A stretch of DNA of 43,903 nt from Calothrix sp. HK-06. Its GTDB lineage: Bacteria; Cyanobacteriota; Cyanobacteriia; Cyanobacteriales; Nostocaceae. This document shows positions 1-43,903 of the stretch, in pieces. Position 1 is the stretch's first letter. The number at the start of each line of letters is the position of its first letter. The position numbers were made by a program, and so were the translations under genes. The notes below the pieces were generated by a model. The model was not told the DNA's origin, searched no databases, and saw nothing but the letters and a program-made list of their open reading frames with translations. The stretch is taken from the NCBI RefSeq assembly GCF_001904745.1, contig NZ_MRCD01000076.1:1-43903 (forward strand), written 5' to 3'.

Positions 1-831
1 AGTCTTATGCAATAATCATTACGTATATTATTGTTATCAATGTTCCATCTGAAGGTGCCGCTCGAAGTCGGAAGAGCAAGTAGTAGTTTATCTAGAAAAA
101 ATAAAGTTTGACATTTAAACCCACATCTAGAAACACAGATGCCATTTGTTCACATGTTTGTCCTGGTATCAGTTCGCGAATACCTTAAAATATAGTATTA
201 ATAATTAGAAGAGCGCCAGTGAACACAAACAATGCAAGCTGTACCGAACCAACTTGATAATAGGGCTAACAGTGCCCAAGCTGTCACCAGCCGCCATGCA
301 AGTGATGAAAAGCATACAGGATAAGAATTTCAGAAAAAAATTTCCGTTTTGAGATGCCGATAGCGTTTAACGTACCAAAATACTCAAGCCCCGGGCTATA
401 GCAATTAAACCGTCCCATTTTTAGAGTCTGAAACCCTTATGACTACGTTGCTAAATGCTATATTAAATAGCCTAAAGTTCAATTGGCACACCCAAAATCA
501 GGTTATGGAGCAATTTTCAGATCATAGAGCTATTTTATTTTTGTAGCCCTTTCATAGCAAGGCTTTCAGTCGCTATGTGGCAATTCAGATCACGTTGGCT
601 ACTTTTACCCCTACCAGGCTGTCTTTATAATTCGCTCATATTAGGAAACCTTACTGATGGCACTTTTGTAAAAAATCGTAATTGACTGTATGTAGCAAAT
701 TTCTCAACCACTGATACACTCTACATCGAGGCTTTTTATTGGTGCGCTAAAAATTCATCTAAGTTCCGAAATGGCACTTATGACTATCTTTGTGAATTTG
801 GGTTTTATAAAGATAGGTACATGAGGGGCAT
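1..831. other. 831-base stretch without a convincing gene
   Basis: I see no supportable gene here. On the minus strand, about 320 down to a TAA at 198-200, an open stretch reads as a hydrophobic, Trp-rich run without a clear start. It may be the tail of a lost membrane protein, but I cannot assign a family. The part around 340-640 resembles intergenic or insertion-sequence debris. The bases just before 832 carry a purine-rich ribosome binding site (GAGGGG) for the following gene. Confidence 0.4.
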
Positions 832-1233
832 ATGAAACTTAAATTTTCATTTAAAGCTTTAATCGGAGCTACTGTACTTACTGGTTTACAGGTAGCAGCG
901 CTGGTTCAATATCATTTAAAAGATGTGGGAACCGACAGCAACGGCAACATTTATTTTGTTGATAATAGAACTGTTCGCCCTTATCAAGGATTTCAAGTTC
1001 GCAAGCTGCAAAATGAAACCATAGTACAGCTGACAATGAAGGCTAACTGCCAAGAACGAAAAATTTGGGTTACTAAGGTTGAACGGTTGTCAATAGATGG
1101 GCAGTTAATAGGGCAAGGTGAAGACCGCATGGAAGAAATACCATATCAAGAAGGTACGCCTCCCACTAATGCCTTAAAGTACTATTGTTCTTCCGTAGCA
1201 TCAGCTTCCGTAGCATCGGCGCCTGGTTGGTAA
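832..1233 (+). CDS. small secreted hypothetical protein
   Basis: I do not recognise a family. The 133-residue product starts with a basic stretch and a hydrophobic segment (about residues 8-25), which looks like a signal peptide or membrane anchor. The mature part is polar, with two Cys (near residues 73 and 118) that could form a disulfide outside the cytoplasm. The C-terminus has a short Ser/Val/Ala repeat (SVASASVASAPGW), produced by a tandem repeat of an 11-base unit TCCGTAGCATC. The start is supported by GAGGGG 5-10 bases before ATG. The gene stands alone on the plus strand. The function is unknown and export is inferred from the N-terminus only. Confidence 0.6.
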   Translation: MKLKFSFKALIGATVLTGLQVAALVQYHLKDVGTDSNGNIYFVDNRTVRPYQGFQVRKLQNETIVQLTMKANCQERKIWVTKVERLSIDGQLIGQGEDRMEEIPYQEGTPPTNALKYYCSSVASASVASAPGW

Positions 1234-1288
1234 TGTTAGCGCGAATCGGATTTTGGGTTTAATAAGTACAAGATTAAGAATTTTGTAT

Positions 1289-1456
1289 ATGATGAAACGC
1301 CAAATTAACAACAAGCAGTTTTTTATTTATGTTGTCTTCGCTTTCAACGCCACTTTTTTAATTAACCTGTATCTAAGTCAATTGGTCGTTGAAGCTCCTT
1401 TACGCTCGCTTGACGAGAAAGCCGAAGATGCTCTCGTTCGCTATCAAAGAACCTAA
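1289..1456 (+). CDS. very small membrane-anchored hypothetical protein
   Basis: A 55-codon reading frame begins at tandem ATG codons (1289, 1292). It encodes a basic N-terminus, one hydrophobic segment (FFIYVVFAFNATFLINLYL, about residues 10-29) and a charged tail. It could be a single-span membrane protein or the start of a truncated gene, since the next 60 bases run straight into a decayed sulfatase on the other strand. No Shine-Dalgarno sequence is obvious and no family is recognised, so a chance frame is quite possible. Confidence 0.25.
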   Translation: MMKRQINNKQFFIYVVFAFNATFLINLYLSQLVVEAPLRSLDEKAEDALVRYQRT

Positions 1457-1521
1457 GCAGCCAAAACAAGATATCGCCAGTATTCGGCAAGTTGATAAAC
1501 ACATTCGTGAAACCGAGAAGT

Positions 1522-1836
1522 TTATAACTGATAAATATTGGCGCCTTGTAACACTTTTGGTGGTAAAACGGGTATATCAATACCTTTATAGCGCCAAAAT
1601 AGGGTTCTAGGATGAATTGGTGCTTCTCCTTTAATAATAGGAAGTAAATTCTCACCATCAAGAGGATAATTTGGGTCAGGTAAGGTATCTGTTGCAGCTA
1701 AAATTGTTGCAGTAATGTCGTGAGTGATGATTACTTGTTCGTTAACTTGGTTCGGTACTATTACACCTGGAAAGCTTATATAAGTAGGAACTCGAATACC
1801 TCCTTCATAAAACTTAAAGTAGTATACAACTAAAGC
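1522..1836 (-). pseudogene. arylsulfatase remnant (C-terminal part)
   Basis: On the minus strand, codons from about 1836 to the TAA at 1522-1524 read as typical sulfatase sequence. They include YEGGIRVPTYISFPG, a stretch VIITHDITATILAAT, DGENLLPIIKGEAPIHPRTL and FWRYKG. These are family landmarks from the second half of formylglycine-dependent sulfatases, where the GGIRVP strand and the R-TLFWRYKG segment precede the C-terminal subdomain. The catalytic Cys/Ser-x-Pro-x-Arg region is gone, a stop lies just upstream in frame, and the C-terminus ends early. It is a dead fragment of about 100 codons. It matters because a lost sulfate-ester hydrolase fits the sulfur-scavenging genes found further right. 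Confidence 0.75.
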
Positions 1837-1927
1837 AGGAGCATTGCATAGTTACCATAGAAACAAAGCACAAAGCACTCTCTGCGTAAAGGCGCCCTCT
1901 TTGTTATGCACAAGATAAAAAGTAAAG

Positions 1928-2344
1928 TTACTCTACCTCGAATTTACCGTTAACAAGAACTACACGCCAACCATCAGGGTCTTCAATTGTTACACTTTTT
2001 CCTTTCCAATAAGGGTTCTCTGGTTCCACTTCGTTATAACCCATAAGAGCTAGGCGATTTTTGATTTCTATAACCTTTTCTTGAGTAGAAATGTATAGCA
2101 CGAGCAAATTATCTTTTGTTGGGGCTGGACAGGGACTTCCATCTTTATGACTTGTAAATTCAAGGTGATACTCAGTATCAGGCAACCCTAGCATCACCCC
2201 ATTATAACCTTCATGATTTTCAAACGAGTATAACTTTCTCAAACCCAAGCCATTCTGATAAAACTCAACCACCTTTGCTAATTTATCAGTAGGTCTTGCG
2301 ATTCTATATTGAACAACAGCTAAATCTGTATTTTTTTGATTCAT
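1928..2344 (-). CDS. VOC-family (glyoxalase/bleomycin-resistance fold) protein
   Basis: The 138-residue single-unit protein belongs to the vicinal oxygen chelate superfamily. Its start YRIARPTDKLAKVVEFY gives the typical beta-alpha beginning (substrate-binding loop, then FYQNGLGL). Its end (VTIEDPDGWRVVLVN) is the usual last beta strand with the DPDG turn. Candidate metal-face residues are the E in YHLEFT (about residue 77) and positions in the last strand, but the classic HxxxE set is not complete, so a catalytic metal is uncertain. Such proteins act on small molecules as lyases, dioxygenases or binding proteins. The substrate cannot be told here, and neighbours on both sides are pseudogenes. 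Confidence 0.75.
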   Translation of the reverse strand: MNQKNTDLAVVQYRIARPTDKLAKVVEFYQNGLGLRKLYSFENHEGYNGVMLGLPDTEYHLEFTSHKDGSPCPAPTKDNLLVLYISTQEKVIEIKNRLALMGYNEVEPENPYWKGKSVTIEDPDGWRVVLVNGKFEVE

Positions 2345-2561
2345 AATACTTCTTAATTATTAAGTTAACTACATCAATTGCTCCTTCATCTTTATCACTG
2401 ACGAGAACTCTAATTGTAACTCAATTAAACGCGCGCCTTTGAGGACAGGTTTACAGGATTGTAATGTATTCGGAAATTTTGAGTTAACCTGCACGCCAGT
2501 CCCCTCAACGGGGGGAACCCCCAATGGGAGAGGCTGCACTCACCGCACGGGGCTGGCTGCC

Positions 2562-4116
2562 CTATGCACGTATGATTACTACATTATGCCCTTTTTTTGT
2601 TGTGGTGTTTTTGGTTGACAGCCGATCAATGAAGGCAGGTACATTTGAACGTCTATCAAAAATACATAACCATCCATAATTTGCTTTTATGCGGTTCAAA
2701 TAAGTTTCTAATTGACTTAACCCTTTTTCTTCTGGGTCTGAAGTTTTATTCCGCCAAGTTTTTACTTCTATTCCTAAAGTGACTTTTTTATATTTTAAGC
2801 ATAAGTCCATACGACCGTTGCCAATTGCATATTCCCGCTCTAATGTTCCTCCCCCATTTACAACGCGATGTAAAAATGCCATTAGTACTATATGAGGTGC
2901 TATTTCTTGGTATGATGTAGTACTAAGTAATGGTTCTCCGTGTTGGCGCCAAAAATCTATAAATGCTTCTTGTAAAGCATCTAGGTCTAATTCACCATCT
3001 TGATCCAACCAGGTAGGGGTAATACTTGGTAAACTATCGGAGGCGCCTTGAGTTAAAACACGGGGAATAACTTCGCGATAAATAGGGTTAGCAATTACTA
3101 GTCCACCATTTGGTTCTCGACGTAACAAACCTAAGTCAACTAAATATTGTCGGTCATCATCTGGTGTATTACCTAACGTATCTCCCGCTAACATTGGTTC
3201 AATTATTGCTTTAATTCTTGTTTCAGTAAGTCTATCTGCAATCGAATCGAGGTGAGTGAGTGTCTTTACGTGCGATGAGTATTTCTTTAGCTTGATTAAT
3301 ATGTTCTACTGTAACAGTTACTTGTGTATCGGTTACTAATTCTTCTACGATTTCTTTTGCTAAGGCATTGATTAACCAAGGTTGTCCATAAGTTAAATCA
3401 TAAGCCATTTGTGTTGCTTGGGAACTAAAAGCTTGTTTTGTATCTTTTGTATGCTCCTGATATAATTTTACAACCTCAGTGGCGTTAAAATATCTCATTG
3501 TTAAAGAGCGGTATTTGATATTAAACGGACTTGCTGTATTTAACCTATCTTTACCACCAGAAGCAACTTTATAATCTCGTACATCCCGCATACCAACTAA
3601 CCCTACAGATGAAGGAAAGTTTTTTGGACGTTCAGAATAACTATCACGCAACTGTCGTAAAATAGAAATTAATACTTGATTTTATAAAGAGTCTATTTCG
3701 TCAATAAATAATACTAAAGGTCGTGGACAATTTTGTGCCCAGAGCCTAAGATTAGCTTGAATTCTCTGGCCGGGCGGTCCTTCTATCCAATCAGGCGGTT
3801 GTAAGTCGGATGGTAATCGATCTATTATCTTATTACGCCATGCTGCCAAAATTGCAGACTCGGCGCCTCCGATATCATCTTTAAAAGGATTTCCTACTTC
3901 TACTGATAAATTAGCTGCACAATACTCTCCCATGCTAGTTATCTGTTCAGCTAACGCTATCATTGCTGTAGTTTTACCCGTTTGACGTGGTGCGTGAATT
4001 ACAAAATAACTACGCTGCCTAATCAACCGCTCAAGGGAAGGTAAGCGAACAGTGGGTGATAACATGTAGTGGTCGTCCCTGTTACACGGACCTGAGATGT
4101 TGAACCAACGAGACAT
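2562..4116 (-). pseudogene. AAA-like ATPase with C-terminal PD-(D/E)XK-like domain, broken
   Basis: The reading starts at MSRWFNISGPC (ATG ending at 4116). The N-terminal half is an AAA-like ATPase of the AAA_35 type: Walker A RQTGKTT (about residue 40), Walker B LVLFIDEID, a sensor-like arginine region (LVGMRDVRDYKV) and the GQPWLINALAKEI helix typical of these ATPases. The C-terminal part reads GNGRMDLCL and LGIEVKTWR, a PD-(D/E)XK nuclease-like core (D...ExK). Two lesions break it. An in-frame TAA (3673-3675) follows DEIDSL, and a TCAC duplication (about 3246-3253, GACACTCACTCACC for an expected GACACTCACC) shifts the frame before DSIADRL. The family is common and multicopy in filamentous cyanobacteria. 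Its function is unproven, possibly in defence or transposition. Confidence 0.8.
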
Positions 4117-4424
4117 AATAATGGAACATAGGCTTGCTGTGACAATGCCCAGTGTAGCGTATATAGGTAACTCGCATCTTACAGCGAATGGGAAAACCCG
4201 TTGAAGGCAAACAAAGAGCGTCAATATTAAATTTATTGGGAAAGAACGCGCGATTAAAATATTAGTAAATCACAAATTTTTGGAAAATTACGGAAACACA
4301 AGCTTTCAATTTGAGCTTTAACCTATCTATCACGTCAATACTATTGAACTGATTTTAAACAAGCTTTAAATTGGGTATCGGTCGCAGGGCTAATATTAAT
4401 TTCTGGCGCCTATACATGATAGAT

Positions 4425-4483
4425 GGTGCGTAACGCTACTGGTTTCTCGCTTCGTTTCAGGGTTGTTGGTGGCGTTACGCACC
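4425..4483. repeat. inverted repeat, hairpin downstream of MFS gene
   Basis: GGTGCGTAACGC (4425-4436) and its exact complement GCGTTACGCACC (4472-4483) enclose about 35 bases. The right arm abuts the stop codon of the minus-strand MFS gene. It could act as a transcription end for that operon or be a dispersed cyanobacterial repeat. No U-tract follows on the minus strand. Confidence 0.7.
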
Positions 4484-5758
4484 CTACTTGTATTCTTCTA
4501 AGGCGCCTAAATTTCGCATTTGAGGCCAAATTGTTGCTACTGCTATTACTACTAATATTGTTCCAACTCCTCCAGCAACGACGGCTACTACTGGTCCTAA
4601 AAATGCGGCTGCTAATCCTGACTCGAAACTTCCTAATTCATTTGATGCGCTGATAAATACGCTGTTTATTGCGGCGACTCTTCCACGTAAGTTGTCGGGT
4701 GTGCGTATTTGAACTAAGGTGTGACGAATTACTACGCTAATACTATCTAAGGCACCAGCTAATAAGAGCATTAGTAATGATAGCCAGTATGAACGCGATA
4801 GTCCAAATATAATGGTGACTACTCCAAAGCCAACTACTGACCACAATAATGCTGGGCCTGCTTTACGTAATGGTGGTAGATGCGCTAGTGTAACCGCCAT
4901 AATTAAGGCGCCTATTGATGATGCTGCTTGTAAACACCCTAGTTCAAATGGCCCTACATGCAAAATATCTTTGGCAAATATAGGAAGTAATGCTACTGCA
5001 CCTCCTAACAGCACGGCGAACATATCTAGAGATATTGCTGCTAGTATTAATTGGTTGTCCCAAACAAATTTGGCGCCTGATACGAGTGCTTTGAGAGAAA
5101 TTCGTTCTTTGGAACGGGTGAATGGTGGCTCTTTAATCATTGCTGTTGATAGAAAACACAGCAATCCTGCTATTGCTGCCATGATATACACACCTGTGGC
5201 ACCTTTCATAACTGCAATTGCCATTCCTCCCAAAGCTGGCCCAACTACTGAAGCAAGTTGAAAACTACTGCTGTTCCAAGTTGCCGCATTTGTAAAGGCT
5301 GTTACGGGTATTAACTGAAATAATAAAGCGTCACTTGCTGGTTTGAGAAATGCTCTAGCAATGCCTGTTATTATTAAGATGGTGTAAATAAGAACAATTG
5401 CATTTGGTATGTGGGTATAGGAAATTAGCGCTAAACCCAAGGAGCAAAGCGCAAGTATGAAGACGGAAACTAACCATATTGGTTTGCGACGATAACTATC
5501 CGCAGTGTGACCAGTTATTAAAGTTAGCAAAATCATCGGTGTGACTTGTGCTAGTCCAATACCTCCTAATACTAAGGCTGAACCAGTACGCTCGTATAGT
5601 TCCCAACCTAGGGCAACTGTCTGCATTTGGGTGCCGATAAATAAAAGTGTGCGCCCGATTATAAATAATCGATAGTCGCGATATCTTAAAGCTGAGAACG
5701 CATCGTGTTTAGCTTCTGCTAATGGGCGCCTGTTTAAGTTTTGATTTTGAGGAGACAT
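4484..5758 (-). CDS. MFS efflux transporter (MFS_3/EntS-like)
   Basis: The 424-residue protein has a typical MFS pattern of about 12 hydrophobic segments. The cytoplasmic start FSALRYRDYRLFIIGR and the loop GHTADSYRRKP (motif A type, about residues 80-90) are characteristic of the MFS_3 group, which includes enterobactin-exporter-like and macrolide-efflux-like proteins. It lies downstream of a MarR regulator and an ABC-2 exporter on the same strand. A 146-base gap before it carries an operator-like site, so it probably has its own promoter. The likely role is proton-driven export of a small toxic compound or metabolite, with unknown substrate. Start: ATG for MSPQNQNLNRR. Confidence 0.85.
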   Translation of the reverse strand: MSPQNQNLNRRPLAEAKHDAFSALRYRDYRLFIIGRTLLFIGTQMQTVALGWELYERTGSALVLGGIGLAQVTPMILLTLITGHTADSYRRKPIWLVSVFILALCSLGLALISYTHIPNAIVLIYTILIITGIARAFLKPASDALLFQLIPVTAFTNAATWNSSSFQLASVVGPALGGMAIAVMKGATGVYIMAAIAGLLCFLSTAMIKEPPFTRSKERISLKALVSGAKFVWDNQLILAAISLDMFAVLLGGAVALLPIFAKDILHVGPFELGCLQAASSIGALIMAVTLAHLPPLRKAGPALLWSVVGFGVVTIIFGLSRSYWLSLLMLLLAGALDSISVVIRHTLVQIRTPDNLRGRVAAINSVFISASNELGSFESGLAAAFLGPVVAVVAGGVGTILVVIAVATIWPQMRNLGALEEYK

Positions 5759-5817
5759 ATTTAGGTAGATTTAACCCTTATTTTAAGTATAATTACAATG
5801 TTTATGTGACCTAAAGT

Positions 5818-5837
5818 TTAGGTTATCTAAATTTTAG
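5818..5837. promoter_or_regulatory. candidate MarR operator before the MFS gene
   Basis: TTAGGTTATCTAAATTTTAG matches TTAGTTTATCTAAATATTAG, found before the ABC operon at 8042-8061, at 18 of 20 positions and in the same orientation. It overlaps a perfect 15-base palindrome at 5809-5823 (ACCTAAAGTTTAGGT). The site lies 60-79 bases before the MFS start. The MarR gene between the two targets is the obvious candidate regulator. That link is inferred. Confidence 0.6.
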
Positions 5838-5858
5838 TTTATCATATATTATTGTTGT

Positions 5859-5882
5859 AGAGACGCGATTAATCGCGTCTCT
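5859..5882. repeat. perfect 24-base palindrome of the GAGAC...GTCTC family
   Basis: AGAGACGCGATT is followed directly by its complement AATCGCGTCTCT. It belongs to a family of four hairpins in this window that share the outer GAGAC/GTCTC bases and differ, in a compensated way, in the inner stem (see 9343, 18087, 39219). It lies between the MarR stop codon and the MFS promoter. Confidence 0.85.
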
Positions 5883-5904
5883 GGATGTATATTTTTTAAA
5901 TAAA

Positions 5905-6366
5905 TTAAGGCGCCTTTTTAACTTCTGATTTTGAGAAGACATTTTTTAGTAAGGTTAATCCTTGTTCTATTTGTGTTATTTCTTCTTTTGTTAAATCTTG
6001 TAGTATGTCTTTAATGTGCGCGCGTGTTTGTGACTGAGTTTGTTCAAAATGCTGTTTCCCTTCTGCTGTTATATTTAGAACTATTCGGCGCCGTTCTTGG
6101 GGATGGTCCGCACGTTGTACGAAGTCACGCTGTACTAATCGCTCGATTGTTGTTGATGCTGTAGCGCATGTTACACCTAGATGCTCTGCAAGTTCTGATA
6201 ATGAGGTGCCTGGGTTGCGTTTGAGGAATGCTAGCGTTCGCAGTTGCGGTATAGATAGCGACGCTGCGCTGTTTTCACGCATATCGGCTCGGATAAACCG
6301 CATTAGTAATGGAATTGTGTCCATTACGCTAGCAGCACATTTTTCTTCTGGTTTATCCGAACTCAT
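5905..6366 (-). CDS. MarR-family transcriptional regulator
   Basis: A winged-helix MarR protein of 153 residues from ATG at 6366 (MSSDKPEEK). This start has AAGGAG about 11 bases upstream. An upstream ATG at 6417 would add 17 residues and overlap the permease gene. The core reads SIPQLRTLAFLKRNPGTSLS, then the recognition region LGVTCATASTTIERLVQRDF and the wing DHPQERRRIVLNIT with the family's Asp/Arg residues. It is the third gene of an ABC exporter operon and precedes an MFS exporter. Members of this family usually repress efflux genes and release DNA on ligand binding. A near-identical 20-base site before the ABC operon and the MFS gene supports local control, including of its own operon. 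Confidence 0.85.
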   Translation of the reverse strand: MSSDKPEEKCAASVMDTIPLLMRFIRADMRENSAASLSIPQLRTLAFLKRNPGTSLSELAEHLGVTCATASTTIERLVQRDFVQRADHPQERRRIVLNITAEGKQHFEQTQSQTRAHIKDILQDLTKEEITQIEQGLTLLKNVFSKSEVKKAP

Positions 6367-6385
6367 GAGCTTGTTTTTCTCCTTG

Positions 6386-7219
6386 TTACATTGCGACTCT
6401 TGGATAAAGTCGTCCACAAATATATGTTAAACTTATTAATGTTAGCAGGAGAATTGTAAAGTCCCAAGCATAATTGTAAAGACAAGCACCATTAAGGAGC
6501 ATAGCGCCACGTAAAGCATCTACCTCGTAAGTTAGAGGGTTTAGGTGGGACAGCCATTTTAACCACTGTGGCATTAGGGAGATGGGATATATCGCATTAC
6601 TGGCAAAAAATAATGGCATGGTGATTAACTGCCCTATTCCCGTCATTCGCTCGCGTGTTCTCACTACACAACCAATAATTAACGAGAATGTACAAAAGCA
6701 ACCTGCCCCTAATAGTACTATAGCCAGTACTTTGAGAAAAGCTATTGGGTTGAGATTAAGTTTGACACCTAATAAGAAAGATAGCCCGTAAATTATAAAT
6801 ACCTGAGACAAGCATCGCACACCGCAAGCTATAGATTTACCTAAAACCATTGCCATACGGGGAGTGGGACTAGATAGTAATTTATGCACTACTCCTAAAT
6901 CTCGTTCCCAAATTAACGCCATTCCTCCTGTAAATATTGCCACGAATAAAACGCTTTGAGCTAAAATTCCCGGCGCCATGAAGTCTAAGTAAGCTAAATT
7001 TCCTGTAGGGATAGCGCGCGTTCTAGTAAAAACTTGTCCAAAGATAAGTAGCCATAATGCAGGTTGAATGCTTCTTACTACTAAATCTGTAGGGTCATGT
7101 CGAAGTTTACGCACTTCTAACTCAGCAATAATCAGGGTTTTGTTAATTAACTCAGTTATTGCAAAGATACTATTATTAACCCAACCTTTCAGCGGTGCGT
7201 CTATTTCTTGCGGTTTCAC
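6386..7219 (-). CDS. ABC-2 type exporter permease (DrrB-like)
   Basis: The 277-residue protein has six hydrophobic segments. The ABC-2 signature is present: RSIQPALWLLIFGQVFTR at the first span, MAPGILAQSVLF, a conserved cytoplasmic ERDLGVVHKLLSSPTPR loop, and the family end NPLTYEVDALRGAML. It is the membrane half of a daunorubicin-resistance-type exporter. Its start overlaps the last 44 bases of the ATPase gene in another frame, indicating tight co-translation, and its end lies close to the MarR start. It probably pairs as a homodimer with the ATPase encoded next to it to export a hydrophobic compound, lipid or glycolipid. The substrate is unknown. Confidence 0.88.
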   Translation of the reverse strand: MKPQEIDAPLKGWVNNSIFAITELINKTLIIAELEVRKLRHDPTDLVVRSIQPALWLLIFGQVFTRTRAIPTGNLAYLDFMAPGILAQSVLFVAIFTGGMALIWERDLGVVHKLLSSPTPRMAMVLGKSIACGVRCLSQVFIIYGLSFLLGVKLNLNPIAFLKVLAIVLLGAGCFCTFSLIIGCVVRTRERMTGIGQLITMPLFFASNAIYPISLMPQWLKWLSHLNPLTYEVDALRGAMLLNGACLYNYAWDFTILLLTLISLTYICGRLYPRVAM

Positions 7220-8021
7220 GGTAGCTGACTCCTGATGCTAGTTGATCCCCTGTGTAATGAATAAAGACATCATCCAAAGTGGCATTGTCTTTTTCTAAAG
7301 AAGCTTTTAAATCACTCGGCGCCCCAGTTACAATGACTTTACCCCGGTTCATAATTACAACTTGGTCACACAAATTATCTGCTTCTTCTAAAAAATGCGT
7401 TGTTAAGAATATAGTTGTGCCAAATTCCTCACGTAATTGCTCTACAAGCTGCCAAACTGCCGCGCGCGCTATTGGGTCGAGTCCTACAGTTGGCTCATCG
7501 AGAAACAAAACTTGTGGTTGATGCAATATAGATTGAGCAATTTCTAATTTACGAATCATCCCCCCTGAATAAGTACGTACCAAACGGTGCTGTACATCTT
7601 GCAAACCCATAAAAGTTAAAACATCTTGAATACATCGTTGCCGACGCTTAGACGCAATGTTATACAACTTGGCAAAAATTAACAGATTTTCATAACCCGT
7701 TAAACTACCATCCGCAGACAGCGCTTGTGGTACATAACCAATAGACTTTCTAACGTTTTCAGGTTGATGTGCTATATCATACCCTGCTAATGTTGCCCTT
7801 CCTCCACTTGGTGGTAGCAAGGTAGTTAGCATTTTGATGACAGTACTTTTACCTGCTCCGTTTGGACCAAGTAAACCAAACACTTGACCCTGTTTTACCG
7901 ATATATCCAGCGAGTCCACAGCTATGAATTTGTCGAAGCGGCGCCTTAACCCCTCTGTTTCTAAGACAACTTGATGGGTAGCACTATTAGGCGCTCCTGT
8001 TTTTTCTATAAGCCTAGTCAT
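7176..8021 (-). CDS. ABC exporter ATP-binding protein (DrrA-like)
   Basis: The 281-residue ATPase has Walker A GLLGPNGAGKST (about residues 49-60), Q-loop near YVPQALS, signature YSGGMIRKLEIAQ, Walker B VLFLDEPTVGLDP and the switch His in FLTTHFLEEAD. Together these mark the DrrA/CcmA group of multidrug or lipid exporters. The protein is a little short at the C-terminus compared with DrrA. It opens the operon ATPase-permease-MarR, and the promoter region upstream holds a 35-base inverted repeat that is a good operator candidate. The start ATG (MTRLIEKTG) is the first in frame. Confidence 0.9.
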   Translation of the reverse strand: MTRLIEKTGAPNSATHQVVLETEGLRRRFDKFIAVDSLDISVKQGQVFGLLGPNGAGKSTVIKMLTTLLPPSGGRATLAGYDIAHQPENVRKSIGYVPQALSADGSLTGYENLLIFAKLYNIASKRRQRCIQDVLTFMGLQDVQHRLVRTYSGGMIRKLEIAQSILHQPQVLFLDEPTVGLDPIARAAVWQLVEQLREEFGTTIFLTTHFLEEADNLCDQVVIMNRGKVIVTGAPSDLKASLEKDNATLDDVFIHYTGDQLASGVSYRETARNRRTAERLG

Positions 8022-8030
8022 TTGCTTCGC

Positions 8031-8065
8031 AACCCTAATAATTAGTTTATCTAAATATTAGGGTT
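8031..8065. promoter_or_regulatory. inverted-repeat operator before the ABC-MarR operon
   Basis: AACCCTAATAATTAG (8031-8045) and CTAAATATTAGGGTT (8051-8065) are inverted copies matching at 14 of 15 positions with a 5-base spacer. The repeat ends about 10 bases before the ATPase start codon region and would overlap a promoter or leader. Its inner 20 bases (8042-8061) recur before the MFS gene. Size and symmetry suit a MarR dimer. Binding is inferred. Confidence 0.7.
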
Positions 8066-8170
8066 ATATAGATTACGAAGTCAAGTGTTTGTTTTTTAGC
8101 ATCATGCAACGCTTGTATTTCAAGCTTCTTTGTGTGATATTTCTATCTATATAAACAACGGTAAGGCAAT

Positions 8171-8182
8171 CGATTTACCGTA
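8171..8182 (+). promoter_or_regulatory. candidate sulfur-regulon motif before ssuA
   Basis: CGATTTACCGTA lies 57 bases before the chosen ssuA start, and a second, weaker copy (TTACTGTA, 8202-8209) follows. An inverted relative (AACGGTAA) lies just upstream near 8157. The same motif recurs before six other transcription units in this window (see findings). Confidence 0.5.
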
Positions 8183-8239
8183 TGATTAATCATGATTAAT
8201 CTTACTGTATACGTATTTACACTTAAAGAGATAGTGTTT

Positions 8240-9307
8240 ATGTTTATAAAATTATTTGCAGTACGAGTGCTAGGTAATTTACTGGGTTTATTTCAAGAAT
8301 TCCAACAGCAAAGAACCCGTGTATTTGTTGCAATGTTTGCAGTGGGATTCACTGTGGCATTTGCTTTGACTGCTTGTTCTGGTGGTGATAAAGCGGCACA
8401 ACAGGCGCCTACGTTAAATTCGACGACAGCACCAAGCGGTGTTGTAATTAGAATTGGGTATCAAAAAGCAGCAACTGTGCTGTATGCGCTAAAAGCAAAA
8501 GGCGAGTTGGAGAAAGCTTTTGCGGCAAGTGGCGCCACTGTAACATGGAGTGAGTTTCCCGCTGGCCCACCAATGTTAGAAGCTGTAAACGCAGGTAGCA
8601 TTGACTTTGGTTACACAGGAGAGGCGCCACCAATATTTGCTCAAGCTGGTGATAATCCGTTTGTTTACGTTGCTTATGACCCTTGGGGTGCAAAAGCTGA
8701 AGGTATTGTAGTTCCACAAAATTCCAAAATTTTGAGACTTGCTGACCTTAAGGGTAAAAAAGTCGCTTTTGCAAAAGGTTCAAATACTAATTACTTATTA
8801 GTCAAAGCTTTGGAAAAAGCAGGACTGCAATACAGTGACATTCAACCCGCTTTTTTAACACCTGCCGACGCGCGTGTTGCATTTGAAGGTGGGAACGTTG
8901 ATGCTTGGGCTATTTGGGATCCATATCTCGCAGCAGTTGAAAAAGCTCTGACACCACGTTTATTGACAGATGCAACAGGACTGGCGCCGAACCGTGGATA
9001 TTTTCTGGCTGCAAAAGCTTTCGCCGAGAAGAACCTAGAAGGATTGAAAACTGTTTTAGATGAAGTTAAAAAAGTGAGTGACTGGGCAAAGAATAATTCA
9101 TCTGAAGTAGCGAAGTTACTCTCTCCTGTATTAGGTATAGATGCTGCCGTTCTAGAGACAGCAGAAAAGCGACGCGAGTATGACGTACTTCCACTTACTG
9201 ATGAAGTAATTAAAAGACAGCAGGAAATTGCTGATACATTCTACAGAATCAAACTGATCCCCAAACAAATTAACGTCAAGGAAGCTGTTTGGCAGGGAAA
9301 TAAATAA
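8240..9307 (+). CDS. ssuA: aliphatic sulfonate-binding lipoprotein (SsuA-like)
   Basis: A periplasmic solute-binding protein of the SsuA/TauA (NMT1-like) group. From ATG at 8240 it has a long n-region, a hydrophobic segment and a lipobox ending LTAC about 45 residues in, so it is likely membrane-anchored. Domain landmarks include IRIGYQKAATVLYALKAKG, the binding loop WSEFPAGPPMLEAVNAG, DFGYTGEAPPIFAQAG, and VDAWAIWDPYLAAVE in the second lobe. These match sulfonate-binding proteins. An upstream ATG at 8192 would add 16 residues but would leave the putative regulatory motifs within or next to the coding sequence. No permease or ATPase gene (SsuB/SsuC) is adjacent, so it must use a transporter encoded elsewhere. 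Expression is probably tied to sulfur limitation. Confidence 0.85.
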   Translation: MFIKLFAVRVLGNLLGLFQEFQQQRTRVFVAMFAVGFTVAFALTACSGGDKAAQQAPTLNSTTAPSGVVIRIGYQKAATVLYALKAKGELEKAFAASGATVTWSEFPAGPPMLEAVNAGSIDFGYTGEAPPIFAQAGDNPFVYVAYDPWGAKAEGIVVPQNSKILRLADLKGKKVAFAKGSNTNYLLVKALEKAGLQYSDIQPAFLTPADARVAFEGGNVDAWAIWDPYLAAVEKALTPRLLTDATGLAPNRGYFLAAKAFAEKNLEGLKTVLDEVKKVSDWAKNNSSEVAKLLSPVLGIDAAVLETAEKRREYDVLPLTDEVIKRQQEIADTFYRIKLIPKQINVKEAVWQGNK

Positions 9308-9342
9308 TACTAACGTGTAGGGAGACGCAATATATCGATATT

Positions 9343-9376
9343 AATGTAGAGACGTTACATGTAACGTCTCTACATT
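9343..9376. repeat. perfect 34-base palindrome of the GAGAC...GTCTC family
   Basis: The left arm AATGTAGAGACGTTAC and the exact complementary right arm surround a central AT. It lies 35 bases after the ssuA stop and could terminate transcription (arm followed by TTTTTA). It has the same outer GTAGAGAC as the copy inside modBC. Confidence 0.85.
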
Positions 9377-9387
9377 TTTAATATAAT

Positions 9388-9399
9388 ACTGTAAATCGG
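9388..9399 (-). promoter_or_regulatory. candidate sulfur-regulon motif before the VOC-GST operon
   Basis: The minus strand reads CGATTTACAGTA followed by TTATATTAAA, closely matching the copies at 27916 and 30426. It lies about 60 bases before the ATG of the VOC gene. Its orientation is opposite to that of most other copies. Confidence 0.45.
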
Positions 9400-9458
9400 T
9401 CAAAATATAGTAGTATGCATTAAGCGTTACAAAAATTCGCACTTTTTTGGACTATATT

Positions 9459-10433
9459 ATGATTAGTGGAATTTTTGAGAATTGCATCGGGTCGCGCGAT
9501 GTAGAAGCTAGTCTCAAATATTGGGCTGAGTTGGGGTATCGAGTCGTAAGTCAGGCACAATTAAAAGCGACGCAAGCAGAGTTACTTTATGGATATGCAT
9601 CAAATTTAACGTCGTTCAGACTGCAAAATGGCAACTCGTCACAGCATGGACTAATACGACTGATGCTATGGTCAGAACCACTCAATGAAGGTTTAGGCGC
9701 CACTTTACCATTAGTTGTTGGTAGTCGTTGGTTTGCTTCATTAACAAAAGATATTTATACTGTCGCGGATGCTTTTACTGATGATCAATCTAACGGAGGT
9801 AACTGGTTATTTACTGAACCTGTGCGCGCGATAGAAGGTGTTGGGAATGTAGGAAAGAGTTTACATGAACGCTTTGTAGGAGTGCGGGAAATGTTTGTAA
9901 TTGGTACAGAAACACGACAAGCATTTTTTCAACGATACAACTATAATCGTCCGGGTTATGGTACGGTAGAAGCAAGTTCTCCTTTGGCAGTAAGTGAAGG
10001 AACTCATTCAAGTTTAGTTATAGCTGACCACAGTTTGAGTTATTTCTACGCGGAAGTATTTGGTCTTACACCAATGGAGTTCAATCCTAAACGTTCTGGA
10101 TATCAAAATCCTTCAACTCGTCAAATTTTGATGTTAGAAGAGGAACAAGAATTTTATGTATCAGCTTTTTGTCCACCGAAAGCAGTTGCAGGAGTCTTAC
10201 AAATATACAGTCCACTATATCCTACACCTGATAGACGTGAATATTCTAAACCCGGTTCTTTAGGACTATCTTTGTTTACTTATCAAGTTGATAATATCGC
10301 TGCTTTTCATGAACAAATCAGTCGTAGCAGTGCAACCAATGTCACTCCAATTTTAAATAACGAATTTGGCGAACCCTCTTTTGGACTAGTGGCGCCGGAT
10401 GGAACATACTGGATAATAATTGCACAACAGTAA
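9459..10433 (+). CDS. two-domain VOC-family (glyoxalase-like) protein
   Basis: A 324-residue protein that looks like two VOC modules in tandem. The first starts ISGIFENCIGSRDVEASLKY and the second near GTHSSLVIADHSLSYFYAEV. The last strand (FGEPSFGLVAPDGTYWIII) shows the usual PDG turn. Metal-ligand positions are not obviously complete in the first module, as in degenerate two-module members. I chose ATG at 9459; a TTG four codons upstream is possible. It is the first gene of an operon with a GST-zeta-like protein (18 bases on) and a GNAT protein (12 bases on). That grouping suggests processing of a thiol- or glutathione-linked small molecule, possibly from an organosulfur source. The substrate is unknown. 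Confidence 0.75.
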   Translation: MISGIFENCIGSRDVEASLKYWAELGYRVVSQAQLKATQAELLYGYASNLTSFRLQNGNSSQHGLIRLMLWSEPLNEGLGATLPLVVGSRWFASLTKDIYTVADAFTDDQSNGGNWLFTEPVRAIEGVGNVGKSLHERFVGVREMFVIGTETRQAFFQRYNYNRPGYGTVEASSPLAVSEGTHSSLVIADHSLSYFYAEVFGLTPMEFNPKRSGYQNPSTRQILMLEEEQEFYVSAFCPPKAVAGVLQIYSPLYPTPDRREYSKPGSLGLSLFTYQVDNIAAFHEQISRSSATNVTPILNNEFGEPSFGLVAPDGTYWIIIAQQ

Positions 10434-10451
10434 AATTATTAGGTTTAATTT

Positions 10452-11123
10452 GTGTTAGAACTTTATAGCTATTATCGTTCAACAGCATCCTACCGAGTTA
10501 GGATTGCACTAGAGCTAAAAAAGATTCCCTATCTTTATAAGAGTGTTGCTAAATTACGAAAAAATGACCTAGAGTTTACGATAGACTACAGCCAAATTAA
10601 TCCTCAAAAAATGGTTCCAACTCTAATCGATGGTGACGCTATTATTACTCAATCTTTAGCTATTATCGAGTATCTAGAAGAACGTTATCCTCAACCAGCG
10701 CTTTTACCCAGCGATGTTTTAGCAAAAGCTTATGTACGTCAAATTGCGCTGTTAATAGCTTGTGATATTCATCCGTTGAGTGTGATGAGGGTTCGTAAGT
10801 TTTTTACTTCAACAATGGGTTTTAGCTTCTCACAAAAAATGAGTTGGTATCGTCACTGGGTAGACGAAGGTTTAAAAGCTTTAGAAGAAATATTAAGTAA
10901 CAGTAAATTTCGGGGTAACTTCTGTTATGGAGATGAGCCAACTATAGCAGATGCATTCTTGGCGCCTCAAGTTTACAATGCCGAAAGATTTCAATGTTCT
11001 TTATCTCCATATCCAATCATTCGCCAAATCAATGAAGTATGTATGAACCATCCTGCATTTATTGCTGCCCAACCGCATTTACAGCCTGATGTTTCAGAAT
11101 ACAGCCCTAACGATGAATATTAA
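10452..11123 (+). CDS. zeta-class GST / maleylacetoacetate isomerase-like protein
   Basis: A 223-residue glutathione-S-transferase-fold protein. The thioredoxin domain opens LELYSYYRSTASYRVRIAL, carrying the zeta-class S-x-x-S-x-R-V-R glutathione-activating motif, followed by NPQKMVPTLIDGDAIITQSL with the cis-Pro and the DG-x-x-x-x-QS glutathione site. The C-terminal helical domain includes TIADAFLAPQVYNAERF. Family members isomerise maleylacetoacetate or act on alpha-halo acids. The start is GTG at 10452. It sits between the VOC and GNAT genes in one operon, so the substrate is probably shared with the VOC protein. An assignment to tyrosine breakdown is not supported by the neighbours. Confidence 0.85.
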   Translation: MLELYSYYRSTASYRVRIALELKKIPYLYKSVAKLRKNDLEFTIDYSQINPQKMVPTLIDGDAIITQSLAIIEYLEERYPQPALLPSDVLAKAYVRQIALLIACDIHPLSVMRVRKFFTSTMGFSFSQKMSWYRHWVDEGLKALEEILSNSKFRGNFCYGDEPTIADAFLAPQVYNAERFQCSLSPYPIIRQINEVCMNHPAFIAAQPHLQPDVSEYSPNDEY

Positions 11124-11135
11124 AACATTAATATA

Positions 11136-11588
11136 ATGATACAAATCCGTAAAGCATACCCAACCGAAGCATGTGAAATTACTCAATTAGGTATTCGTTC
11201 CAAACTTTACTGGGGTTACAACTTGGAACAAATGAGTGTTTTTGTACAAGAACTTATGCTACAACCAGATGCTATCACAGCATTGCATACGCATGTTCTG
11301 GAACTGGATGATGAAATTATTGGCTACTATAACTTGTTACCACATGAACAAACAGTAGAGTTAAAGCATTTATTCATCGAACCCTCTCATTTTAGGAAAG
11401 GTTTCGGTAGTAAGCTTTTAAAACACGCGCGTAGTACTGCTGTGTCTCTTGGTTTTCGACAGATGATTATTTTAAGCGACCCAAATGCAGAAGTGTTCTA
11501 CTTAAAACATGGTGCCCAATTAATTGAGTATATTCAATCGAGCATTCGTGGGCGCCTTATCCCGCTTCTAAAAATTCAATTAGAATAA
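11136..11588 (+). CDS. GNAT-family N-acetyltransferase
   Basis: A 150-residue GNAT protein. It opens with IQIRKAYPTEACEITQLGIR (strand 1 and helix 1). The acetyl-CoA-binding region is VELKHLFIEPSHFRKGFGSK followed by LLKHARS, containing a R-x-x-G-x-G-like pyrophosphate loop (RKGFGSK), and the last part has the usual YLKHGAQLIEY beta bulge. It is the third gene of the VOC-GST operon and follows the GST gene by 12 bases. It probably acetylates an amine of a small molecule. The acceptor is unknown. Confidence 0.85.
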   Translation: MIQIRKAYPTEACEITQLGIRSKLYWGYNLEQMSVFVQELMLQPDAITALHTHVLELDDEIIGYYNLLPHEQTVELKHLFIEPSHFRKGFGSKLLKHARSTAVSLGFRQMIILSDPNAEVFYLKHGAQLIEYIQSSIRGRLIPLLKIQLE

Positions 11589-11599
11589 TCATCTAAATA

Positions 11600-11803
11600 T
11601 CAAGTTTTTGAAGTACCTGACTTAAATTTCCATTTCATGTACGCCTCAACCGAATCGAAATATTGTAAGATACCATCTAACCCTTCAGGTCTTCCTTTCA
11701 AATAACCTTCCAAATAAACAGAGTCTTGCATTTGTGGCAATATTCCAGCATCGCGATGCCTTAAGCCTTGTTCATATCGGGTGTTAATAAAGTGATTAAA
11801 CAT
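11600..11803 (-). CDS. small conserved-looking hypothetical protein
   Basis: A 67-residue protein starting at MFNHFINTRYEQG. ATG at 11803 has GGAGAT 5-10 bases upstream, which decides this start over one 18 codons earlier. The sequence is polar, with YEQGLRHRDAGILPQMQDSV and a Gly-rich turn, and ends in a basic tail. I think of cyanobacterial hypothetical proteins with similar starts, but no function is known to me. It converges with the GNAT gene (11 bases between stops), so the two may share a termination region. Confidence 0.55.
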   Translation of the reverse strand: MFNHFINTRYEQGLRHRDAGILPQMQDSVYLEGYLKGRPEGLDGILQYFDSVEAYMKWKFKSGTSKT

Positions 11804-11904
11804 AAATCTCCTTATCCCTATAACTCTATTATGTAATATCTTGTTTGATAACAACAAATGTTCTTTATTGTTAAATCAATAAATTGAAGTTATTGAAGTT
11901 AGGA

Positions 11905-11958
11905 TTGATCCCCTTCCTTTTTTGTTCCCCCCGCGATTTCGGGGGCTAGGGGGATCAA
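11905..11958. repeat. GATCCCC inverted repeat with inner hairpin
   Basis: TTGATCCCC (11905-11913) and GGGGATCAA (11950-11958) are exact inverted copies. Between them a second stem CCCCC...GGGGG (about 11928-11945) with a GCGATTT loop can form. This looks like one of the very small dispersed repeats common in Nostocales intergenic DNA. It lies 40 bases before the methyltransferase start. Confidence 0.7.
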
Positions 11959-11997
11959 ACAGTATAACATTACAATAGTTATCTCTACACTAGAAAA

Positions 11998-12771
11998 ATG
12001 ACAATTTACGATTCAATTGGCAAAAAATACTCAACAACGCGCGTTCCCGACTATCGCATTGTTAAAAAAATAAATAATTTACTAAACTTACCTAGAGGTA
12101 GTAATATAGCTGATATCGGCGCTGGTACAGGTGGTTACAGTTTAGCGTTAGCGAATCAAGGATTTGATATTTATGCTATTGAACCTTCTTCGATAATGCA
12201 GTCTCAAGCAATAGAACATCCAAATATTAAATGGAAAGCTGGTTATGCAGAAGAAATTCCTTTACCAGATAATTCAGTTGATGCAGTGATAAGTATATTA
12301 GCAATTCATCACTTCTCTAACTTAGAGAAAGCTTTTCAAGAAATGAATCGTATTCTCAAATCTGGAACAATAATTTTATTAACTTTTGATATTAGACTAG
12401 CTCAGAAGATATGGCTATATGATTATTTTCCTTGGCTTTGGGAAGATGCATTACTATTTCTACCCATCAATGAGCTTATAAATTTAATTGAGAGAAACAC
12501 TAAAAGAAGTGTTGAGGTTATACCTTTTTTATTATCACATGACTTGTCTGACTTATTCGCTGCTGCCGCTTGGAGGCGCCCAGAATTATATTTACAACCA
12601 GAAGTGCGCGCGGGGATATCCTCGTTTGCTAAGTTCGACCAAAGTATTATCGAATCTGGAGTTAAGTTATTAGCAGCAGATTTAAGTAGTGGTGCTTGGA
12701 ATGCAAAATATAAAGAAATTCTCAATCTTACAGAAATTGACGTAGGCTATCGTTTCTTACGAATATTTTAA
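11998..12771 (+). CDS. class I SAM-dependent methyltransferase
   Basis: A 257-residue methyltransferase. The SAM-binding motif I is SNIADIGAGTGGYSLALA (about residues 35-52), motif II ends in IYAIEPSS, and the later strand is DNSVDAVISILAIHHF with FQEMNRILKSG as post-motif. This is a Methyltransf_11-type UbiE-like fold. The acceptor-binding C-terminus is not diagnostic. It stands alone, converging with the AhpD-like gene on the minus strand (10 bases between stops). It could act on a small acid, a quinone or a toxic oxyanion. The sequence does not decide. Confidence 0.8.
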   Translation: MTIYDSIGKKYSTTRVPDYRIVKKINNLLNLPRGSNIADIGAGTGGYSLALANQGFDIYAIEPSSIMQSQAIEHPNIKWKAGYAEEIPLPDNSVDAVISILAIHHFSNLEKAFQEMNRILKSGTIILLTFDIRLAQKIWLYDYFPWLWEDALLFLPINELINLIERNTKRSVEVIPFLLSHDLSDLFAAAAWRRPELYLQPEVRAGISSFAKFDQSIIESGVKLLAADLSSGAWNAKYKEILNLTEIDVGYRFLRIF

Positions 12772-12781
12772 CTCAGTTAAT

Positions 12782-13174
12782 TTATTTTTTAAATGCTTCA
12801 TCTACTGGTATTTGATAGCCATTTGCGAGACGATTTGTCATATTAGCGGCGCCAGTAATTGCCATCAGTTCTCCAAACATATTATCACTCATTCCTTTAT
12901 TATGCGCTGCTGCTGTATGGGAGGCAATACAATATTCGCAGCCGTTTGTCACACTGACAGCAATATAAATTAACTCGCGGGTGAGTGGGTCAATTTCACC
13001 TGGACTCACCATTACTTCTTTGAGTGTATCCCATGTTCTACGTAAGGTTGGGGGATGATTAGCTAAGGCTTTCCAAAAGTTATTTATGTAATCAGTTTGA
13101 CGGGTAGTGCGGATATCGTCGTATACCGCGCGCACTTCTTCACTAGCATCTTGGTACTCAATAAGATTTGTCAT
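12782..13174 (-). CDS. carboxymuconolactone decarboxylase / AhpD-like protein
   Basis: A 130-residue all-helical protein of the CMD/AhpD family. The signature is EIDPLTRELIYIAVSVTNGC then EYCIASHTAAAHNKGMS, giving the Cys-x-x-Cys-like pair (C-E-Y-C) and the downstream His that form the peroxidase or disulfide-relay site in AhpD. These proteins act as hydroperoxide-reducing partners or decarboxylases. It follows the 2OG-Fe(II) oxygenase gene by 40 bases on the same strand, so a two-gene operon is likely, with the redox protein possibly protecting or assisting the oxygenase pathway. Confidence 0.85.
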   Translation of the reverse strand: MTNLIEYQDASEEVRAVYDDIRTTRQTDYINNFWKALANHPPTLRRTWDTLKEVMVSPGEIDPLTRELIYIAVSVTNGCEYCIASHTAAAHNKGMSDNMFGELMAITGAANMTNRLANGYQIPVDEAFKK

Positions 13175-13214
13175 AATTGCTTAGTATTTATAATTTGAGG
13201 TTTATTTTACAACT

Positions 13215-14207
13215 TTAAAGCACCGCGCGTTGCAACTCAGGAAAGACTTTTGATACTTTACTTAATACATAATCCCCATATGTGCCCTTAAGTTCATGTA
13301 CACTGGCGCCATCCCATCGTTCGCTTTTATTGTCTAATATTAGCTTATCTAATTCAATTGGTTTGACTTCAACATTAAAATTGGGGTCAAAGAAGAAGGG
13401 AAATGAAAGACGGTGTTTTCCTGATGTATTTAAAACGCGGTGAGGTGTAGAACGATATAAACCTCCTGTCATTCGGTCGAGCATATCACCAATATTACAC
13501 ACAAACGAACCAGGAATTGGCGGTGCCTCAATCCAACCTGATTTTGATTTTACCTGCAATCCACCATTAGAATCTTGTTTGAGGATTGTTAAAACACCAT
13601 AATCTGTATGTTCGCCAACGCCCCAGTTCTCTTTATTATTGGATGGTGAGGCATTAGGAGGATAATTAAAAATACGAAATAATATTAATGGGTCGGATGT
13701 GTAACGGTCGGCAAAATAAGACTCTTCTAATCCTAAACTGAGTGCAATACCCGCCATTAGAGTATGTCCTAATTGCGTCATCACGTCCATATATTGAAGT
13801 ACTGTCTCACGAAGCGGAATGTTTGATGGAAATAGGTTGGAACCATGCATAGGAGTATTCGCTTGTACTAATGAATGCTCTTTTCCTAGTTCGGCGCCGA
13901 AATAAATTCCTTCTTTTTGGTCGGGTTTTCCAGATGTTAACTCGCCACCAACTCCAAAGTAACCTCGCCATGCTCTACCACCCAATGCCATGCGAATTTG
14001 CATTTTAGTTTCCAAGTCTTGAGCGAAAAACTGACGGCTAAGTTCTTCTAGCCGTTGTTGTAAACCCTCATCTACTCCATGTCCAATAATATAGAAAAAT
14101 CCACACTCACAACAAGCTTGTCGAATTTGATTTGCAACTAAATGACGGTTGTCAGTTCCAGAGATCAACGGACTGATATCAATAATAGGAACTTGTGAGA
14201 TTTCCAT
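13215..14207 (-). CDS. isopenicillin-N-synthase-like 2OG-Fe(II) dioxygenase
   Basis: A 330-residue non-haem iron oxygenase. The N-terminal DIOX_N part is VPIDISPLI-like (IDISPLISG) with CGFFYIIGHGVDE. The double-stranded beta-helix carries the iron ligands in HTDYGVLTILKQD (His and Asp) and the second His in STPHRVLN, then RLSFPFFFDPNF, whose R-x-S binds the 2-oxoglutarate C5 carboxylate. Members hydroxylate, desaturate or cyclise small molecules. The cyanobacterial homologues are often loosely annotated as flavonol-synthase-like. It is the first gene of a likely operon with the AhpD-like gene. No peptide synthetase is nearby, so a beta-lactam role is unlikely. Confidence 0.88.
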   Translation of the reverse strand: MEISQVPIIDISPLISGTDNRHLVANQIRQACCECGFFYIIGHGVDEGLQQRLEELSRQFFAQDLETKMQIRMALGGRAWRGYFGVGGELTSGKPDQKEGIYFGAELGKEHSLVQANTPMHGSNLFPSNIPLRETVLQYMDVMTQLGHTLMAGIALSLGLEESYFADRYTSDPLILFRIFNYPPNASPSNNKENWGVGEHTDYGVLTILKQDSNGGLQVKSKSGWIEAPPIPGSFVCNIGDMLDRMTGGLYRSTPHRVLNTSGKHRLSFPFFFDPNFNVEVKPIELDKLILDNKSERWDGASVHELKGTYGDYVLSKVSKVFPELQRAVL

Positions 14208-14302
14208 TTTATTACCTTTGTGTACTTTGTGTCTTTGTGGTAAATATTAAAATTGTAGTTTTATGTTGGGTCACTAGGCGCCTCCACCTAACCTACAGCG
14301 TT

Positions 14303-14527
14303 ATGAATACTTTAGAGTTAGATGATAGCACCATTCGTAACATCCTAATTTAGACTAAAACTATTGTTGTAGTTGGACATTCTGATAAACCAGAACGTAC
14401 TAGCTATCAAATTGCTCAGTTTTTGCACTCCTGTGGTTATAAGGTAATTGCTGTTAATCCAATGGTAAATGAGATTGATGGATAACCCAGCTATCCTACA
14501 CTTAACGATGTACCTGCAACGTTATAA
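14303..14527 (+). pseudogene. CoA-binding (YccU-like) protein remnant
   Basis: From ATG at 14303, codons read MNTLELDDSTIRNILI, a TAG stop (14351-14353), then TKTIVVVGHSDKPERTSYQI, AQFLHSCGYKVIAVNPMV, NEIDG, a TAA, PSYPTLNDVPATL and another TAA. This is the N-terminal two thirds of the small Rossmann-fold CoA-binding family, with the VVVG-S-kPerpSy motif and Gy-viaVNP. Two in-frame stops and the missing C-terminus show it is dead. Confidence 0.8.
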
Positions 14528-14863
14528 ACAGGAAGGTTGAGAGCAGTGCATTATCTTCTAACAAGAGTACGGCTTTTAATGGAAAGGGGAATCAAAAACA
14601 GCAAATATTTTTACGCAATGTACGTTGTGCTTGCTTTAATTTAAAAAAAGTAACTCACATCTTGCACCAAGAAAATTTGATGGGTTTTAAACACTCAGTA
14701 TGAAACCTCAAGCGCTTAATTTAGCTATAAAAAGCAATAAAAATAATGTAGCTTTATCCCTCTGATTTGTACTTAGCCTGGGTATATACGGAGAGGTGCA
14801 AGATATAAGGTAAGGGTTAGTAAACTTTACTGCTATGCATTATCAAATCTCAGATTAATAGCT
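14528..14863. other. gap between the CoA-binding remnant and the XRE regulator
   Basis: No gene is seen. The stretch holds an inverted pair ATCTTGCACC (14659-14668) and GGTGCAAGAT (14795-14804), about 126 bases apart. This may mark the ends of a small non-autonomous repeat. The left arm is preceded by AAGTAACTCAC. The last 60 bases should contain the promoter of the regulator gene. Confidence 0.5.
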
Positions 14864-15634
14864 ATGAAGCAAGGCACTAACCTTTATAACAACCTAAAAT
14901 CTATCAGGACTCGTCTAGGGATGAGCCAACAAGATTTAGCAAATATTGCGGGTGTTACTCGTCAAGCCATAGGTTGTATCGAGTCAGGACAGTACACTCC
15001 ATCAGTAGCTATAACCTTGCGGTTAGCCAAGGCACTTGGTTGCAAAGTTGAAGATTTATTTTGGATGGAGGAAGATTTACCAATTATTGAAGCAACACTT
15101 GCCGCATCAGTTTTAACAAAAGGAAAGTTACGAGTTAGTTTAGCAAAAGTTGGAGGACAATGGATAGCCTATCCTCTAATTGGGAAAGATGCATTTCGCA
15201 CGGAAATGATACCAGTAGACGGTGAAGCAGTTTGTAATACCAACTTGGAGTCAGAGGTTTTTGACCAAATGCATACAAGCAAAGTTTTAGTGCGACTGCT
15301 AGATGATACTGAAAAACTACTAAATTCAGTTTCAATAGCAGGTTGTACGCCTGTGATTTCCCTTTGGGCTAAAGCTAGCGAACGTTGGCATCCACAGTTA
15401 CGAGTGCATTATACTTTTGCAAATAGTATGGATGCATTACGCTCTTTATCTAGAGGTGAGGTTCATATTGCAGGTATGCATTTATACGATTCACGAACTC
15501 AGGAATACAATATTCCTTTTGTGAGAGAAATGTTATCTGGTAAAGAAGCTGTTTTAATTACTATTGGTGTTTGGGAAGAGGGACTATTAGTACCACTAGG
15601 AAACCCGTTAGGAATTAAAACAACAATTATTTGA
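14864..15634 (+). CDS. XRE-type regulator with truncated molybdate-type binding domain
   Basis: The N-terminal helix-turn-helix reads LKSIRTRLGMSQQDLANIAG then VTRQAIGCIESGQYTPSVAI (about residues 10-50). It is followed by a periplasmic-binding-protein-like domain: VSIAGCTPVISLWAKASERW, VHYTFANSMDALRSLSRGEV, HIAGMHLYDS and ITIGVWEEGLLVPLGNP. This layout matches cyanobacterial one-component regulators related to ModE-type molybdate sensing. Such proteins are usually about 370 residues. This one stops at residue 256 right after LGNPLGIKTTII, so roughly the last third of the binding domain is missing. It may be a non-sensing or defective regulator. The nearby modA/modBC genes support a link to molybdate or another oxyanion. 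Confidence 0.8.
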   Translation: MKQGTNLYNNLKSIRTRLGMSQQDLANIAGVTRQAIGCIESGQYTPSVAITLRLAKALGCKVEDLFWMEEDLPIIEATLAASVLTKGKLRVSLAKVGGQWIAYPLIGKDAFRTEMIPVDGEAVCNTNLESEVFDQMHTSKVLVRLLDDTEKLLNSVSIAGCTPVISLWAKASERWHPQLRVHYTFANSMDALRSLSRGEVHIAGMHLYDSRTQEYNIPFVREMLSGKEAVLITIGVWEEGLLVPLGNPLGIKTTII

Positions 15635-15681
15635 TATTGCTAACTTACTTATCAAAAATTGAAACCTAGGAGGATTTAAAG

Positions 15682-16005
15682 ATGAAAGATACGTTAATAG
15701 CAAATCAAAAAGCTGACTTTAAGACTTGCTGTAGGTGGGCAAGTAAAATTAAACACATGTCAGTATCAAATCAAACATATCATCATTCAAAAACTTTGAC
15801 TCTAGATAGTTATATTGAGCGAAATAACAATCAAGTTAAAGTTACAATAAAATTAGATGTTTATGTTTCATCTGTTAAAGACAATAACACTCTTCCTTTA
15901 CTTCAGGTAAGTACTAACCCAAGCATAACGCAAACAGAAAAAGAAGAAATTATTAATATCCTTGATAACTTAGTGCAAACCTTAAAAATAACTTCTCCTC
16001 CTTAA
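15682..16005 (+). CDS. small hypothetical protein
   Basis: A 107-residue protein of unknown family. It has a strong ribosome binding site (AGGAGG about 8 bases before ATG) and lies 47 bases after the regulator gene, so the two may be co-transcribed. Near the N-terminus are a Cys pair (KTCCRW) and a His/Lys-rich segment. The middle has alternating polar/hydrophobic residues that suggest beta strands (VKVTIKLDVYVSS). The C-terminus forms a predicted helix (TEKEEIINILDNLVQTL). There is no signal peptide. The function is unknown. Confidence 0.6.
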   Translation: MKDTLIANQKADFKTCCRWASKIKHMSVSNQTYHHSKTLTLDSYIERNNNQVKVTIKLDVYVSSVKDNNTLPLLQVSTNPSITQTEKEEIINILDNLVQTLKITSPP

Positions 16006-16014
16006 AAAGATACT

Positions 16015-16803
16015 TTAGATGCTCTTATTTTTTATATTGCGTCGTACTTTCCAACCAACGAGAAGAGACAAACCAACAAAAGACATCGGCGCCATTGATG
16101 GTTCTGGAACGGGAGTAATTACGAGTGAGAGGTTATCGAAGTAAGCATCGTTCACTCGTCCTTGCTTATAGTCAGCGTTCAACAACACGTTAATTTGACG
16201 TGTACCAACTGGAACTATTCCGTTTGCAGATTGTAAAAATAAACCTGTGGTGTTGTTTCGTTGTTGTGCAGTTCGTGAAGTGATGCTTCCGGAACCTAAA
16301 GATTGATTGTTCTGACCAAGAAAAAAAACATTGACTATAGCGCTGTCTGCATCAGTGCTATATCCACCCAACCAACCACTGAGACTGTAGGTGCCTTTTC
16401 CACCATCGATAATTGATGCAAGGTTGCCTACATTAATTAATTGAGAAGCACTAGAAGAAGCTCTATTGCCACCACCATAAAAGAAAGCCTTTCCACGATT
16501 AATTGGCCCCCCACTATTCGCATCGGGAAGTCCGCTAACACGAACTGTCTCACCTCTGGGGTTTACAAACTCAAAACCTGTTGCACCATAGCACAATACA
16601 CTAAAACTACCAGTCGGCACCCAACCAGGAATAGCAGGAATTGCAGAACCAACAGCGTTTCCTACGGCATCGCATTTACCTTGTTCGGCATTTCCATTCA
16701 CAATTAAATTCTGACCAACTGCTGCATCTACACGACTAGAAAACATCAAACTAGTGCAGGCTGTAGCAATGATGCAAAAGGGAAAGATATTGAGTTTATT
16801 CAT
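16015..16803 (-). CDS. PEP-CTERM sorting-domain protein
   Basis: A 262-residue exported protein. It has an N-terminal signal peptide (about residues 1-28, ending near RVDA) and a beta-rich body beginning GQNLIVNGNAEQGKC, typical of galactose-binding-like or DUF642-like folds. The C-terminal sorting tail has VPEPSMAP, a hydrophobic span (MSFVGLSLLVGW) and a basic end KVRRNIKNK. PEP-CTERM proteins are processed by exosortase and placed on the cell surface or in the extracellular matrix. It stands alone on the minus strand, converging with the small hypothetical gene. Its specific role is unknown. Confidence 0.88.
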   Translation of the reverse strand: MNKLNIFPFCIIATACTSLMFSSRVDAAVGQNLIVNGNAEQGKCDAVGNAVGSAIPAIPGWVPTGSFSVLCYGATGFEFVNPRGETVRVSGLPDANSGGPINRGKAFFYGGGNRASSSASQLINVGNLASIIDGGKGTYSLSGWLGGYSTDADSAIVNVFFLGQNNQSLGSGSITSRTAQQRNNTTGLFLQSANGIVPVGTRQINVLLNADYKQGRVNDAYFDNLSLVITPVPEPSMAPMSFVGLSLLVGWKVRRNIKNKSI

Positions 16804-17011
16804 AATGCATTTACTAGGTAAATTTGATTTTCAATACTTATGTGGTTTCCTAATTAATTCAAACAATACCAACTTTGTTAGAGAAAATCAATATAAATAC
16901 GTACCTAAAAGCCAACTTTATTAAATCTTCGCAATCCTACCCAAGACTGATTTGAAGGTATTATATTTATTTACACAGTCTTTGCATTATTACCAACTAT
17001 TTTACGCATAA

Positions 17012-18835
17012 TTAGTCTTCAAGTAAAATCAACCGTAAAGGATCTAAATGTACGTACCACGGCAAAGGCTCGTCTTTAAGAGTAGCCCATTTTTCTTTTA
17101 ATACTTCTACTTGTAAGTGATAATCATTCGCGTTGTGAGAAGGAGAGTTTAGTTTGAGAAATAGGGTCATTCTATGAGGTGTTTCGCTAGTTCTTACTAA
17201 ATAACAAGGAAAAGTATTTTCAGAAAAGCGATTAGCTCCTACACTAATATGATGCGCGCGGATGGCAATGTGAGATAATGGATTAGGTATTGGTTCGATT
17301 ACCTGTAGAGTGCAACCCCAGTCAACAGCCTCTACTTGTTGAGGTTCTGTCATTATAGCTTGTGAAAAATTCTTACAGCCAGTAATTTTAGCTACGCTGA
17401 CTGTAGCCGGATGTTCAAAAATATCATGTTTGGAAGCATATTGCACTGATGAACCTTTGTCTAACACTAGTAAATTTGGACAAACTCGATAGGCTTCTTC
17501 CATATTATGGGTGACAAATAAAGCGGCGCCGTTATAATTGGCTAACCTATCTATCATTTCTTGTTCTAGCTGACTTCGTAAATAAGTATCAAGAGCAGAA
17601 AACGGTTCATCTAACAATAAAGCTTCTGGTTGCGAAGCTAATGCTCTTGCTAATGCAACCCGTTGTTGTTGACCACCAGAAAGTTGATGAGGATATCTAT
17701 CTCCTAACCCTTCTAATTGCACCGTTAGAAGTTGAGTTTCGACTTGTTGCTTAATTGCCATTTTAGACAATCCCTTTGGCAAACCGAAAGCGATGTTTTG
17801 CGCTACAGTCATATGAGGGAAAAGCGCATAATTCTGTACTAAAAAACCAATACGTCTAGAGCGACTGGGAATATTAATTTTTTTTGTTGAGTCAAATAAC
17901 ACTCGCCCATTCAATACAATTTTACCTGAGCTTGGTGTTTCTATCCCAGCAAGACAGCGTAATATCATACTCTTTCCGGCGCCTGACCCTCCCAACAATC
18001 CTAAAACTTCCTCCGAAGCAGTGAAAGCAACCTTTAAATCAAAGCCAGGAAAATTTTTTTCAATATCTACAAATAAACCAGAATCTGTAGAGACCGAATT
18101 AATTCGGTCTCTACTGGAATTTGTATTTTTTCTTCCTTTATCTACTTGTACTCTCCTTCTACGAGTTCTTGTTTCTCGCGACTGTTGCCAAATGTTAACC
18201 GCGATAATACCAGATAGAGATGTACTCATAATTACGAGTGACCAAAACCATGCTTCGTTATTCGCTCCTCCTTCAACGGCAAAATAAATAGCTAAAGGCA
18301 TCGTTTGAGTTTGCCCTGGAATATTTCCTGCTAACATCAGTGTGGCGCCGAACTCACCTAAAGCGCGCGCGAATGCTAAAGTAGTTCCTGCTAAAATACC
18401 TGGAAGCGACAACGGAATCATAATTCGCCAAAATACTGACATTTGTGATGCTCCAAGGGTTTTGGCGACTAGGAGAAGATTTTCGTCAATTTGTTCTAAG
18501 GCGCCTAATGCAGTTCGATACATTAATGGGAAAGATACAACCGTTGCCGCAATAGCAGCACCATACCAGTTAAAAACAATACTAAATCCCCCGAATGTAC
18601 GATCTAAGAATTGTCCCGCAAGTCCAAACTTACCAAAAAACATCAGCAGTAAAAATCCAACAACCGTAGGAGGTAAAATTAGAGGTGAGACGAAAATCCC
18701 CTCAATAAAAGATTTACCTTTGCCTCGATAGTTGAGCATCCAGTAAGCAGCAGCAATACCAGCAAAGAAAGTAATAATTGTTGCCAGTAATGAGGTTTTG
18801 AGCGATATCCAAAGTGGGGAAAGGTCTTGTGGCAT
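17012..18835 (-). CDS. modBC: fused molybdate ABC transporter, permease plus ATPase (ModBC)
   Basis: A 607-residue fusion. Residues 1-225 are ModB: about five membrane spans, with the EAA-type loop RTALGALEQIDENLLLVAKT and LGASQMSVFWRIMIPLSLPG. Residues about 255-607 are ModC: Walker A LLGGSGAGKSM (Met where Thr is usual), signature LSGGQQQRVALARAL, Walker B ALLLDEPFSALD, His switch VTHNMEEAYR and a C-terminal TOBE-like tail. ModB-ModC fusions are known from Anabaena. The linker (about residues 225-255) is Arg-rich and contains a perfect 28-base palindrome translated as RDRINSVST. A dead modA lies just upstream, and the working modA is next. Together they would import molybdate for nitrate reductase or nitrogenase. 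Confidence 0.92.
   Translation of the reverse strand: MPQDLSPLWISLKTSLLATIITFFAGIAAAYWMLNYRGKGKSFIEGIFVSPLILPPTVVGFLLLMFFGKFGLAGQFLDRTFGGFSIVFNWYGAAIAATVVSFPLMYRTALGALEQIDENLLLVAKTLGASQMSVFWRIMIPLSLPGILAGTTLAFARALGEFGATLMLAGNIPGQTQTMPLAIYFAVEGGANNEAWFWSLVIMSTSLSGIIAVNIWQQSRETRTRRRRVQVDKGRKNTNSSRDRINSVSTDSGLFVDIEKNFPGFDLKVAFTASEEVLGLLGGSGAGKSMILRCLAGIETPSSGKIVLNGRVLFDSTKKINIPSRSRRIGFLVQNYALFPHMTVAQNIAFGLPKGLSKMAIKQQVETQLLTVQLEGLGDRYPHQLSGGQQQRVALARALASQPEALLLDEPFSALDTYLRSQLEQEMIDRLANYNGAALFVTHNMEEAYRVCPNLLVLDKGSSVQYASKHDIFEHPATVSVAKITGCKNFSQAIMTEPQQVEAVDWGCTLQVIEPIPNPLSHIAIRAHHISVGANRFSENTFPCYLVRTSETPHRMTLFLKLNSPSHNANDYHLQVEVLKEKWATLKDEPLPWYVHLDPLRLILLED
18087..18114. repeat. perfect 28-base palindrome inside the modBC linker
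   Basis: GTAGAGACCGAATT is followed directly by its exact complement AATTCGGTCTCTAC. It encodes about ten residues of the linker between ModB and ModC without breaking the frame. It belongs to the same hairpin family as the intergenic copies at 5859, 9343 and 39219, so a mobile repeat seems to have been tolerated inside a gene. Confidence 0.9.
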
Positions 18836-18880
18836 TTTGGGATTTTGCTCCGCACATGAATATATTGTAGAATAACTAAT

Positions 18881-19157
18881 GCCTGCGCCAGCACCCTGTT
18901 CAATTTGGCGTTGCAGCGCACCTGATGAACCAAAATTGTAAGTTACTTAACGTTCGATTTTTGTTGATTGTATAAAGGTTGAACTTGCTCCATTGCATCT
19001 TAAGATTTGCTGCCGATACAGTTAAAGTCAAAGAAGCGCTAACTAGACTGTTATTTGGAGACTCTGAGTTAGTTGTAGTTGTTTGATTGCAACCTACAAA
19101 TACCAAGAGTGATAGAAGCACCAAACTGAAGAAAAAAATAATTCGTGTCTTACTCAT
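18881..19157 (-). pseudogene. decayed molybdate-binding protein (modA remnant)
   Basis: From ATG at 19157, the frame encodes a lipoprotein signal (FFFSLVLLSLLVFVGCNQT, lipobox VFVGC) and then SLTLTVSAANLK, the start of ModA. The sequence then continues in two other frames: DAMEQVQPLYNQQKSNVK, and TYNFGSSGALQRQIEQGAGA. At least two small frameshifts are therefore present (near 19000 and 18949). After about 18881 the homology stops, and only 45 bases remain before modBC. About 70% of the gene has been deleted. It is probably the original partner of modBC, replaced by the intact modA 159 bases upstream. Confidence 0.82.
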
Positions 19158-19190
19158 TTTAGAAAATTGCTTACCCTAGAGAACTAGTCT

Positions 19191-19220
19191 ATACCAACTT
19201 AGTTGTTTTAGAGTTGGTAT
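19191..19220. repeat. TACCAACT inverted repeat between the two modA copies
   Basis: ATACCAACT (19191-19199) and AGTTGGTAT (19212-19220) form a 9-base stem with a 12-base loop. A plus-strand run TTTAAAAAA follows. It may be a terminator-like hairpin or a small dispersed repeat downstream of the intact modA. Confidence 0.6.
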
Positions 19221-19315
19221 TTAAAAAATTACAGAGTAAGACATTTTTCCATAACATCCTTTAGGTAGATTTTGGTTTGGGAACAAAACTTTGAGAAGTC
19301 TTACAATAAATTGAC

Positions 19316-20125
19316 TTAAGGCAAAAGAAAACCGTATTTTTTCAAAACAGCTTTAGATTGGTCTCCAGATAAATACTGTACAAACTCTCTAGCTGCTTGT
19401 TGATTTTTACTCTGCTTAAGCGCTGCCATTGGATATATGATTGGCGAATGATATGTTTCCGAAGCTGAGACGACAGTTTTAACTTTGTTAGAAATTGCCG
19501 CATCAGTTCGATAAACCAAACCTGCATCTGCGTTTCCGGACTCTACAGCTGCCAAAACTTGCCGCACGTTATTAGTGAAGACAAATTTGGGTTTGATTTT
19601 ATTGTAGATTTTTAGCTGTTTCAGAACTTGTTCGGCATACTGTCCGGCAGGTACACTTCTCGGTTCGCCAATTGCAATTTTCCTGATATCGTTTCTTGTC
19701 AGATTAAAAAAGCTAGTAACATTTGTTACATTTCTTGGCACAATCAACACCAGACGATTTCTTGCTAGAATGCCACGAGTACCTGGAACTAGTTGTCCTG
19801 CTTGGTCTAATGTATCCACTTGTTTTTTAGCAGCAGAAATAAATACGTCTGCTGGGGCGCCTTGTTGAATCTGTTGCAGTAAGGCGCCGGAAGCGCCAAA
19901 ATTATAATTGATGACTACCCCAGGTTTGCTCTGTTGGTAATTAGTCTTGATTTCTTCCATCGCCTCTTTTAAACTTGCGGCAGCGGAAACTAGTAAAGTG
20001 GCGTTTGATTGCGCTACTACAGTAGACGGTGCCATAAATGGCAAACTAATTGTAAGCAGCAAACCAGCAACTGCTGCCCCAACAAAGGCAAAAAACCGTC
20101 TTCTGTTCATGGAAAACTTGTTCAT
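19316..20125 (-). CDS. modA: molybdate-binding periplasmic protein
   Basis: A 269-residue solute-binding protein (start chosen at MNKFSMNRRR, ATG at 20125; an upstream ATG at 20173 would add 16 residues before the signal). The N-terminus MNRRRFFAFVGAAVAGLLLT has a twin-Arg-like signal. The mature protein starts near ATLLVSAAASLKEAMEEI, the classic ModA beginning. It then has NYNFGASGALLQQIQQGAPA and DVFISAAKKQVD, the oxyanion-binding Ser/Ala elements, and ends LSGDQSKAVLKKYGFLLP. It would deliver molybdate or tungstate to ModBC. The dead modA copy separates it from modBC, and the same strand and spacing still allow an operon. An inverted TTACCAA/TTGGTAA site lies upstream. Confidence 0.92.
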   Translation of the reverse strand: MNKFSMNRRRFFAFVGAAVAGLLLTISLPFMAPSTVVAQSNATLLVSAAASLKEAMEEIKTNYQQSKPGVVINYNFGASGALLQQIQQGAPADVFISAAKKQVDTLDQAGQLVPGTRGILARNRLVLIVPRNVTNVTSFFNLTRNDIRKIAIGEPRSVPAGQYAEQVLKQLKIYNKIKPKFVFTNNVRQVLAAVESGNADAGLVYRTDAAISNKVKTVVSASETYHSPIIYPMAALKQSKNQQAAREFVQYLSGDQSKAVLKKYGFLLP

Positions 20126-20182
20126 GAGAGATTTTCTTTGTAGAATTGAGGCTTGGTAGTATATTACCAACATTTAACCAAC

Positions 20183-20201
20183 TTACCAATAACCTTGGTA
20201 A
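20183..20201. promoter_or_regulatory. inverted repeat before modA
   Basis: TTACCAA (20183-20189) and TTGGTAA (20195-20201) are exact inverted copies with a 5-base spacer. They lie about 60 bases before the modA start. The size suits a dimeric repressor or activator. No bound protein is known, and the XRE/PBP regulator at 14864 is a candidate. Confidence 0.4.
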
Positions 20202-20472
20202 TATTTATGCCAAGAACAAGGATGGATAACATTTCAAACGTCAGCTATGGGAGCGCAGGCTCCTAGAAAATTACAAACCCTCAAGCACAACTGAATTTGC
20301 TGATGCATTAGCTGAACTCCTGAACAGCGTGTCATACATAGTGCATATGTATTTAGAAAGCCTGTAAATGTAAATGCAGTAATTGTACTTACTACTAGTA
20401 AATTTACTGAGGGCGTATTTGTTTCCAACTTGTTAAATTTAACTAGTTCTCTCAACTTAAATAATTTCAGGT

Positions 20473-20682
20473 ATGAAAGTTAGCGCTAGAAACTCTTTTA
20501 AAGGTACTGTCAAAAAAATTATTCCCGGAGCAATCAATACAGAAGTACTTTTAGAAATTTCACCTGGAGTAGAAGTAACTGCAATTATCACAAAAACTTC
20601 AGTGGAAAACATGAATCTAACGATTGGCCAACCTGCTTACGCAATGATTAAATCATCTGACGTAATGGTTGCTGTAGATTAA
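20473..20682 (+). CDS. molbindin (Mop/TOBE-domain molybdate-binding protein)
   Basis: A 69-residue protein consisting of one Mop/TOBE domain. It opens MKVSARNSFKGTVKKIIPGA, continues NTEVLLEISPGVEVTAIITK and ends with GQPAYAMIKSSDVMVAVD, matching the usual SARN-f-GtV...vK-tdVmva pattern. Such molbindins form hexamers that store molybdate or buffer it in the cytoplasm. It is transcribed divergently from modA with about 350 bases between, consistent with a molybdate locus. A hairpin just after the stop may end transcription. Confidence 0.92.
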   Translation: MKVSARNSFKGTVKKIIPGAINTEVLLEISPGVEVTAIITKTSVENMNLTIGQPAYAMIKSSDVMVAVD

Positions 20683-20705
20683 AGTAGTACACACAAATTA
20701 AAAAT

Positions 20706-20739
20706 AAGCGGTTTATGATTAAAAGCAAGCCGCTTTTAC
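20706..20739 (+). terminator. hairpin with T-run after the molbindin gene
   Basis: AAGCGG (20706-20711) pairs with CCGCTT (20730-20735), followed by TTT. The loop is long (18 bases), so efficiency is uncertain. The right arm merges into the decayed sulfate-binding gene. Confidence 0.45.
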
Positions 20740-20740
20740 A

Positions 20741-20992
20741 GTTGATAAACGCGGTACATGTCAGGTAGCTGAAGCATTCGCCGAATTCCTTTTTACCCCT
20801 GAAGCTCAAAGAGAATTTGCGAAAGTTGGATTTAGACCTGTTAACCAAGGTATAGCCAAAGAAGTAGAAAAGAACTTCCCTCAAATTAATCAACTATTTT
20901 CAGTTGTTGACTTAGGAGCATGGGACAGAGTTCAGACGAAATTCTTTGATAATGGCAGAATCTTCGACCAAATTAAAGGCAACCGTTGCTGA
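20741..20992 (+). pseudogene. sulfate-binding protein (Sbp) C-terminal remnant
   Basis: The plus frame ending at TGA 20990-20992 reads VDKRGTCQVAEAFAEFLFTP, EAQREFAKVGFRPVN, VEKNFPQINQLFSVVDLG and AWDRVQTKFFDNGRIFDQI. This is the conserved last quarter of cyanobacterial sulfate ABC-transporter binding proteins. The upstream three quarters, including signal and sulfate-binding loops, are missing, and there is no start codon. A good terminator follows. The locus once held a sulfate uptake gene. Its loss next to the molybdate genes is notable because both oxyanions compete for related transporters. Confidence 0.85.
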
Positions 20993-21044
20993 ACCTAAAT
21001 TGTAACTTTTGCTCCCATCAATTTCTCCTATCTTTATCTTGTGG

Positions 21045-21067
21045 AACGGGCCGGAAAGCCCGTTTTT
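21045..21067 (+). terminator. GC-rich terminator after the Sbp remnant
   Basis: AACGGGC (21045-21051) and GCCCGTT (21058-21064) form a 7-base stem with a CGGAAA loop, followed by TTT. This is a good intrinsic terminator shape. It probably terminated the former sulfate-binding gene. Confidence 0.75.
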
Positions 21068-21120
21068 CATATCAAAACAAACAGTTATTATTAATCTTAG
21101 AGCAGCTATTATAATATCAG

Positions 21121-21138
21121 GGCGGGCAGAAATGCCGC
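21121..21138. repeat. GGCGGGCA...TGCCGCC hairpin
   Basis: A short imperfect hairpin 26 bases before the PPC-domain gene. Similar GGCGGGCA-type hairpins are common in cyanobacterial intergenic DNA. Confidence 0.5.
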
Positions 21139-21163
21139 CTCCACAAGAGAACCAGGTTAGCAA

Positions 21164-21577
21164 ATGAAAATATTTCCTATTAGATTAAAACCCAACGACG
21201 ACTTAAGACAGAGTTTAAAAAATTTTGCCATACAACAAAATATTACAGCCGGATTTATCATCACTGCAATTGGTAGCCTCAAGCAAACCACCATCCGGTT
21301 TGCCAACGAAAATGAAACTACAACATTAAACGACAAATTTGAAATCCTCTCTCTCAATGGCACAATTACAACTACAGGTGTACATTTACACATAGCCATA
21401 TCAAATAAACAAGGTAATACCATCGGCGGACATTTAGCTGATGGTTGTATAATCTACACTACGGCTGAAATAGTCATTGGAACAAGCGAAGAATTTACCT
21501 TTTTGCGAAATCCAGACCCTGAAACCGGATATTTAGAATTAAAAATTATCCAAAATATCTCTCAAAATTTCCCTTAA
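21164..21577 (+). CDS. PPC (DUF296) domain protein
   Basis: A 137-residue protein made of one PPC/DUF296 domain. It starts FPIRLKPNDDLRQSLKNFAI, continues TAGFIITAIGSLKQTTIRFA, and has the motif GVHLHIAISNKQGNTIGGHL (about residues 70-90), whose conserved His and Gly residues define the family. The end is IGTSEEFTFLRNPDPETGY. In plants the domain is found in AT-hook proteins. The bacterial single-domain forms are trimeric and of unknown role. The start ATG is 26 bases after a small hairpin. Confidence 0.88.
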   Translation: MKIFPIRLKPNDDLRQSLKNFAIQQNITAGFIITAIGSLKQTTIRFANENETTTLNDKFEILSLNGTITTTGVHLHIAISNKQGNTIGGHLADGCIIYTTAEIVIGTSEEFTFLRNPDPETGYLELKIIQNISQNFP

Positions 21578-21595
21578 AATTTTGGTAAGATAATC

Positions 21596-21736
21596 ATGAG
21601 CTACGTTCACTCACTTCGGGCCTTAATTATAGCAGGCGCCGAATCAATAAAAGTAGAGACCAGGAGAAGTACACAAAGACCTAATCTCTATGTGAATTAT
21701 CAAGTGCTACAATTTATTAACACTTCTTTGTTATAG
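21596..21736 (+). other. 46-codon frame starting MSYVHSLRA, possible gene remnant
   Basis: The frame begins ATG AGC TAC GTT CAC TCA CTT, encoding MSYVHSLRALIIAGAE, and ends at TAG 21734-21736. A very similar start (MSYVHSL then TGA) occurs at 22130-22153, also after AAG-TAA-type bases. Both may be remnants of the same gene family. A NUDIX-type N-terminus is one guess, but nothing in the rest supports it. Confidence 0.3.
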
Positions 21737-21770
21737 TCGTAGTAAATGCTTACATTGAGGGATTGTATAA

Positions 21771-22052
21771 ATGGAACCGCAAGAAGAAAGTGATAAAGAT
21801 AAATTTAAAGATGATAAAGACAAATTTCTTTACCCAAGAAGTCGCTATTATGGTCAATTCGACCCGAAAAACTTAGTTTTTAATGCGAATCTTCAGGAAT
21901 TTGCCCAAAAAATTGGATATATTACTGCTTTAGAAACATCTGGGAAGTTATCGCCTGAAGATGCCTACAATCAGGTTAAGGCACTTTGGAAACAGTTAAA
22001 GCGCAGTAAAAAAGAACTGGGAATTGGTGAGGAGCCAACAACAGAAAACTAA
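21771..22052 (+). CDS. small cyanobacterial conserved protein (DUF7219-like)
   Basis: A 93-residue soluble, charged protein. It starts with an acidic/Lys-rich repeat (ESDKDKFKDDKDKF), continues with LYPRSRYYGQFDPKNLVFNA and NLQEFAQKIGYITALETSGK, and ends with the helix SPEDAYNQVKALWKQLKRSK. I associate the FLYPRSRYYGQF / NLVFNANLQEFA pattern with a small family restricted to cyanobacteria (DUF7219). Its function is unknown. It is transcribed alone between two copies of the short MSYVHSL start. Confidence 0.75.
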   Translation: MEPQEESDKDKFKDDKDKFLYPRSRYYGQFDPKNLVFNANLQEFAQKIGYITALETSGKLSPEDAYNQVKALWKQLKRSKKELGIGEEPTTEN

Positions 22053-22129
22053 ACTAAGATATCGAGTATATCCCTTTAAATTTTCATAAAAATTTAGTTT
22101 ATAAATATCAAAATTTTAGGAAGTTAACT

Positions 22130-22153
22130 ATGAGTTATGTCCACTCACTTTGA
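22130..22153 (+). pseudogene. second MSYVHSL start, immediately stopped
   Basis: ATG AGT TAT GTC CAC TCA CTT TGA repeats the start seen at 21596 with synonymous third-base changes. The following codons (ALAADKPVIERLLHNL) continue in frame past the stop and look protein-like. It is most likely a remnant of a duplicated gene. The family is not identified. Confidence 0.3.
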
Positions 22154-22233
22154 GCATTAGCGGCAGATAAACCAGTTATAGAGCGCTTGCTTCACAATTT
22201 ATCTTACAGTTAGATTTATTTATAATTTTAATA

Positions 22234-22680
22234 ATGATGATACAAAGTGCTATTGAACATTTTATGTGGGAGGCAATTTACGAAGGAAGAAAGGCATTAC
22301 CGAAATGCCTTCCAAATCCTCCTGTTGGCTGCGTGCTTGTCGAAGATGACAACATTATTGCTAGAGGTTACACCAATGAACCAGGGCAACATCATGCAGA
22401 AGCAATGGCATTAAGCCAAATAAAACATCAGGAATTAACAAATGTTATTGCCTTTGTAACGCTAGAACCATGTTCGTTTCACGGTCGTACACCATCTTGT
22501 GCTAAAGCATTGGTAACAAGAGGAATAAAAGAGGTGTATGTAGGTATTATTGATCCACATCCAAAAAATAATGGGGCAGGCATTATGCTATTACGCGAAG
22601 CGGGAATACAGGTTTATGTGGGTGTATTGAGCGAAATAATTCAGCAAGACCTTCAACCTTATTTAGTATTTAAGTATTAA
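22234..22680 (+). CDS. stand-alone RibD-type cytidine/pyrimidine deaminase domain
   Basis: A 148-residue zinc deaminase. Motifs are NPPVGCVLVEDDNIIARGYT, then the catalytic HAE (in QHHAEAMALSQ, about residue 54) and the zinc PCSFHGRTPSCAKAL (two Cys). This is the signature of the diaminohydroxyphosphoribosylaminopyrimidine deaminase domain of RibD. The C-terminal reductase domain of RibD is absent, and the protein ends LQPYLVFKY soon after the deaminase fold. It could do the riboflavin deaminase step alone, or deaminate a modified pyrimidine or guanidine as paralogues do. It is a single gene. The start is one of two tandem ATGs (22234 or 22237). Confidence 0.85.
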   Translation: MMIQSAIEHFMWEAIYEGRKALPKCLPNPPVGCVLVEDDNIIARGYTNEPGQHHAEAMALSQIKHQELTNVIAFVTLEPCSFHGRTPSCAKALVTRGIKEVYVGIIDPHPKNNGAGIMLLREAGIQVYVGVLSEIIQQDLQPYLVFKY

Positions 22681-22700
22681 TTACAAAATAAGTGAAAGTC

Positions 22701-23102
22701 TTATTGGTGATACTTTTGCAAACGCTGTTTTAATGTTCCTGTGTGTAACTCAAACAAGTGATTATCATAATCATAGAAGTATAAAGAACTTCCTTCTCCT
22801 TCTACACGACTACGCCCTACTCTGACATCTACCCCAAGATTTTTAATTCTGTTTTCATATAGTTCAAAATCTTCTTCTTTAATTTTAAATGCAATATGAT
22901 TATAAGTCCTTTCTGCTAAAGGTTCTCCTTCCATAATGGCAACCCATAAACCGTTTACGAGGAAAAACTTCTCCTTTGATATAGAAAAAATTTTCTCTTC
23001 ACTATAATAAACTTCCTCGGCGCCAAATATATCTGTTAAGAAGTGTGTCATCTTCTCCAAATCTTTGACAATAAATGTTATGTGGCTAATTCCTTGAATC
23101 AT
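22701..23102 (-). CDS. fosX: FosX-type fosfomycin-resistance VOC hydrolase
   Basis: A 133-residue VOC enzyme. It begins MIQGISHITFIVKDLEKMTH (metal His in SHITF, residue 7), continues KEKFFLVNGLWVAIMEGEPL and RTYNHIAFKIKEED (second metal His), and ends VEGEGSSLYFYDYDNHLFEL (metal Glu in FELHTG). The RVEGEG-SLYFYD-DNHLFELHTGTL block is characteristic of FosX/FosB-like enzymes, which open the fosfomycin epoxide using water or a thiol. The gene is single, between the RibD-like gene and pst. It may detoxify natural phosphonate epoxides. Resistance itself is inferred from the family. Confidence 0.85.
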   Translation of the reverse strand: MIQGISHITFIVKDLEKMTHFLTDIFGAEEVYYSEEKIFSISKEKFFLVNGLWVAIMEGEPLAERTYNHIAFKIKEEDFELYENRIKNLGVDVRVGRSRVEGEGSSLYFYDYDNHLFELHTGTLKQRLQKYHQ

Positions 23103-23291
23103 TTATTTTACCATTAATGTTAAAGTTTAATATTATTGATTGCTCCTTGTGGAACTTCCCCACGTAGCGCTTGAACAATACAATTAGTAATTACAACGCG
23201 CGGTTTCATCAGCTTGATTTGTATATGGCGTTAGAAAGAATGTTAGCATAATTTACTGCATATTGATAGAATTTTAGATGTATGCACTAAA

Positions 23292-24083
23292 TTATCCTCT
23301 TGCACCTGTTACATACGCGGCAGTTAGGGGATGTTGTGGAGAGTTGAATATTTGCTTGGAGGCGCCTATTTCTATTAACTGTCCTATGTTATCTTGTACC
23401 CAAAATAAAGCTGCTTTATCGGCAATGCGTTTGGCTTGTGCTAAGTTATGAGTGACAACTAATAATGTATAGCGTTTCCTTAAACTGACAATTAAATCTT
23501 CGACAACGCCACTAGAAATTGGGTCAAGAGCGCTACATGGTTCATCTAGTAATAAAACCTGCGGTTGTAATGCTAAAGCTCTTGCTATGCATAAGCGTTG
23601 TTGTTGTCCTCCTGAAAGAGCTAAAGCTGAAGTATGTAATCTATCTTTTACTTCTTCCCATAATCCTACATCCCTAAGAGTTGTTTCTATAATTAATTTT
23701 ATTTGCTCACGGTTACGGATACCATGTTCTTGTAATGGTAATTCCAAGTTTTTCCAAATCGATAAGGGGAATGGATTTGGTTTTTGAAATATCATCCCAA
23801 CTCGACGACGTAGTGCTATTGTGTCGATTTTCTTATCTAGTACTTCTAAGGTGCCGATACGAATTCGTCCTTGTAACCGACAATGAGGTATTAAATCAGT
23901 CATGCGGTTGAGGCAGCTAAGAAAGCTAGTTTTTCCACAACCACTTGGTCCAACTAACGCTAAAATTTCTCCGGCGTTTATTGATATAGTAACATTACTA
24001 AAGGCGGTTTTTCGTCCGTATTGAAGAGTCAGGTTTTCTGTTTGAATTAACGGTTCTGTATTTATAATATCTAGCTGTTTCAT
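23292..24083 (-). CDS. pstB: phosphate ABC transporter ATP-binding protein
   Basis: A 263-residue ATPase. It has Walker A GPSGCGKTS, PstB-type MIFQKPNPFPLSIWKNL (Q-loop with the family's NPFP), signature ALSGGQQQRLCIARALAL, Walker B VLLLDEPCSALDP, and VTHNLAQAKRIADKAALFW. The MTDLIPHCRLQGRI segment and NPFP loop separate PstB from other importers. It is the last gene of the operon arsR-pstS-pstC-pstA-pstB and overlaps pstA by 4 bases (ATGA). It couples ATP hydrolysis to phosphate uptake. Confidence 0.93.
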   Translation of the reverse strand: MKQLDIINTEPLIQTENLTLQYGRKTAFSNVTISINAGEILALVGPSGCGKTSFLSCLNRMTDLIPHCRLQGRIRIGTLEVLDKKIDTIALRRRVGMIFQKPNPFPLSIWKNLELPLQEHGIRNREQIKLIIETTLRDVGLWEEVKDRLHTSALALSGGQQQRLCIARALALQPQVLLLDEPCSALDPISSGVVEDLIVSLRKRYTLLVVTHNLAQAKRIADKAALFWVQDNIGQLIEIGASKQIFNSPQHPLTAAYVTGARG

Positions 24084-24952
24084 TTAATAATCCTACGTTG
24101 TAACCAATTTTCAGCAATCCACGCAGCTGTGCCGTTTATTAATAGTAGTAGTAATAGCAATACTAACGCTGAAGAATAAGCGTTTTTATCACCACCAGAT
24201 ACATTCATCGATAAATCATAAATATGAATTGAAAGCGCGCGTCCTGAATCTAGGAGTGATTCGGGCATTCTATCAACATAACCACTGGTAAAAATTAATG
24301 CCGCAGTTTCCGCAATTGCCCTGCCAATTCCTAGTACTAATCCTACTACTAAACCAGGAACGGCAGCAGGTAACAATAGTTTAAATAATGTAGTTGTACG
24401 AGAAAAACCAAGAGCAGCGGCGCCTAATCTATACTCATTCGGAACAGCGCGAAACCCTTCTTCTGTAGAGCGAATAAGGATTGGAAGAACCATACAAGCT
24501 AAGGTTAAACCTCCTGATAAAATTGAAAATCCTAGCCCTAAAAACTTGCAAAAGAAGACGTTACCAAATAAACCAAAGACTATCGAAGGTACACCAGCTA
24601 ATATATCTAAGCTACGCCGTACTAAAACGCTAAATATACTATCAGTTGGTGTAAATTCTGCAAGTAGAACTGCTGTTCCTACACCAACAGGTATAGAAAC
24701 CGCCATACATACACCCATTATTAAAAAAGTAGAAACAAGAATCGGTGCAATTCCCCCTTCCCTACCTGCATTTTCTGGTTCAGTAGTCAGAAATTCCCAA
24801 TTTATATTTCCAATGCCATGCCATAATAAATCACTAAGTATCCAGAAGAAAATACTACTAACTAAAATAGCAGTTCCCCAGACAATAATTGTTGGCGCCG
24901 ATTGAAAGCTTATTTGAGAATATTTACGATTTTTGATTGCTGCTTTCATCAT
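24080..24952 (-). CDS. pstA: phosphate ABC transporter permease PstA
   Basis: A 290-residue permease with six spans. Landmarks are WEFLTTEPENAGREGGIAPI, GVGTAVLLAEFTP, LAGVPSIVFGLFGNVFF, the EAA-like loop RSTEEGFRAVPNEYRLGAAA, LGFSRTTTLFKLLLPAAVPG, and IGRAIAETAALIFTSG. These are diagnostic of PstA. It overlaps pstC and pstB by 4 bases on each side, indicating translational coupling. It forms the membrane channel with PstC. Confidence 0.93.
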   Translation of the reverse strand: MMKAAIKNRKYSQISFQSAPTIIVWGTAILVSSIFFWILSDLLWHGIGNINWEFLTTEPENAGREGGIAPILVSTFLIMGVCMAVSIPVGVGTAVLLAEFTPTDSIFSVLVRRSLDILAGVPSIVFGLFGNVFFCKFLGLGFSILSGGLTLACMVLPILIRSTEEGFRAVPNEYRLGAAALGFSRTTTLFKLLLPAAVPGLVVGLVLGIGRAIAETAALIFTSGYVDRMPESLLDSGRALSIHIYDLSMNVSGGDKNAYSSALVLLLLLLLINGTAAWIAENWLQRRIIK

Positions 24953-25827
24953 TCGTATATTTTCCCTTGACTGATAAATTCAGCAATTGCAACTAACAAG
25001 GCAATCAATATCATTAATACCAAACCACTAACAAACAATGCAGAACGATGGTCTCCTGTAGCATAAGCCATTTCTAAGGCAATATTCGCCGTTAAAGTCC
25101 GAATTGGGTCGAATAAGCTTTTGGGAGTTTGTACAACATTGCCACAAACCATTAAAATTGCCATTGTCTCCCCTATCGCGCGTCCTGTTTCTAAAATTAA
25201 ACCTGTAAATAAACCTGATTTTGCAGCAGGTAATACAACTTTGCGAATAGTTGCCCACCGCGATAATCCTAAAGCAGCAGCACCTTGAATATAAGAAGCT
25301 GGCACTTTTGCCAAACTCGCATCGCTTGTCAGAGCAATAGTTGGTAAAATCATCACTGTCAAAATAGCAATACCAGCTAATAAACTTGGGCCTGGTGGGT
25401 GCATCTTGGCAATCAGAGGTACTAGTACTACCAATCCCCAAAACCCATAAACCACAGAAGGAATTCCCGCGAGTAATTCAATTAACCGACGGTATAACCC
25501 AGCTACTGAAGCAGGAGCATAAAATTGGCAAAATATAGCGGATATAATTCCTATAGGGGTAGCAATTAACACGCTGCCAGCCATTGCTAATATCGTACCC
25601 GATAACATTGGTAAAAGGTTATATAAACCAGCGCTAGGATTCCAAGAAGAGTCGGTAAAAAAGCGGGTGATTCCCACATTATTAAGAACTGATAGCGATT
25701 CTAATATCAGGAAAAAAACAATTAAAATCGCAATCGCAGCCGCAATTACTCCCAAGACTCGCAGTATCGAAACCAACCAAATATCATTTGGAGACGAGAA
25801 CGAAGTTTTGTTTTTTAACAATGTCAC
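24949..25827 (-). CDS. pstC: phosphate ABC transporter permease PstC
   Basis: A 292-residue permease with about six spans. It has IATPIGIISAIFCQFYAP, LLAGIPSVVYGFWGLVVLVP, the cytoplasmic loop SDASLAKVPASYIQGAAALG, LSRWATIRKVVLPAAKSG, and GRAIGETMAILMVCGN, all typical of PstC. The ATG at 25827 overlaps the end of pstS by 44 bases, so a later start cannot be ruled out. It partners with PstA. Confidence 0.92.
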   Translation of the reverse strand: MTLLKNKTSFSSPNDIWLVSILRVLGVIAAAIAILIVFFLILESLSVLNNVGITRFFTDSSWNPSAGLYNLLPMLSGTILAMAGSVLIATPIGIISAIFCQFYAPASVAGLYRRLIELLAGIPSVVYGFWGLVVLVPLIAKMHPPGPSLLAGIAILTVMILPTIALTSDASLAKVPASYIQGAAALGLSRWATIRKVVLPAAKSGLFTGLILETGRAIGETMAILMVCGNVVQTPKSLFDPIRTLTANIALEMAYATGDHRSALFVSGLVLMILIALLVAIAEFISQGKIYE

Positions 25828-26608
25828 TTACCTGTTGTGATTCTGCAAAATGAATAAATTGTTTTGCCATTCCTTGAGGTTGGGTTTTTGTTACTAAATT
25901 CAGCGGACGGGAAATTGGAAAAGTACCATTTTGAACATTAGCTATTGTTGCTTCAACTCCATTTACAGGTAGTAATTTTATTGCAACTCCATTATTGGCG
26001 CCCTGTTCAGCAGAACCAATAGAAACGTAACCAATAGCATTTGGATTTCCTGCTACAGTTTTAATTCCCTGCTCATTTTCACCAATCACTACCTGTGCTT
26101 TAATATCTTTATTTTGCAACTTGAAGTAGTGGGTGAATAATTCTAGAGTAGAACGTCCTTCAGCTTTGTTAACAACGGTAATATTTCCGTCTTTACCGCC
26201 AACAGAGCGCCAATTGGTTACCTTACCTGTATAAATATCAACTATTTGCTTATCGGTAAGCGATTTGACAGGATTATCTTTATTAAGTATTACCGTCACT
26301 CCATCACGAGCAATTGAAAACGCTTTTAAATCCTTCTCTTCTGGTTTGAGCGCGCGGGAAACTAAGCCAATATCAGCTGTACCTTGACGAGCATCTGTAA
26401 TACCGCGCGAAGAACCACCCGACTGTACATCAACCCTGACTCCAGAATGCTCAGACTCAAATCGTTTAGCAATTTCTGCTGCTAACGGCGCCACAGTACT
26501 CGAACCAGTCAGCACAAGTTTAGTTTGAGACTTATTAGGTGTAGAACAGCTCTGCAAAGAAACACAAGCAGTCACAAGCATTCCGGTAACTAAAAATTGT
26601 TTCATCAT
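25784..26608 (-). CDS. pstS: phosphate-binding lipoprotein PstS
   Basis: A 274-residue binding protein with a lipoprotein signal (ACVSLQSCSTP, lipobox LQSC near residue 21). It starts its mature fold with KLVLTGSSTVAPLAAEIAKR, then VRVDVQSGGSSRGITDARQG (the phosphate-binding SGGSS-G loop), DIGLVSRALKPEEK and GVTVILNKDNPVKSLTDKQI, ending with EQGIKTVAGNPNAIGYVSIG and TQPQGMAKQFIHFAES. The start is MMKQFLVTG (two ATGs). It lies 9 bases after arsR. In cyanobacteria PstS feeds the high-affinity phosphate system. Confidence 0.92.
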   Translation of the reverse strand: MMKQFLVTGMLVTACVSLQSCSTPNKSQTKLVLTGSSTVAPLAAEIAKRFESEHSGVRVDVQSGGSSRGITDARQGTADIGLVSRALKPEEKDLKAFSIARDGVTVILNKDNPVKSLTDKQIVDIYTGKVTNWRSVGGKDGNITVVNKAEGRSTLELFTHYFKLQNKDIKAQVVIGENEQGIKTVAGNPNAIGYVSIGSAEQGANNGVAIKLLPVNGVEATIANVQNGTFPISRPLNLVTKTQPQGMAKQFIHFAESQQVSDIVKKQNFVLVSK

Positions 26609-26617
26609 ATATAAATT

Positions 26618-26914
26618 TCAGTTAAACCAAAGAACACAACACCCAAGATTCAAAGCTTTACTCGCAACCACTCTTACAGATGGCGCCAGACGGTAAACAA
26701 ATCCTTTGCGATAACGTTCTCGAATTACAAATTCTGCTGTACGTAAAACTTGCAAGTGATGAGAAAGCAAACTTTGTTCCAAGCAAAGAACTGCATTCAT
26801 CTCTCCCACCTGCATTGGACTATCCATAAGGAGTTTTAACACTGCTAGACGGGTATCATCTGCCAGCACCTTGAGCTTTTGAGCGCAATCAACCTCGGTG
26901 TCTATATCGTTCAT
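26618..26914 (-). CDS. ArsR/SmtB-family regulator at the head of the pst operon
   Basis: A 98-residue winged-helix protein from ATG at 26914 (MNDIDTEVDCAQ). A TTG at 26953 would add 13 residues, but the ATG start has GGAAAA upstream. The HTH reads ADDTRLAVLKLLMDSPMQVG, EMNAVLCLEQSLLSHHLQVL and RTAEFVIRERYRKGFVYRL. A Cys lies in the recognition region (AVLCLEQS) where ArsR proteins often carry the CxC metal site, though the second Cys there is missing. More Cys lie at residue 10 and in GCCVLWF near the end. Placement before pstS suggests it senses a thiophilic ion such as arsenite, or phosphate stress, and adjusts phosphate uptake. Confidence 0.82.
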   Translation of the reverse strand: MNDIDTEVDCAQKLKVLADDTRLAVLKLLMDSPMQVGEMNAVLCLEQSLLSHHLQVLRTAEFVIRERYRKGFVYRLAPSVRVVASKALNLGCCVLWFN

Positions 26915-26988
26915 GTTGTAAATCAATTTTCCTTCATATGAAAAATTATTCAACTGTTATGTAAAAATTATCACTGCTTTCAATCTAT

Positions 26989-27018
26989 TTTAACCTTTTC
27001 TTAATTAAAAATTAATAT
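26989..27018 (+). promoter_or_regulatory. candidate Pho box (SphR site) before arsR-pstSCAB
   Basis: Three 8-base direct repeats with 3-base spacers, TTTAACCT-TTT-CTTAATTA-AAA-ATTAATAT, match the cyanobacterial Pho box pattern (consensus close to YTTAAYYW, three repeats at 11-base period). The box lies 75-105 bases before the arsR start. The operon would therefore be induced by SphS-SphR on phosphate starvation. Confidence 0.65.
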
Positions 27019-27074
27019 ATCTTCAAATTACATTATTAAGAGTGAATGTAGCGAATTTATCTTGAAAAATTTGA

Positions 27075-27746
27075 TTATATGCGTATAATATTTTTGATTA
27101 GCAAAGGTATTTCTCCCAAATCATCTATAATTCCATCTGCATGTTGTGCTTCGTGCCACCCAGAATTTCTTTTCCAAATGCTTTTCATTCCTGCGTTAGA
27201 GGCGCCTAAAATATCTACCTCTGGATGGTCGCCGATAAATACACTTTCATGGGGTCTTACATTAAGCTTATATAAGGCACGGACAAATATTTCTACGTCT
27301 GGTTTGCGAACTCCTTCAACTTCAGAAATCAAAATAGTTTGGAAATATCTATTTATACCTAGACCTTGAATCGCGCGTTTTTGAAAAACACCAAGTCCAT
27401 TAGTAATTATTCCAAGTAGATAACCTTGTATTAATAGGGTATCAAGAGTTTGGTGTAAGTTGGGAAAGGGAGTGCAAGAGTAAATAAAATGTATATTGTA
27501 ATCGCTAAGTAATTCTTCCCAAGTAATAGCGCTAATTTCAAATTCAGAAACTAGACTTTGGTAAACTTTATCTTTCCATACATAACCTCGACAATCCAGT
27601 TCAATAAATCGCTTAATATAATCTTCTTTGGGAATTTTATTTAATTGCGGTTTAAATCTTTCGTATTGACTAACTATAAAATTTTGAATTGAAGTATCTC
27701 TATCGAGAAGTGTTCCATCTAAATCAAATAGTATTGCTTTAATCAT
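27075..27746 (-). CDS. HAD-family hydrolase (phosphoglycolate-phosphatase-like)
   Basis: A 223-residue HAD phosphatase starting at MIKAILFDLDGTLLDRDT (ATG at 27746). The ORF extends upstream to 27794 through part of a dispersed repeat, so the downstream ATG is chosen. Motif I is DLDGTLL (nucleophile Asp). Motif II is in GIITNGLGVFQKRAI, and the Lys is in VEGVRKPDVEIF. Motif IV is FIGDHPEVDILGASNAGMKS. The cap is helical (subclass I), and the closest general match is YjjG/PGP-type nucleotidase or phosphoglycolate phosphatase. It is the gene next to the pst operon, so a phosphate-scavenging role is possible. Confidence 0.85.
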   Translation of the reverse strand: MIKAILFDLDGTLLDRDTSIQNFIVSQYERFKPQLNKIPKEDYIKRFIELDCRGYVWKDKVYQSLVSEFEISAITWEELLSDYNIHFIYSCTPFPNLHQTLDTLLIQGYLLGIITNGLGVFQKRAIQGLGINRYFQTILISEVEGVRKPDVEIFVRALYKLNVRPHESVFIGDHPEVDILGASNAGMKSIWKRNSGWHEAQHADGIIDDLGEIPLLIKNIIRI

Positions 27747-27783
27747 TTTATTGTATAAGGTTAACTTGCAACGGATGATAAAC

Positions 27784-27841
27784 GGTGAGACCACTTGGTG
27801 GTGTCGGTTTCCGTCCCGCCAAAGTGGCGAACCCTTCAGGA
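27784..27841 (+). repeat. small dispersed repeat, copy 1
   Basis: A 58-base intergenic repeat whose core TTCCGTCCCGCCAAAGTG and flanking ACTTGG-GGTGTCGG are shared with an in-frame insertion inside the transposase gene at 42509-42564. The 34-base core differs at only one position. The ends (CACTT / AAGTG) are imperfect inverted copies, so it can fold. It resembles the very small mobile repeats described in Nostoc. Confidence 0.85.
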
Positions 27842-27915
27842 TGTAACGGATAAAAACTAATTAGCTTCTCATGCTGAATTTTGTAAAACAATCGTGAAAA
27901 CTATAGTAAGTCTAT

Positions 27916-27927
27916 CGATTTACTGTA
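27916..27927 (+). promoter_or_regulatory. candidate sulfur-regulon motif before the beta-CA-like gene
   Basis: CGATTTACTGTA, followed by TATTAAAA, lies 80 bases before the start codon. It matches the motif before ssuA at 11 of 12 positions. Confidence 0.45.
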
Positions 27928-28007
27928 TATTAAAAGAGAAGAATTGCTTTTGTATAGAAGTAATTTTGTATTTATGCTAAGTATCAAGCTTTGGATTTCT
28001 TTCAATT

Positions 28008-28589
28008 ATGAGTCAAGTTTTAGACGAAGTTCTATCAGCAAACCGTATTTATACAGATAATTTTGGTGACAAAGGTAATCTGGCAATTTCACCAAAGCGC
28101 CGCTTTGCAATTCTAACTTGTATGGATGCTAGATTAGACCCAGCTAAGTTTGCGGGATTATCTGAGGGTGATGCTCATGTGATTCGTAATGCTGGTGGTC
28201 GTGCTTCGGATGATGCGATTCGCTCGTTAGTCATTTCTTACAAATTACTTGGTACTCGTGAGTGGTTTGTCATTCATCATACTAATTGTGGAATGGAAAC
28301 CTTTACCGATAAAATTATGCACAATTTACTCGCCAGTAGTCTTAAAACAGCCACAATTGATGATACAGGTTGGTATGATCTTGGTGATGGTTCTGGAACG
28401 AATGAAGCAAAGTTTATCGATTGGTTAACTATTGAGGACTTTGTTAAAAGTGTCTATATAGATGTGAAACGGATTCGTAACCATCCATTAGTTCCGCGTG
28501 GAATACCTATTTACGGTTATATCTATGATGTTAAGACAGGAAAATTGGCTGAAATTTCTGAAGCTACGAAAGTTGGTCAAGTTCTATAA
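28008..28589 (+). CDS. beta-carbonic-anhydrase-like protein
   Basis: A 193-residue protein with the beta-CA zinc site: Cys38 in [11 protein letters not shown] (with Asp40-Arg42 dyad) and His91-x-x-Cys94 in [11 protein letters not shown]. The fold start [20 protein letters not shown] and [20 protein letters not shown] fit small soluble beta-CAs. Some members of this family hydrolyse carbonyl sulfide or carbon disulfide rather than hydrating CO2, and this clade-type length (about 190-215) and context are compatible with that. The sulfur-type motif upstream hints at a sulfur role. A typical CO2-hydrating enzyme remains the default reading. A good terminator follows at 28683. Confidence 0.87.
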
Positions 28590-28682
28590 TTTAACTCCTG
28601 CCTAGCTTACTTGCTTTTTGAAACTGCCTGTGAGATGCTGATATCTGCTTATACTACCTTAATCTTACCAAGATACAGTAGT

Positions 28683-28726
28683 TTAACTAACTGCTTAGAG
28701 GGAATCGAGTAGTTAGTTAATTTTTT
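28683..28726 (+). terminator. intrinsic terminator after the beta-CA-like gene
   Basis: TTAACTAACT (28683-28692) and AGTTAGTTAA (28711-28720) form a 10-base stem followed by TTTTTT. The loop is 18 bases. It lies about 95 bases after the stop codon. Confidence 0.75.
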
Positions 28727-28845
28727 GATAAATGCATTTATTAATCAACGGTGCCACTAATTCTATACAATAAAATCAAGTATACGTAATAGATAAGTGC
28801 AAATTATTCGTCAATCTAAATATCGATATTGAGAGGGAGCGTAAA

Positions 28846-30270
28846 TTGTCACTATTAAAAACACAACCATCAACTTTATCAAGCTCACAAAAACTTTGGG
28901 CTTTATTCGGTGTAGGTGTTGGAGTATTTATGTCTACTTTGGATGTAGGTATTATCAATGTCGCTCTACCAACGTTAGTTAGTCAGCTACAAACTACCTT
29001 CCCTGAAGCTCAGTGGGCAGTATTAAGTTATCAACTGGTTAGTTCAAGTTTAGTTTTAGCCGCCACTCGTTTAGGTGACATGTGGGGGAAAAAATCTTTA
29101 TACCAAGCAGGTCTAATTACATTTACTTTGGGTTCATTGTTGTGCGGACTGGCGCCTAATATTAATTTTTTAATCGGGTTTCGTGCTTTACAAGGGTTAG
29201 GCGCCGTGTTTTTATCTGGACTTGGTTTGGCTATTATTGCAGAAATATTTCCCAACTCTGAGCGAGGTCGAGCTGTTGGTATTATTGGTAGTGTTGTTTC
29301 ATTAGGAGTTGCGCTTGGTCCTTCGTTGGGAGGTTTGTTTCTATATTTAGCAGGTTGGCGCAGTGTTTTCTTGATTAATGTGCCGTTAGGTATAATTGCT
29401 ACTGTACTTGTTGCGAAAGTAGTCCCTTCTTCTGTACTCAGTAAAGAAAAACAACGCTTTGATATGATTGGCGCCATTTTAGCATTGTTAACGTTGAGTA
29501 GTTTTGCGTTGGGAATGACGCAAGGACAACGAGAAGGTTTTAATAGCAATCACGCAGTTACTTTACTGGTATTGAGTATTATAGGTTTTGTTAGTTTTTT
29601 GATTGTTGAAACTCGTATTAAACAGCCTTTACTAGAAATTAACCTGTTTCGCAATTTACGTTTGAGCATGAGTCTATTAAGCAACTGGCTCGTATTTATC
29701 GTTTTATCCGGCTTAATGCTGGTTATTCCTTTCTTTTTAGAGCGCGTCAAACAATACCCTACTTCAAAAGTCGGATTACTACTTGCCATATCACCCATTG
29801 TTAGCGGTTTAATTGCCCCAATATCCGGCGCCATGTCCGACCGTTTTGGCTCTCGCTTAATTGGTGTAACTGGATTAGGATTAATGGTAGGCGCCTGTTG
29901 GGCTATAAGTACTTTTGATGCTCAAACAACAGAGCTAGGGTATACGGTGCCTTATTTTATCTACGGAACAGGGCTGGGTTTATTCCGTTCACCGAATGAT
30001 AGTACCGTAATGGGAGCAGTGCCTAGGGAACGATTAGGAATTGCCTCTGGATTGTTATCTCTATCACGTACTTGTGGAGTTACTGTTGGTATTGCTGTGA
30101 TGGGAGCAATATTTACAGGTTTAAGCGCAAGTATAGATGTTGCGACTGCTTCAAGTGAAGCAATTGTTGCAGGATTTCAAGGAACGTTCCGCGCTTCGGC
30201 AATAATTTTATCTGTGGCAGCACTAGCGTCAGCTTTTAGGTTCCACAAATCTAATGCTGCTTACCGTTAA
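28846..30270 (+). CDS. DHA2-family MFS drug exporter (EmrB/QacA type)
   Basis: A 474-residue protein with a 14-span DHA2 pattern. It starts with GVGVFMSTLDVGIINVALPT (motif D1, with Asp), motif A at GDMWGKKSLYQAG, motif C GVALGPSLGGLFLYLAGWRS and VFLINVPLGI, all typical of EmrB/QacA proteins. The start is TTG at 28846 with GAGAGGGAG just upstream; no ATG lies near. It is a single gene between the beta-CA-like gene and the SDR-hydrolase operon. The likely role is proton-driven export of a small organic compound, substrate unknown. Confidence 0.87.
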   Translation: MSLLKTQPSTLSSSQKLWALFGVGVGVFMSTLDVGIINVALPTLVSQLQTTFPEAQWAVLSYQLVSSSLVLAATRLGDMWGKKSLYQAGLITFTLGSLLCGLAPNINFLIGFRALQGLGAVFLSGLGLAIIAEIFPNSERGRAVGIIGSVVSLGVALGPSLGGLFLYLAGWRSVFLINVPLGIIATVLVAKVVPSSVLSKEKQRFDMIGAILALLTLSSFALGMTQGQREGFNSNHAVTLLVLSIIGFVSFLIVETRIKQPLLEINLFRNLRLSMSLLSNWLVFIVLSGLMLVIPFFLERVKQYPTSKVGLLLAISPIVSGLIAPISGAMSDRFGSRLIGVTGLGLMVGACWAISTFDAQTTELGYTVPYFIYGTGLGLFRSPNDSTVMGAVPRERLGIASGLLSLSRTCGVTVGIAVMGAIFTGLSASIDVATASSEAIVAGFQGTFRASAIILSVAALASAFRFHKSNAAYR

Positions 30271-30318
30271 TTCTATGTGCCTCTGTAGTAAATAAAATGA
30301 CCTAAATCATTAATCATT

Positions 30319-30339
30319 GCACAGGCAGGATGCCTGTGC
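30319..30339. repeat. GCACAGGCA hairpin after the MFS gene
   Basis: GCACAGGCA and TGCCTGTGC form a 9-base stem with a GGA loop. This GGCAGGATGCC-type hairpin is widespread in cyanobacterial intergenic DNA and may also end transcription. Confidence 0.75.
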
Positions 30340-30425
30340 TACAAGCTGTGACAAAAAGTTAAAAATACTCTTGCTTTATTAAGCAATATGTGTGATTCTC
30401 TAAATACATACTACACTAATCCGAC

Positions 30426-30437
30426 CGATTAACTGTA
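30426..30437 (+). promoter_or_regulatory. candidate sulfur-regulon motif before the SDR-hydrolase operon
   Basis: CGATTAACTGTA, followed by TTTAAAC, lies 43 bases before the SDR start codon. It matches the ssuA motif at 10 of 12 positions. Confidence 0.45.
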
Positions 30438-30480
30438 TTTAAACATTTAGTAGTTCATGAATCAGAGTGAGGGGTGAATT

Positions 30481-31230
30481 ATGGCTCTTAAACTTGAAGG
30501 AAAGGTGGCAATTATTACCGGAGCATCTTCGGGTATTGGTGAAGCAACAGCAATTGCATTAGCCCAAGAAGGCGCCTCTGTTGCGATTGGCGCCAGACGT
30601 GGGGAACGTTTGGAGGCATTGGCAAAGCGCATTGAAGCGAGTGGTGGTAAGGTATTGCCTATTGTTACCGATGTCACAGATGAGGACCAAGCTAATAATT
30701 TAGTAGAAAAAACTAATGCAGAGTTAGGACGGGTAGATATTCTTGTTAATAATGCAGGTGTGGCATTAACTGGCAATATCGACGGTGGAAATACTGCTGA
30801 CTGGCGCCGGATGATTGATGTAAATGTTCTAGGGGTACTTTATACAACTCATGCAGTTCTACCAATTTTCAAAGTGCAGCAGACAGGACATGTTGTTAAT
30901 ATTTCATCGGTAGCAGGTCGCGTTGCACGAGCTGGTGTTGGTATATATAATGCAACTAAATGGGGGGTTAATGCTTTCTCGGAAGCATTGCGGCAAGAAG
31001 TATTACGAGATAATATTCGTGTTACTATCATTGAGCCGGGATTGGTAGATACAGAAATCAATAACCACACTACTGACCCTGTAGCAAAAAAAATTAATGA
31101 AGAACGACGCAAAGCAATAGTGCCACTGCAAAGCGAAGATGTTGCAGCAGCAATAGTTTACGCTGTAACTCAACCTTCCCATGTGAATGTAAATGAAATT
31201 CTGATTCGACCGACTTTACAAGAACGGTAA
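30481..31230 (+). CDS. short-chain dehydrogenase/reductase (classical SDR)
   Basis: A 249-residue SDR. It has the nucleotide motif TGASSGIG (residues 14-21), NNAGVAL, catalytic Ser in NISSVAG, and Tyr-x-x-x-Lys in GIYNATKWG, with IEPGLVDTEI after the active site. The pattern matches clavaldehyde-dehydrogenase-like or serine-dehydrogenase-like SDRs (YdfG type, NADP). It heads an operon with an alpha/beta hydrolase 21 bases downstream. Shared control by the candidate sulfur motif suggests it reduces or oxidises a small hydroxy acid or aldehyde from organosulfur turnover, for example a sulfonate-derived aldehyde. That role is inferred only. Confidence 0.85.
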   Translation: MALKLEGKVAIITGASSGIGEATAIALAQEGASVAIGARRGERLEALAKRIEASGGKVLPIVTDVTDEDQANNLVEKTNAELGRVDILVNNAGVALTGNIDGGNTADWRRMIDVNVLGVLYTTHAVLPIFKVQQTGHVVNISSVAGRVARAGVGIYNATKWGVNAFSEALRQEVLRDNIRVTIIEPGLVDTEINNHTTDPVAKKINEERRKAIVPLQSEDVAAAIVYAVTQPSHVNVNEILIRPTLQER

Positions 31231-31251
31231 ATTGCTACATACAATCCAACA

Positions 31252-32142
31252 ATGAAACACCAAGAAGGATATTTTAAAGGAACCGGGGGAATAAACCTTT
31301 ACTATCAAAGCTGGCGCCTGCTTGATAATCCACATGCAATTGTTGTAATAGTACATGGTTTAGGAAGTCATAGTAATTTATTCGGTAATATTATTCAGTA
31401 TTTGGTAAAAGCTGGATATGCCGTATATGGTTTAGATTTACGTGGACATGGACGCTCACAAGGACAAAGAGGACATATCAATACTTGGTCTCAATATCGA
31501 GAAGACATACAAACTTTTTTAAAATTAATTGAGTTGCAAGAACCAAAATCTCCATGTTTTCTTTTAGGCCATAGTTTAGGCGCCATAATTGTTTTAGATT
31601 ATGTTCTACGTTTGGCATCTTCTGTCAAGGGAATTATTACAATGGCGCCTCCATTAGGTAAAGTGGGTATTTCACCTGTAAAAATGAACCTGGGACGCAC
31701 ACTTTCAGCAGTAATGCCAAGATTCACACTTAGTGTTGGACTTGCTGGCGACCAAATTACCCGCGACCAAAATGTACAGGAAACTTTCACTCAAGACGTA
31801 CTAATGCATTCCAGAGGAAGCGCGCGTCTCGCAACTGAATTTCTAGCCGCAAAAACTTGGATTCAATCTCATACTATTAATTTACGAGTCCCCATTCTAA
31901 TTTTGCACGGTGGTTCTGACTCGGTGGCGCCTGCTGAAGGTAGTCGTATATTCTTCCAACAAATAGCTTTCCCAGACAAAGAACGCTATGAATACCCTCA
32001 AAGTCGTCATGCGCTACATCGCGACCTCGACTATCAATCAGTATTAGCAGACTTAGGAGACTGGTTAGAAAGACACGTTAAGGGGGGAACTGTAATTCCA
32101 TTCACACCTCGCTCAAATAGTAATGAATATATGCTGGGTTAA
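31252..32142 (+). CDS. alpha/beta hydrolase (monoacylglycerol-lipase / lysophospholipase type)
   Basis: A 296-residue Hydrolase_4 protein. It has oxyanion region VIVHGLGSHSNLFG, DLRGHGRSQGQRGH, nucleophile elbow LLGHSLGA (Ser in GHSLG), acid in LHGGSDSVAP, and the catalytic His in YPQSRHALHRD. This is the monoglyceride-lipase-like group. It follows the SDR gene by 21 bases, so co-transcription is likely. The substrate could be a lipid monoester or a small ester. Confidence 0.87.
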   Translation: MKHQEGYFKGTGGINLYYQSWRLLDNPHAIVVIVHGLGSHSNLFGNIIQYLVKAGYAVYGLDLRGHGRSQGQRGHINTWSQYREDIQTFLKLIELQEPKSPCFLLGHSLGAIIVLDYVLRLASSVKGIITMAPPLGKVGISPVKMNLGRTLSAVMPRFTLSVGLAGDQITRDQNVQETFTQDVLMHSRGSARLATEFLAAKTWIQSHTINLRVPILILHGGSDSVAPAEGSRIFFQQIAFPDKERYEYPQSRHALHRDLDYQSVLADLGDWLERHVKGGTVIPFTPRSNSNEYMLG

Positions 32143-32222
32143 ATGGCAACGAATGAAAGCAGATGTAACGGATGGGTAATTTGTACCATAGGCTTTCTTC
32201 GCCGTGCTTTTGGAATTTATGT

Positions 32223-32239
32223 GGTGGGCAGTGCCCACC
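32223..32239. repeat. GGTGGGCA hairpin
   Basis: GGTGGGCA and TGCCCACC flank a single G, a very tight palindrome typical of cyanobacterial dispersed hairpins. It lies 80 bases after the hydrolase gene. The remainder of the gap from 32143 to 32419 shows no gene. Confidence 0.65.
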
Positions 32240-32361
32240 TGACTCGCAAAAGTAAAACAACAAAACCTTGATAGGTTTTTAGTATTTTATTTCCAAACCC
32301 CTTGATTCAATGCTCGAAGTGTGACACAATGTGAAATAGCAGCATAATACAGTATTCCGAC

Positions 32362-32373
32362 TGATTAACAGTA
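32362..32373 (+). promoter_or_regulatory. candidate sulfur-regulon motif before the small ORF and ssuE
   Basis: TGATTAACAGTA, followed by CATTTG, lies 46 bases before the ATG of a 44-codon ORF and about 260 bases before ssuE. It is a weaker match (first base and Y/A position differ) than the others. Confidence 0.35.
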
Positions 32374-32419
32374 CATTTGAAAAATAATCGTCCAAGTATT
32401 AGCAAGGAGATTAAAAGCG

Positions 32420-32554
32420 ATGTTACATCAAGATATTGAGCAAATGTCTGTACTGAAAGGTTTGGAATCATGGCGCCAGCGCTTGAATTCTCAACAATCG
32501 GCGCCTGTGCAATGTAGCTTCCACAGATGGACGAATCAATGGAAATGCAAGTAA
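32420..32554 (+). CDS. 44-residue ORF upstream of ssuE
   Basis: A short frame with a clear ribosome binding site (AAGGAG 9 bases before ATG at 32420). It encodes MLHQDIEQMSVLKGLESWRQ, then a Gln/Ser stretch and QCSFHRWTNQWKCK, ending with TAA at 32552-32554. It has two Cys and a His near its C-terminus and is not hydrophobic. It lies 79 bases before ssuE and shares its upstream motif. It may be a leader peptide, a small protein of the sulfur response, or a chance frame. The strong RBS argues for translation. Confidence 0.5.
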   Translation: MLHQDIEQMSVLKGLESWRQRLNSQQSAPVQCSFHRWTNQWKCK

Positions 32555-32633
32555 GTCACTCTCCGTTAAATTATCGGTGTTTACTGAGTAGCGCAACTAA
32601 TTAAAGCCTCGTCTAAATAAGGAGAATAGATAC

Positions 32634-33197
32634 ATGTCTAATATCGTTGCAATTGCTGGAAGTCCATCTCACCCTTCCAGAACTTATGGACTTTTGGAAT
32701 ATGCCAATACTGTTTTACAGCAAAATGGTTTGAAGACAGATTTAATATCAGTACGCGATTTACCTGCTGAAGATTTGATATTTGGACGCTATGACAGTCC
32801 TGCACTACAAGAACCCAAAGCTTTACTTGAAGCTGCTGATGGCATTATTATTGCTACTCCAATCTATAAAGCAGCTTATACGGGTACATTGAAAGCATTT
32901 TTAGACTTGCTACCTCAAAAAACACTTTTGAATAAAGTAGTTTTACCAATTGGGACGGGTGGAGCTATTACTCATGCTTTGGCAGTAGACTATACACTTA
33001 AACCAGTTCTTTCTGAACTTGGAGCAAGACATATTTTAGGAAGTGTTTATATAATAGATAAACAAATCCAATTAAACGCAGATGCAAAAATTCAGCTTGA
33101 CGAAGAAAGTGAGCAAAAATTAAAGGATGCTCTAAATGAACTAACACAAGCTGTAAATCCTCAATCAGCATCTAAAGAATTGGCTCACGTCAATTAA
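32634..33197 (+). CDS. ssuE: NADPH-dependent FMN reductase (SsuE-like)
   Basis: A 187-residue flavoprotein. It starts IVAIAGSPSHPSRTYGLLEY (FMN phosphate loop GSPS-PS), then ISVRDLPAEDLIFGRYDSPA, ADGIIIATPIYKAAYTGTLK, and LPIGTGGAITHALAVDYTLK, the typical SsuE sequence. SsuE supplies FMNH2 to the alkanesulfonate monooxygenase SsuD. No SsuD gene lies in this window. It is paired with the orphan SsuA and the broken TauD, so it may serve a monooxygenase encoded elsewhere. The ATG at 32634 has AAGGAG upstream. Confidence 0.88.
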   Translation: MSNIVAIAGSPSHPSRTYGLLEYANTVLQQNGLKTDLISVRDLPAEDLIFGRYDSPALQEPKALLEAADGIIIATPIYKAAYTGTLKAFLDLLPQKTLLNKVVLPIGTGGAITHALAVDYTLKPVLSELGARHILGSVYIIDKQIQLNADAKIQLDEESEQKLKDALNELTQAVNPQSASKELAHVN

Positions 33198-33414
33198 GTT
33201 TTTTAGACGTTGCCTCAATATGCCATAGATAGGTAGCAATAAATTCTCTACCTGCTACCTTTTCCTAATCTTTTATCCATCTATATCAACATATTTCTTC
33301 TTCCAAGCTTTCCTATTCTGTTATTGGTAGTAGGTGGGTATAAGCGTTCCTACCTACTATTTTTCTATCAAATATTTTGTCTAATAAGCTTGAAAATAAT
33401 AAGGAGCTTTTGTT

Positions 33415-33630
33415 ATGTTATCTCAACGAGTGGAAAGAGAATTATGCGAAGGTGAAGCTTGGGATTGTTTCTCGACAAGCCAAGTTGAATTAGAGTCACC
33501 AGTAAAAGACCTTTGGGACGATACCAGTCAGCATGAAGAAAATAAGCATAGACTTTTAATTATAGATTTAATAGCTAAAATTATTTTAATATTTACCAAA
33601 CGGATTTTTACGACTAATGAATTATCTTAA
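33415..33630 (+). CDS. small acidic hypothetical protein
   Basis: A 71-residue protein with a good RBS (AAGGAG 8 bases before ATG). The first part is acidic and contains Cys residues at 11 and 18 (ELCEGEAWDCF). The C-terminus is hydrophobic (LLIIDLIAKIILIFTK) and could insert in or associate with a membrane. A small hairpin with a T-run follows. I do not recognise a family. It lies between ssuE and the GST gene. Confidence 0.5.
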   Translation: MLSQRVERELCEGEAWDCFSTSQVELESPVKDLWDDTSQHEENKHRLLIIDLIAKIILIFTKRIFTTNELS

Positions 33631-33644
33631 AAACCGGGTTTTTT
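33629..33644 (+). terminator. short hairpin with T-run after the small acidic gene
   Basis: AAAAACC (33629-33635) and GGTTTTT (33637-33643) form a 7-base palindrome around a single G, overlapping the stop region. Such AAAACCGGGTTTT hairpins are common and could end transcription. Confidence 0.5.
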
Positions 33645-33712
33645 CATTGATATATTATAATAAAAAAATATTTTGGTTACAAACCAGATTTCTTTAATTC
33701 TAGAGGTGTAAA

Positions 33713-34927
33713 ATGCCAAATAATAGCATATCTACTTGGGAGCAACTACTAGAAATTGCTCGACAAAAAACTGATGCTCGTCGCATAGCAAGACCAGGAC
33801 AGTCTCCATCTACGGCGCCGATTCCTAGCAGTCTTCATAAATTGCCCAAAGATACAAAACCTCCAGTTTTATTGTATCGTGATACAAACTCTTGGTGTCC
33901 TTTCTGCGAGCGAGTTTGGTTTGCTTTAGAGGAAAAAGAGATTCCGTTTGAGACAGAATTTATAGACTTGAGTAACAAGCCCAAATGGTACACAGATATG
34001 GTGCCTACAACTCTTGTACCAGCAGCAAAAATTGAGGGCAATCTTGTCTATGAGTCGAAAGATATTCTTTTAGCATTAGAAGAAAAATTCGGTCAAACCT
34101 TACTTCCAGACAACCCAGAGGAAAACTCAGTTGCACGGCAGTTAATCGAAGAAAGTGAAACAAATGGGTTCTTCGGCGCCGCTTATAACTTCCTCAAAGA
34201 AAACACATCAGATTCTATAGAGCTAACAAATCACCAAGCCGCATTTGAAACGAAATTAGATGAACTCGAACAACTTTTAGGAAAATATCCAGGTGCCTAC
34301 TTTTTATCAACATTTAGCTTAGTTGATATATTATACAGCCCTCATCTCGACAGATTAGCAGCAAATTTACCAGTCTATCGAGGCTATCATATCAAAGGGA
34401 ATCCACGTTTCACACGAATTAACGCTTGGTTTGAAGCGCTTAATCAACGTCCTGCTTATCACCGCGTTAAATCAGATGATATTACTAATAACTTACTTCG
34501 GAAAAGAAGATGGGGCGCCCAACCAATAGGAAATCTTTTACCTCCCGACCCAGCATACATCAACGTAACTCAATATCGCGCGGAAGCAGCAGAACGATTA
34601 AGTGATAACCGCGAAGTCGCCATTGGAGACATTCTAAAAAACTCAGGAGTTCAAGCTTTAGCCAAAGATGGTGACATTTCACAAATAAAAGAAGCAATAG
34701 ACTTTCATTTAAGACTGTTAGCTGATTATCTTATTCACGGTGACGAAAAAGTTTTACCTTGGGGAAGAGTTGGGGGCCAAGATAACGCAGACCCAACATC
34801 CTCAGCAGTAGGCGCCATCACATTAGCTTACGTTAGAAATCGTATTTGCGCGCCTCGTGACATGAGTGCAGGCGCCGCAACTGCATTTAGAGCAGCTACC
34901 GATAAAGTACTAGCATCTATCTACTAA
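33713..34927 (+). CDS. glutathione-S-transferase-domain protein, long form
   Basis: A 404-residue protein. After about 50 residues of N-terminal extension comes a thioredoxin-like GST domain: VLLYRDTNSWCPFCERVWFA (CPFC redox motif, about residues 62-65), IDLSNKPKWYTDMVPTTLVP (cis-Pro) and ESKDILLALEEKFG. A helical GST C-domain follows to about residue 260, and the last 140 residues are another helical region (SDNREVAIGDILKNSGVQAL). CPFC GSTs resemble omega or glutaredoxin-like GSTs that use Cys for deglutathionylation or dehalogenation. It is a single gene near cysK and ssuE, which is compatible with thiol metabolism. Confidence 0.83.
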   Translation: MPNNSISTWEQLLEIARQKTDARRIARPGQSPSTAPIPSSLHKLPKDTKPPVLLYRDTNSWCPFCERVWFALEEKEIPFETEFIDLSNKPKWYTDMVPTTLVPAAKIEGNLVYESKDILLALEEKFGQTLLPDNPEENSVARQLIEESETNGFFGAAYNFLKENTSDSIELTNHQAAFETKLDELEQLLGKYPGAYFLSTFSLVDILYSPHLDRLAANLPVYRGYHIKGNPRFTRINAWFEALNQRPAYHRVKSDDITNNLLRKRRWGAQPIGNLLPPDPAYINVTQYRAEAAERLSDNREVAIGDILKNSGVQALAKDGDISQIKEAIDFHLRLLADYLIHGDEKVLPWGRVGGQDNADPTSSAVGAITLAYVRNRICAPRDMSAGAATAFRAATDKVLASIY

Positions 34928-34937
34928 AATTAAAAAT

Positions 34938-34966
34938 CTGGGAAGAACAGGCACATTCCTTCCCAG
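34938..34966 (+). terminator. terminator after the GST gene
   Basis: CTGGGAAG (34938-34945) and CTTCCCAG (34959-34966) form an 8-base stem with a 13-base loop and are followed by GTTT. It lies 11 bases after the stop codon. Confidence 0.7.
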
Positions 34967-35094
34967 GTTTAAATATAAACATCAGGTGTATATCAATTCA
35001 AATGAACAAATTACGGACATGGCATTGTATCAAAATTATAAAGTGATAAAAAAGGCGCCGACCAATATTTATCATAAGTCGGTGCCGGAAGTAA

Positions 35095-35202
35095 TCAAGT
35101 CATATTAGTAGTAAAGCCAAGCCGTCTTCTAGTTATGTGTAACATTGTCCCACTAAAACCGGCGCCAACAATTGTAATTACAAGTGATTCGTTATTATGC
35201 AT
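35095..35202 (-). pseudogene. N-terminal remnant of an FAD/NAD(P)-binding protein
   Basis: From ATG at 35202, the frame encodes MHNNESLVITIVGAGFSGTM then LHITRRRLGFTTNMT and stops at TGA 35095-35097. The segment VITIVGAGFSGTML is a Rossmann GxGxxG dinucleotide loop typical of FAD/NAD(P)-binding proteins. No continuation in the other frames is convincing. It is a 35-codon stump. Confidence 0.55.
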
Positions 35203-35430
35203 AAATATGTTTACTGGTAACAATTTAACTTCTGTCACGTTTAACCGGAAGAATAATTATGATCTTTGCTTTTTTTAATAGTTACAAGGCGTTTTAAATA
35301 TATAAAAAATCTTCAAAACAATAGGTAAACCAAGCTACTTTTAGGCTTCTATTAAAATGTATTTAACTTATTTCATAGAATTAAAACTGAATAAGCAAAA
35401 ATTACAAGCAAGTCCAAAAAATGCTTGAAA

Positions 35431-35604
35431 TCAATATATATACCGTAGTTTAAATCTATACTTGGAAAAGTGAAAGTCTATTTGAATACAAACAGTCTCT
35501 GATTCTCTGCGTAATTCTTGCAATATTAATCCGGCACCAATAAATCCTACATCAGTTGTGATACCGTGAATTGCTCGACTGAAGCAATTTTCAGATGAAA
35601 TCAT
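35431..35604 (-). pseudogene. MgtC/SapB-family remnant
   Basis: From ATG at 35604 a 57-codon frame reads AIHGITTDVGFIGAGLILQE then LRRESETV, after which the match fades. GI-T-vGFiGAG-il is the core signature of the MgtC/SapB membrane family, linked to Mg2+ or phosphate-stress survival. The rest of the about 150-residue domain is absent. One copy of the ACCGTAGTT motif overlaps the 3' end of this frame (35442-35450). Confidence 0.6.
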
Positions 35605-35728
35605 TAGATGCAGAATCTTGATAAATTTACCGTAGTTAAGGGTATACTAAATAAAAGCTTAACCAAAAATTAATTTTTATACTGGTATTAAAATATAGCT
35701 GTTCCTGTTCAAGTTAAACTACGGTTTT
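35442..35728. promoter_or_regulatory. three ACCGTAGTTWA motif copies upstream of cysK
   Basis: Copies are at 35442-35450 (plus, ACCGTAGTT), 35625-35639 (plus, ATTTACCGTAGTTAA) and 35714-35728 (minus, AAAACCGTAGTTTAA). A fourth is at 36166-36178 (minus). The clustering is unusual, since elsewhere single copies precede genes. They could belong to lost genes, to distal control of cysK or to undetected small RNAs. Confidence 0.45.
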
Positions 35729-35926
35729 CAAGTATTCTTTATCTTGATTATAAAAAGCTTTAATGTACAAGCTTCATATGATACAATAAAACAAAAATAC
35801 TATTTATTGATAAATTTTTGGGAGTGATTATTTTTACTTATTGTTTTTCTCGCTAAAGTATGTGATAATCTAATCTTAATAATTGTACGGTAACTTGACA
35901 GAGTTGCAGTACTATAAGAAGAAAGG

Positions 35927-35957
35927 TAGGCTCTACAATTACAAATTGTAGAGCCTA
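35927..35957. repeat. 14-base-stem hairpin TAGGCTCTACAATT
   Basis: TAGGCTCTACAATT (35927-35940) and its complement (35944-35957) enclose only ACA. It is a strong, isolated hairpin in AT-rich DNA that could be a terminator of an unannotated transcript from the left or a dispersed repeat. Confidence 0.8.
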
Positions 35958-36165
35958 TGGAAGGGGGGTTACATTAATTTGGTATTTTCGGTAGCATGTA
36001 AACTAAAGTTTATGTGCTACCTACTTAATGCTAGTAGTACTTAGTTATTTTTACGCTATTTCGGTTTGTTAGTTCTTGACCTGGTATTCAAACTTCATTT
36101 ATTTTTTATCCTTATAAAGGAAATGAACTATAATCATAAATAAGTTTTCTCATTTAATCTTAATA

Positions 36166-36178
36166 TTAACTACGGTTT
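36166..36178 (-). promoter_or_regulatory. candidate sulfur-regulon motif before cysK
   Basis: The minus strand reads AAACCGTAGTTAA, centred about 65 bases before the cysK start codon. Its orientation is opposite to that of the motif before tauD. Confidence 0.45.
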
Positions 36179-36238
36179 GTCGATATATATAAAGTACTAT
36201 AGTAAAGTATTGCTCATTCCAAAAAGTCAAATCTTGCC

Positions 36239-37201
36239 ATGCGAATTGCCCGCGATATCACAGAAACCATTGGTAGGACTCCATTAGTCCAACTTAACCG
36301 TATTCCTCAAAGTGAGGGAGTAAAGGCCAAAATTTTAGTCAAGCTTGAAGGAATGAATCCTTCGGCTTCGGTAAAAGACAGAATTAGCACCAAAATGATC
36401 GCTGCTGCTGAGTCAGCGGGGTTAATTCAACCTGGTAAAACTATTTTAGTGGAACCAACTTCGGGAAATACAGGTATCGCTTTGGCAATGGTGGCAGCGG
36501 CTAGAGGGTATAAATTAATACTGACAATGCCGGATACGATGAGTATCGAGCGACAATTAATACTCAAGGGTTATGGCGCCGAAGTAGAGTTAACACCTGG
36601 AATTAAGGGTATGCAGGGGTCAATTCTTCGCGCGGAGCAAATAGTCGCAAGTACTCCAAATGCATATATGTTACAACAGTTTAGCAACCCAGCGAACCCT
36701 CAAGTTCATAGAGAGACTACAGCAAAAGAAATTTGGGAAGATACCGATGGTCAAGTAGATATTTTAATTGCTGGGGTAGGCACAGGTGGAACAATTACTG
36801 GGGTGAGTCACGCAATTAAGCAGTTAAAACCAGATTTTAAAGCAATAGCTGTTGAACCGAGCAACAGTTCTGTAATTACAGGAGGAAGACCTGGGGTTCA
36901 CAAAATACAGGGAATTGGCGCCGGATTTATTCCTCCTGTTTTGCAATTAGATTTGATTGATGAAGTAATTCAAGTCAGTGACGATGATGCTATTAATTAC
37001 GCACGACGATTGGCATCTGAAGAAGGAATTCTTTCTGGAATTTCAACTGGGGCTGCTTTATGTGCTGCAATTGAGGTAGGCAGACGCCCAGAAAATGCAG
37101 GACGTTTGATTGTGATGGTACAGCCTAGCTTTGGTGAACGTTACTTGAGTACACCATTGTTTAAAAATTTAGTATTGACAGAATTAAGTGCTACCAACTA
37201 A
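36239..37201 (+). CDS. cysK: cysteine synthase (O-acetylserine sulfhydrylase)
   Basis: A 320-residue PLP enzyme. The lysine is in [11 protein letters not shown] (Lys near residue 44), the substrate loop is [10 protein letters not shown], the phosphate loop is [10 protein letters not shown], and [20 protein letters not shown] completes the CysK signature. It uses sulfide and O-acetylserine to make cysteine, the terminal step of sulfur assimilation. The nearby sulfur-type motif and organosulfur genes fit a role in using sulfide released from scavenged compounds. It may be a paralogue rather than the housekeeping enzyme. No clear RBS is seen. A convergent terminator separates it from the next gene. 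Confidence 0.93.
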
Positions 37202-37244
37202 CGCGCTTATTTGGCATCTGGAAATAAAATTGAATATTTACCAA

Positions 37245-37284
37245 CCCGAATTTTGAATCAACCCAAGTTTTTCAAAAAATCGGG
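37245..37284. terminator. bidirectional terminator between cysK and the hydrolase gene
   Basis: CCCGAATTTTGAA (37245-37257) and TTCAAAAAATCGGG (37271-37284) form an imperfect stem with A/T runs on both sides, placed between two convergent genes. Confidence 0.6.
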
Positions 37285-37285
37285 C

Positions 37286-38071
37286 TTATTTTGGTAAAAA
37301 TTTAAGCATTACATTAGCCACTGCATCTGGTGACTCAACCAAAAAACCATGACCGGCGCCTTCAATAATAACAAGCTCGGCATCATTGATACCATCAGCA
37401 AGTCGTTGAGAGAATGCCACAGGTGTAAGAATATCTTCCTTTCCAACAATAACTAATGTAGGGCAGAGAATTTTGTGGAGACGGTCATTAGTGTGATTGT
37501 GGAGGATAGCTCGGCTTTGATGATAAATTCCGTGAGGTGTTGGTAAGGGGTAATATTCAATGATACTAATAATATTTTGAATACTTCCACTTGAGTAAAA
37601 ATTTTCAGTATACATCCAAGGCAGCAAGGTTTTTTGATAAATTTTTCCTTCCAAATGATTAGACAAGTTCCCAAACATCTCAATTATTGAATCAAACTTA
37701 GTGTTCCCTTTTGCCCAAGATGAGAGGAGTATTAAACTTTTGACTTTTTCTGGATGCGCCAAAGCTAATTCTTGGGCAATTTGTCCACCCATTGAATGAC
37801 CTGCTACATGTACTTGAATAATTCCCAAATAATCCAATAGTTCTAAAGTATCATCAGCCATCTGTTTAATAGTATACGGACTATCAGGCGCGGAACTTTT
37901 ACCGACTCCTCGGTTATCTAAGCGAATCACTTGATAATTCTTTACTAGTGCTGGTACAACCAGCGACCAGTAAGAGCTATCACAATCAAACCCAGCAATT
38001 AATAATAAAGGTGTACCCTTTCCTTGAATGTTGTAGTACAAATCAATCCCGTTGACATGGATTTTCGGCAT
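37286..38071 (-). CDS. alpha/beta hydrolase
   Basis: A 261-residue hydrolase. It has the oxyanion loop PLLLIAGFDCDSSYWSLVVP, RLDNRGVGKSSAPDSPYTIK, nucleophile elbow VAGHSMGGQIAQEL (Ser in GHSMG), acid in VGKEDILTPV and His in EGAGHGFLVESP. It resembles the broad group of 3-oxoadipate enol-lactonase-like and haloperoxidase-like enzymes. It is divergent from tauD. The intergenic region holds a sulfur-type motif plus an ATACTGTATT relative on its side, so it may be co-regulated. The substrate is unknown. Confidence 0.87.
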   Translation of the reverse strand: MPKIHVNGIDLYYNIQGKGTPLLLIAGFDCDSSYWSLVVPALVKNYQVIRLDNRGVGKSSAPDSPYTIKQMADDTLELLDYLGIIQVHVAGHSMGGQIAQELALAHPEKVKSLILLSSWAKGNTKFDSIIEMFGNLSNHLEGKIYQKTLLPWMYTENFYSSGSIQNIISIIEYYPLPTPHGIYHQSRAILHNHTNDRLHKILCPTLVIVGKEDILTPVAFSQRLADGINDAELVIIEGAGHGFLVESPDAVANVMLKFLPK

Positions 38072-38194
38072 AATTCCTACTGATAAAATTGGGATGCTTT
38101 TAAAAATATATCTTTTGATAGAGATGTTTTAACAATTTTCCACTTGATTATCCTTGTTTTAATACAGTATTATGATAAAAAACTGTATCTTAGT

Positions 38195-38209
38195 CAGTTT
38201 ACCGTAGTA
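38195..38209 (+). promoter_or_regulatory. candidate sulfur-regulon motif before tauD
   Basis: CAGTTTACCGTAGTA lies about 97 bases before the tauD start, between the divergent hydrolase and tauD genes. A related sequence on the other strand (ATACTGTATT, about 38161) may serve the hydrolase. Confidence 0.45.
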
Positions 38210-38306
38210 TTTACTTGTTTTCGATAGAGAGCTTTCTTTACCCCTAATAGTATCTTTCAATCCGCTACAAATAATCAGTGGTGCAGACCACAAAGGAGAA
38301 ATACAA

Positions 38307-39194
38307 ATGACAGTAACTGCAACACGTATTGCTATTACTCCTACCGGAGGAGCGCTCGGAGCTATTGTCACAGGTCTTGATACAAGTCGTCCTGTGGCGC
38401 CGGAGGTAATTCTGCAACTCAAGCAAGCATGGCGAGATTATCACCTCCTCATCTTTAAAGACCAAATTTTAAACGAAGAGCAACTGTTAGCGTTTGCGAA
38501 TTACTTCGGTGACATATTTCAGTAACCAGCGTATAATATTCCCAAAGGCAAATCGGAAACTGTATTGCCGCCACTCGTTCTTACCCTTTCCAACGCATCC
38601 TATGAAGAGAGTTCAGTAAACTTACGTCCTGGTAATATTGAACTTTTAGCTCATATAGACCATCACTGGTTCGCTGCTCCATCAAGTGGTTCACTTCTAT
38701 ACGCAGTGGAAATACCCGAAGGTGGTCCAGATACTTACTGGGTCAATTTAGTTCAAGCTTATGAAGAATTAGACGAAGCAACTAAGAAGCAGATTGCTAA
38801 CTTGCAGATATTGCATTACAACCCTTTTACCAAACTTCATAAAGGTGATATACCGTCTGCTTCTTACGGCCCTGGTCGAGAGCTTGAACCAGGTGAGAAA
38901 GTAATAGCACACCCACTTGTTCGTACTCATCCAGATAACGGCAAAAAGATTTTATACCTTAATGCAGCAAACGAAGTAGAAATTGTTGACTACAACCCAG
39001 AAGAAGGTGCAAAGTTAATTGAGCGATTGCGGCAGCACATCAAACAACCAAAATTTGCTTACCGACATCATTGGACAAAAGGCGATCTTTTATATTGGGA
39101 TAATCAAGCAACCGCGCATTATCGTCCAGAATTTAATGAGAATGCAACACGAATTCTAAAGCGTGTTACTATTCGGGGTAGTCGTCCCTTCTAG
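38307..39194 (+). pseudogene. tauD: TauD-type 2OG-dependent dioxygenase with one in-frame stop
   Basis: The frame starts MTVTATRIAITPTGGALGAI (RBS AAGGAG, ATG at 38307) and reads VTGLDTSRPVAPEVILQLKQ, HLLIFKDQILNEEQLLAFAN and YFGDIFQ, then TAA (38523-38525). It continues in the same frame: PAYNIPKGKSETVLP, IELLAHIDHHWFAAPSSG (iron His and Asp), DTYWVNLVQAYEELDE, and ATAHYRPEFNENATRILKRV (second His, Arg). Apart from that single stop, the 295-codon taurine/sulfonate dioxygenase family protein looks intact. TauD releases sulfite from taurine or related sulfonates. Only one nonsense change separates it from function, so either decay is very recent or the stop is suppressed or a sequencing error. 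Confidence 0.85.
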
Positions 39195-39218
39195 TTCGCG
39201 TTTAATTCGCACATTCTA

Positions 39219-39240
39219 GAGACGCGATAAATCGCGTCTC
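39219..39240. repeat. palindrome of the GAGAC...GTCTC family, copy 4
   Basis: GAGACGCGAT (39219-39228) and ATCGCGTCTC (39231-39240) flank AA. It shares its whole stem with the copy at 5859 (loop ATTAAT changed to ATAAAT). It lies 12 bases before the methyltransferase start and may overlap its leader. Confidence 0.85.
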
Positions 39241-39252
39241 CAATTTATCTAT

Positions 39253-40062
39253 ATGAACAGCCTCAATTATTACGATAATATTGCACACGTATACGATCAA
39301 ACACGCTGGTTAACAGAATCTGTTGCCGAGGAAGTAGCTGACTTTATTATTAATCTTACCCGTGCGGCGCCAAAAACTAATTTTTTAGAACCAGGTGTAG
39401 GTACAGGATTAAACGTTTTTCCTTTAGTTAAGCGTGGCTATTCCGTAACAGGAATTGATGTTTCTCAAGAAATGCTTGATCAATTTAGTCAAAAATTCAA
39501 CACTACTCCTCCTAATTTAAATTTAATTCATGCTGATGCCTCACAATTGCCTTTTTCAGATAATAGTTTTGATGTTGTATTAACTGTTCATATGCTTCAT
39601 ACTGTCTCTGATTGGAGAGTATTTTTAGATGATATACATCGTGTGCTAAAGCCTGGAGGTTTTTATCTCAATTCTCAATGGATTACTCCACCTGCAAGAA
39701 AAGAATTTGAAGGCTATTTTCGAGAATTTTTAGATAAATATAAAGGAATCAATACAAAATCTAAAGGTGTTAATTCAGCAATACCAGAAATAAACACAGA
39801 AGGATATTTAAATCACAAAGGATACGTATCAAATTACTTAATAGCTAAAGAATGGACAGTTAGTAATACAGTAGAAGAATTACTAAATTTATTTAAATTG
39901 CGCCCATATGGGTTATGTTGGCAAGTTTCAGAAGATATTTTTCATAAAGTCTTAAAAGAATTTGAAGAGTTTTGTATTAAACATTATGGTTCTTTGAAGA
40001 CTATTCTCTCATCTGAAGCAAAATTTGAAATATGGGCTTACAGTTTACCTCTTACGCCATAA
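39253..40062 (+). CDS. class I SAM-dependent methyltransferase
   Basis: A 269-residue methyltransferase. Motif I is TNFLEPGVGTGLNVFPLV (about residues 40-57), motif II VTGIDVSQEMLDQF, then LIHADASQLPFSDNSFDVVL, TVHMLHTVSDW and DDIHRVLKPGGFYLN. This is a Methyltransf_11-type protein with a distinct helical C-terminus. It starts at ATG 39253 just after a strong hairpin, and it converges on the maleylpyruvate-isomerase-like gene with an 11-base overlap of the stop regions. The acceptor is unknown. Confidence 0.87.
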   Translation: MNSLNYYDNIAHVYDQTRWLTESVAEEVADFIINLTRAAPKTNFLEPGVGTGLNVFPLVKRGYSVTGIDVSQEMLDQFSQKFNTTPPNLNLIHADASQLPFSDNSFDVVLTVHMLHTVSDWRVFLDDIHRVLKPGGFYLNSQWITPPARKEFEGYFREFLDKYKGINTKSKGVNSAIPEINTEGYLNHKGYVSNYLIAKEWTVSNTVEELLNLFKLRPYGLCWQVSEDIFHKVLKEFEEFCIKHYGSLKTILSSEAKFEIWAYSLPLTP

Positions 40063-40903
40063 TTGCGACAAACTGAATTAGCGGCGCTACAGCATTCATA
40101 TCACCGACCACTTGGACATGCTGTCTGGCTTCGTCGGAAAGCAAACTTTTAGTCCAAATTCGCCAAATTATATGAGCAGGAACAATAATAGACGTTTGTG
40201 CTGCTGGGTTTATGCCGCTCCATAACGACCAAGTACCACGTTCTCGTTTTAACGTCCAACCAAGTGTCACTGGGTCTGTAGTTGAAATTGATACAAATAC
40301 CCCATCATGTGCCTCAAATTTACGATATGCAAACGGCAATCCGCGCGCGAAGGTTTCGAGTAGAGGTGTTAGCAGTAAGGGTGCATAAAGTGGCGGACGT
40401 TCTGTAGCATCACGTAGCTGCTGTTGGTGATGCCATTTCTCCGTATACTCGCGCGCAATATCAAACCAGTTGCGGGAAACAGTTTCTCCAGCCCAAGCAA
40501 CACCAAGTCCATCAGCATTGGCATCCATTCCCTCAAACAACGAAATCAGCACTTTATCATATATCTCTATTAGTTCAATTAGAACCTGTGGGCTGACGCG
40601 ACGCATTCCCATCATGAACTCACGGTTATCTTGCTGTATAAAAGCTACCAGTTCTTCAATCCCACTGAATGATGGCATTGGTGAGCGGTAGCTGTCACGC
40701 AAGCTCGAAACACGTCGAATGCTACCGTGAAGCAAATGTGCTGTAAGGTCTTTAACATTACGGTCTTTATGTATAGTCGGCCTAGTCCAGTCAACTGGCG
40801 CCAAGTCACGAAGTAAATCGAGCAGCGCTTTGTTGATAACATGAAACGGTTCTATAACGGAAATAGGGACTGTATGGTCAAGACGTGTTTCGGTGGAGAA
40901 CAT
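40052..40903 (-). CDS. maleylpyruvate-isomerase-like (DinB/MDMPI fold) protein
   Basis: A 283-residue protein of the mycothiol/bacillithiol-dependent isomerase fold. The metal-binding DinB-like residues are in VKDLTAHLLHGSIRR (first His) and AREYTEKWHHQQQLRDA (paired His), with the fold opening FHVINKALLDLLRDLAPVDW. A C-terminal SCP-2-like or small alpha/beta region follows (TLGWTLKRERGTWSLWSG). Cyanobacteria lack mycothiol, so another thiol or none is likely used. It overlaps the 3' end of the methyltransferase gene. Its role is uncertain, but the fold is thiol-linked like other genes around. Confidence 0.82.
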   Translation of the reverse strand: MFSTETRLDHTVPISVIEPFHVINKALLDLLRDLAPVDWTRPTIHKDRNVKDLTAHLLHGSIRRVSSLRDSYRSPMPSFSGIEELVAFIQQDNREFMMGMRRVSPQVLIELIEIYDKVLISLFEGMDANADGLGVAWAGETVSRNWFDIAREYTEKWHHQQQLRDATERPPLYAPLLLTPLLETFARGLPFAYRKFEAHDGVFVSISTTDPVTLGWTLKRERGTWSLWSGINPAAQTSIIVPAHIIWRIWTKSLLSDEARQHVQVVGDMNAVAPLIQFVAIMA

Positions 40904-40942
40904 AATTTCTTACGGTAGCTAGCATTAAGCTTAACAGTTTTA

Positions 40943-41506
40943 TTACGTGTTGAATGTGGCAACAAAACCTGTTTTGATACCCTTTTTAAAGCCACTTTTT
41001 TCGTAGAACTGGTGTATTTCCTCACGTTTATTACCACTTAAGAGCATTACTTTGTAACAATTATGGCTCCATGCAAATTGTAGGGCATGGTGTATCAGGC
41101 GCCTTCCAACACCTTGCGGACGATAGTCCGCGTGAGTAATTACATTCTCAATCAACCCATAGGGACGGGCACCGCGCGTCAGATTAGGAACAACTACCAA
41201 GGTGCAAGAAGCAATGAGGTGTCCATCGAAATCTGCCACAAAGCAATTAATCTTGTAATCACTCAATATTTGATTCCATATCTTATTATCACCTAACTCA
41301 CCTAAAATTTTTATCATTTCTTGCTTGGCATCTATATAGCAAAAAAGATCTTCACTTAAATCAATATAGTTATATTCAGGTCCTTCCTTTAAGAACTTTA
41401 ATCTTTTGACTTTGACCTCATCTTTACTAAATGCGCTTTGATTAAGTTTCCTTTCTAGCTTAAGACTCTCTAATTCCTCTCGTTCGCTAAATTCGACTTT
41501 ACCCAT
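40943..41506 (-). CDS. GNAT-family N-acetyltransferase
   Basis: A 187-residue protein. After an unusual charged N-terminus (MGKVEFSEREELESLKLERK, about 55 residues) comes a GNAT domain: YIDAKQEMIKILGELGDNKI, CFVADFDGHLIASCTLVVVP and NVITHADYRPQGVGRRLIHH (CoA loop R-x-x-G-V-G-R), ending QFYEKSGFKKGIKTGFVATF. The frame remains open for about 35 codons upstream of ATG 41506 (to about 41615), so the real start could be further up or the N-terminus could be fused from a lost gene. The 40-base gap to the isomerase-like gene permits co-transcription. Confidence 0.83.
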   Translation of the reverse strand: MGKVEFSEREELESLKLERKLNQSAFSKDEVKVKRLKFLKEGPEYNYIDLSEDLFCYIDAKQEMIKILGELGDNKIWNQILSDYKINCFVADFDGHLIASCTLVVVPNLTRGARPYGLIENVITHADYRPQGVGRRLIHHALQFAWSHNCYKVMLLSGNKREEIHQFYEKSGFKKGIKTGFVATFNT

Positions 41507-42039
41507 TCCGAAAATAAAAACCTTCTTAATTGGGACTAAAACAGAACCTCTTTTAGCGCAGTCAATTTTTTGATCATTAGGTGCTGTAATCTCTACAATG
41601 TCAAATATCTCTTACTTCTTGCTGTCCTTGCCTGGTAGATATCAGAGGGAGCATCCAGTTTTGGCAGAAACACCAAAACTCAGGGCGCCAGTAGATAACC
41701 ACTTTAATCTTAAATATAGTTCGTTATAATACTTACTATACATACTACAAAATTAGCTCAAACCTTATTCAAGCTTACGGATTTAATTAATAACTATTCT
41801 CAATATCTACTAAAACATTAACCAAAAAAATAATACTAACAAAAACAATATTCAACACAAGCGGAGGTTATAAGCTAAAGCTTATAACGACGCCACGGCG
41901 CCTATAATAAAAGCTGTTGTACCGATTGATACTGTAAAAAACAGTACAGCATCATCATTTGTTCGCAATATTTATATATTTTATGAACACCAATGTGTAG
42001 TAGTGCTGATGTTTCTAGGCTTTTATAAAAAGATTAAAT
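41507..42039. other. gap with left inverted repeat of the ISKra4 block
   Basis: No gene. 41616-41646 holds short debris upstream of the GNAT frame. 41647-41908 is the left long inverted repeat. 41909-42039 is AT-rich and contains a small TACTGTAAAAAACAGTA hairpin near 41930. Confidence 0.6.
41647..41908 (+). repeat. long inverted repeat, left copy (about 262 bases)
   Basis: The minus-strand sequence of this segment is nearly identical to 43496-43759. The outer end is GGGAGCATCCAGTTTTGGC and the inner end CCACGGCGCCTATAATAA. Differences are scattered single bases and one small indel near AAGCTAAAGCTT. Copies lie in opposite orientation around the transposase gene. Confidence 0.9.
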
Positions 42040-43202
42040 TTAAATGTTTAGTAAACCATTTAGATAGGCGCAACGCACTCCTAAAATTTGATTAACACTC
42101 CCAATATTCCACTTTGCCCCAGAAATCTTAATTCTTCTTCCAATTTGTTTAATTGCAGATTCTACTGCTCCAGAACCAATAGAGGATATTCCTTCAGCTT
42201 GATAATAAGTGTAATTAACAATCCTTGATTTATGCTTATCAATATAGGCAATAAAGTTTTTCGCTTGTTTGCCCTTTAAACCCATAAATAAAGTTTTAGC
42301 TTCATCAGCAGAACCTTGCCATAAAAGAGTCTTAGCGCGAATGTGCCGGGACAGAGTACTCTGTCCGGCAACTTCGCTAGCTTTTAAGCGTTTTAAAGAA
42401 CCACCAACTTTATAAAGATTTTCTTTTAAGTGATACCAATCTAATATTTCCAATCGCTGAAAATCTGAAGTTCCAAATTCTCTGGCTATATTCCAAACTC
42501 CGTCATGTCCCTTCGGGTTCAACACTTTGGCGGGACGGAAACCGACACCGCCAAGTGTTTCACCATCTCCCAAACAAACTAATGGATTTACTAATGGCTG
42601 ACTGTTAACATAATCAATTAATGATTGGTTATCACCAAAAAACGCTGCATAATAAATTCCTTGAAGGCGAATTGCTTTATAATCTTTCCAGTCAAACCCT
42701 TCTTTTGGTTGTCCACGTAGTCTTACTTTACCACCATCTACACTTACTTCAGAAATTTTTTGTTTTGCTAGTGGTAGTTGAAATTCATGTTCTAAAACTA
42801 GTTTTTGTTGTGTTGAATGTCCAACTTTAATACCCGTTTGTGCTTCAATCTCTATTTCTGCGTTCTGGTATGATTCATTCGCTGATATTCTTAAACACAA
42901 CTTTTGAAGCAATGGGCTTAATCTACTTCTTGGCTTAAATCCAAGTTTCTCTAATTGTTTCGCTTTTAATTGAAGTTCTCCAACAACGCTTTTTATTTTC
43001 CTTTTCTTACCTATTTTTGTTCCAGTTGTTTCTTCAATAAAAAAAAGGCTATTTCTGGACTTACATACTCTAATACTTGACTACGTACAGTTTTTTCTAT
43101 TCCTTCAAGGTCTGTCAAATTAGTTTTGTCTGCTTCTTCATACAATATTTCTGCAACTTCTTTCAGACAAGCATTAAGACGTTCTAATTTATCTTTGTTC
43201 AT
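42040..43202 (-). mobile_element. ISKra4-family transposase gene, frameshifted and carrying an inserted repeat
   Basis: The transposase starts MNKDKLERLNACLKEVAEIL (ATG 43202) and reads ADKTNLTDLEGIEKTVRSQV, LEYVSPEIAFFLL. A T8 run (43037-43044) leads to a stop at 43011 in this frame. With one more T it would read IEETTGTKIGKKRKIKS and continue through the rest: KISEVSVDGGKVRLRG, DWYHLKENLYKVGG, EGISSIGSGAVESAIKQI, GRRIKISGAKWNI. These are ISKra4 landmarks, including DDE-type acidic residues (SVDGGK, EILDWYH). An extra 18 residues (starting ETLGGVGFRPAKV) interrupt the conserved CLGDG-HDGVWNIA; they come from a 54-base small dispersed repeat. Together the lesions suggest an inactive or crippled element, unless slippage restores the frame. 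Confidence 0.88.
42508..42561 (-). repeat. 54-base small dispersed repeat inside the transposase gene
   Basis: The insertion adds exactly 18 codons, so the frame is kept, between the conserved CLGDG and HDGVWNIA segments. Its 34-base core matches the intergenic copy at 27784-27841 except for one base. It is on the minus strand relative to copy 1. Confidence 0.88.
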
Positions 43203-43495
43203 AATGGTTTATGCACGTTTTTACTGATTGTCAGCATTATCCCATAATTAAGATATTTTTATCAAGAAGGCTCTTGATAGGAGGCATTCGTCATTCGTGA
43301 ATCTGGCTCCTATTCTCTGCCCGTGACCTGCATGGAACAAGTGTATAAAACCTCACCGTCGCGCCCGGTGCTTATAATTGCTTGGGGTCAGAATCACCAA
43401 CGAAAAAGTTCATAAAAGCCCTATGCTATGAAGGCTTCTGCCTTCTTCAAGCGTCAGCTTCCAAAACATTTTACAATATCAAGGATTTATGAATT
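43203..43495. other. region between transposase start and right inverted repeat
   Basis: No gene. It contains the likely upstream end of the transposase element (TGTCAGCATTATCCC near 43228) and short direct/inverted bits (GAAGGCTTCTGCCTTC near 43429). Terminal repeats of the ISKra4 element itself could not be assigned with confidence. Confidence 0.45.
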
Positions 43496-43759
43496 TGATT
43501 ACAGGCGCCGTGGCATCGTTGCAAGCTAAAGCTTATAACCTCCGCTTGTGTTGAATATTGTTTTTGTTAGTATTATTTTTTTGGTTAATGTTTTAGTAGA
43601 TATTAAGAATAGTTATTAATTAAATCCGTAAACTTGAATAAGGTTTGAGCCAATTCTGTAGTATGTGTAGTAAGTACTATAACGAATTATATTTAAGATT
43701 GGAGTGGTTATCTACTGGCGCCCTGAGTTTTGGTGTTTCTGCCAAAACTGGATGCTCCC
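43496..43759 (-). repeat. long inverted repeat, right copy (about 262 bases)
   Basis: Inverted partner of 41647-41908, ending at GGATGCTCCC (43750-43759). The two copies bound a 2.1-kb block. No matching target-site duplication is visible at the outer ends. Confidence 0.9.
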
Positions 43760-43903
43760 GCTATACTTCTATAAAACAGTTCTAAAAGCTACTTCACAGG
43801 CGGCAACTGTAAAGCAACTGTTGAGAATTGCGCTAGTTGTTGACAAAGGACAAGCTGCCGCTCCACTGCAAGCAAAAATGACCGACCGCTTGCCACCAGC
43901 CGT
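43752..43903 (+). CDS. partial open frame running off the window edge
   Basis: From ATG at 43752, within the end of the right inverted repeat, an open frame of 50 codons runs to the window end without a stop. It reads YFYKTVLKATSQAATVKQLL and then ALVVDKGQAAAPLQAKMTDR. The start codon lies in repeat DNA, so the frame may be the 5'-truncated remainder of a gene cut by the mobile element. I do not recognise the family. It may equally be an accident. Confidence 0.3.
   Translation, partial: MLPLYFYKTVLKATSQAATVKQLLRIALVVDKGQAAAPLQAKMTDRLPPA

Follow-up and report, generated by a model that had tools for sequence, protein, structure and literature searches.

A 30-bp palindrome before sulfur-related genes of Calothrix sp. 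HK-06 and a CymR-like Rrf2 protein as its probable reader

In the filamentous cyanobacterium Calothrix sp. HK-06, a 30-bp dyad precedes dozens of mostly sulfur-related genes, and the same element recurs in relatives with similar neighbour genes. The genes that follow the full palindrome, here and in these relatives, give good support to the view that a shared element governs a sulfur-limitation regulon, as an earlier note had proposed for part of contig NZ_MRCD01000076.1, and they widen its scope. We consider it fairly probable, judging from sequence, that a global sulfur regulator uses the element as its operator, and that this regulator is a winged-helix Rrf2 dimer of the CymR type, encoded outside the window (the whole stretch of 43,903 nucleotides analysed here).

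The motif first described, written as CGATTWACYGTA or ACCGTAGTTWA, is real and lies at promoters, but it is only half of the element. The full dyad reads A(A/C)TAC(G/T)GTAAATCGA-TCGATTTAC(A/C)GTA(G/T)T and is mirror-symmetric in the genome of the window, with an axis that falls between two bases and conservation that is maximal 11-13 bp from that axis; an interpretation of the aligned sites as a direct repeat was dropped when the dyad was found. The full matrix scan covered 14 stretches picked for holding hits (295,155 bases of the 9.99-Mb genome), and 150 of 5,591 candidates were scored. In these stretches 54 sites reach at least 17 bits, 12 of them in the window, against about 0.1 expected; 2.95 Mb of order-2 Markov DNA held a single match at 17 bits or more and none at 20. 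Moreover, 50 of the 54 sites lie mostly outside ORFs and only four have over half of their length within an ORF of at least 90 codons, although such ORFs cover 80.6% of the sequence. A matrix built from 42 sites on other contigs, with the window sites left out, recovers all 12 window sites (at least 16.6 bits) and one further weak site at 32257 (14.9 bits).

Could the motif be a chance promoter word with no regulon behind it? The plain 11-12-mers, taken by themselves, are hardly enriched in the window: with up to three mismatches, CGATTWACYGTA occurs 141 times against 121 +/- 11 in shuffled sequence (5 of 100 shuffles reach 141), and ACCGTAGTTWA 219 times against 238 +/- 15 (92 of 100 reach 219). 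Genome-wide, CGATTWACYGTA has 15 exact matches, of which by our own reading six are at promoter positions and nine within ORFs or at their borders; allowing one mismatch raises the count to 239, compared with 172 for the reversed control pattern. Such scans are too weak to serve as evidence; the short-string sites stand far above chance because they are halves of the 30-bp palindrome. Given the number of full palindromes, their placement almost entirely outside ORFs and their recurrence in relatives, random occurrence across unrelated promoters, which the earlier note had named as grounds for giving up its proposal, has a practically negligible probability.

In the window, the palindrome at 8155..8184 (25.1 bits) precedes a gene for an SsuA/NMT1-type substrate-binding protein (8192..9307, plus strand; Pfam NMT1, 4.3e-11) and lies 149 bp from a divergent ABC gene (7176-8021), which qualifies the earlier statement that the motif is missing before MarR/ABC genes. 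The site at 9385..9414 (32.1 bits) precedes gene 9447, called VOC-like in the earlier note and without a Pfam match at 0.001, and the GST (GST_N_3) and GNAT (Acetyltransf_7) genes that follow it. Next come palindromes before a beta-carbonic-anhydrase-like gene (27900..27929, 27.1 bits; gene 28008-28589, Pro_CA 2e-11 in Pfam) and before a gene designated MFS-like in the earlier note (28653..28682, 22.6 bits; gene 28846-30270), the latter a site that had been overlooked and that contradicts the reported absence of the motif before MFS genes. The palindrome at 30410..30439 (27.4 bits) stands before SDR (30481-31230) and hydrolase (31252-32142) genes, and that at 32346..32375 (24.3 bits) before a 44-codon ORF (32420-32554) and an ssuE-like FMN reductase gene (32634-33197). 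Over its 187 residues the reductase lacks both Cys and internal Met, and the ORF, at E 0.001, has no match in 59 other genomes, its only match among the 60 being its own genome.

The region upstream of cysK (O-acetylserine sulfhydrylase; 36239..37201, plus strand; PALP 3.2e-72, TSGNT loop present) is long and holds five palindromes: two weaker ones at 35420..35449 (19.0 bits) and 35796..35825 (18.4 bits), and others at 35607..35636 (22.0 bits), 35884..35913 (25.4 bits, also overlooked before) and, immediately upstream of the gene, 36169..36198 (25.3 bits). The last window site (38179..38208, 25.0 bits) precedes a gene named tauD in the earlier note (38307..39194, plus strand). This gene is broken, with its sequence divided between a 72-codon ORF that ends in a stop (38307-38525) and a second ORF (38565-39194). 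Of the short strings, CGATTWACYGTA is exact at 8171, 27916 and 30426, has one mismatch at 9387 (minus strand) and two at 32362, 36171 (minus) and 38195, while ACCGTAGTTWA is exact at 35442, 35629, 35715 (minus) and 36166 (minus), although the copy at 35715 is part of no palindrome of at least 13 bits. A search of the window with Rfam at gathering scores gave no match.

Across the scanned stretches, dyad targets include ssu- and tau-type genes, a cysA-like gene, sulfatases, a rhodanese, TauE, a divergent pair of regulator genes (cysR and an Rrf2 gene) and two of the three cysK genes seen. A matrix scan of this kind had been suggested in the earlier note with cysA, sbpA and ssu genes in mind; over the 295 kb, matches do precede the cysA-like and ssu genes, but none of at least 13 bits precedes the sbpA-cysT-cysW sulfate operon (C230:15914) beside cysR. 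Further targets are groES, the phycocyanin genes cpcBA and regulator genes, so membership in the regulon does not imply a role in organosulfur breakdown, and the suggestion that the uncharacterised targets have such a role is weakly supported.

The phycocyanin genes deserve separate mention. A 30.0-bit palindrome lies upstream of a sulfur-depleted cpcBA whose products are nearly free of Met and Cys: CpcB has two Cys and Met at its start only, and CpcA, from its likely start MSK, has one Cys and no internal Met. Among 30 cpcB loci of the 40 matches listed, the palindrome precedes 7 of 13 that encode at most one internal Met and none of 17 that encode three or more (Fisher p 0.0008). The protein resembles the sulfur-depleted phycocyanin of Tolypothrix sp. 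PCC 7601 (Fremyella), which likewise has almost no Met or Cys and which PMC4424289 connects with acclimation to low sulfate; unlike that case, the genes are linked here to a defined putative operator and a candidate regulator. In the open papers searched, a set without the key study of Gutu et al. 2011, we found no regulator named for the switch to the sulfur-poor form of phycocyanin.

Which protein reads the dyad? The earlier note placed the regulator outside the window, and the best candidate is indeed encoded elsewhere, at G000:C230:20806-21240, adjoining cysR and the sulfate-permease operon and with a 29.6-bit palindrome in its own promoter. It is an Rrf2 protein, most similar to 4cic (2.9e-21), which also ends in MYYI, and then to CymR 2y75 (4.7e-19), IscR (8.3e-16) and Staphylococcus aureus CymR (8.3e-13). 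A structure model (mean pLDDT 81.5) predicts a helix-turn-helix and a wing. Fe-S cluster cysteines are absent, C129 being the sole invariant Cys in eight aligned Rrf2 proteins. The C-terminus is MYYI in 101 of 103 homologues and MYHI in the other two, a putative CysK-docking tail by its likeness to such tails; all 13 sampled members of the other Rrf2 subfamily end differently. In a tree of the 103 homologues, counting dyads that score at least 14 bits in the 400 bp before the gene, 25 of the 27 genes in one clade (support 86) have the dyad, and seven more outside that clade have a palindrome 219-329 bp upstream. In a first tree of 90, 5 changes account for the distribution of the dyad label, compared with 26 when labels are shuffled (none of 500 as low), and members of the ubiquitous Rrf2 clade lack an upstream dyad. 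Instead of a variant of the same dyad, that clade has a different conserved promoter element, found in 43 of 67 upstream regions, where shuffles give 0.41 on average. We infer that the dyad is probably bound by a CymR-like Rrf2 protein.

The earlier note had looked to LysR-type regulators, a choice that the present data leave unsupported and that we regard as very unlikely. LysR sites follow the T-N11-A rule, a dyad of odd length, whereas the 30-bp dyad has no central base. A LysR-like gene, so named by sequence, does have an 18.9-bit site upstream (C230:10272), and other bacteria have sulfur genes under LysR control (PMC2940859), but a lone weak site near a single LysR gene could be expected of any target.

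A stronger competitor to the Rrf2 protein is CysR, a Crp-family protein that regulates sulfate uptake in Synechococcus elongatus; the Rrf2 gene would then be one of the targets of CysR. The CysR orthologue here is encoded divergently from the Rrf2 gene, with the palindrome that they share lying between them, 21 of 30 CysR loci have a dyad of at least 14 bits (13 of these at 13-17 bp before the start), and dyad number goes with the presence of CysR as well as with that of the Rrf2 clade (p 2.0e-7 and 9.8e-8, kinship ignored), so that co-occurrence fails to discriminate between the two. However, Crp sites are compact, unlike a dyad whose conservation peaks far from its axis, and CysR is not found wherever the dyad is. 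At E 0.1, 37 of the 60 genomes have dyads, and among these G030, G033 and G043 (best dyad E 7.3e-4, 1.5e-4 and 0.0040) have no CysR orthologue, their best Crp proteins being distant (2.3e-10, 3.1e-10 and 6.8e-13). G029 (0.0072) has only two partial pieces at 44%, and in G008 (1.0e-4) there are just paralogues, which fall short of the C-terminus. These genomes favour Rrf2 over CysR. The eight genomes that by our own reading have no MYYI-type protein all have 0 dyad hits. The match to the Rrf2 clade is itself imperfect: dyads occur without it in G008 (7 hits), G010 (9), G033, G039 and G057 (6 each), where the element must be served by MYYI paralogues from outside the clade or by a different protein, and G017 has the clade with no dyad hit. 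Loss of cysR in S. elongatus impairs growth relative to wild type at 1% CO2, whether sulfate is limiting or ample (PMC12016511), which speaks for CysR. On balance we think it unlikely that CysR reads the palindrome.

A serious possibility, though short of probable, is a cascade that overlaps the preferred explanation, in which the Rrf2 protein would repress through the dyad, with cysR among its targets, and CysR would activate other genes through a different site. The dyad before cysR and its absence (at 13 bits) from the adjoining sulfate operon would fit, as would the C-terminal Ile of CysR itself (27 of 30 end in YEI and one in YQI), but the separate CysR site is hypothetical. CysR, unlike its S. 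elongatus counterpart, is likely a target here and possibly a partner.

How might the CymR-like Rrf2 protein work? When cysteine is ample, it would dock on CysK via its -MYYI tail, occupy the palindromes and repress. When sulfur is short, O-acetylserine would build up and fill CysK, the Rrf2-CysK complex would loosen, and the regulon would come on, with scavenging of sulfonates, taurine and sulfate esters, sulfate uptake, cysK, the second regulator CysR and the sulfur-sparing phycocyanin as its output. This logic is modelled on CymR, CysK and O-acetylserine as presented in PMC2940859, PMC9338935 and PMC4961446. Repression rather than activation is part of the proposal; the position of the -10 box in 54 oriented site-gene pairs does not separate the two, since an arm of the dyad looks much like a -10 box.

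The likeness to the CymR regulon of Bacillus subtilis and S. aureus rests on the protein (an Rrf2 winged helix without cluster cysteines), its Ile tail and targets in cysteine and organosulfur metabolism, with cysK involved, and not on the sequence of the Firmicute CymR box. Unlike that regulon, the present one is cyanobacterial, with several paralogues, phycocyanin and sulfatase genes as targets, and a CysE that ends in an Ile of its own (GSGI). The Fe-S regulators IscR, NsrR and RisR belong to the same family and use palindromic operators, but they differ in their cluster cysteines and targets; PMC9973013 includes Cyanobacteria in the RisR group.

The outcome is a precise candidate operator with some 50 sites, and a single protein as the leading candidate for its reader. 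Enzymes without an assigned role (GSTs, luciferase-like monooxygenases, acyl-CoA-dehydrogenase-like proteins, an SDR and a carbonic-anhydrase-like protein) are thereby joined to one regulon, probably sulfur-controlled, and if the Rrf2 reading is right, CymR-like control would extend to cyanobacteria. More speculatively, and on the whole doubtful, filamentous cyanobacteria may place the entire sulfur-starvation programme, including the phycocyanin swap, under an O-acetylserine-sensing CymR-like repressor that inserts -MYYI into CysK, with its target CysR (-YEI) as a second CysK-docking regulator. If so, CysE (-GSGI) would compete for the same CysK pocket, and two unrelated families of transcription factors would, by convergence, share a single metabolic enzyme as their sensor.

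The two short strings that the earlier note had placed before sulfur genes, the second being ACCGTAGTTWA, are present at the positions claimed, exactly or with one to two mismatches. As short strings they are unpersuasive: at up to three mismatches, their frequency in the window is about that in shuffled DNA (141 versus 121 +/- 11 for the first string, 219 versus 238 +/- 15 for the second). Alignment of the flanks, followed by repeated rounds of matrix building on the window, on contig C192 and on a portion of C22, identified them as the halves of a 30-bp palindrome. The first string matches exactly 15 times in the 9.99-Mb genome; by reading, six matches lie in promoter positions (8171, 27916 and 30426 in the window, one on C22 upstream of groES, and two on C192), and nine within or at the edge of ORFs.

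The matrix was refined on 14 genome stretches (295,155 bases), which contain 54 palindromes of at least 17 bits. Only 4 of these 54 have over half of their length within an ORF of at least 90 codons, though such ORFs cover 80.6% of the sequence, and two of the four look like cases of wrongly extended ORF starts. Order-2 Markov DNA (2.95 Mb) gave 6, 2, 1 and 0 matches at 13, 15, 17 and 20 bits. A gene start lies within 320 bp of 43 of the 49 sites of at least 20 bits, at a median of 59 bp from the centre. Because the 14 stretches were picked by whole-genome profile search or by first-string matches, and hence for pointing to sites, their site density is not that of the genome; out of 5,591 candidates from a first look, the profile search scored 150, and weaker sites outside the stretches may therefore have been missed. 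A matrix built from 42 sites outside the window recovered all 12 window sites (16.6 to 31.7 bits), plus one further site at 14.9 bits.

Several details of the window need revision. Five palindromes (35420 to 36169) occupy the long stretch upstream of cysK, including one at 35884 that had escaped the earlier list, and the supposed copy at 35715 is a half-site that belongs to no palindrome. The earlier note had not found the motif before MFS genes; a palindrome at 28653 precedes an MFS-like gene. The 44-codon ORF has the reading frame described, and finds no match at E 0.001 across the 59 other genomes. The tauD-like gene (38307-39194) downstream of the palindrome at 38179 is broken in two: a 72-codon ORF runs into a stop at 38525, and another ORF starts at 38565; this second piece has no Cys and no internal Met. 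As a separate matter, GGCGCC occurs 77 times in the window (1-43903), where trinucleotides predict 3.7 occurrences and pentamers 39.7, and may be a repeat like HIP1 but with a different word; GCGATCGC (HIP1) is absent from the same 43,903 nucleotides.

What does the palindrome precede elsewhere in the genome? Gene names come from Pfam or from sequence alone; the Pfam scan covered 40 proteins, of which three, besides the VOC-like one, had no match. The predicted targets include SsuA-like binding proteins, ABC genes, a TauE exporter, a rhodanese and, on C111, a cysA-like ATPase. Also putatively in the regulon are TauD, FMN reductase, three luciferase-like monooxygenases, a sulfatase (C140), on C17 a sulfatase-modifying enzyme with a sulfatase gene behind it, and two of the three cysK genes seen. 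Further candidates are GSTs, an acyl-CoA-dehydrogenase-like protein, a nitroreductase, dienelactone hydrolase, SDRs, and flavoproteins followed by ferredoxin-like genes. Regulator genes are putative targets as well. An odd fit for a sulfur regulon is groES-groEL, directly behind a 26.6-bit palindrome at C22:21865.

At E 0.1, where lone matches may be chance, the profile search found palindromes in 37 of the 60 genomes, with up to 36 matches in a single genome other than the window's own (both strands counted, stricter filters). Neighbours were tabulated for 29 fetched best sites in relatives, three of which had no nearby gene. Ten neighbours, hand-picked as likely to be informative and so yielding no rate, comprise two SsuA-like proteins, two permeases, two TauD, two SBP_bac_11, one sulfatase and one SDR resembling that of the window.

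A candidate reader of the palindrome emerged on C230, where a 29.6-bit site (20661) separates divergent Crp-family and Rrf2-family genes; the former is taken for CysR, and the adjacent operon for sbpA-cysT-cysW. The Rrf2 protein (20806-21240, 144 aa) resembles Bacillus subtilis CymR (4.7e-19) and lacks the cluster cysteines. Cyanobacteria are also reported to have Rrf2 proteins that belong to the Fe-S (RisR) group (PMC9973013). Among 103 homologues (102 matches above 100 bits and one at 81 bits), 101 end in MYYI and two in MYHI, and all 13 sampled members of the other Rrf2 subfamily have a different end. In the Rrf2 tree, one clade (support 86), delimited as all descendants of the ancestor shared by four selected rows, carries an upstream palindrome in 25 of 27 members, counting L121 for its 32.3-bit site where the script's window gave 11.7 bits. 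The two exceptions are a 93-aa fragment (G018) and the G042 member. Outside this clade, seven Rrf2 genes have a palindrome at 219-329 bp, the case in the window's own genome (C233) being a divergent promoter. A query built from the clade found 237 relatives in named genomes; of the best 80, 74 loci were readable by the script and 6 were not, and 50 of the 74 carry a palindrome of at least 14 bits, with examples in Nostoc, Anabaena, Oscillatoria, Microcoleus and Leptolyngbyaceae. The large Rrf2 clade common to most genomes has it in none of 32 rows (90-row tree). In relatives, the promoters of this widely shared clade hold another, strongly conserved element, AAACCCCAGTGGAGAACCGGAGTATACT (for example at L180, L201 and L176), directly abutted by a -10-like box; its core occurs in 43 of 67 upstreams versus a mean of 0.41 in shuffles.

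The serious rival, which we rank second, is that CysR rather than Rrf2 reads the palindrome. Of 30 CysR loci, 21 have a palindrome, and CysR presence, read in 31 genomes and with kinship ignored, is as good a predictor of palindrome number as the Rrf2 clade. However, in the palindrome-bearing genomes G030, G033 and G043 a search at E 1e-5 gave none but distant Crp proteins, and in G029, also with palindromes, the Crp-type matches are two partial pieces at 44%. An MYYI-type Rrf2 was read in every palindrome-bearing genome, and the eight genomes without one (G019, G041, G048, G051, G053, G054, G058, G059) have no palindrome. The preferred Rrf2 reading has its own difficulties: palindromes occur without the special clade in G008, G010, G033, G039 and G057, and G017 has the clade and zero matches. 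For some genomes this reading therefore has to call on other MYYI paralogues. The ranked matches of our literature searches include no paper on a cyanobacterial CymR-type regulon or on this palindrome; part of it may already be known, Gutu et al. 2011 being the likeliest paper to bear on cpc3 control.

How might Rrf2 sense sulfur status? CymR and CysK of B. subtilis associate in a complex; CysK stabilises CymR on DNA, and O-acetylserine acts through CysK as the signal (PMC2940859, PMC9338935, PMC4961446), and a C-terminal Ile is usual in proteins that enter CysK (PMC4961446, PMC12895370). The MYYI tail of Rrf2 fits such a docking end by analogy. Because CysE of this organism also ends in Ile (GSGI), it could compete for CysK, unlike in B. 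subtilis, which is said to be without the usual CysE-CysK complex (PMC12895370). Beside sulfur genes, most Crp-type CysR-like proteins (L133-L162) likewise end in Ile, with YEI in 27 of 30 and YQI in one, perhaps a second docking tail. The docking mechanism as a whole is one that we infer.

The most telling target in the genome is a phycocyanin cpcBA pair with a 30.0-bit palindrome 43 bp upstream. Its beta subunit has two Cys and no Met beyond the start, and its alpha subunit one Cys; in Tolypothrix sp. PCC 7601, antennae poor in sulfur amino acids are described as the response to low sulfate (PMC4424289). Of 40 cpcB matches listed, 30 loci were fetched. Thirteen encode at most one internal Met; seven of these have a palindrome, which scores 25.4 to 31.8 bits and lies 43 to 299 bp ahead of the gene, and six lack it. 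The 17 with at least three Met have none. One of those six (L369, G009, C1:728000-745000) adjoins a cluster with five palindromes of at least 15 bits, and four further proteins without internal Met (610, 607, 271 and 288 aa) lie beside its sulfur-depleted cpcBA. On the whole, regulon proteins are poorer in Met plus Cys: at a threshold of 0.8% or less, set after seeing the data, 18 of 77 operon genes qualify versus 17 of 158 neighbours (Fisher p = 0.011) and 4 of 50 genes elsewhere (p = 0.020). Judging from their composition, the four L369 proteins suggest that sulfur sparing may extend past phycocyanin.
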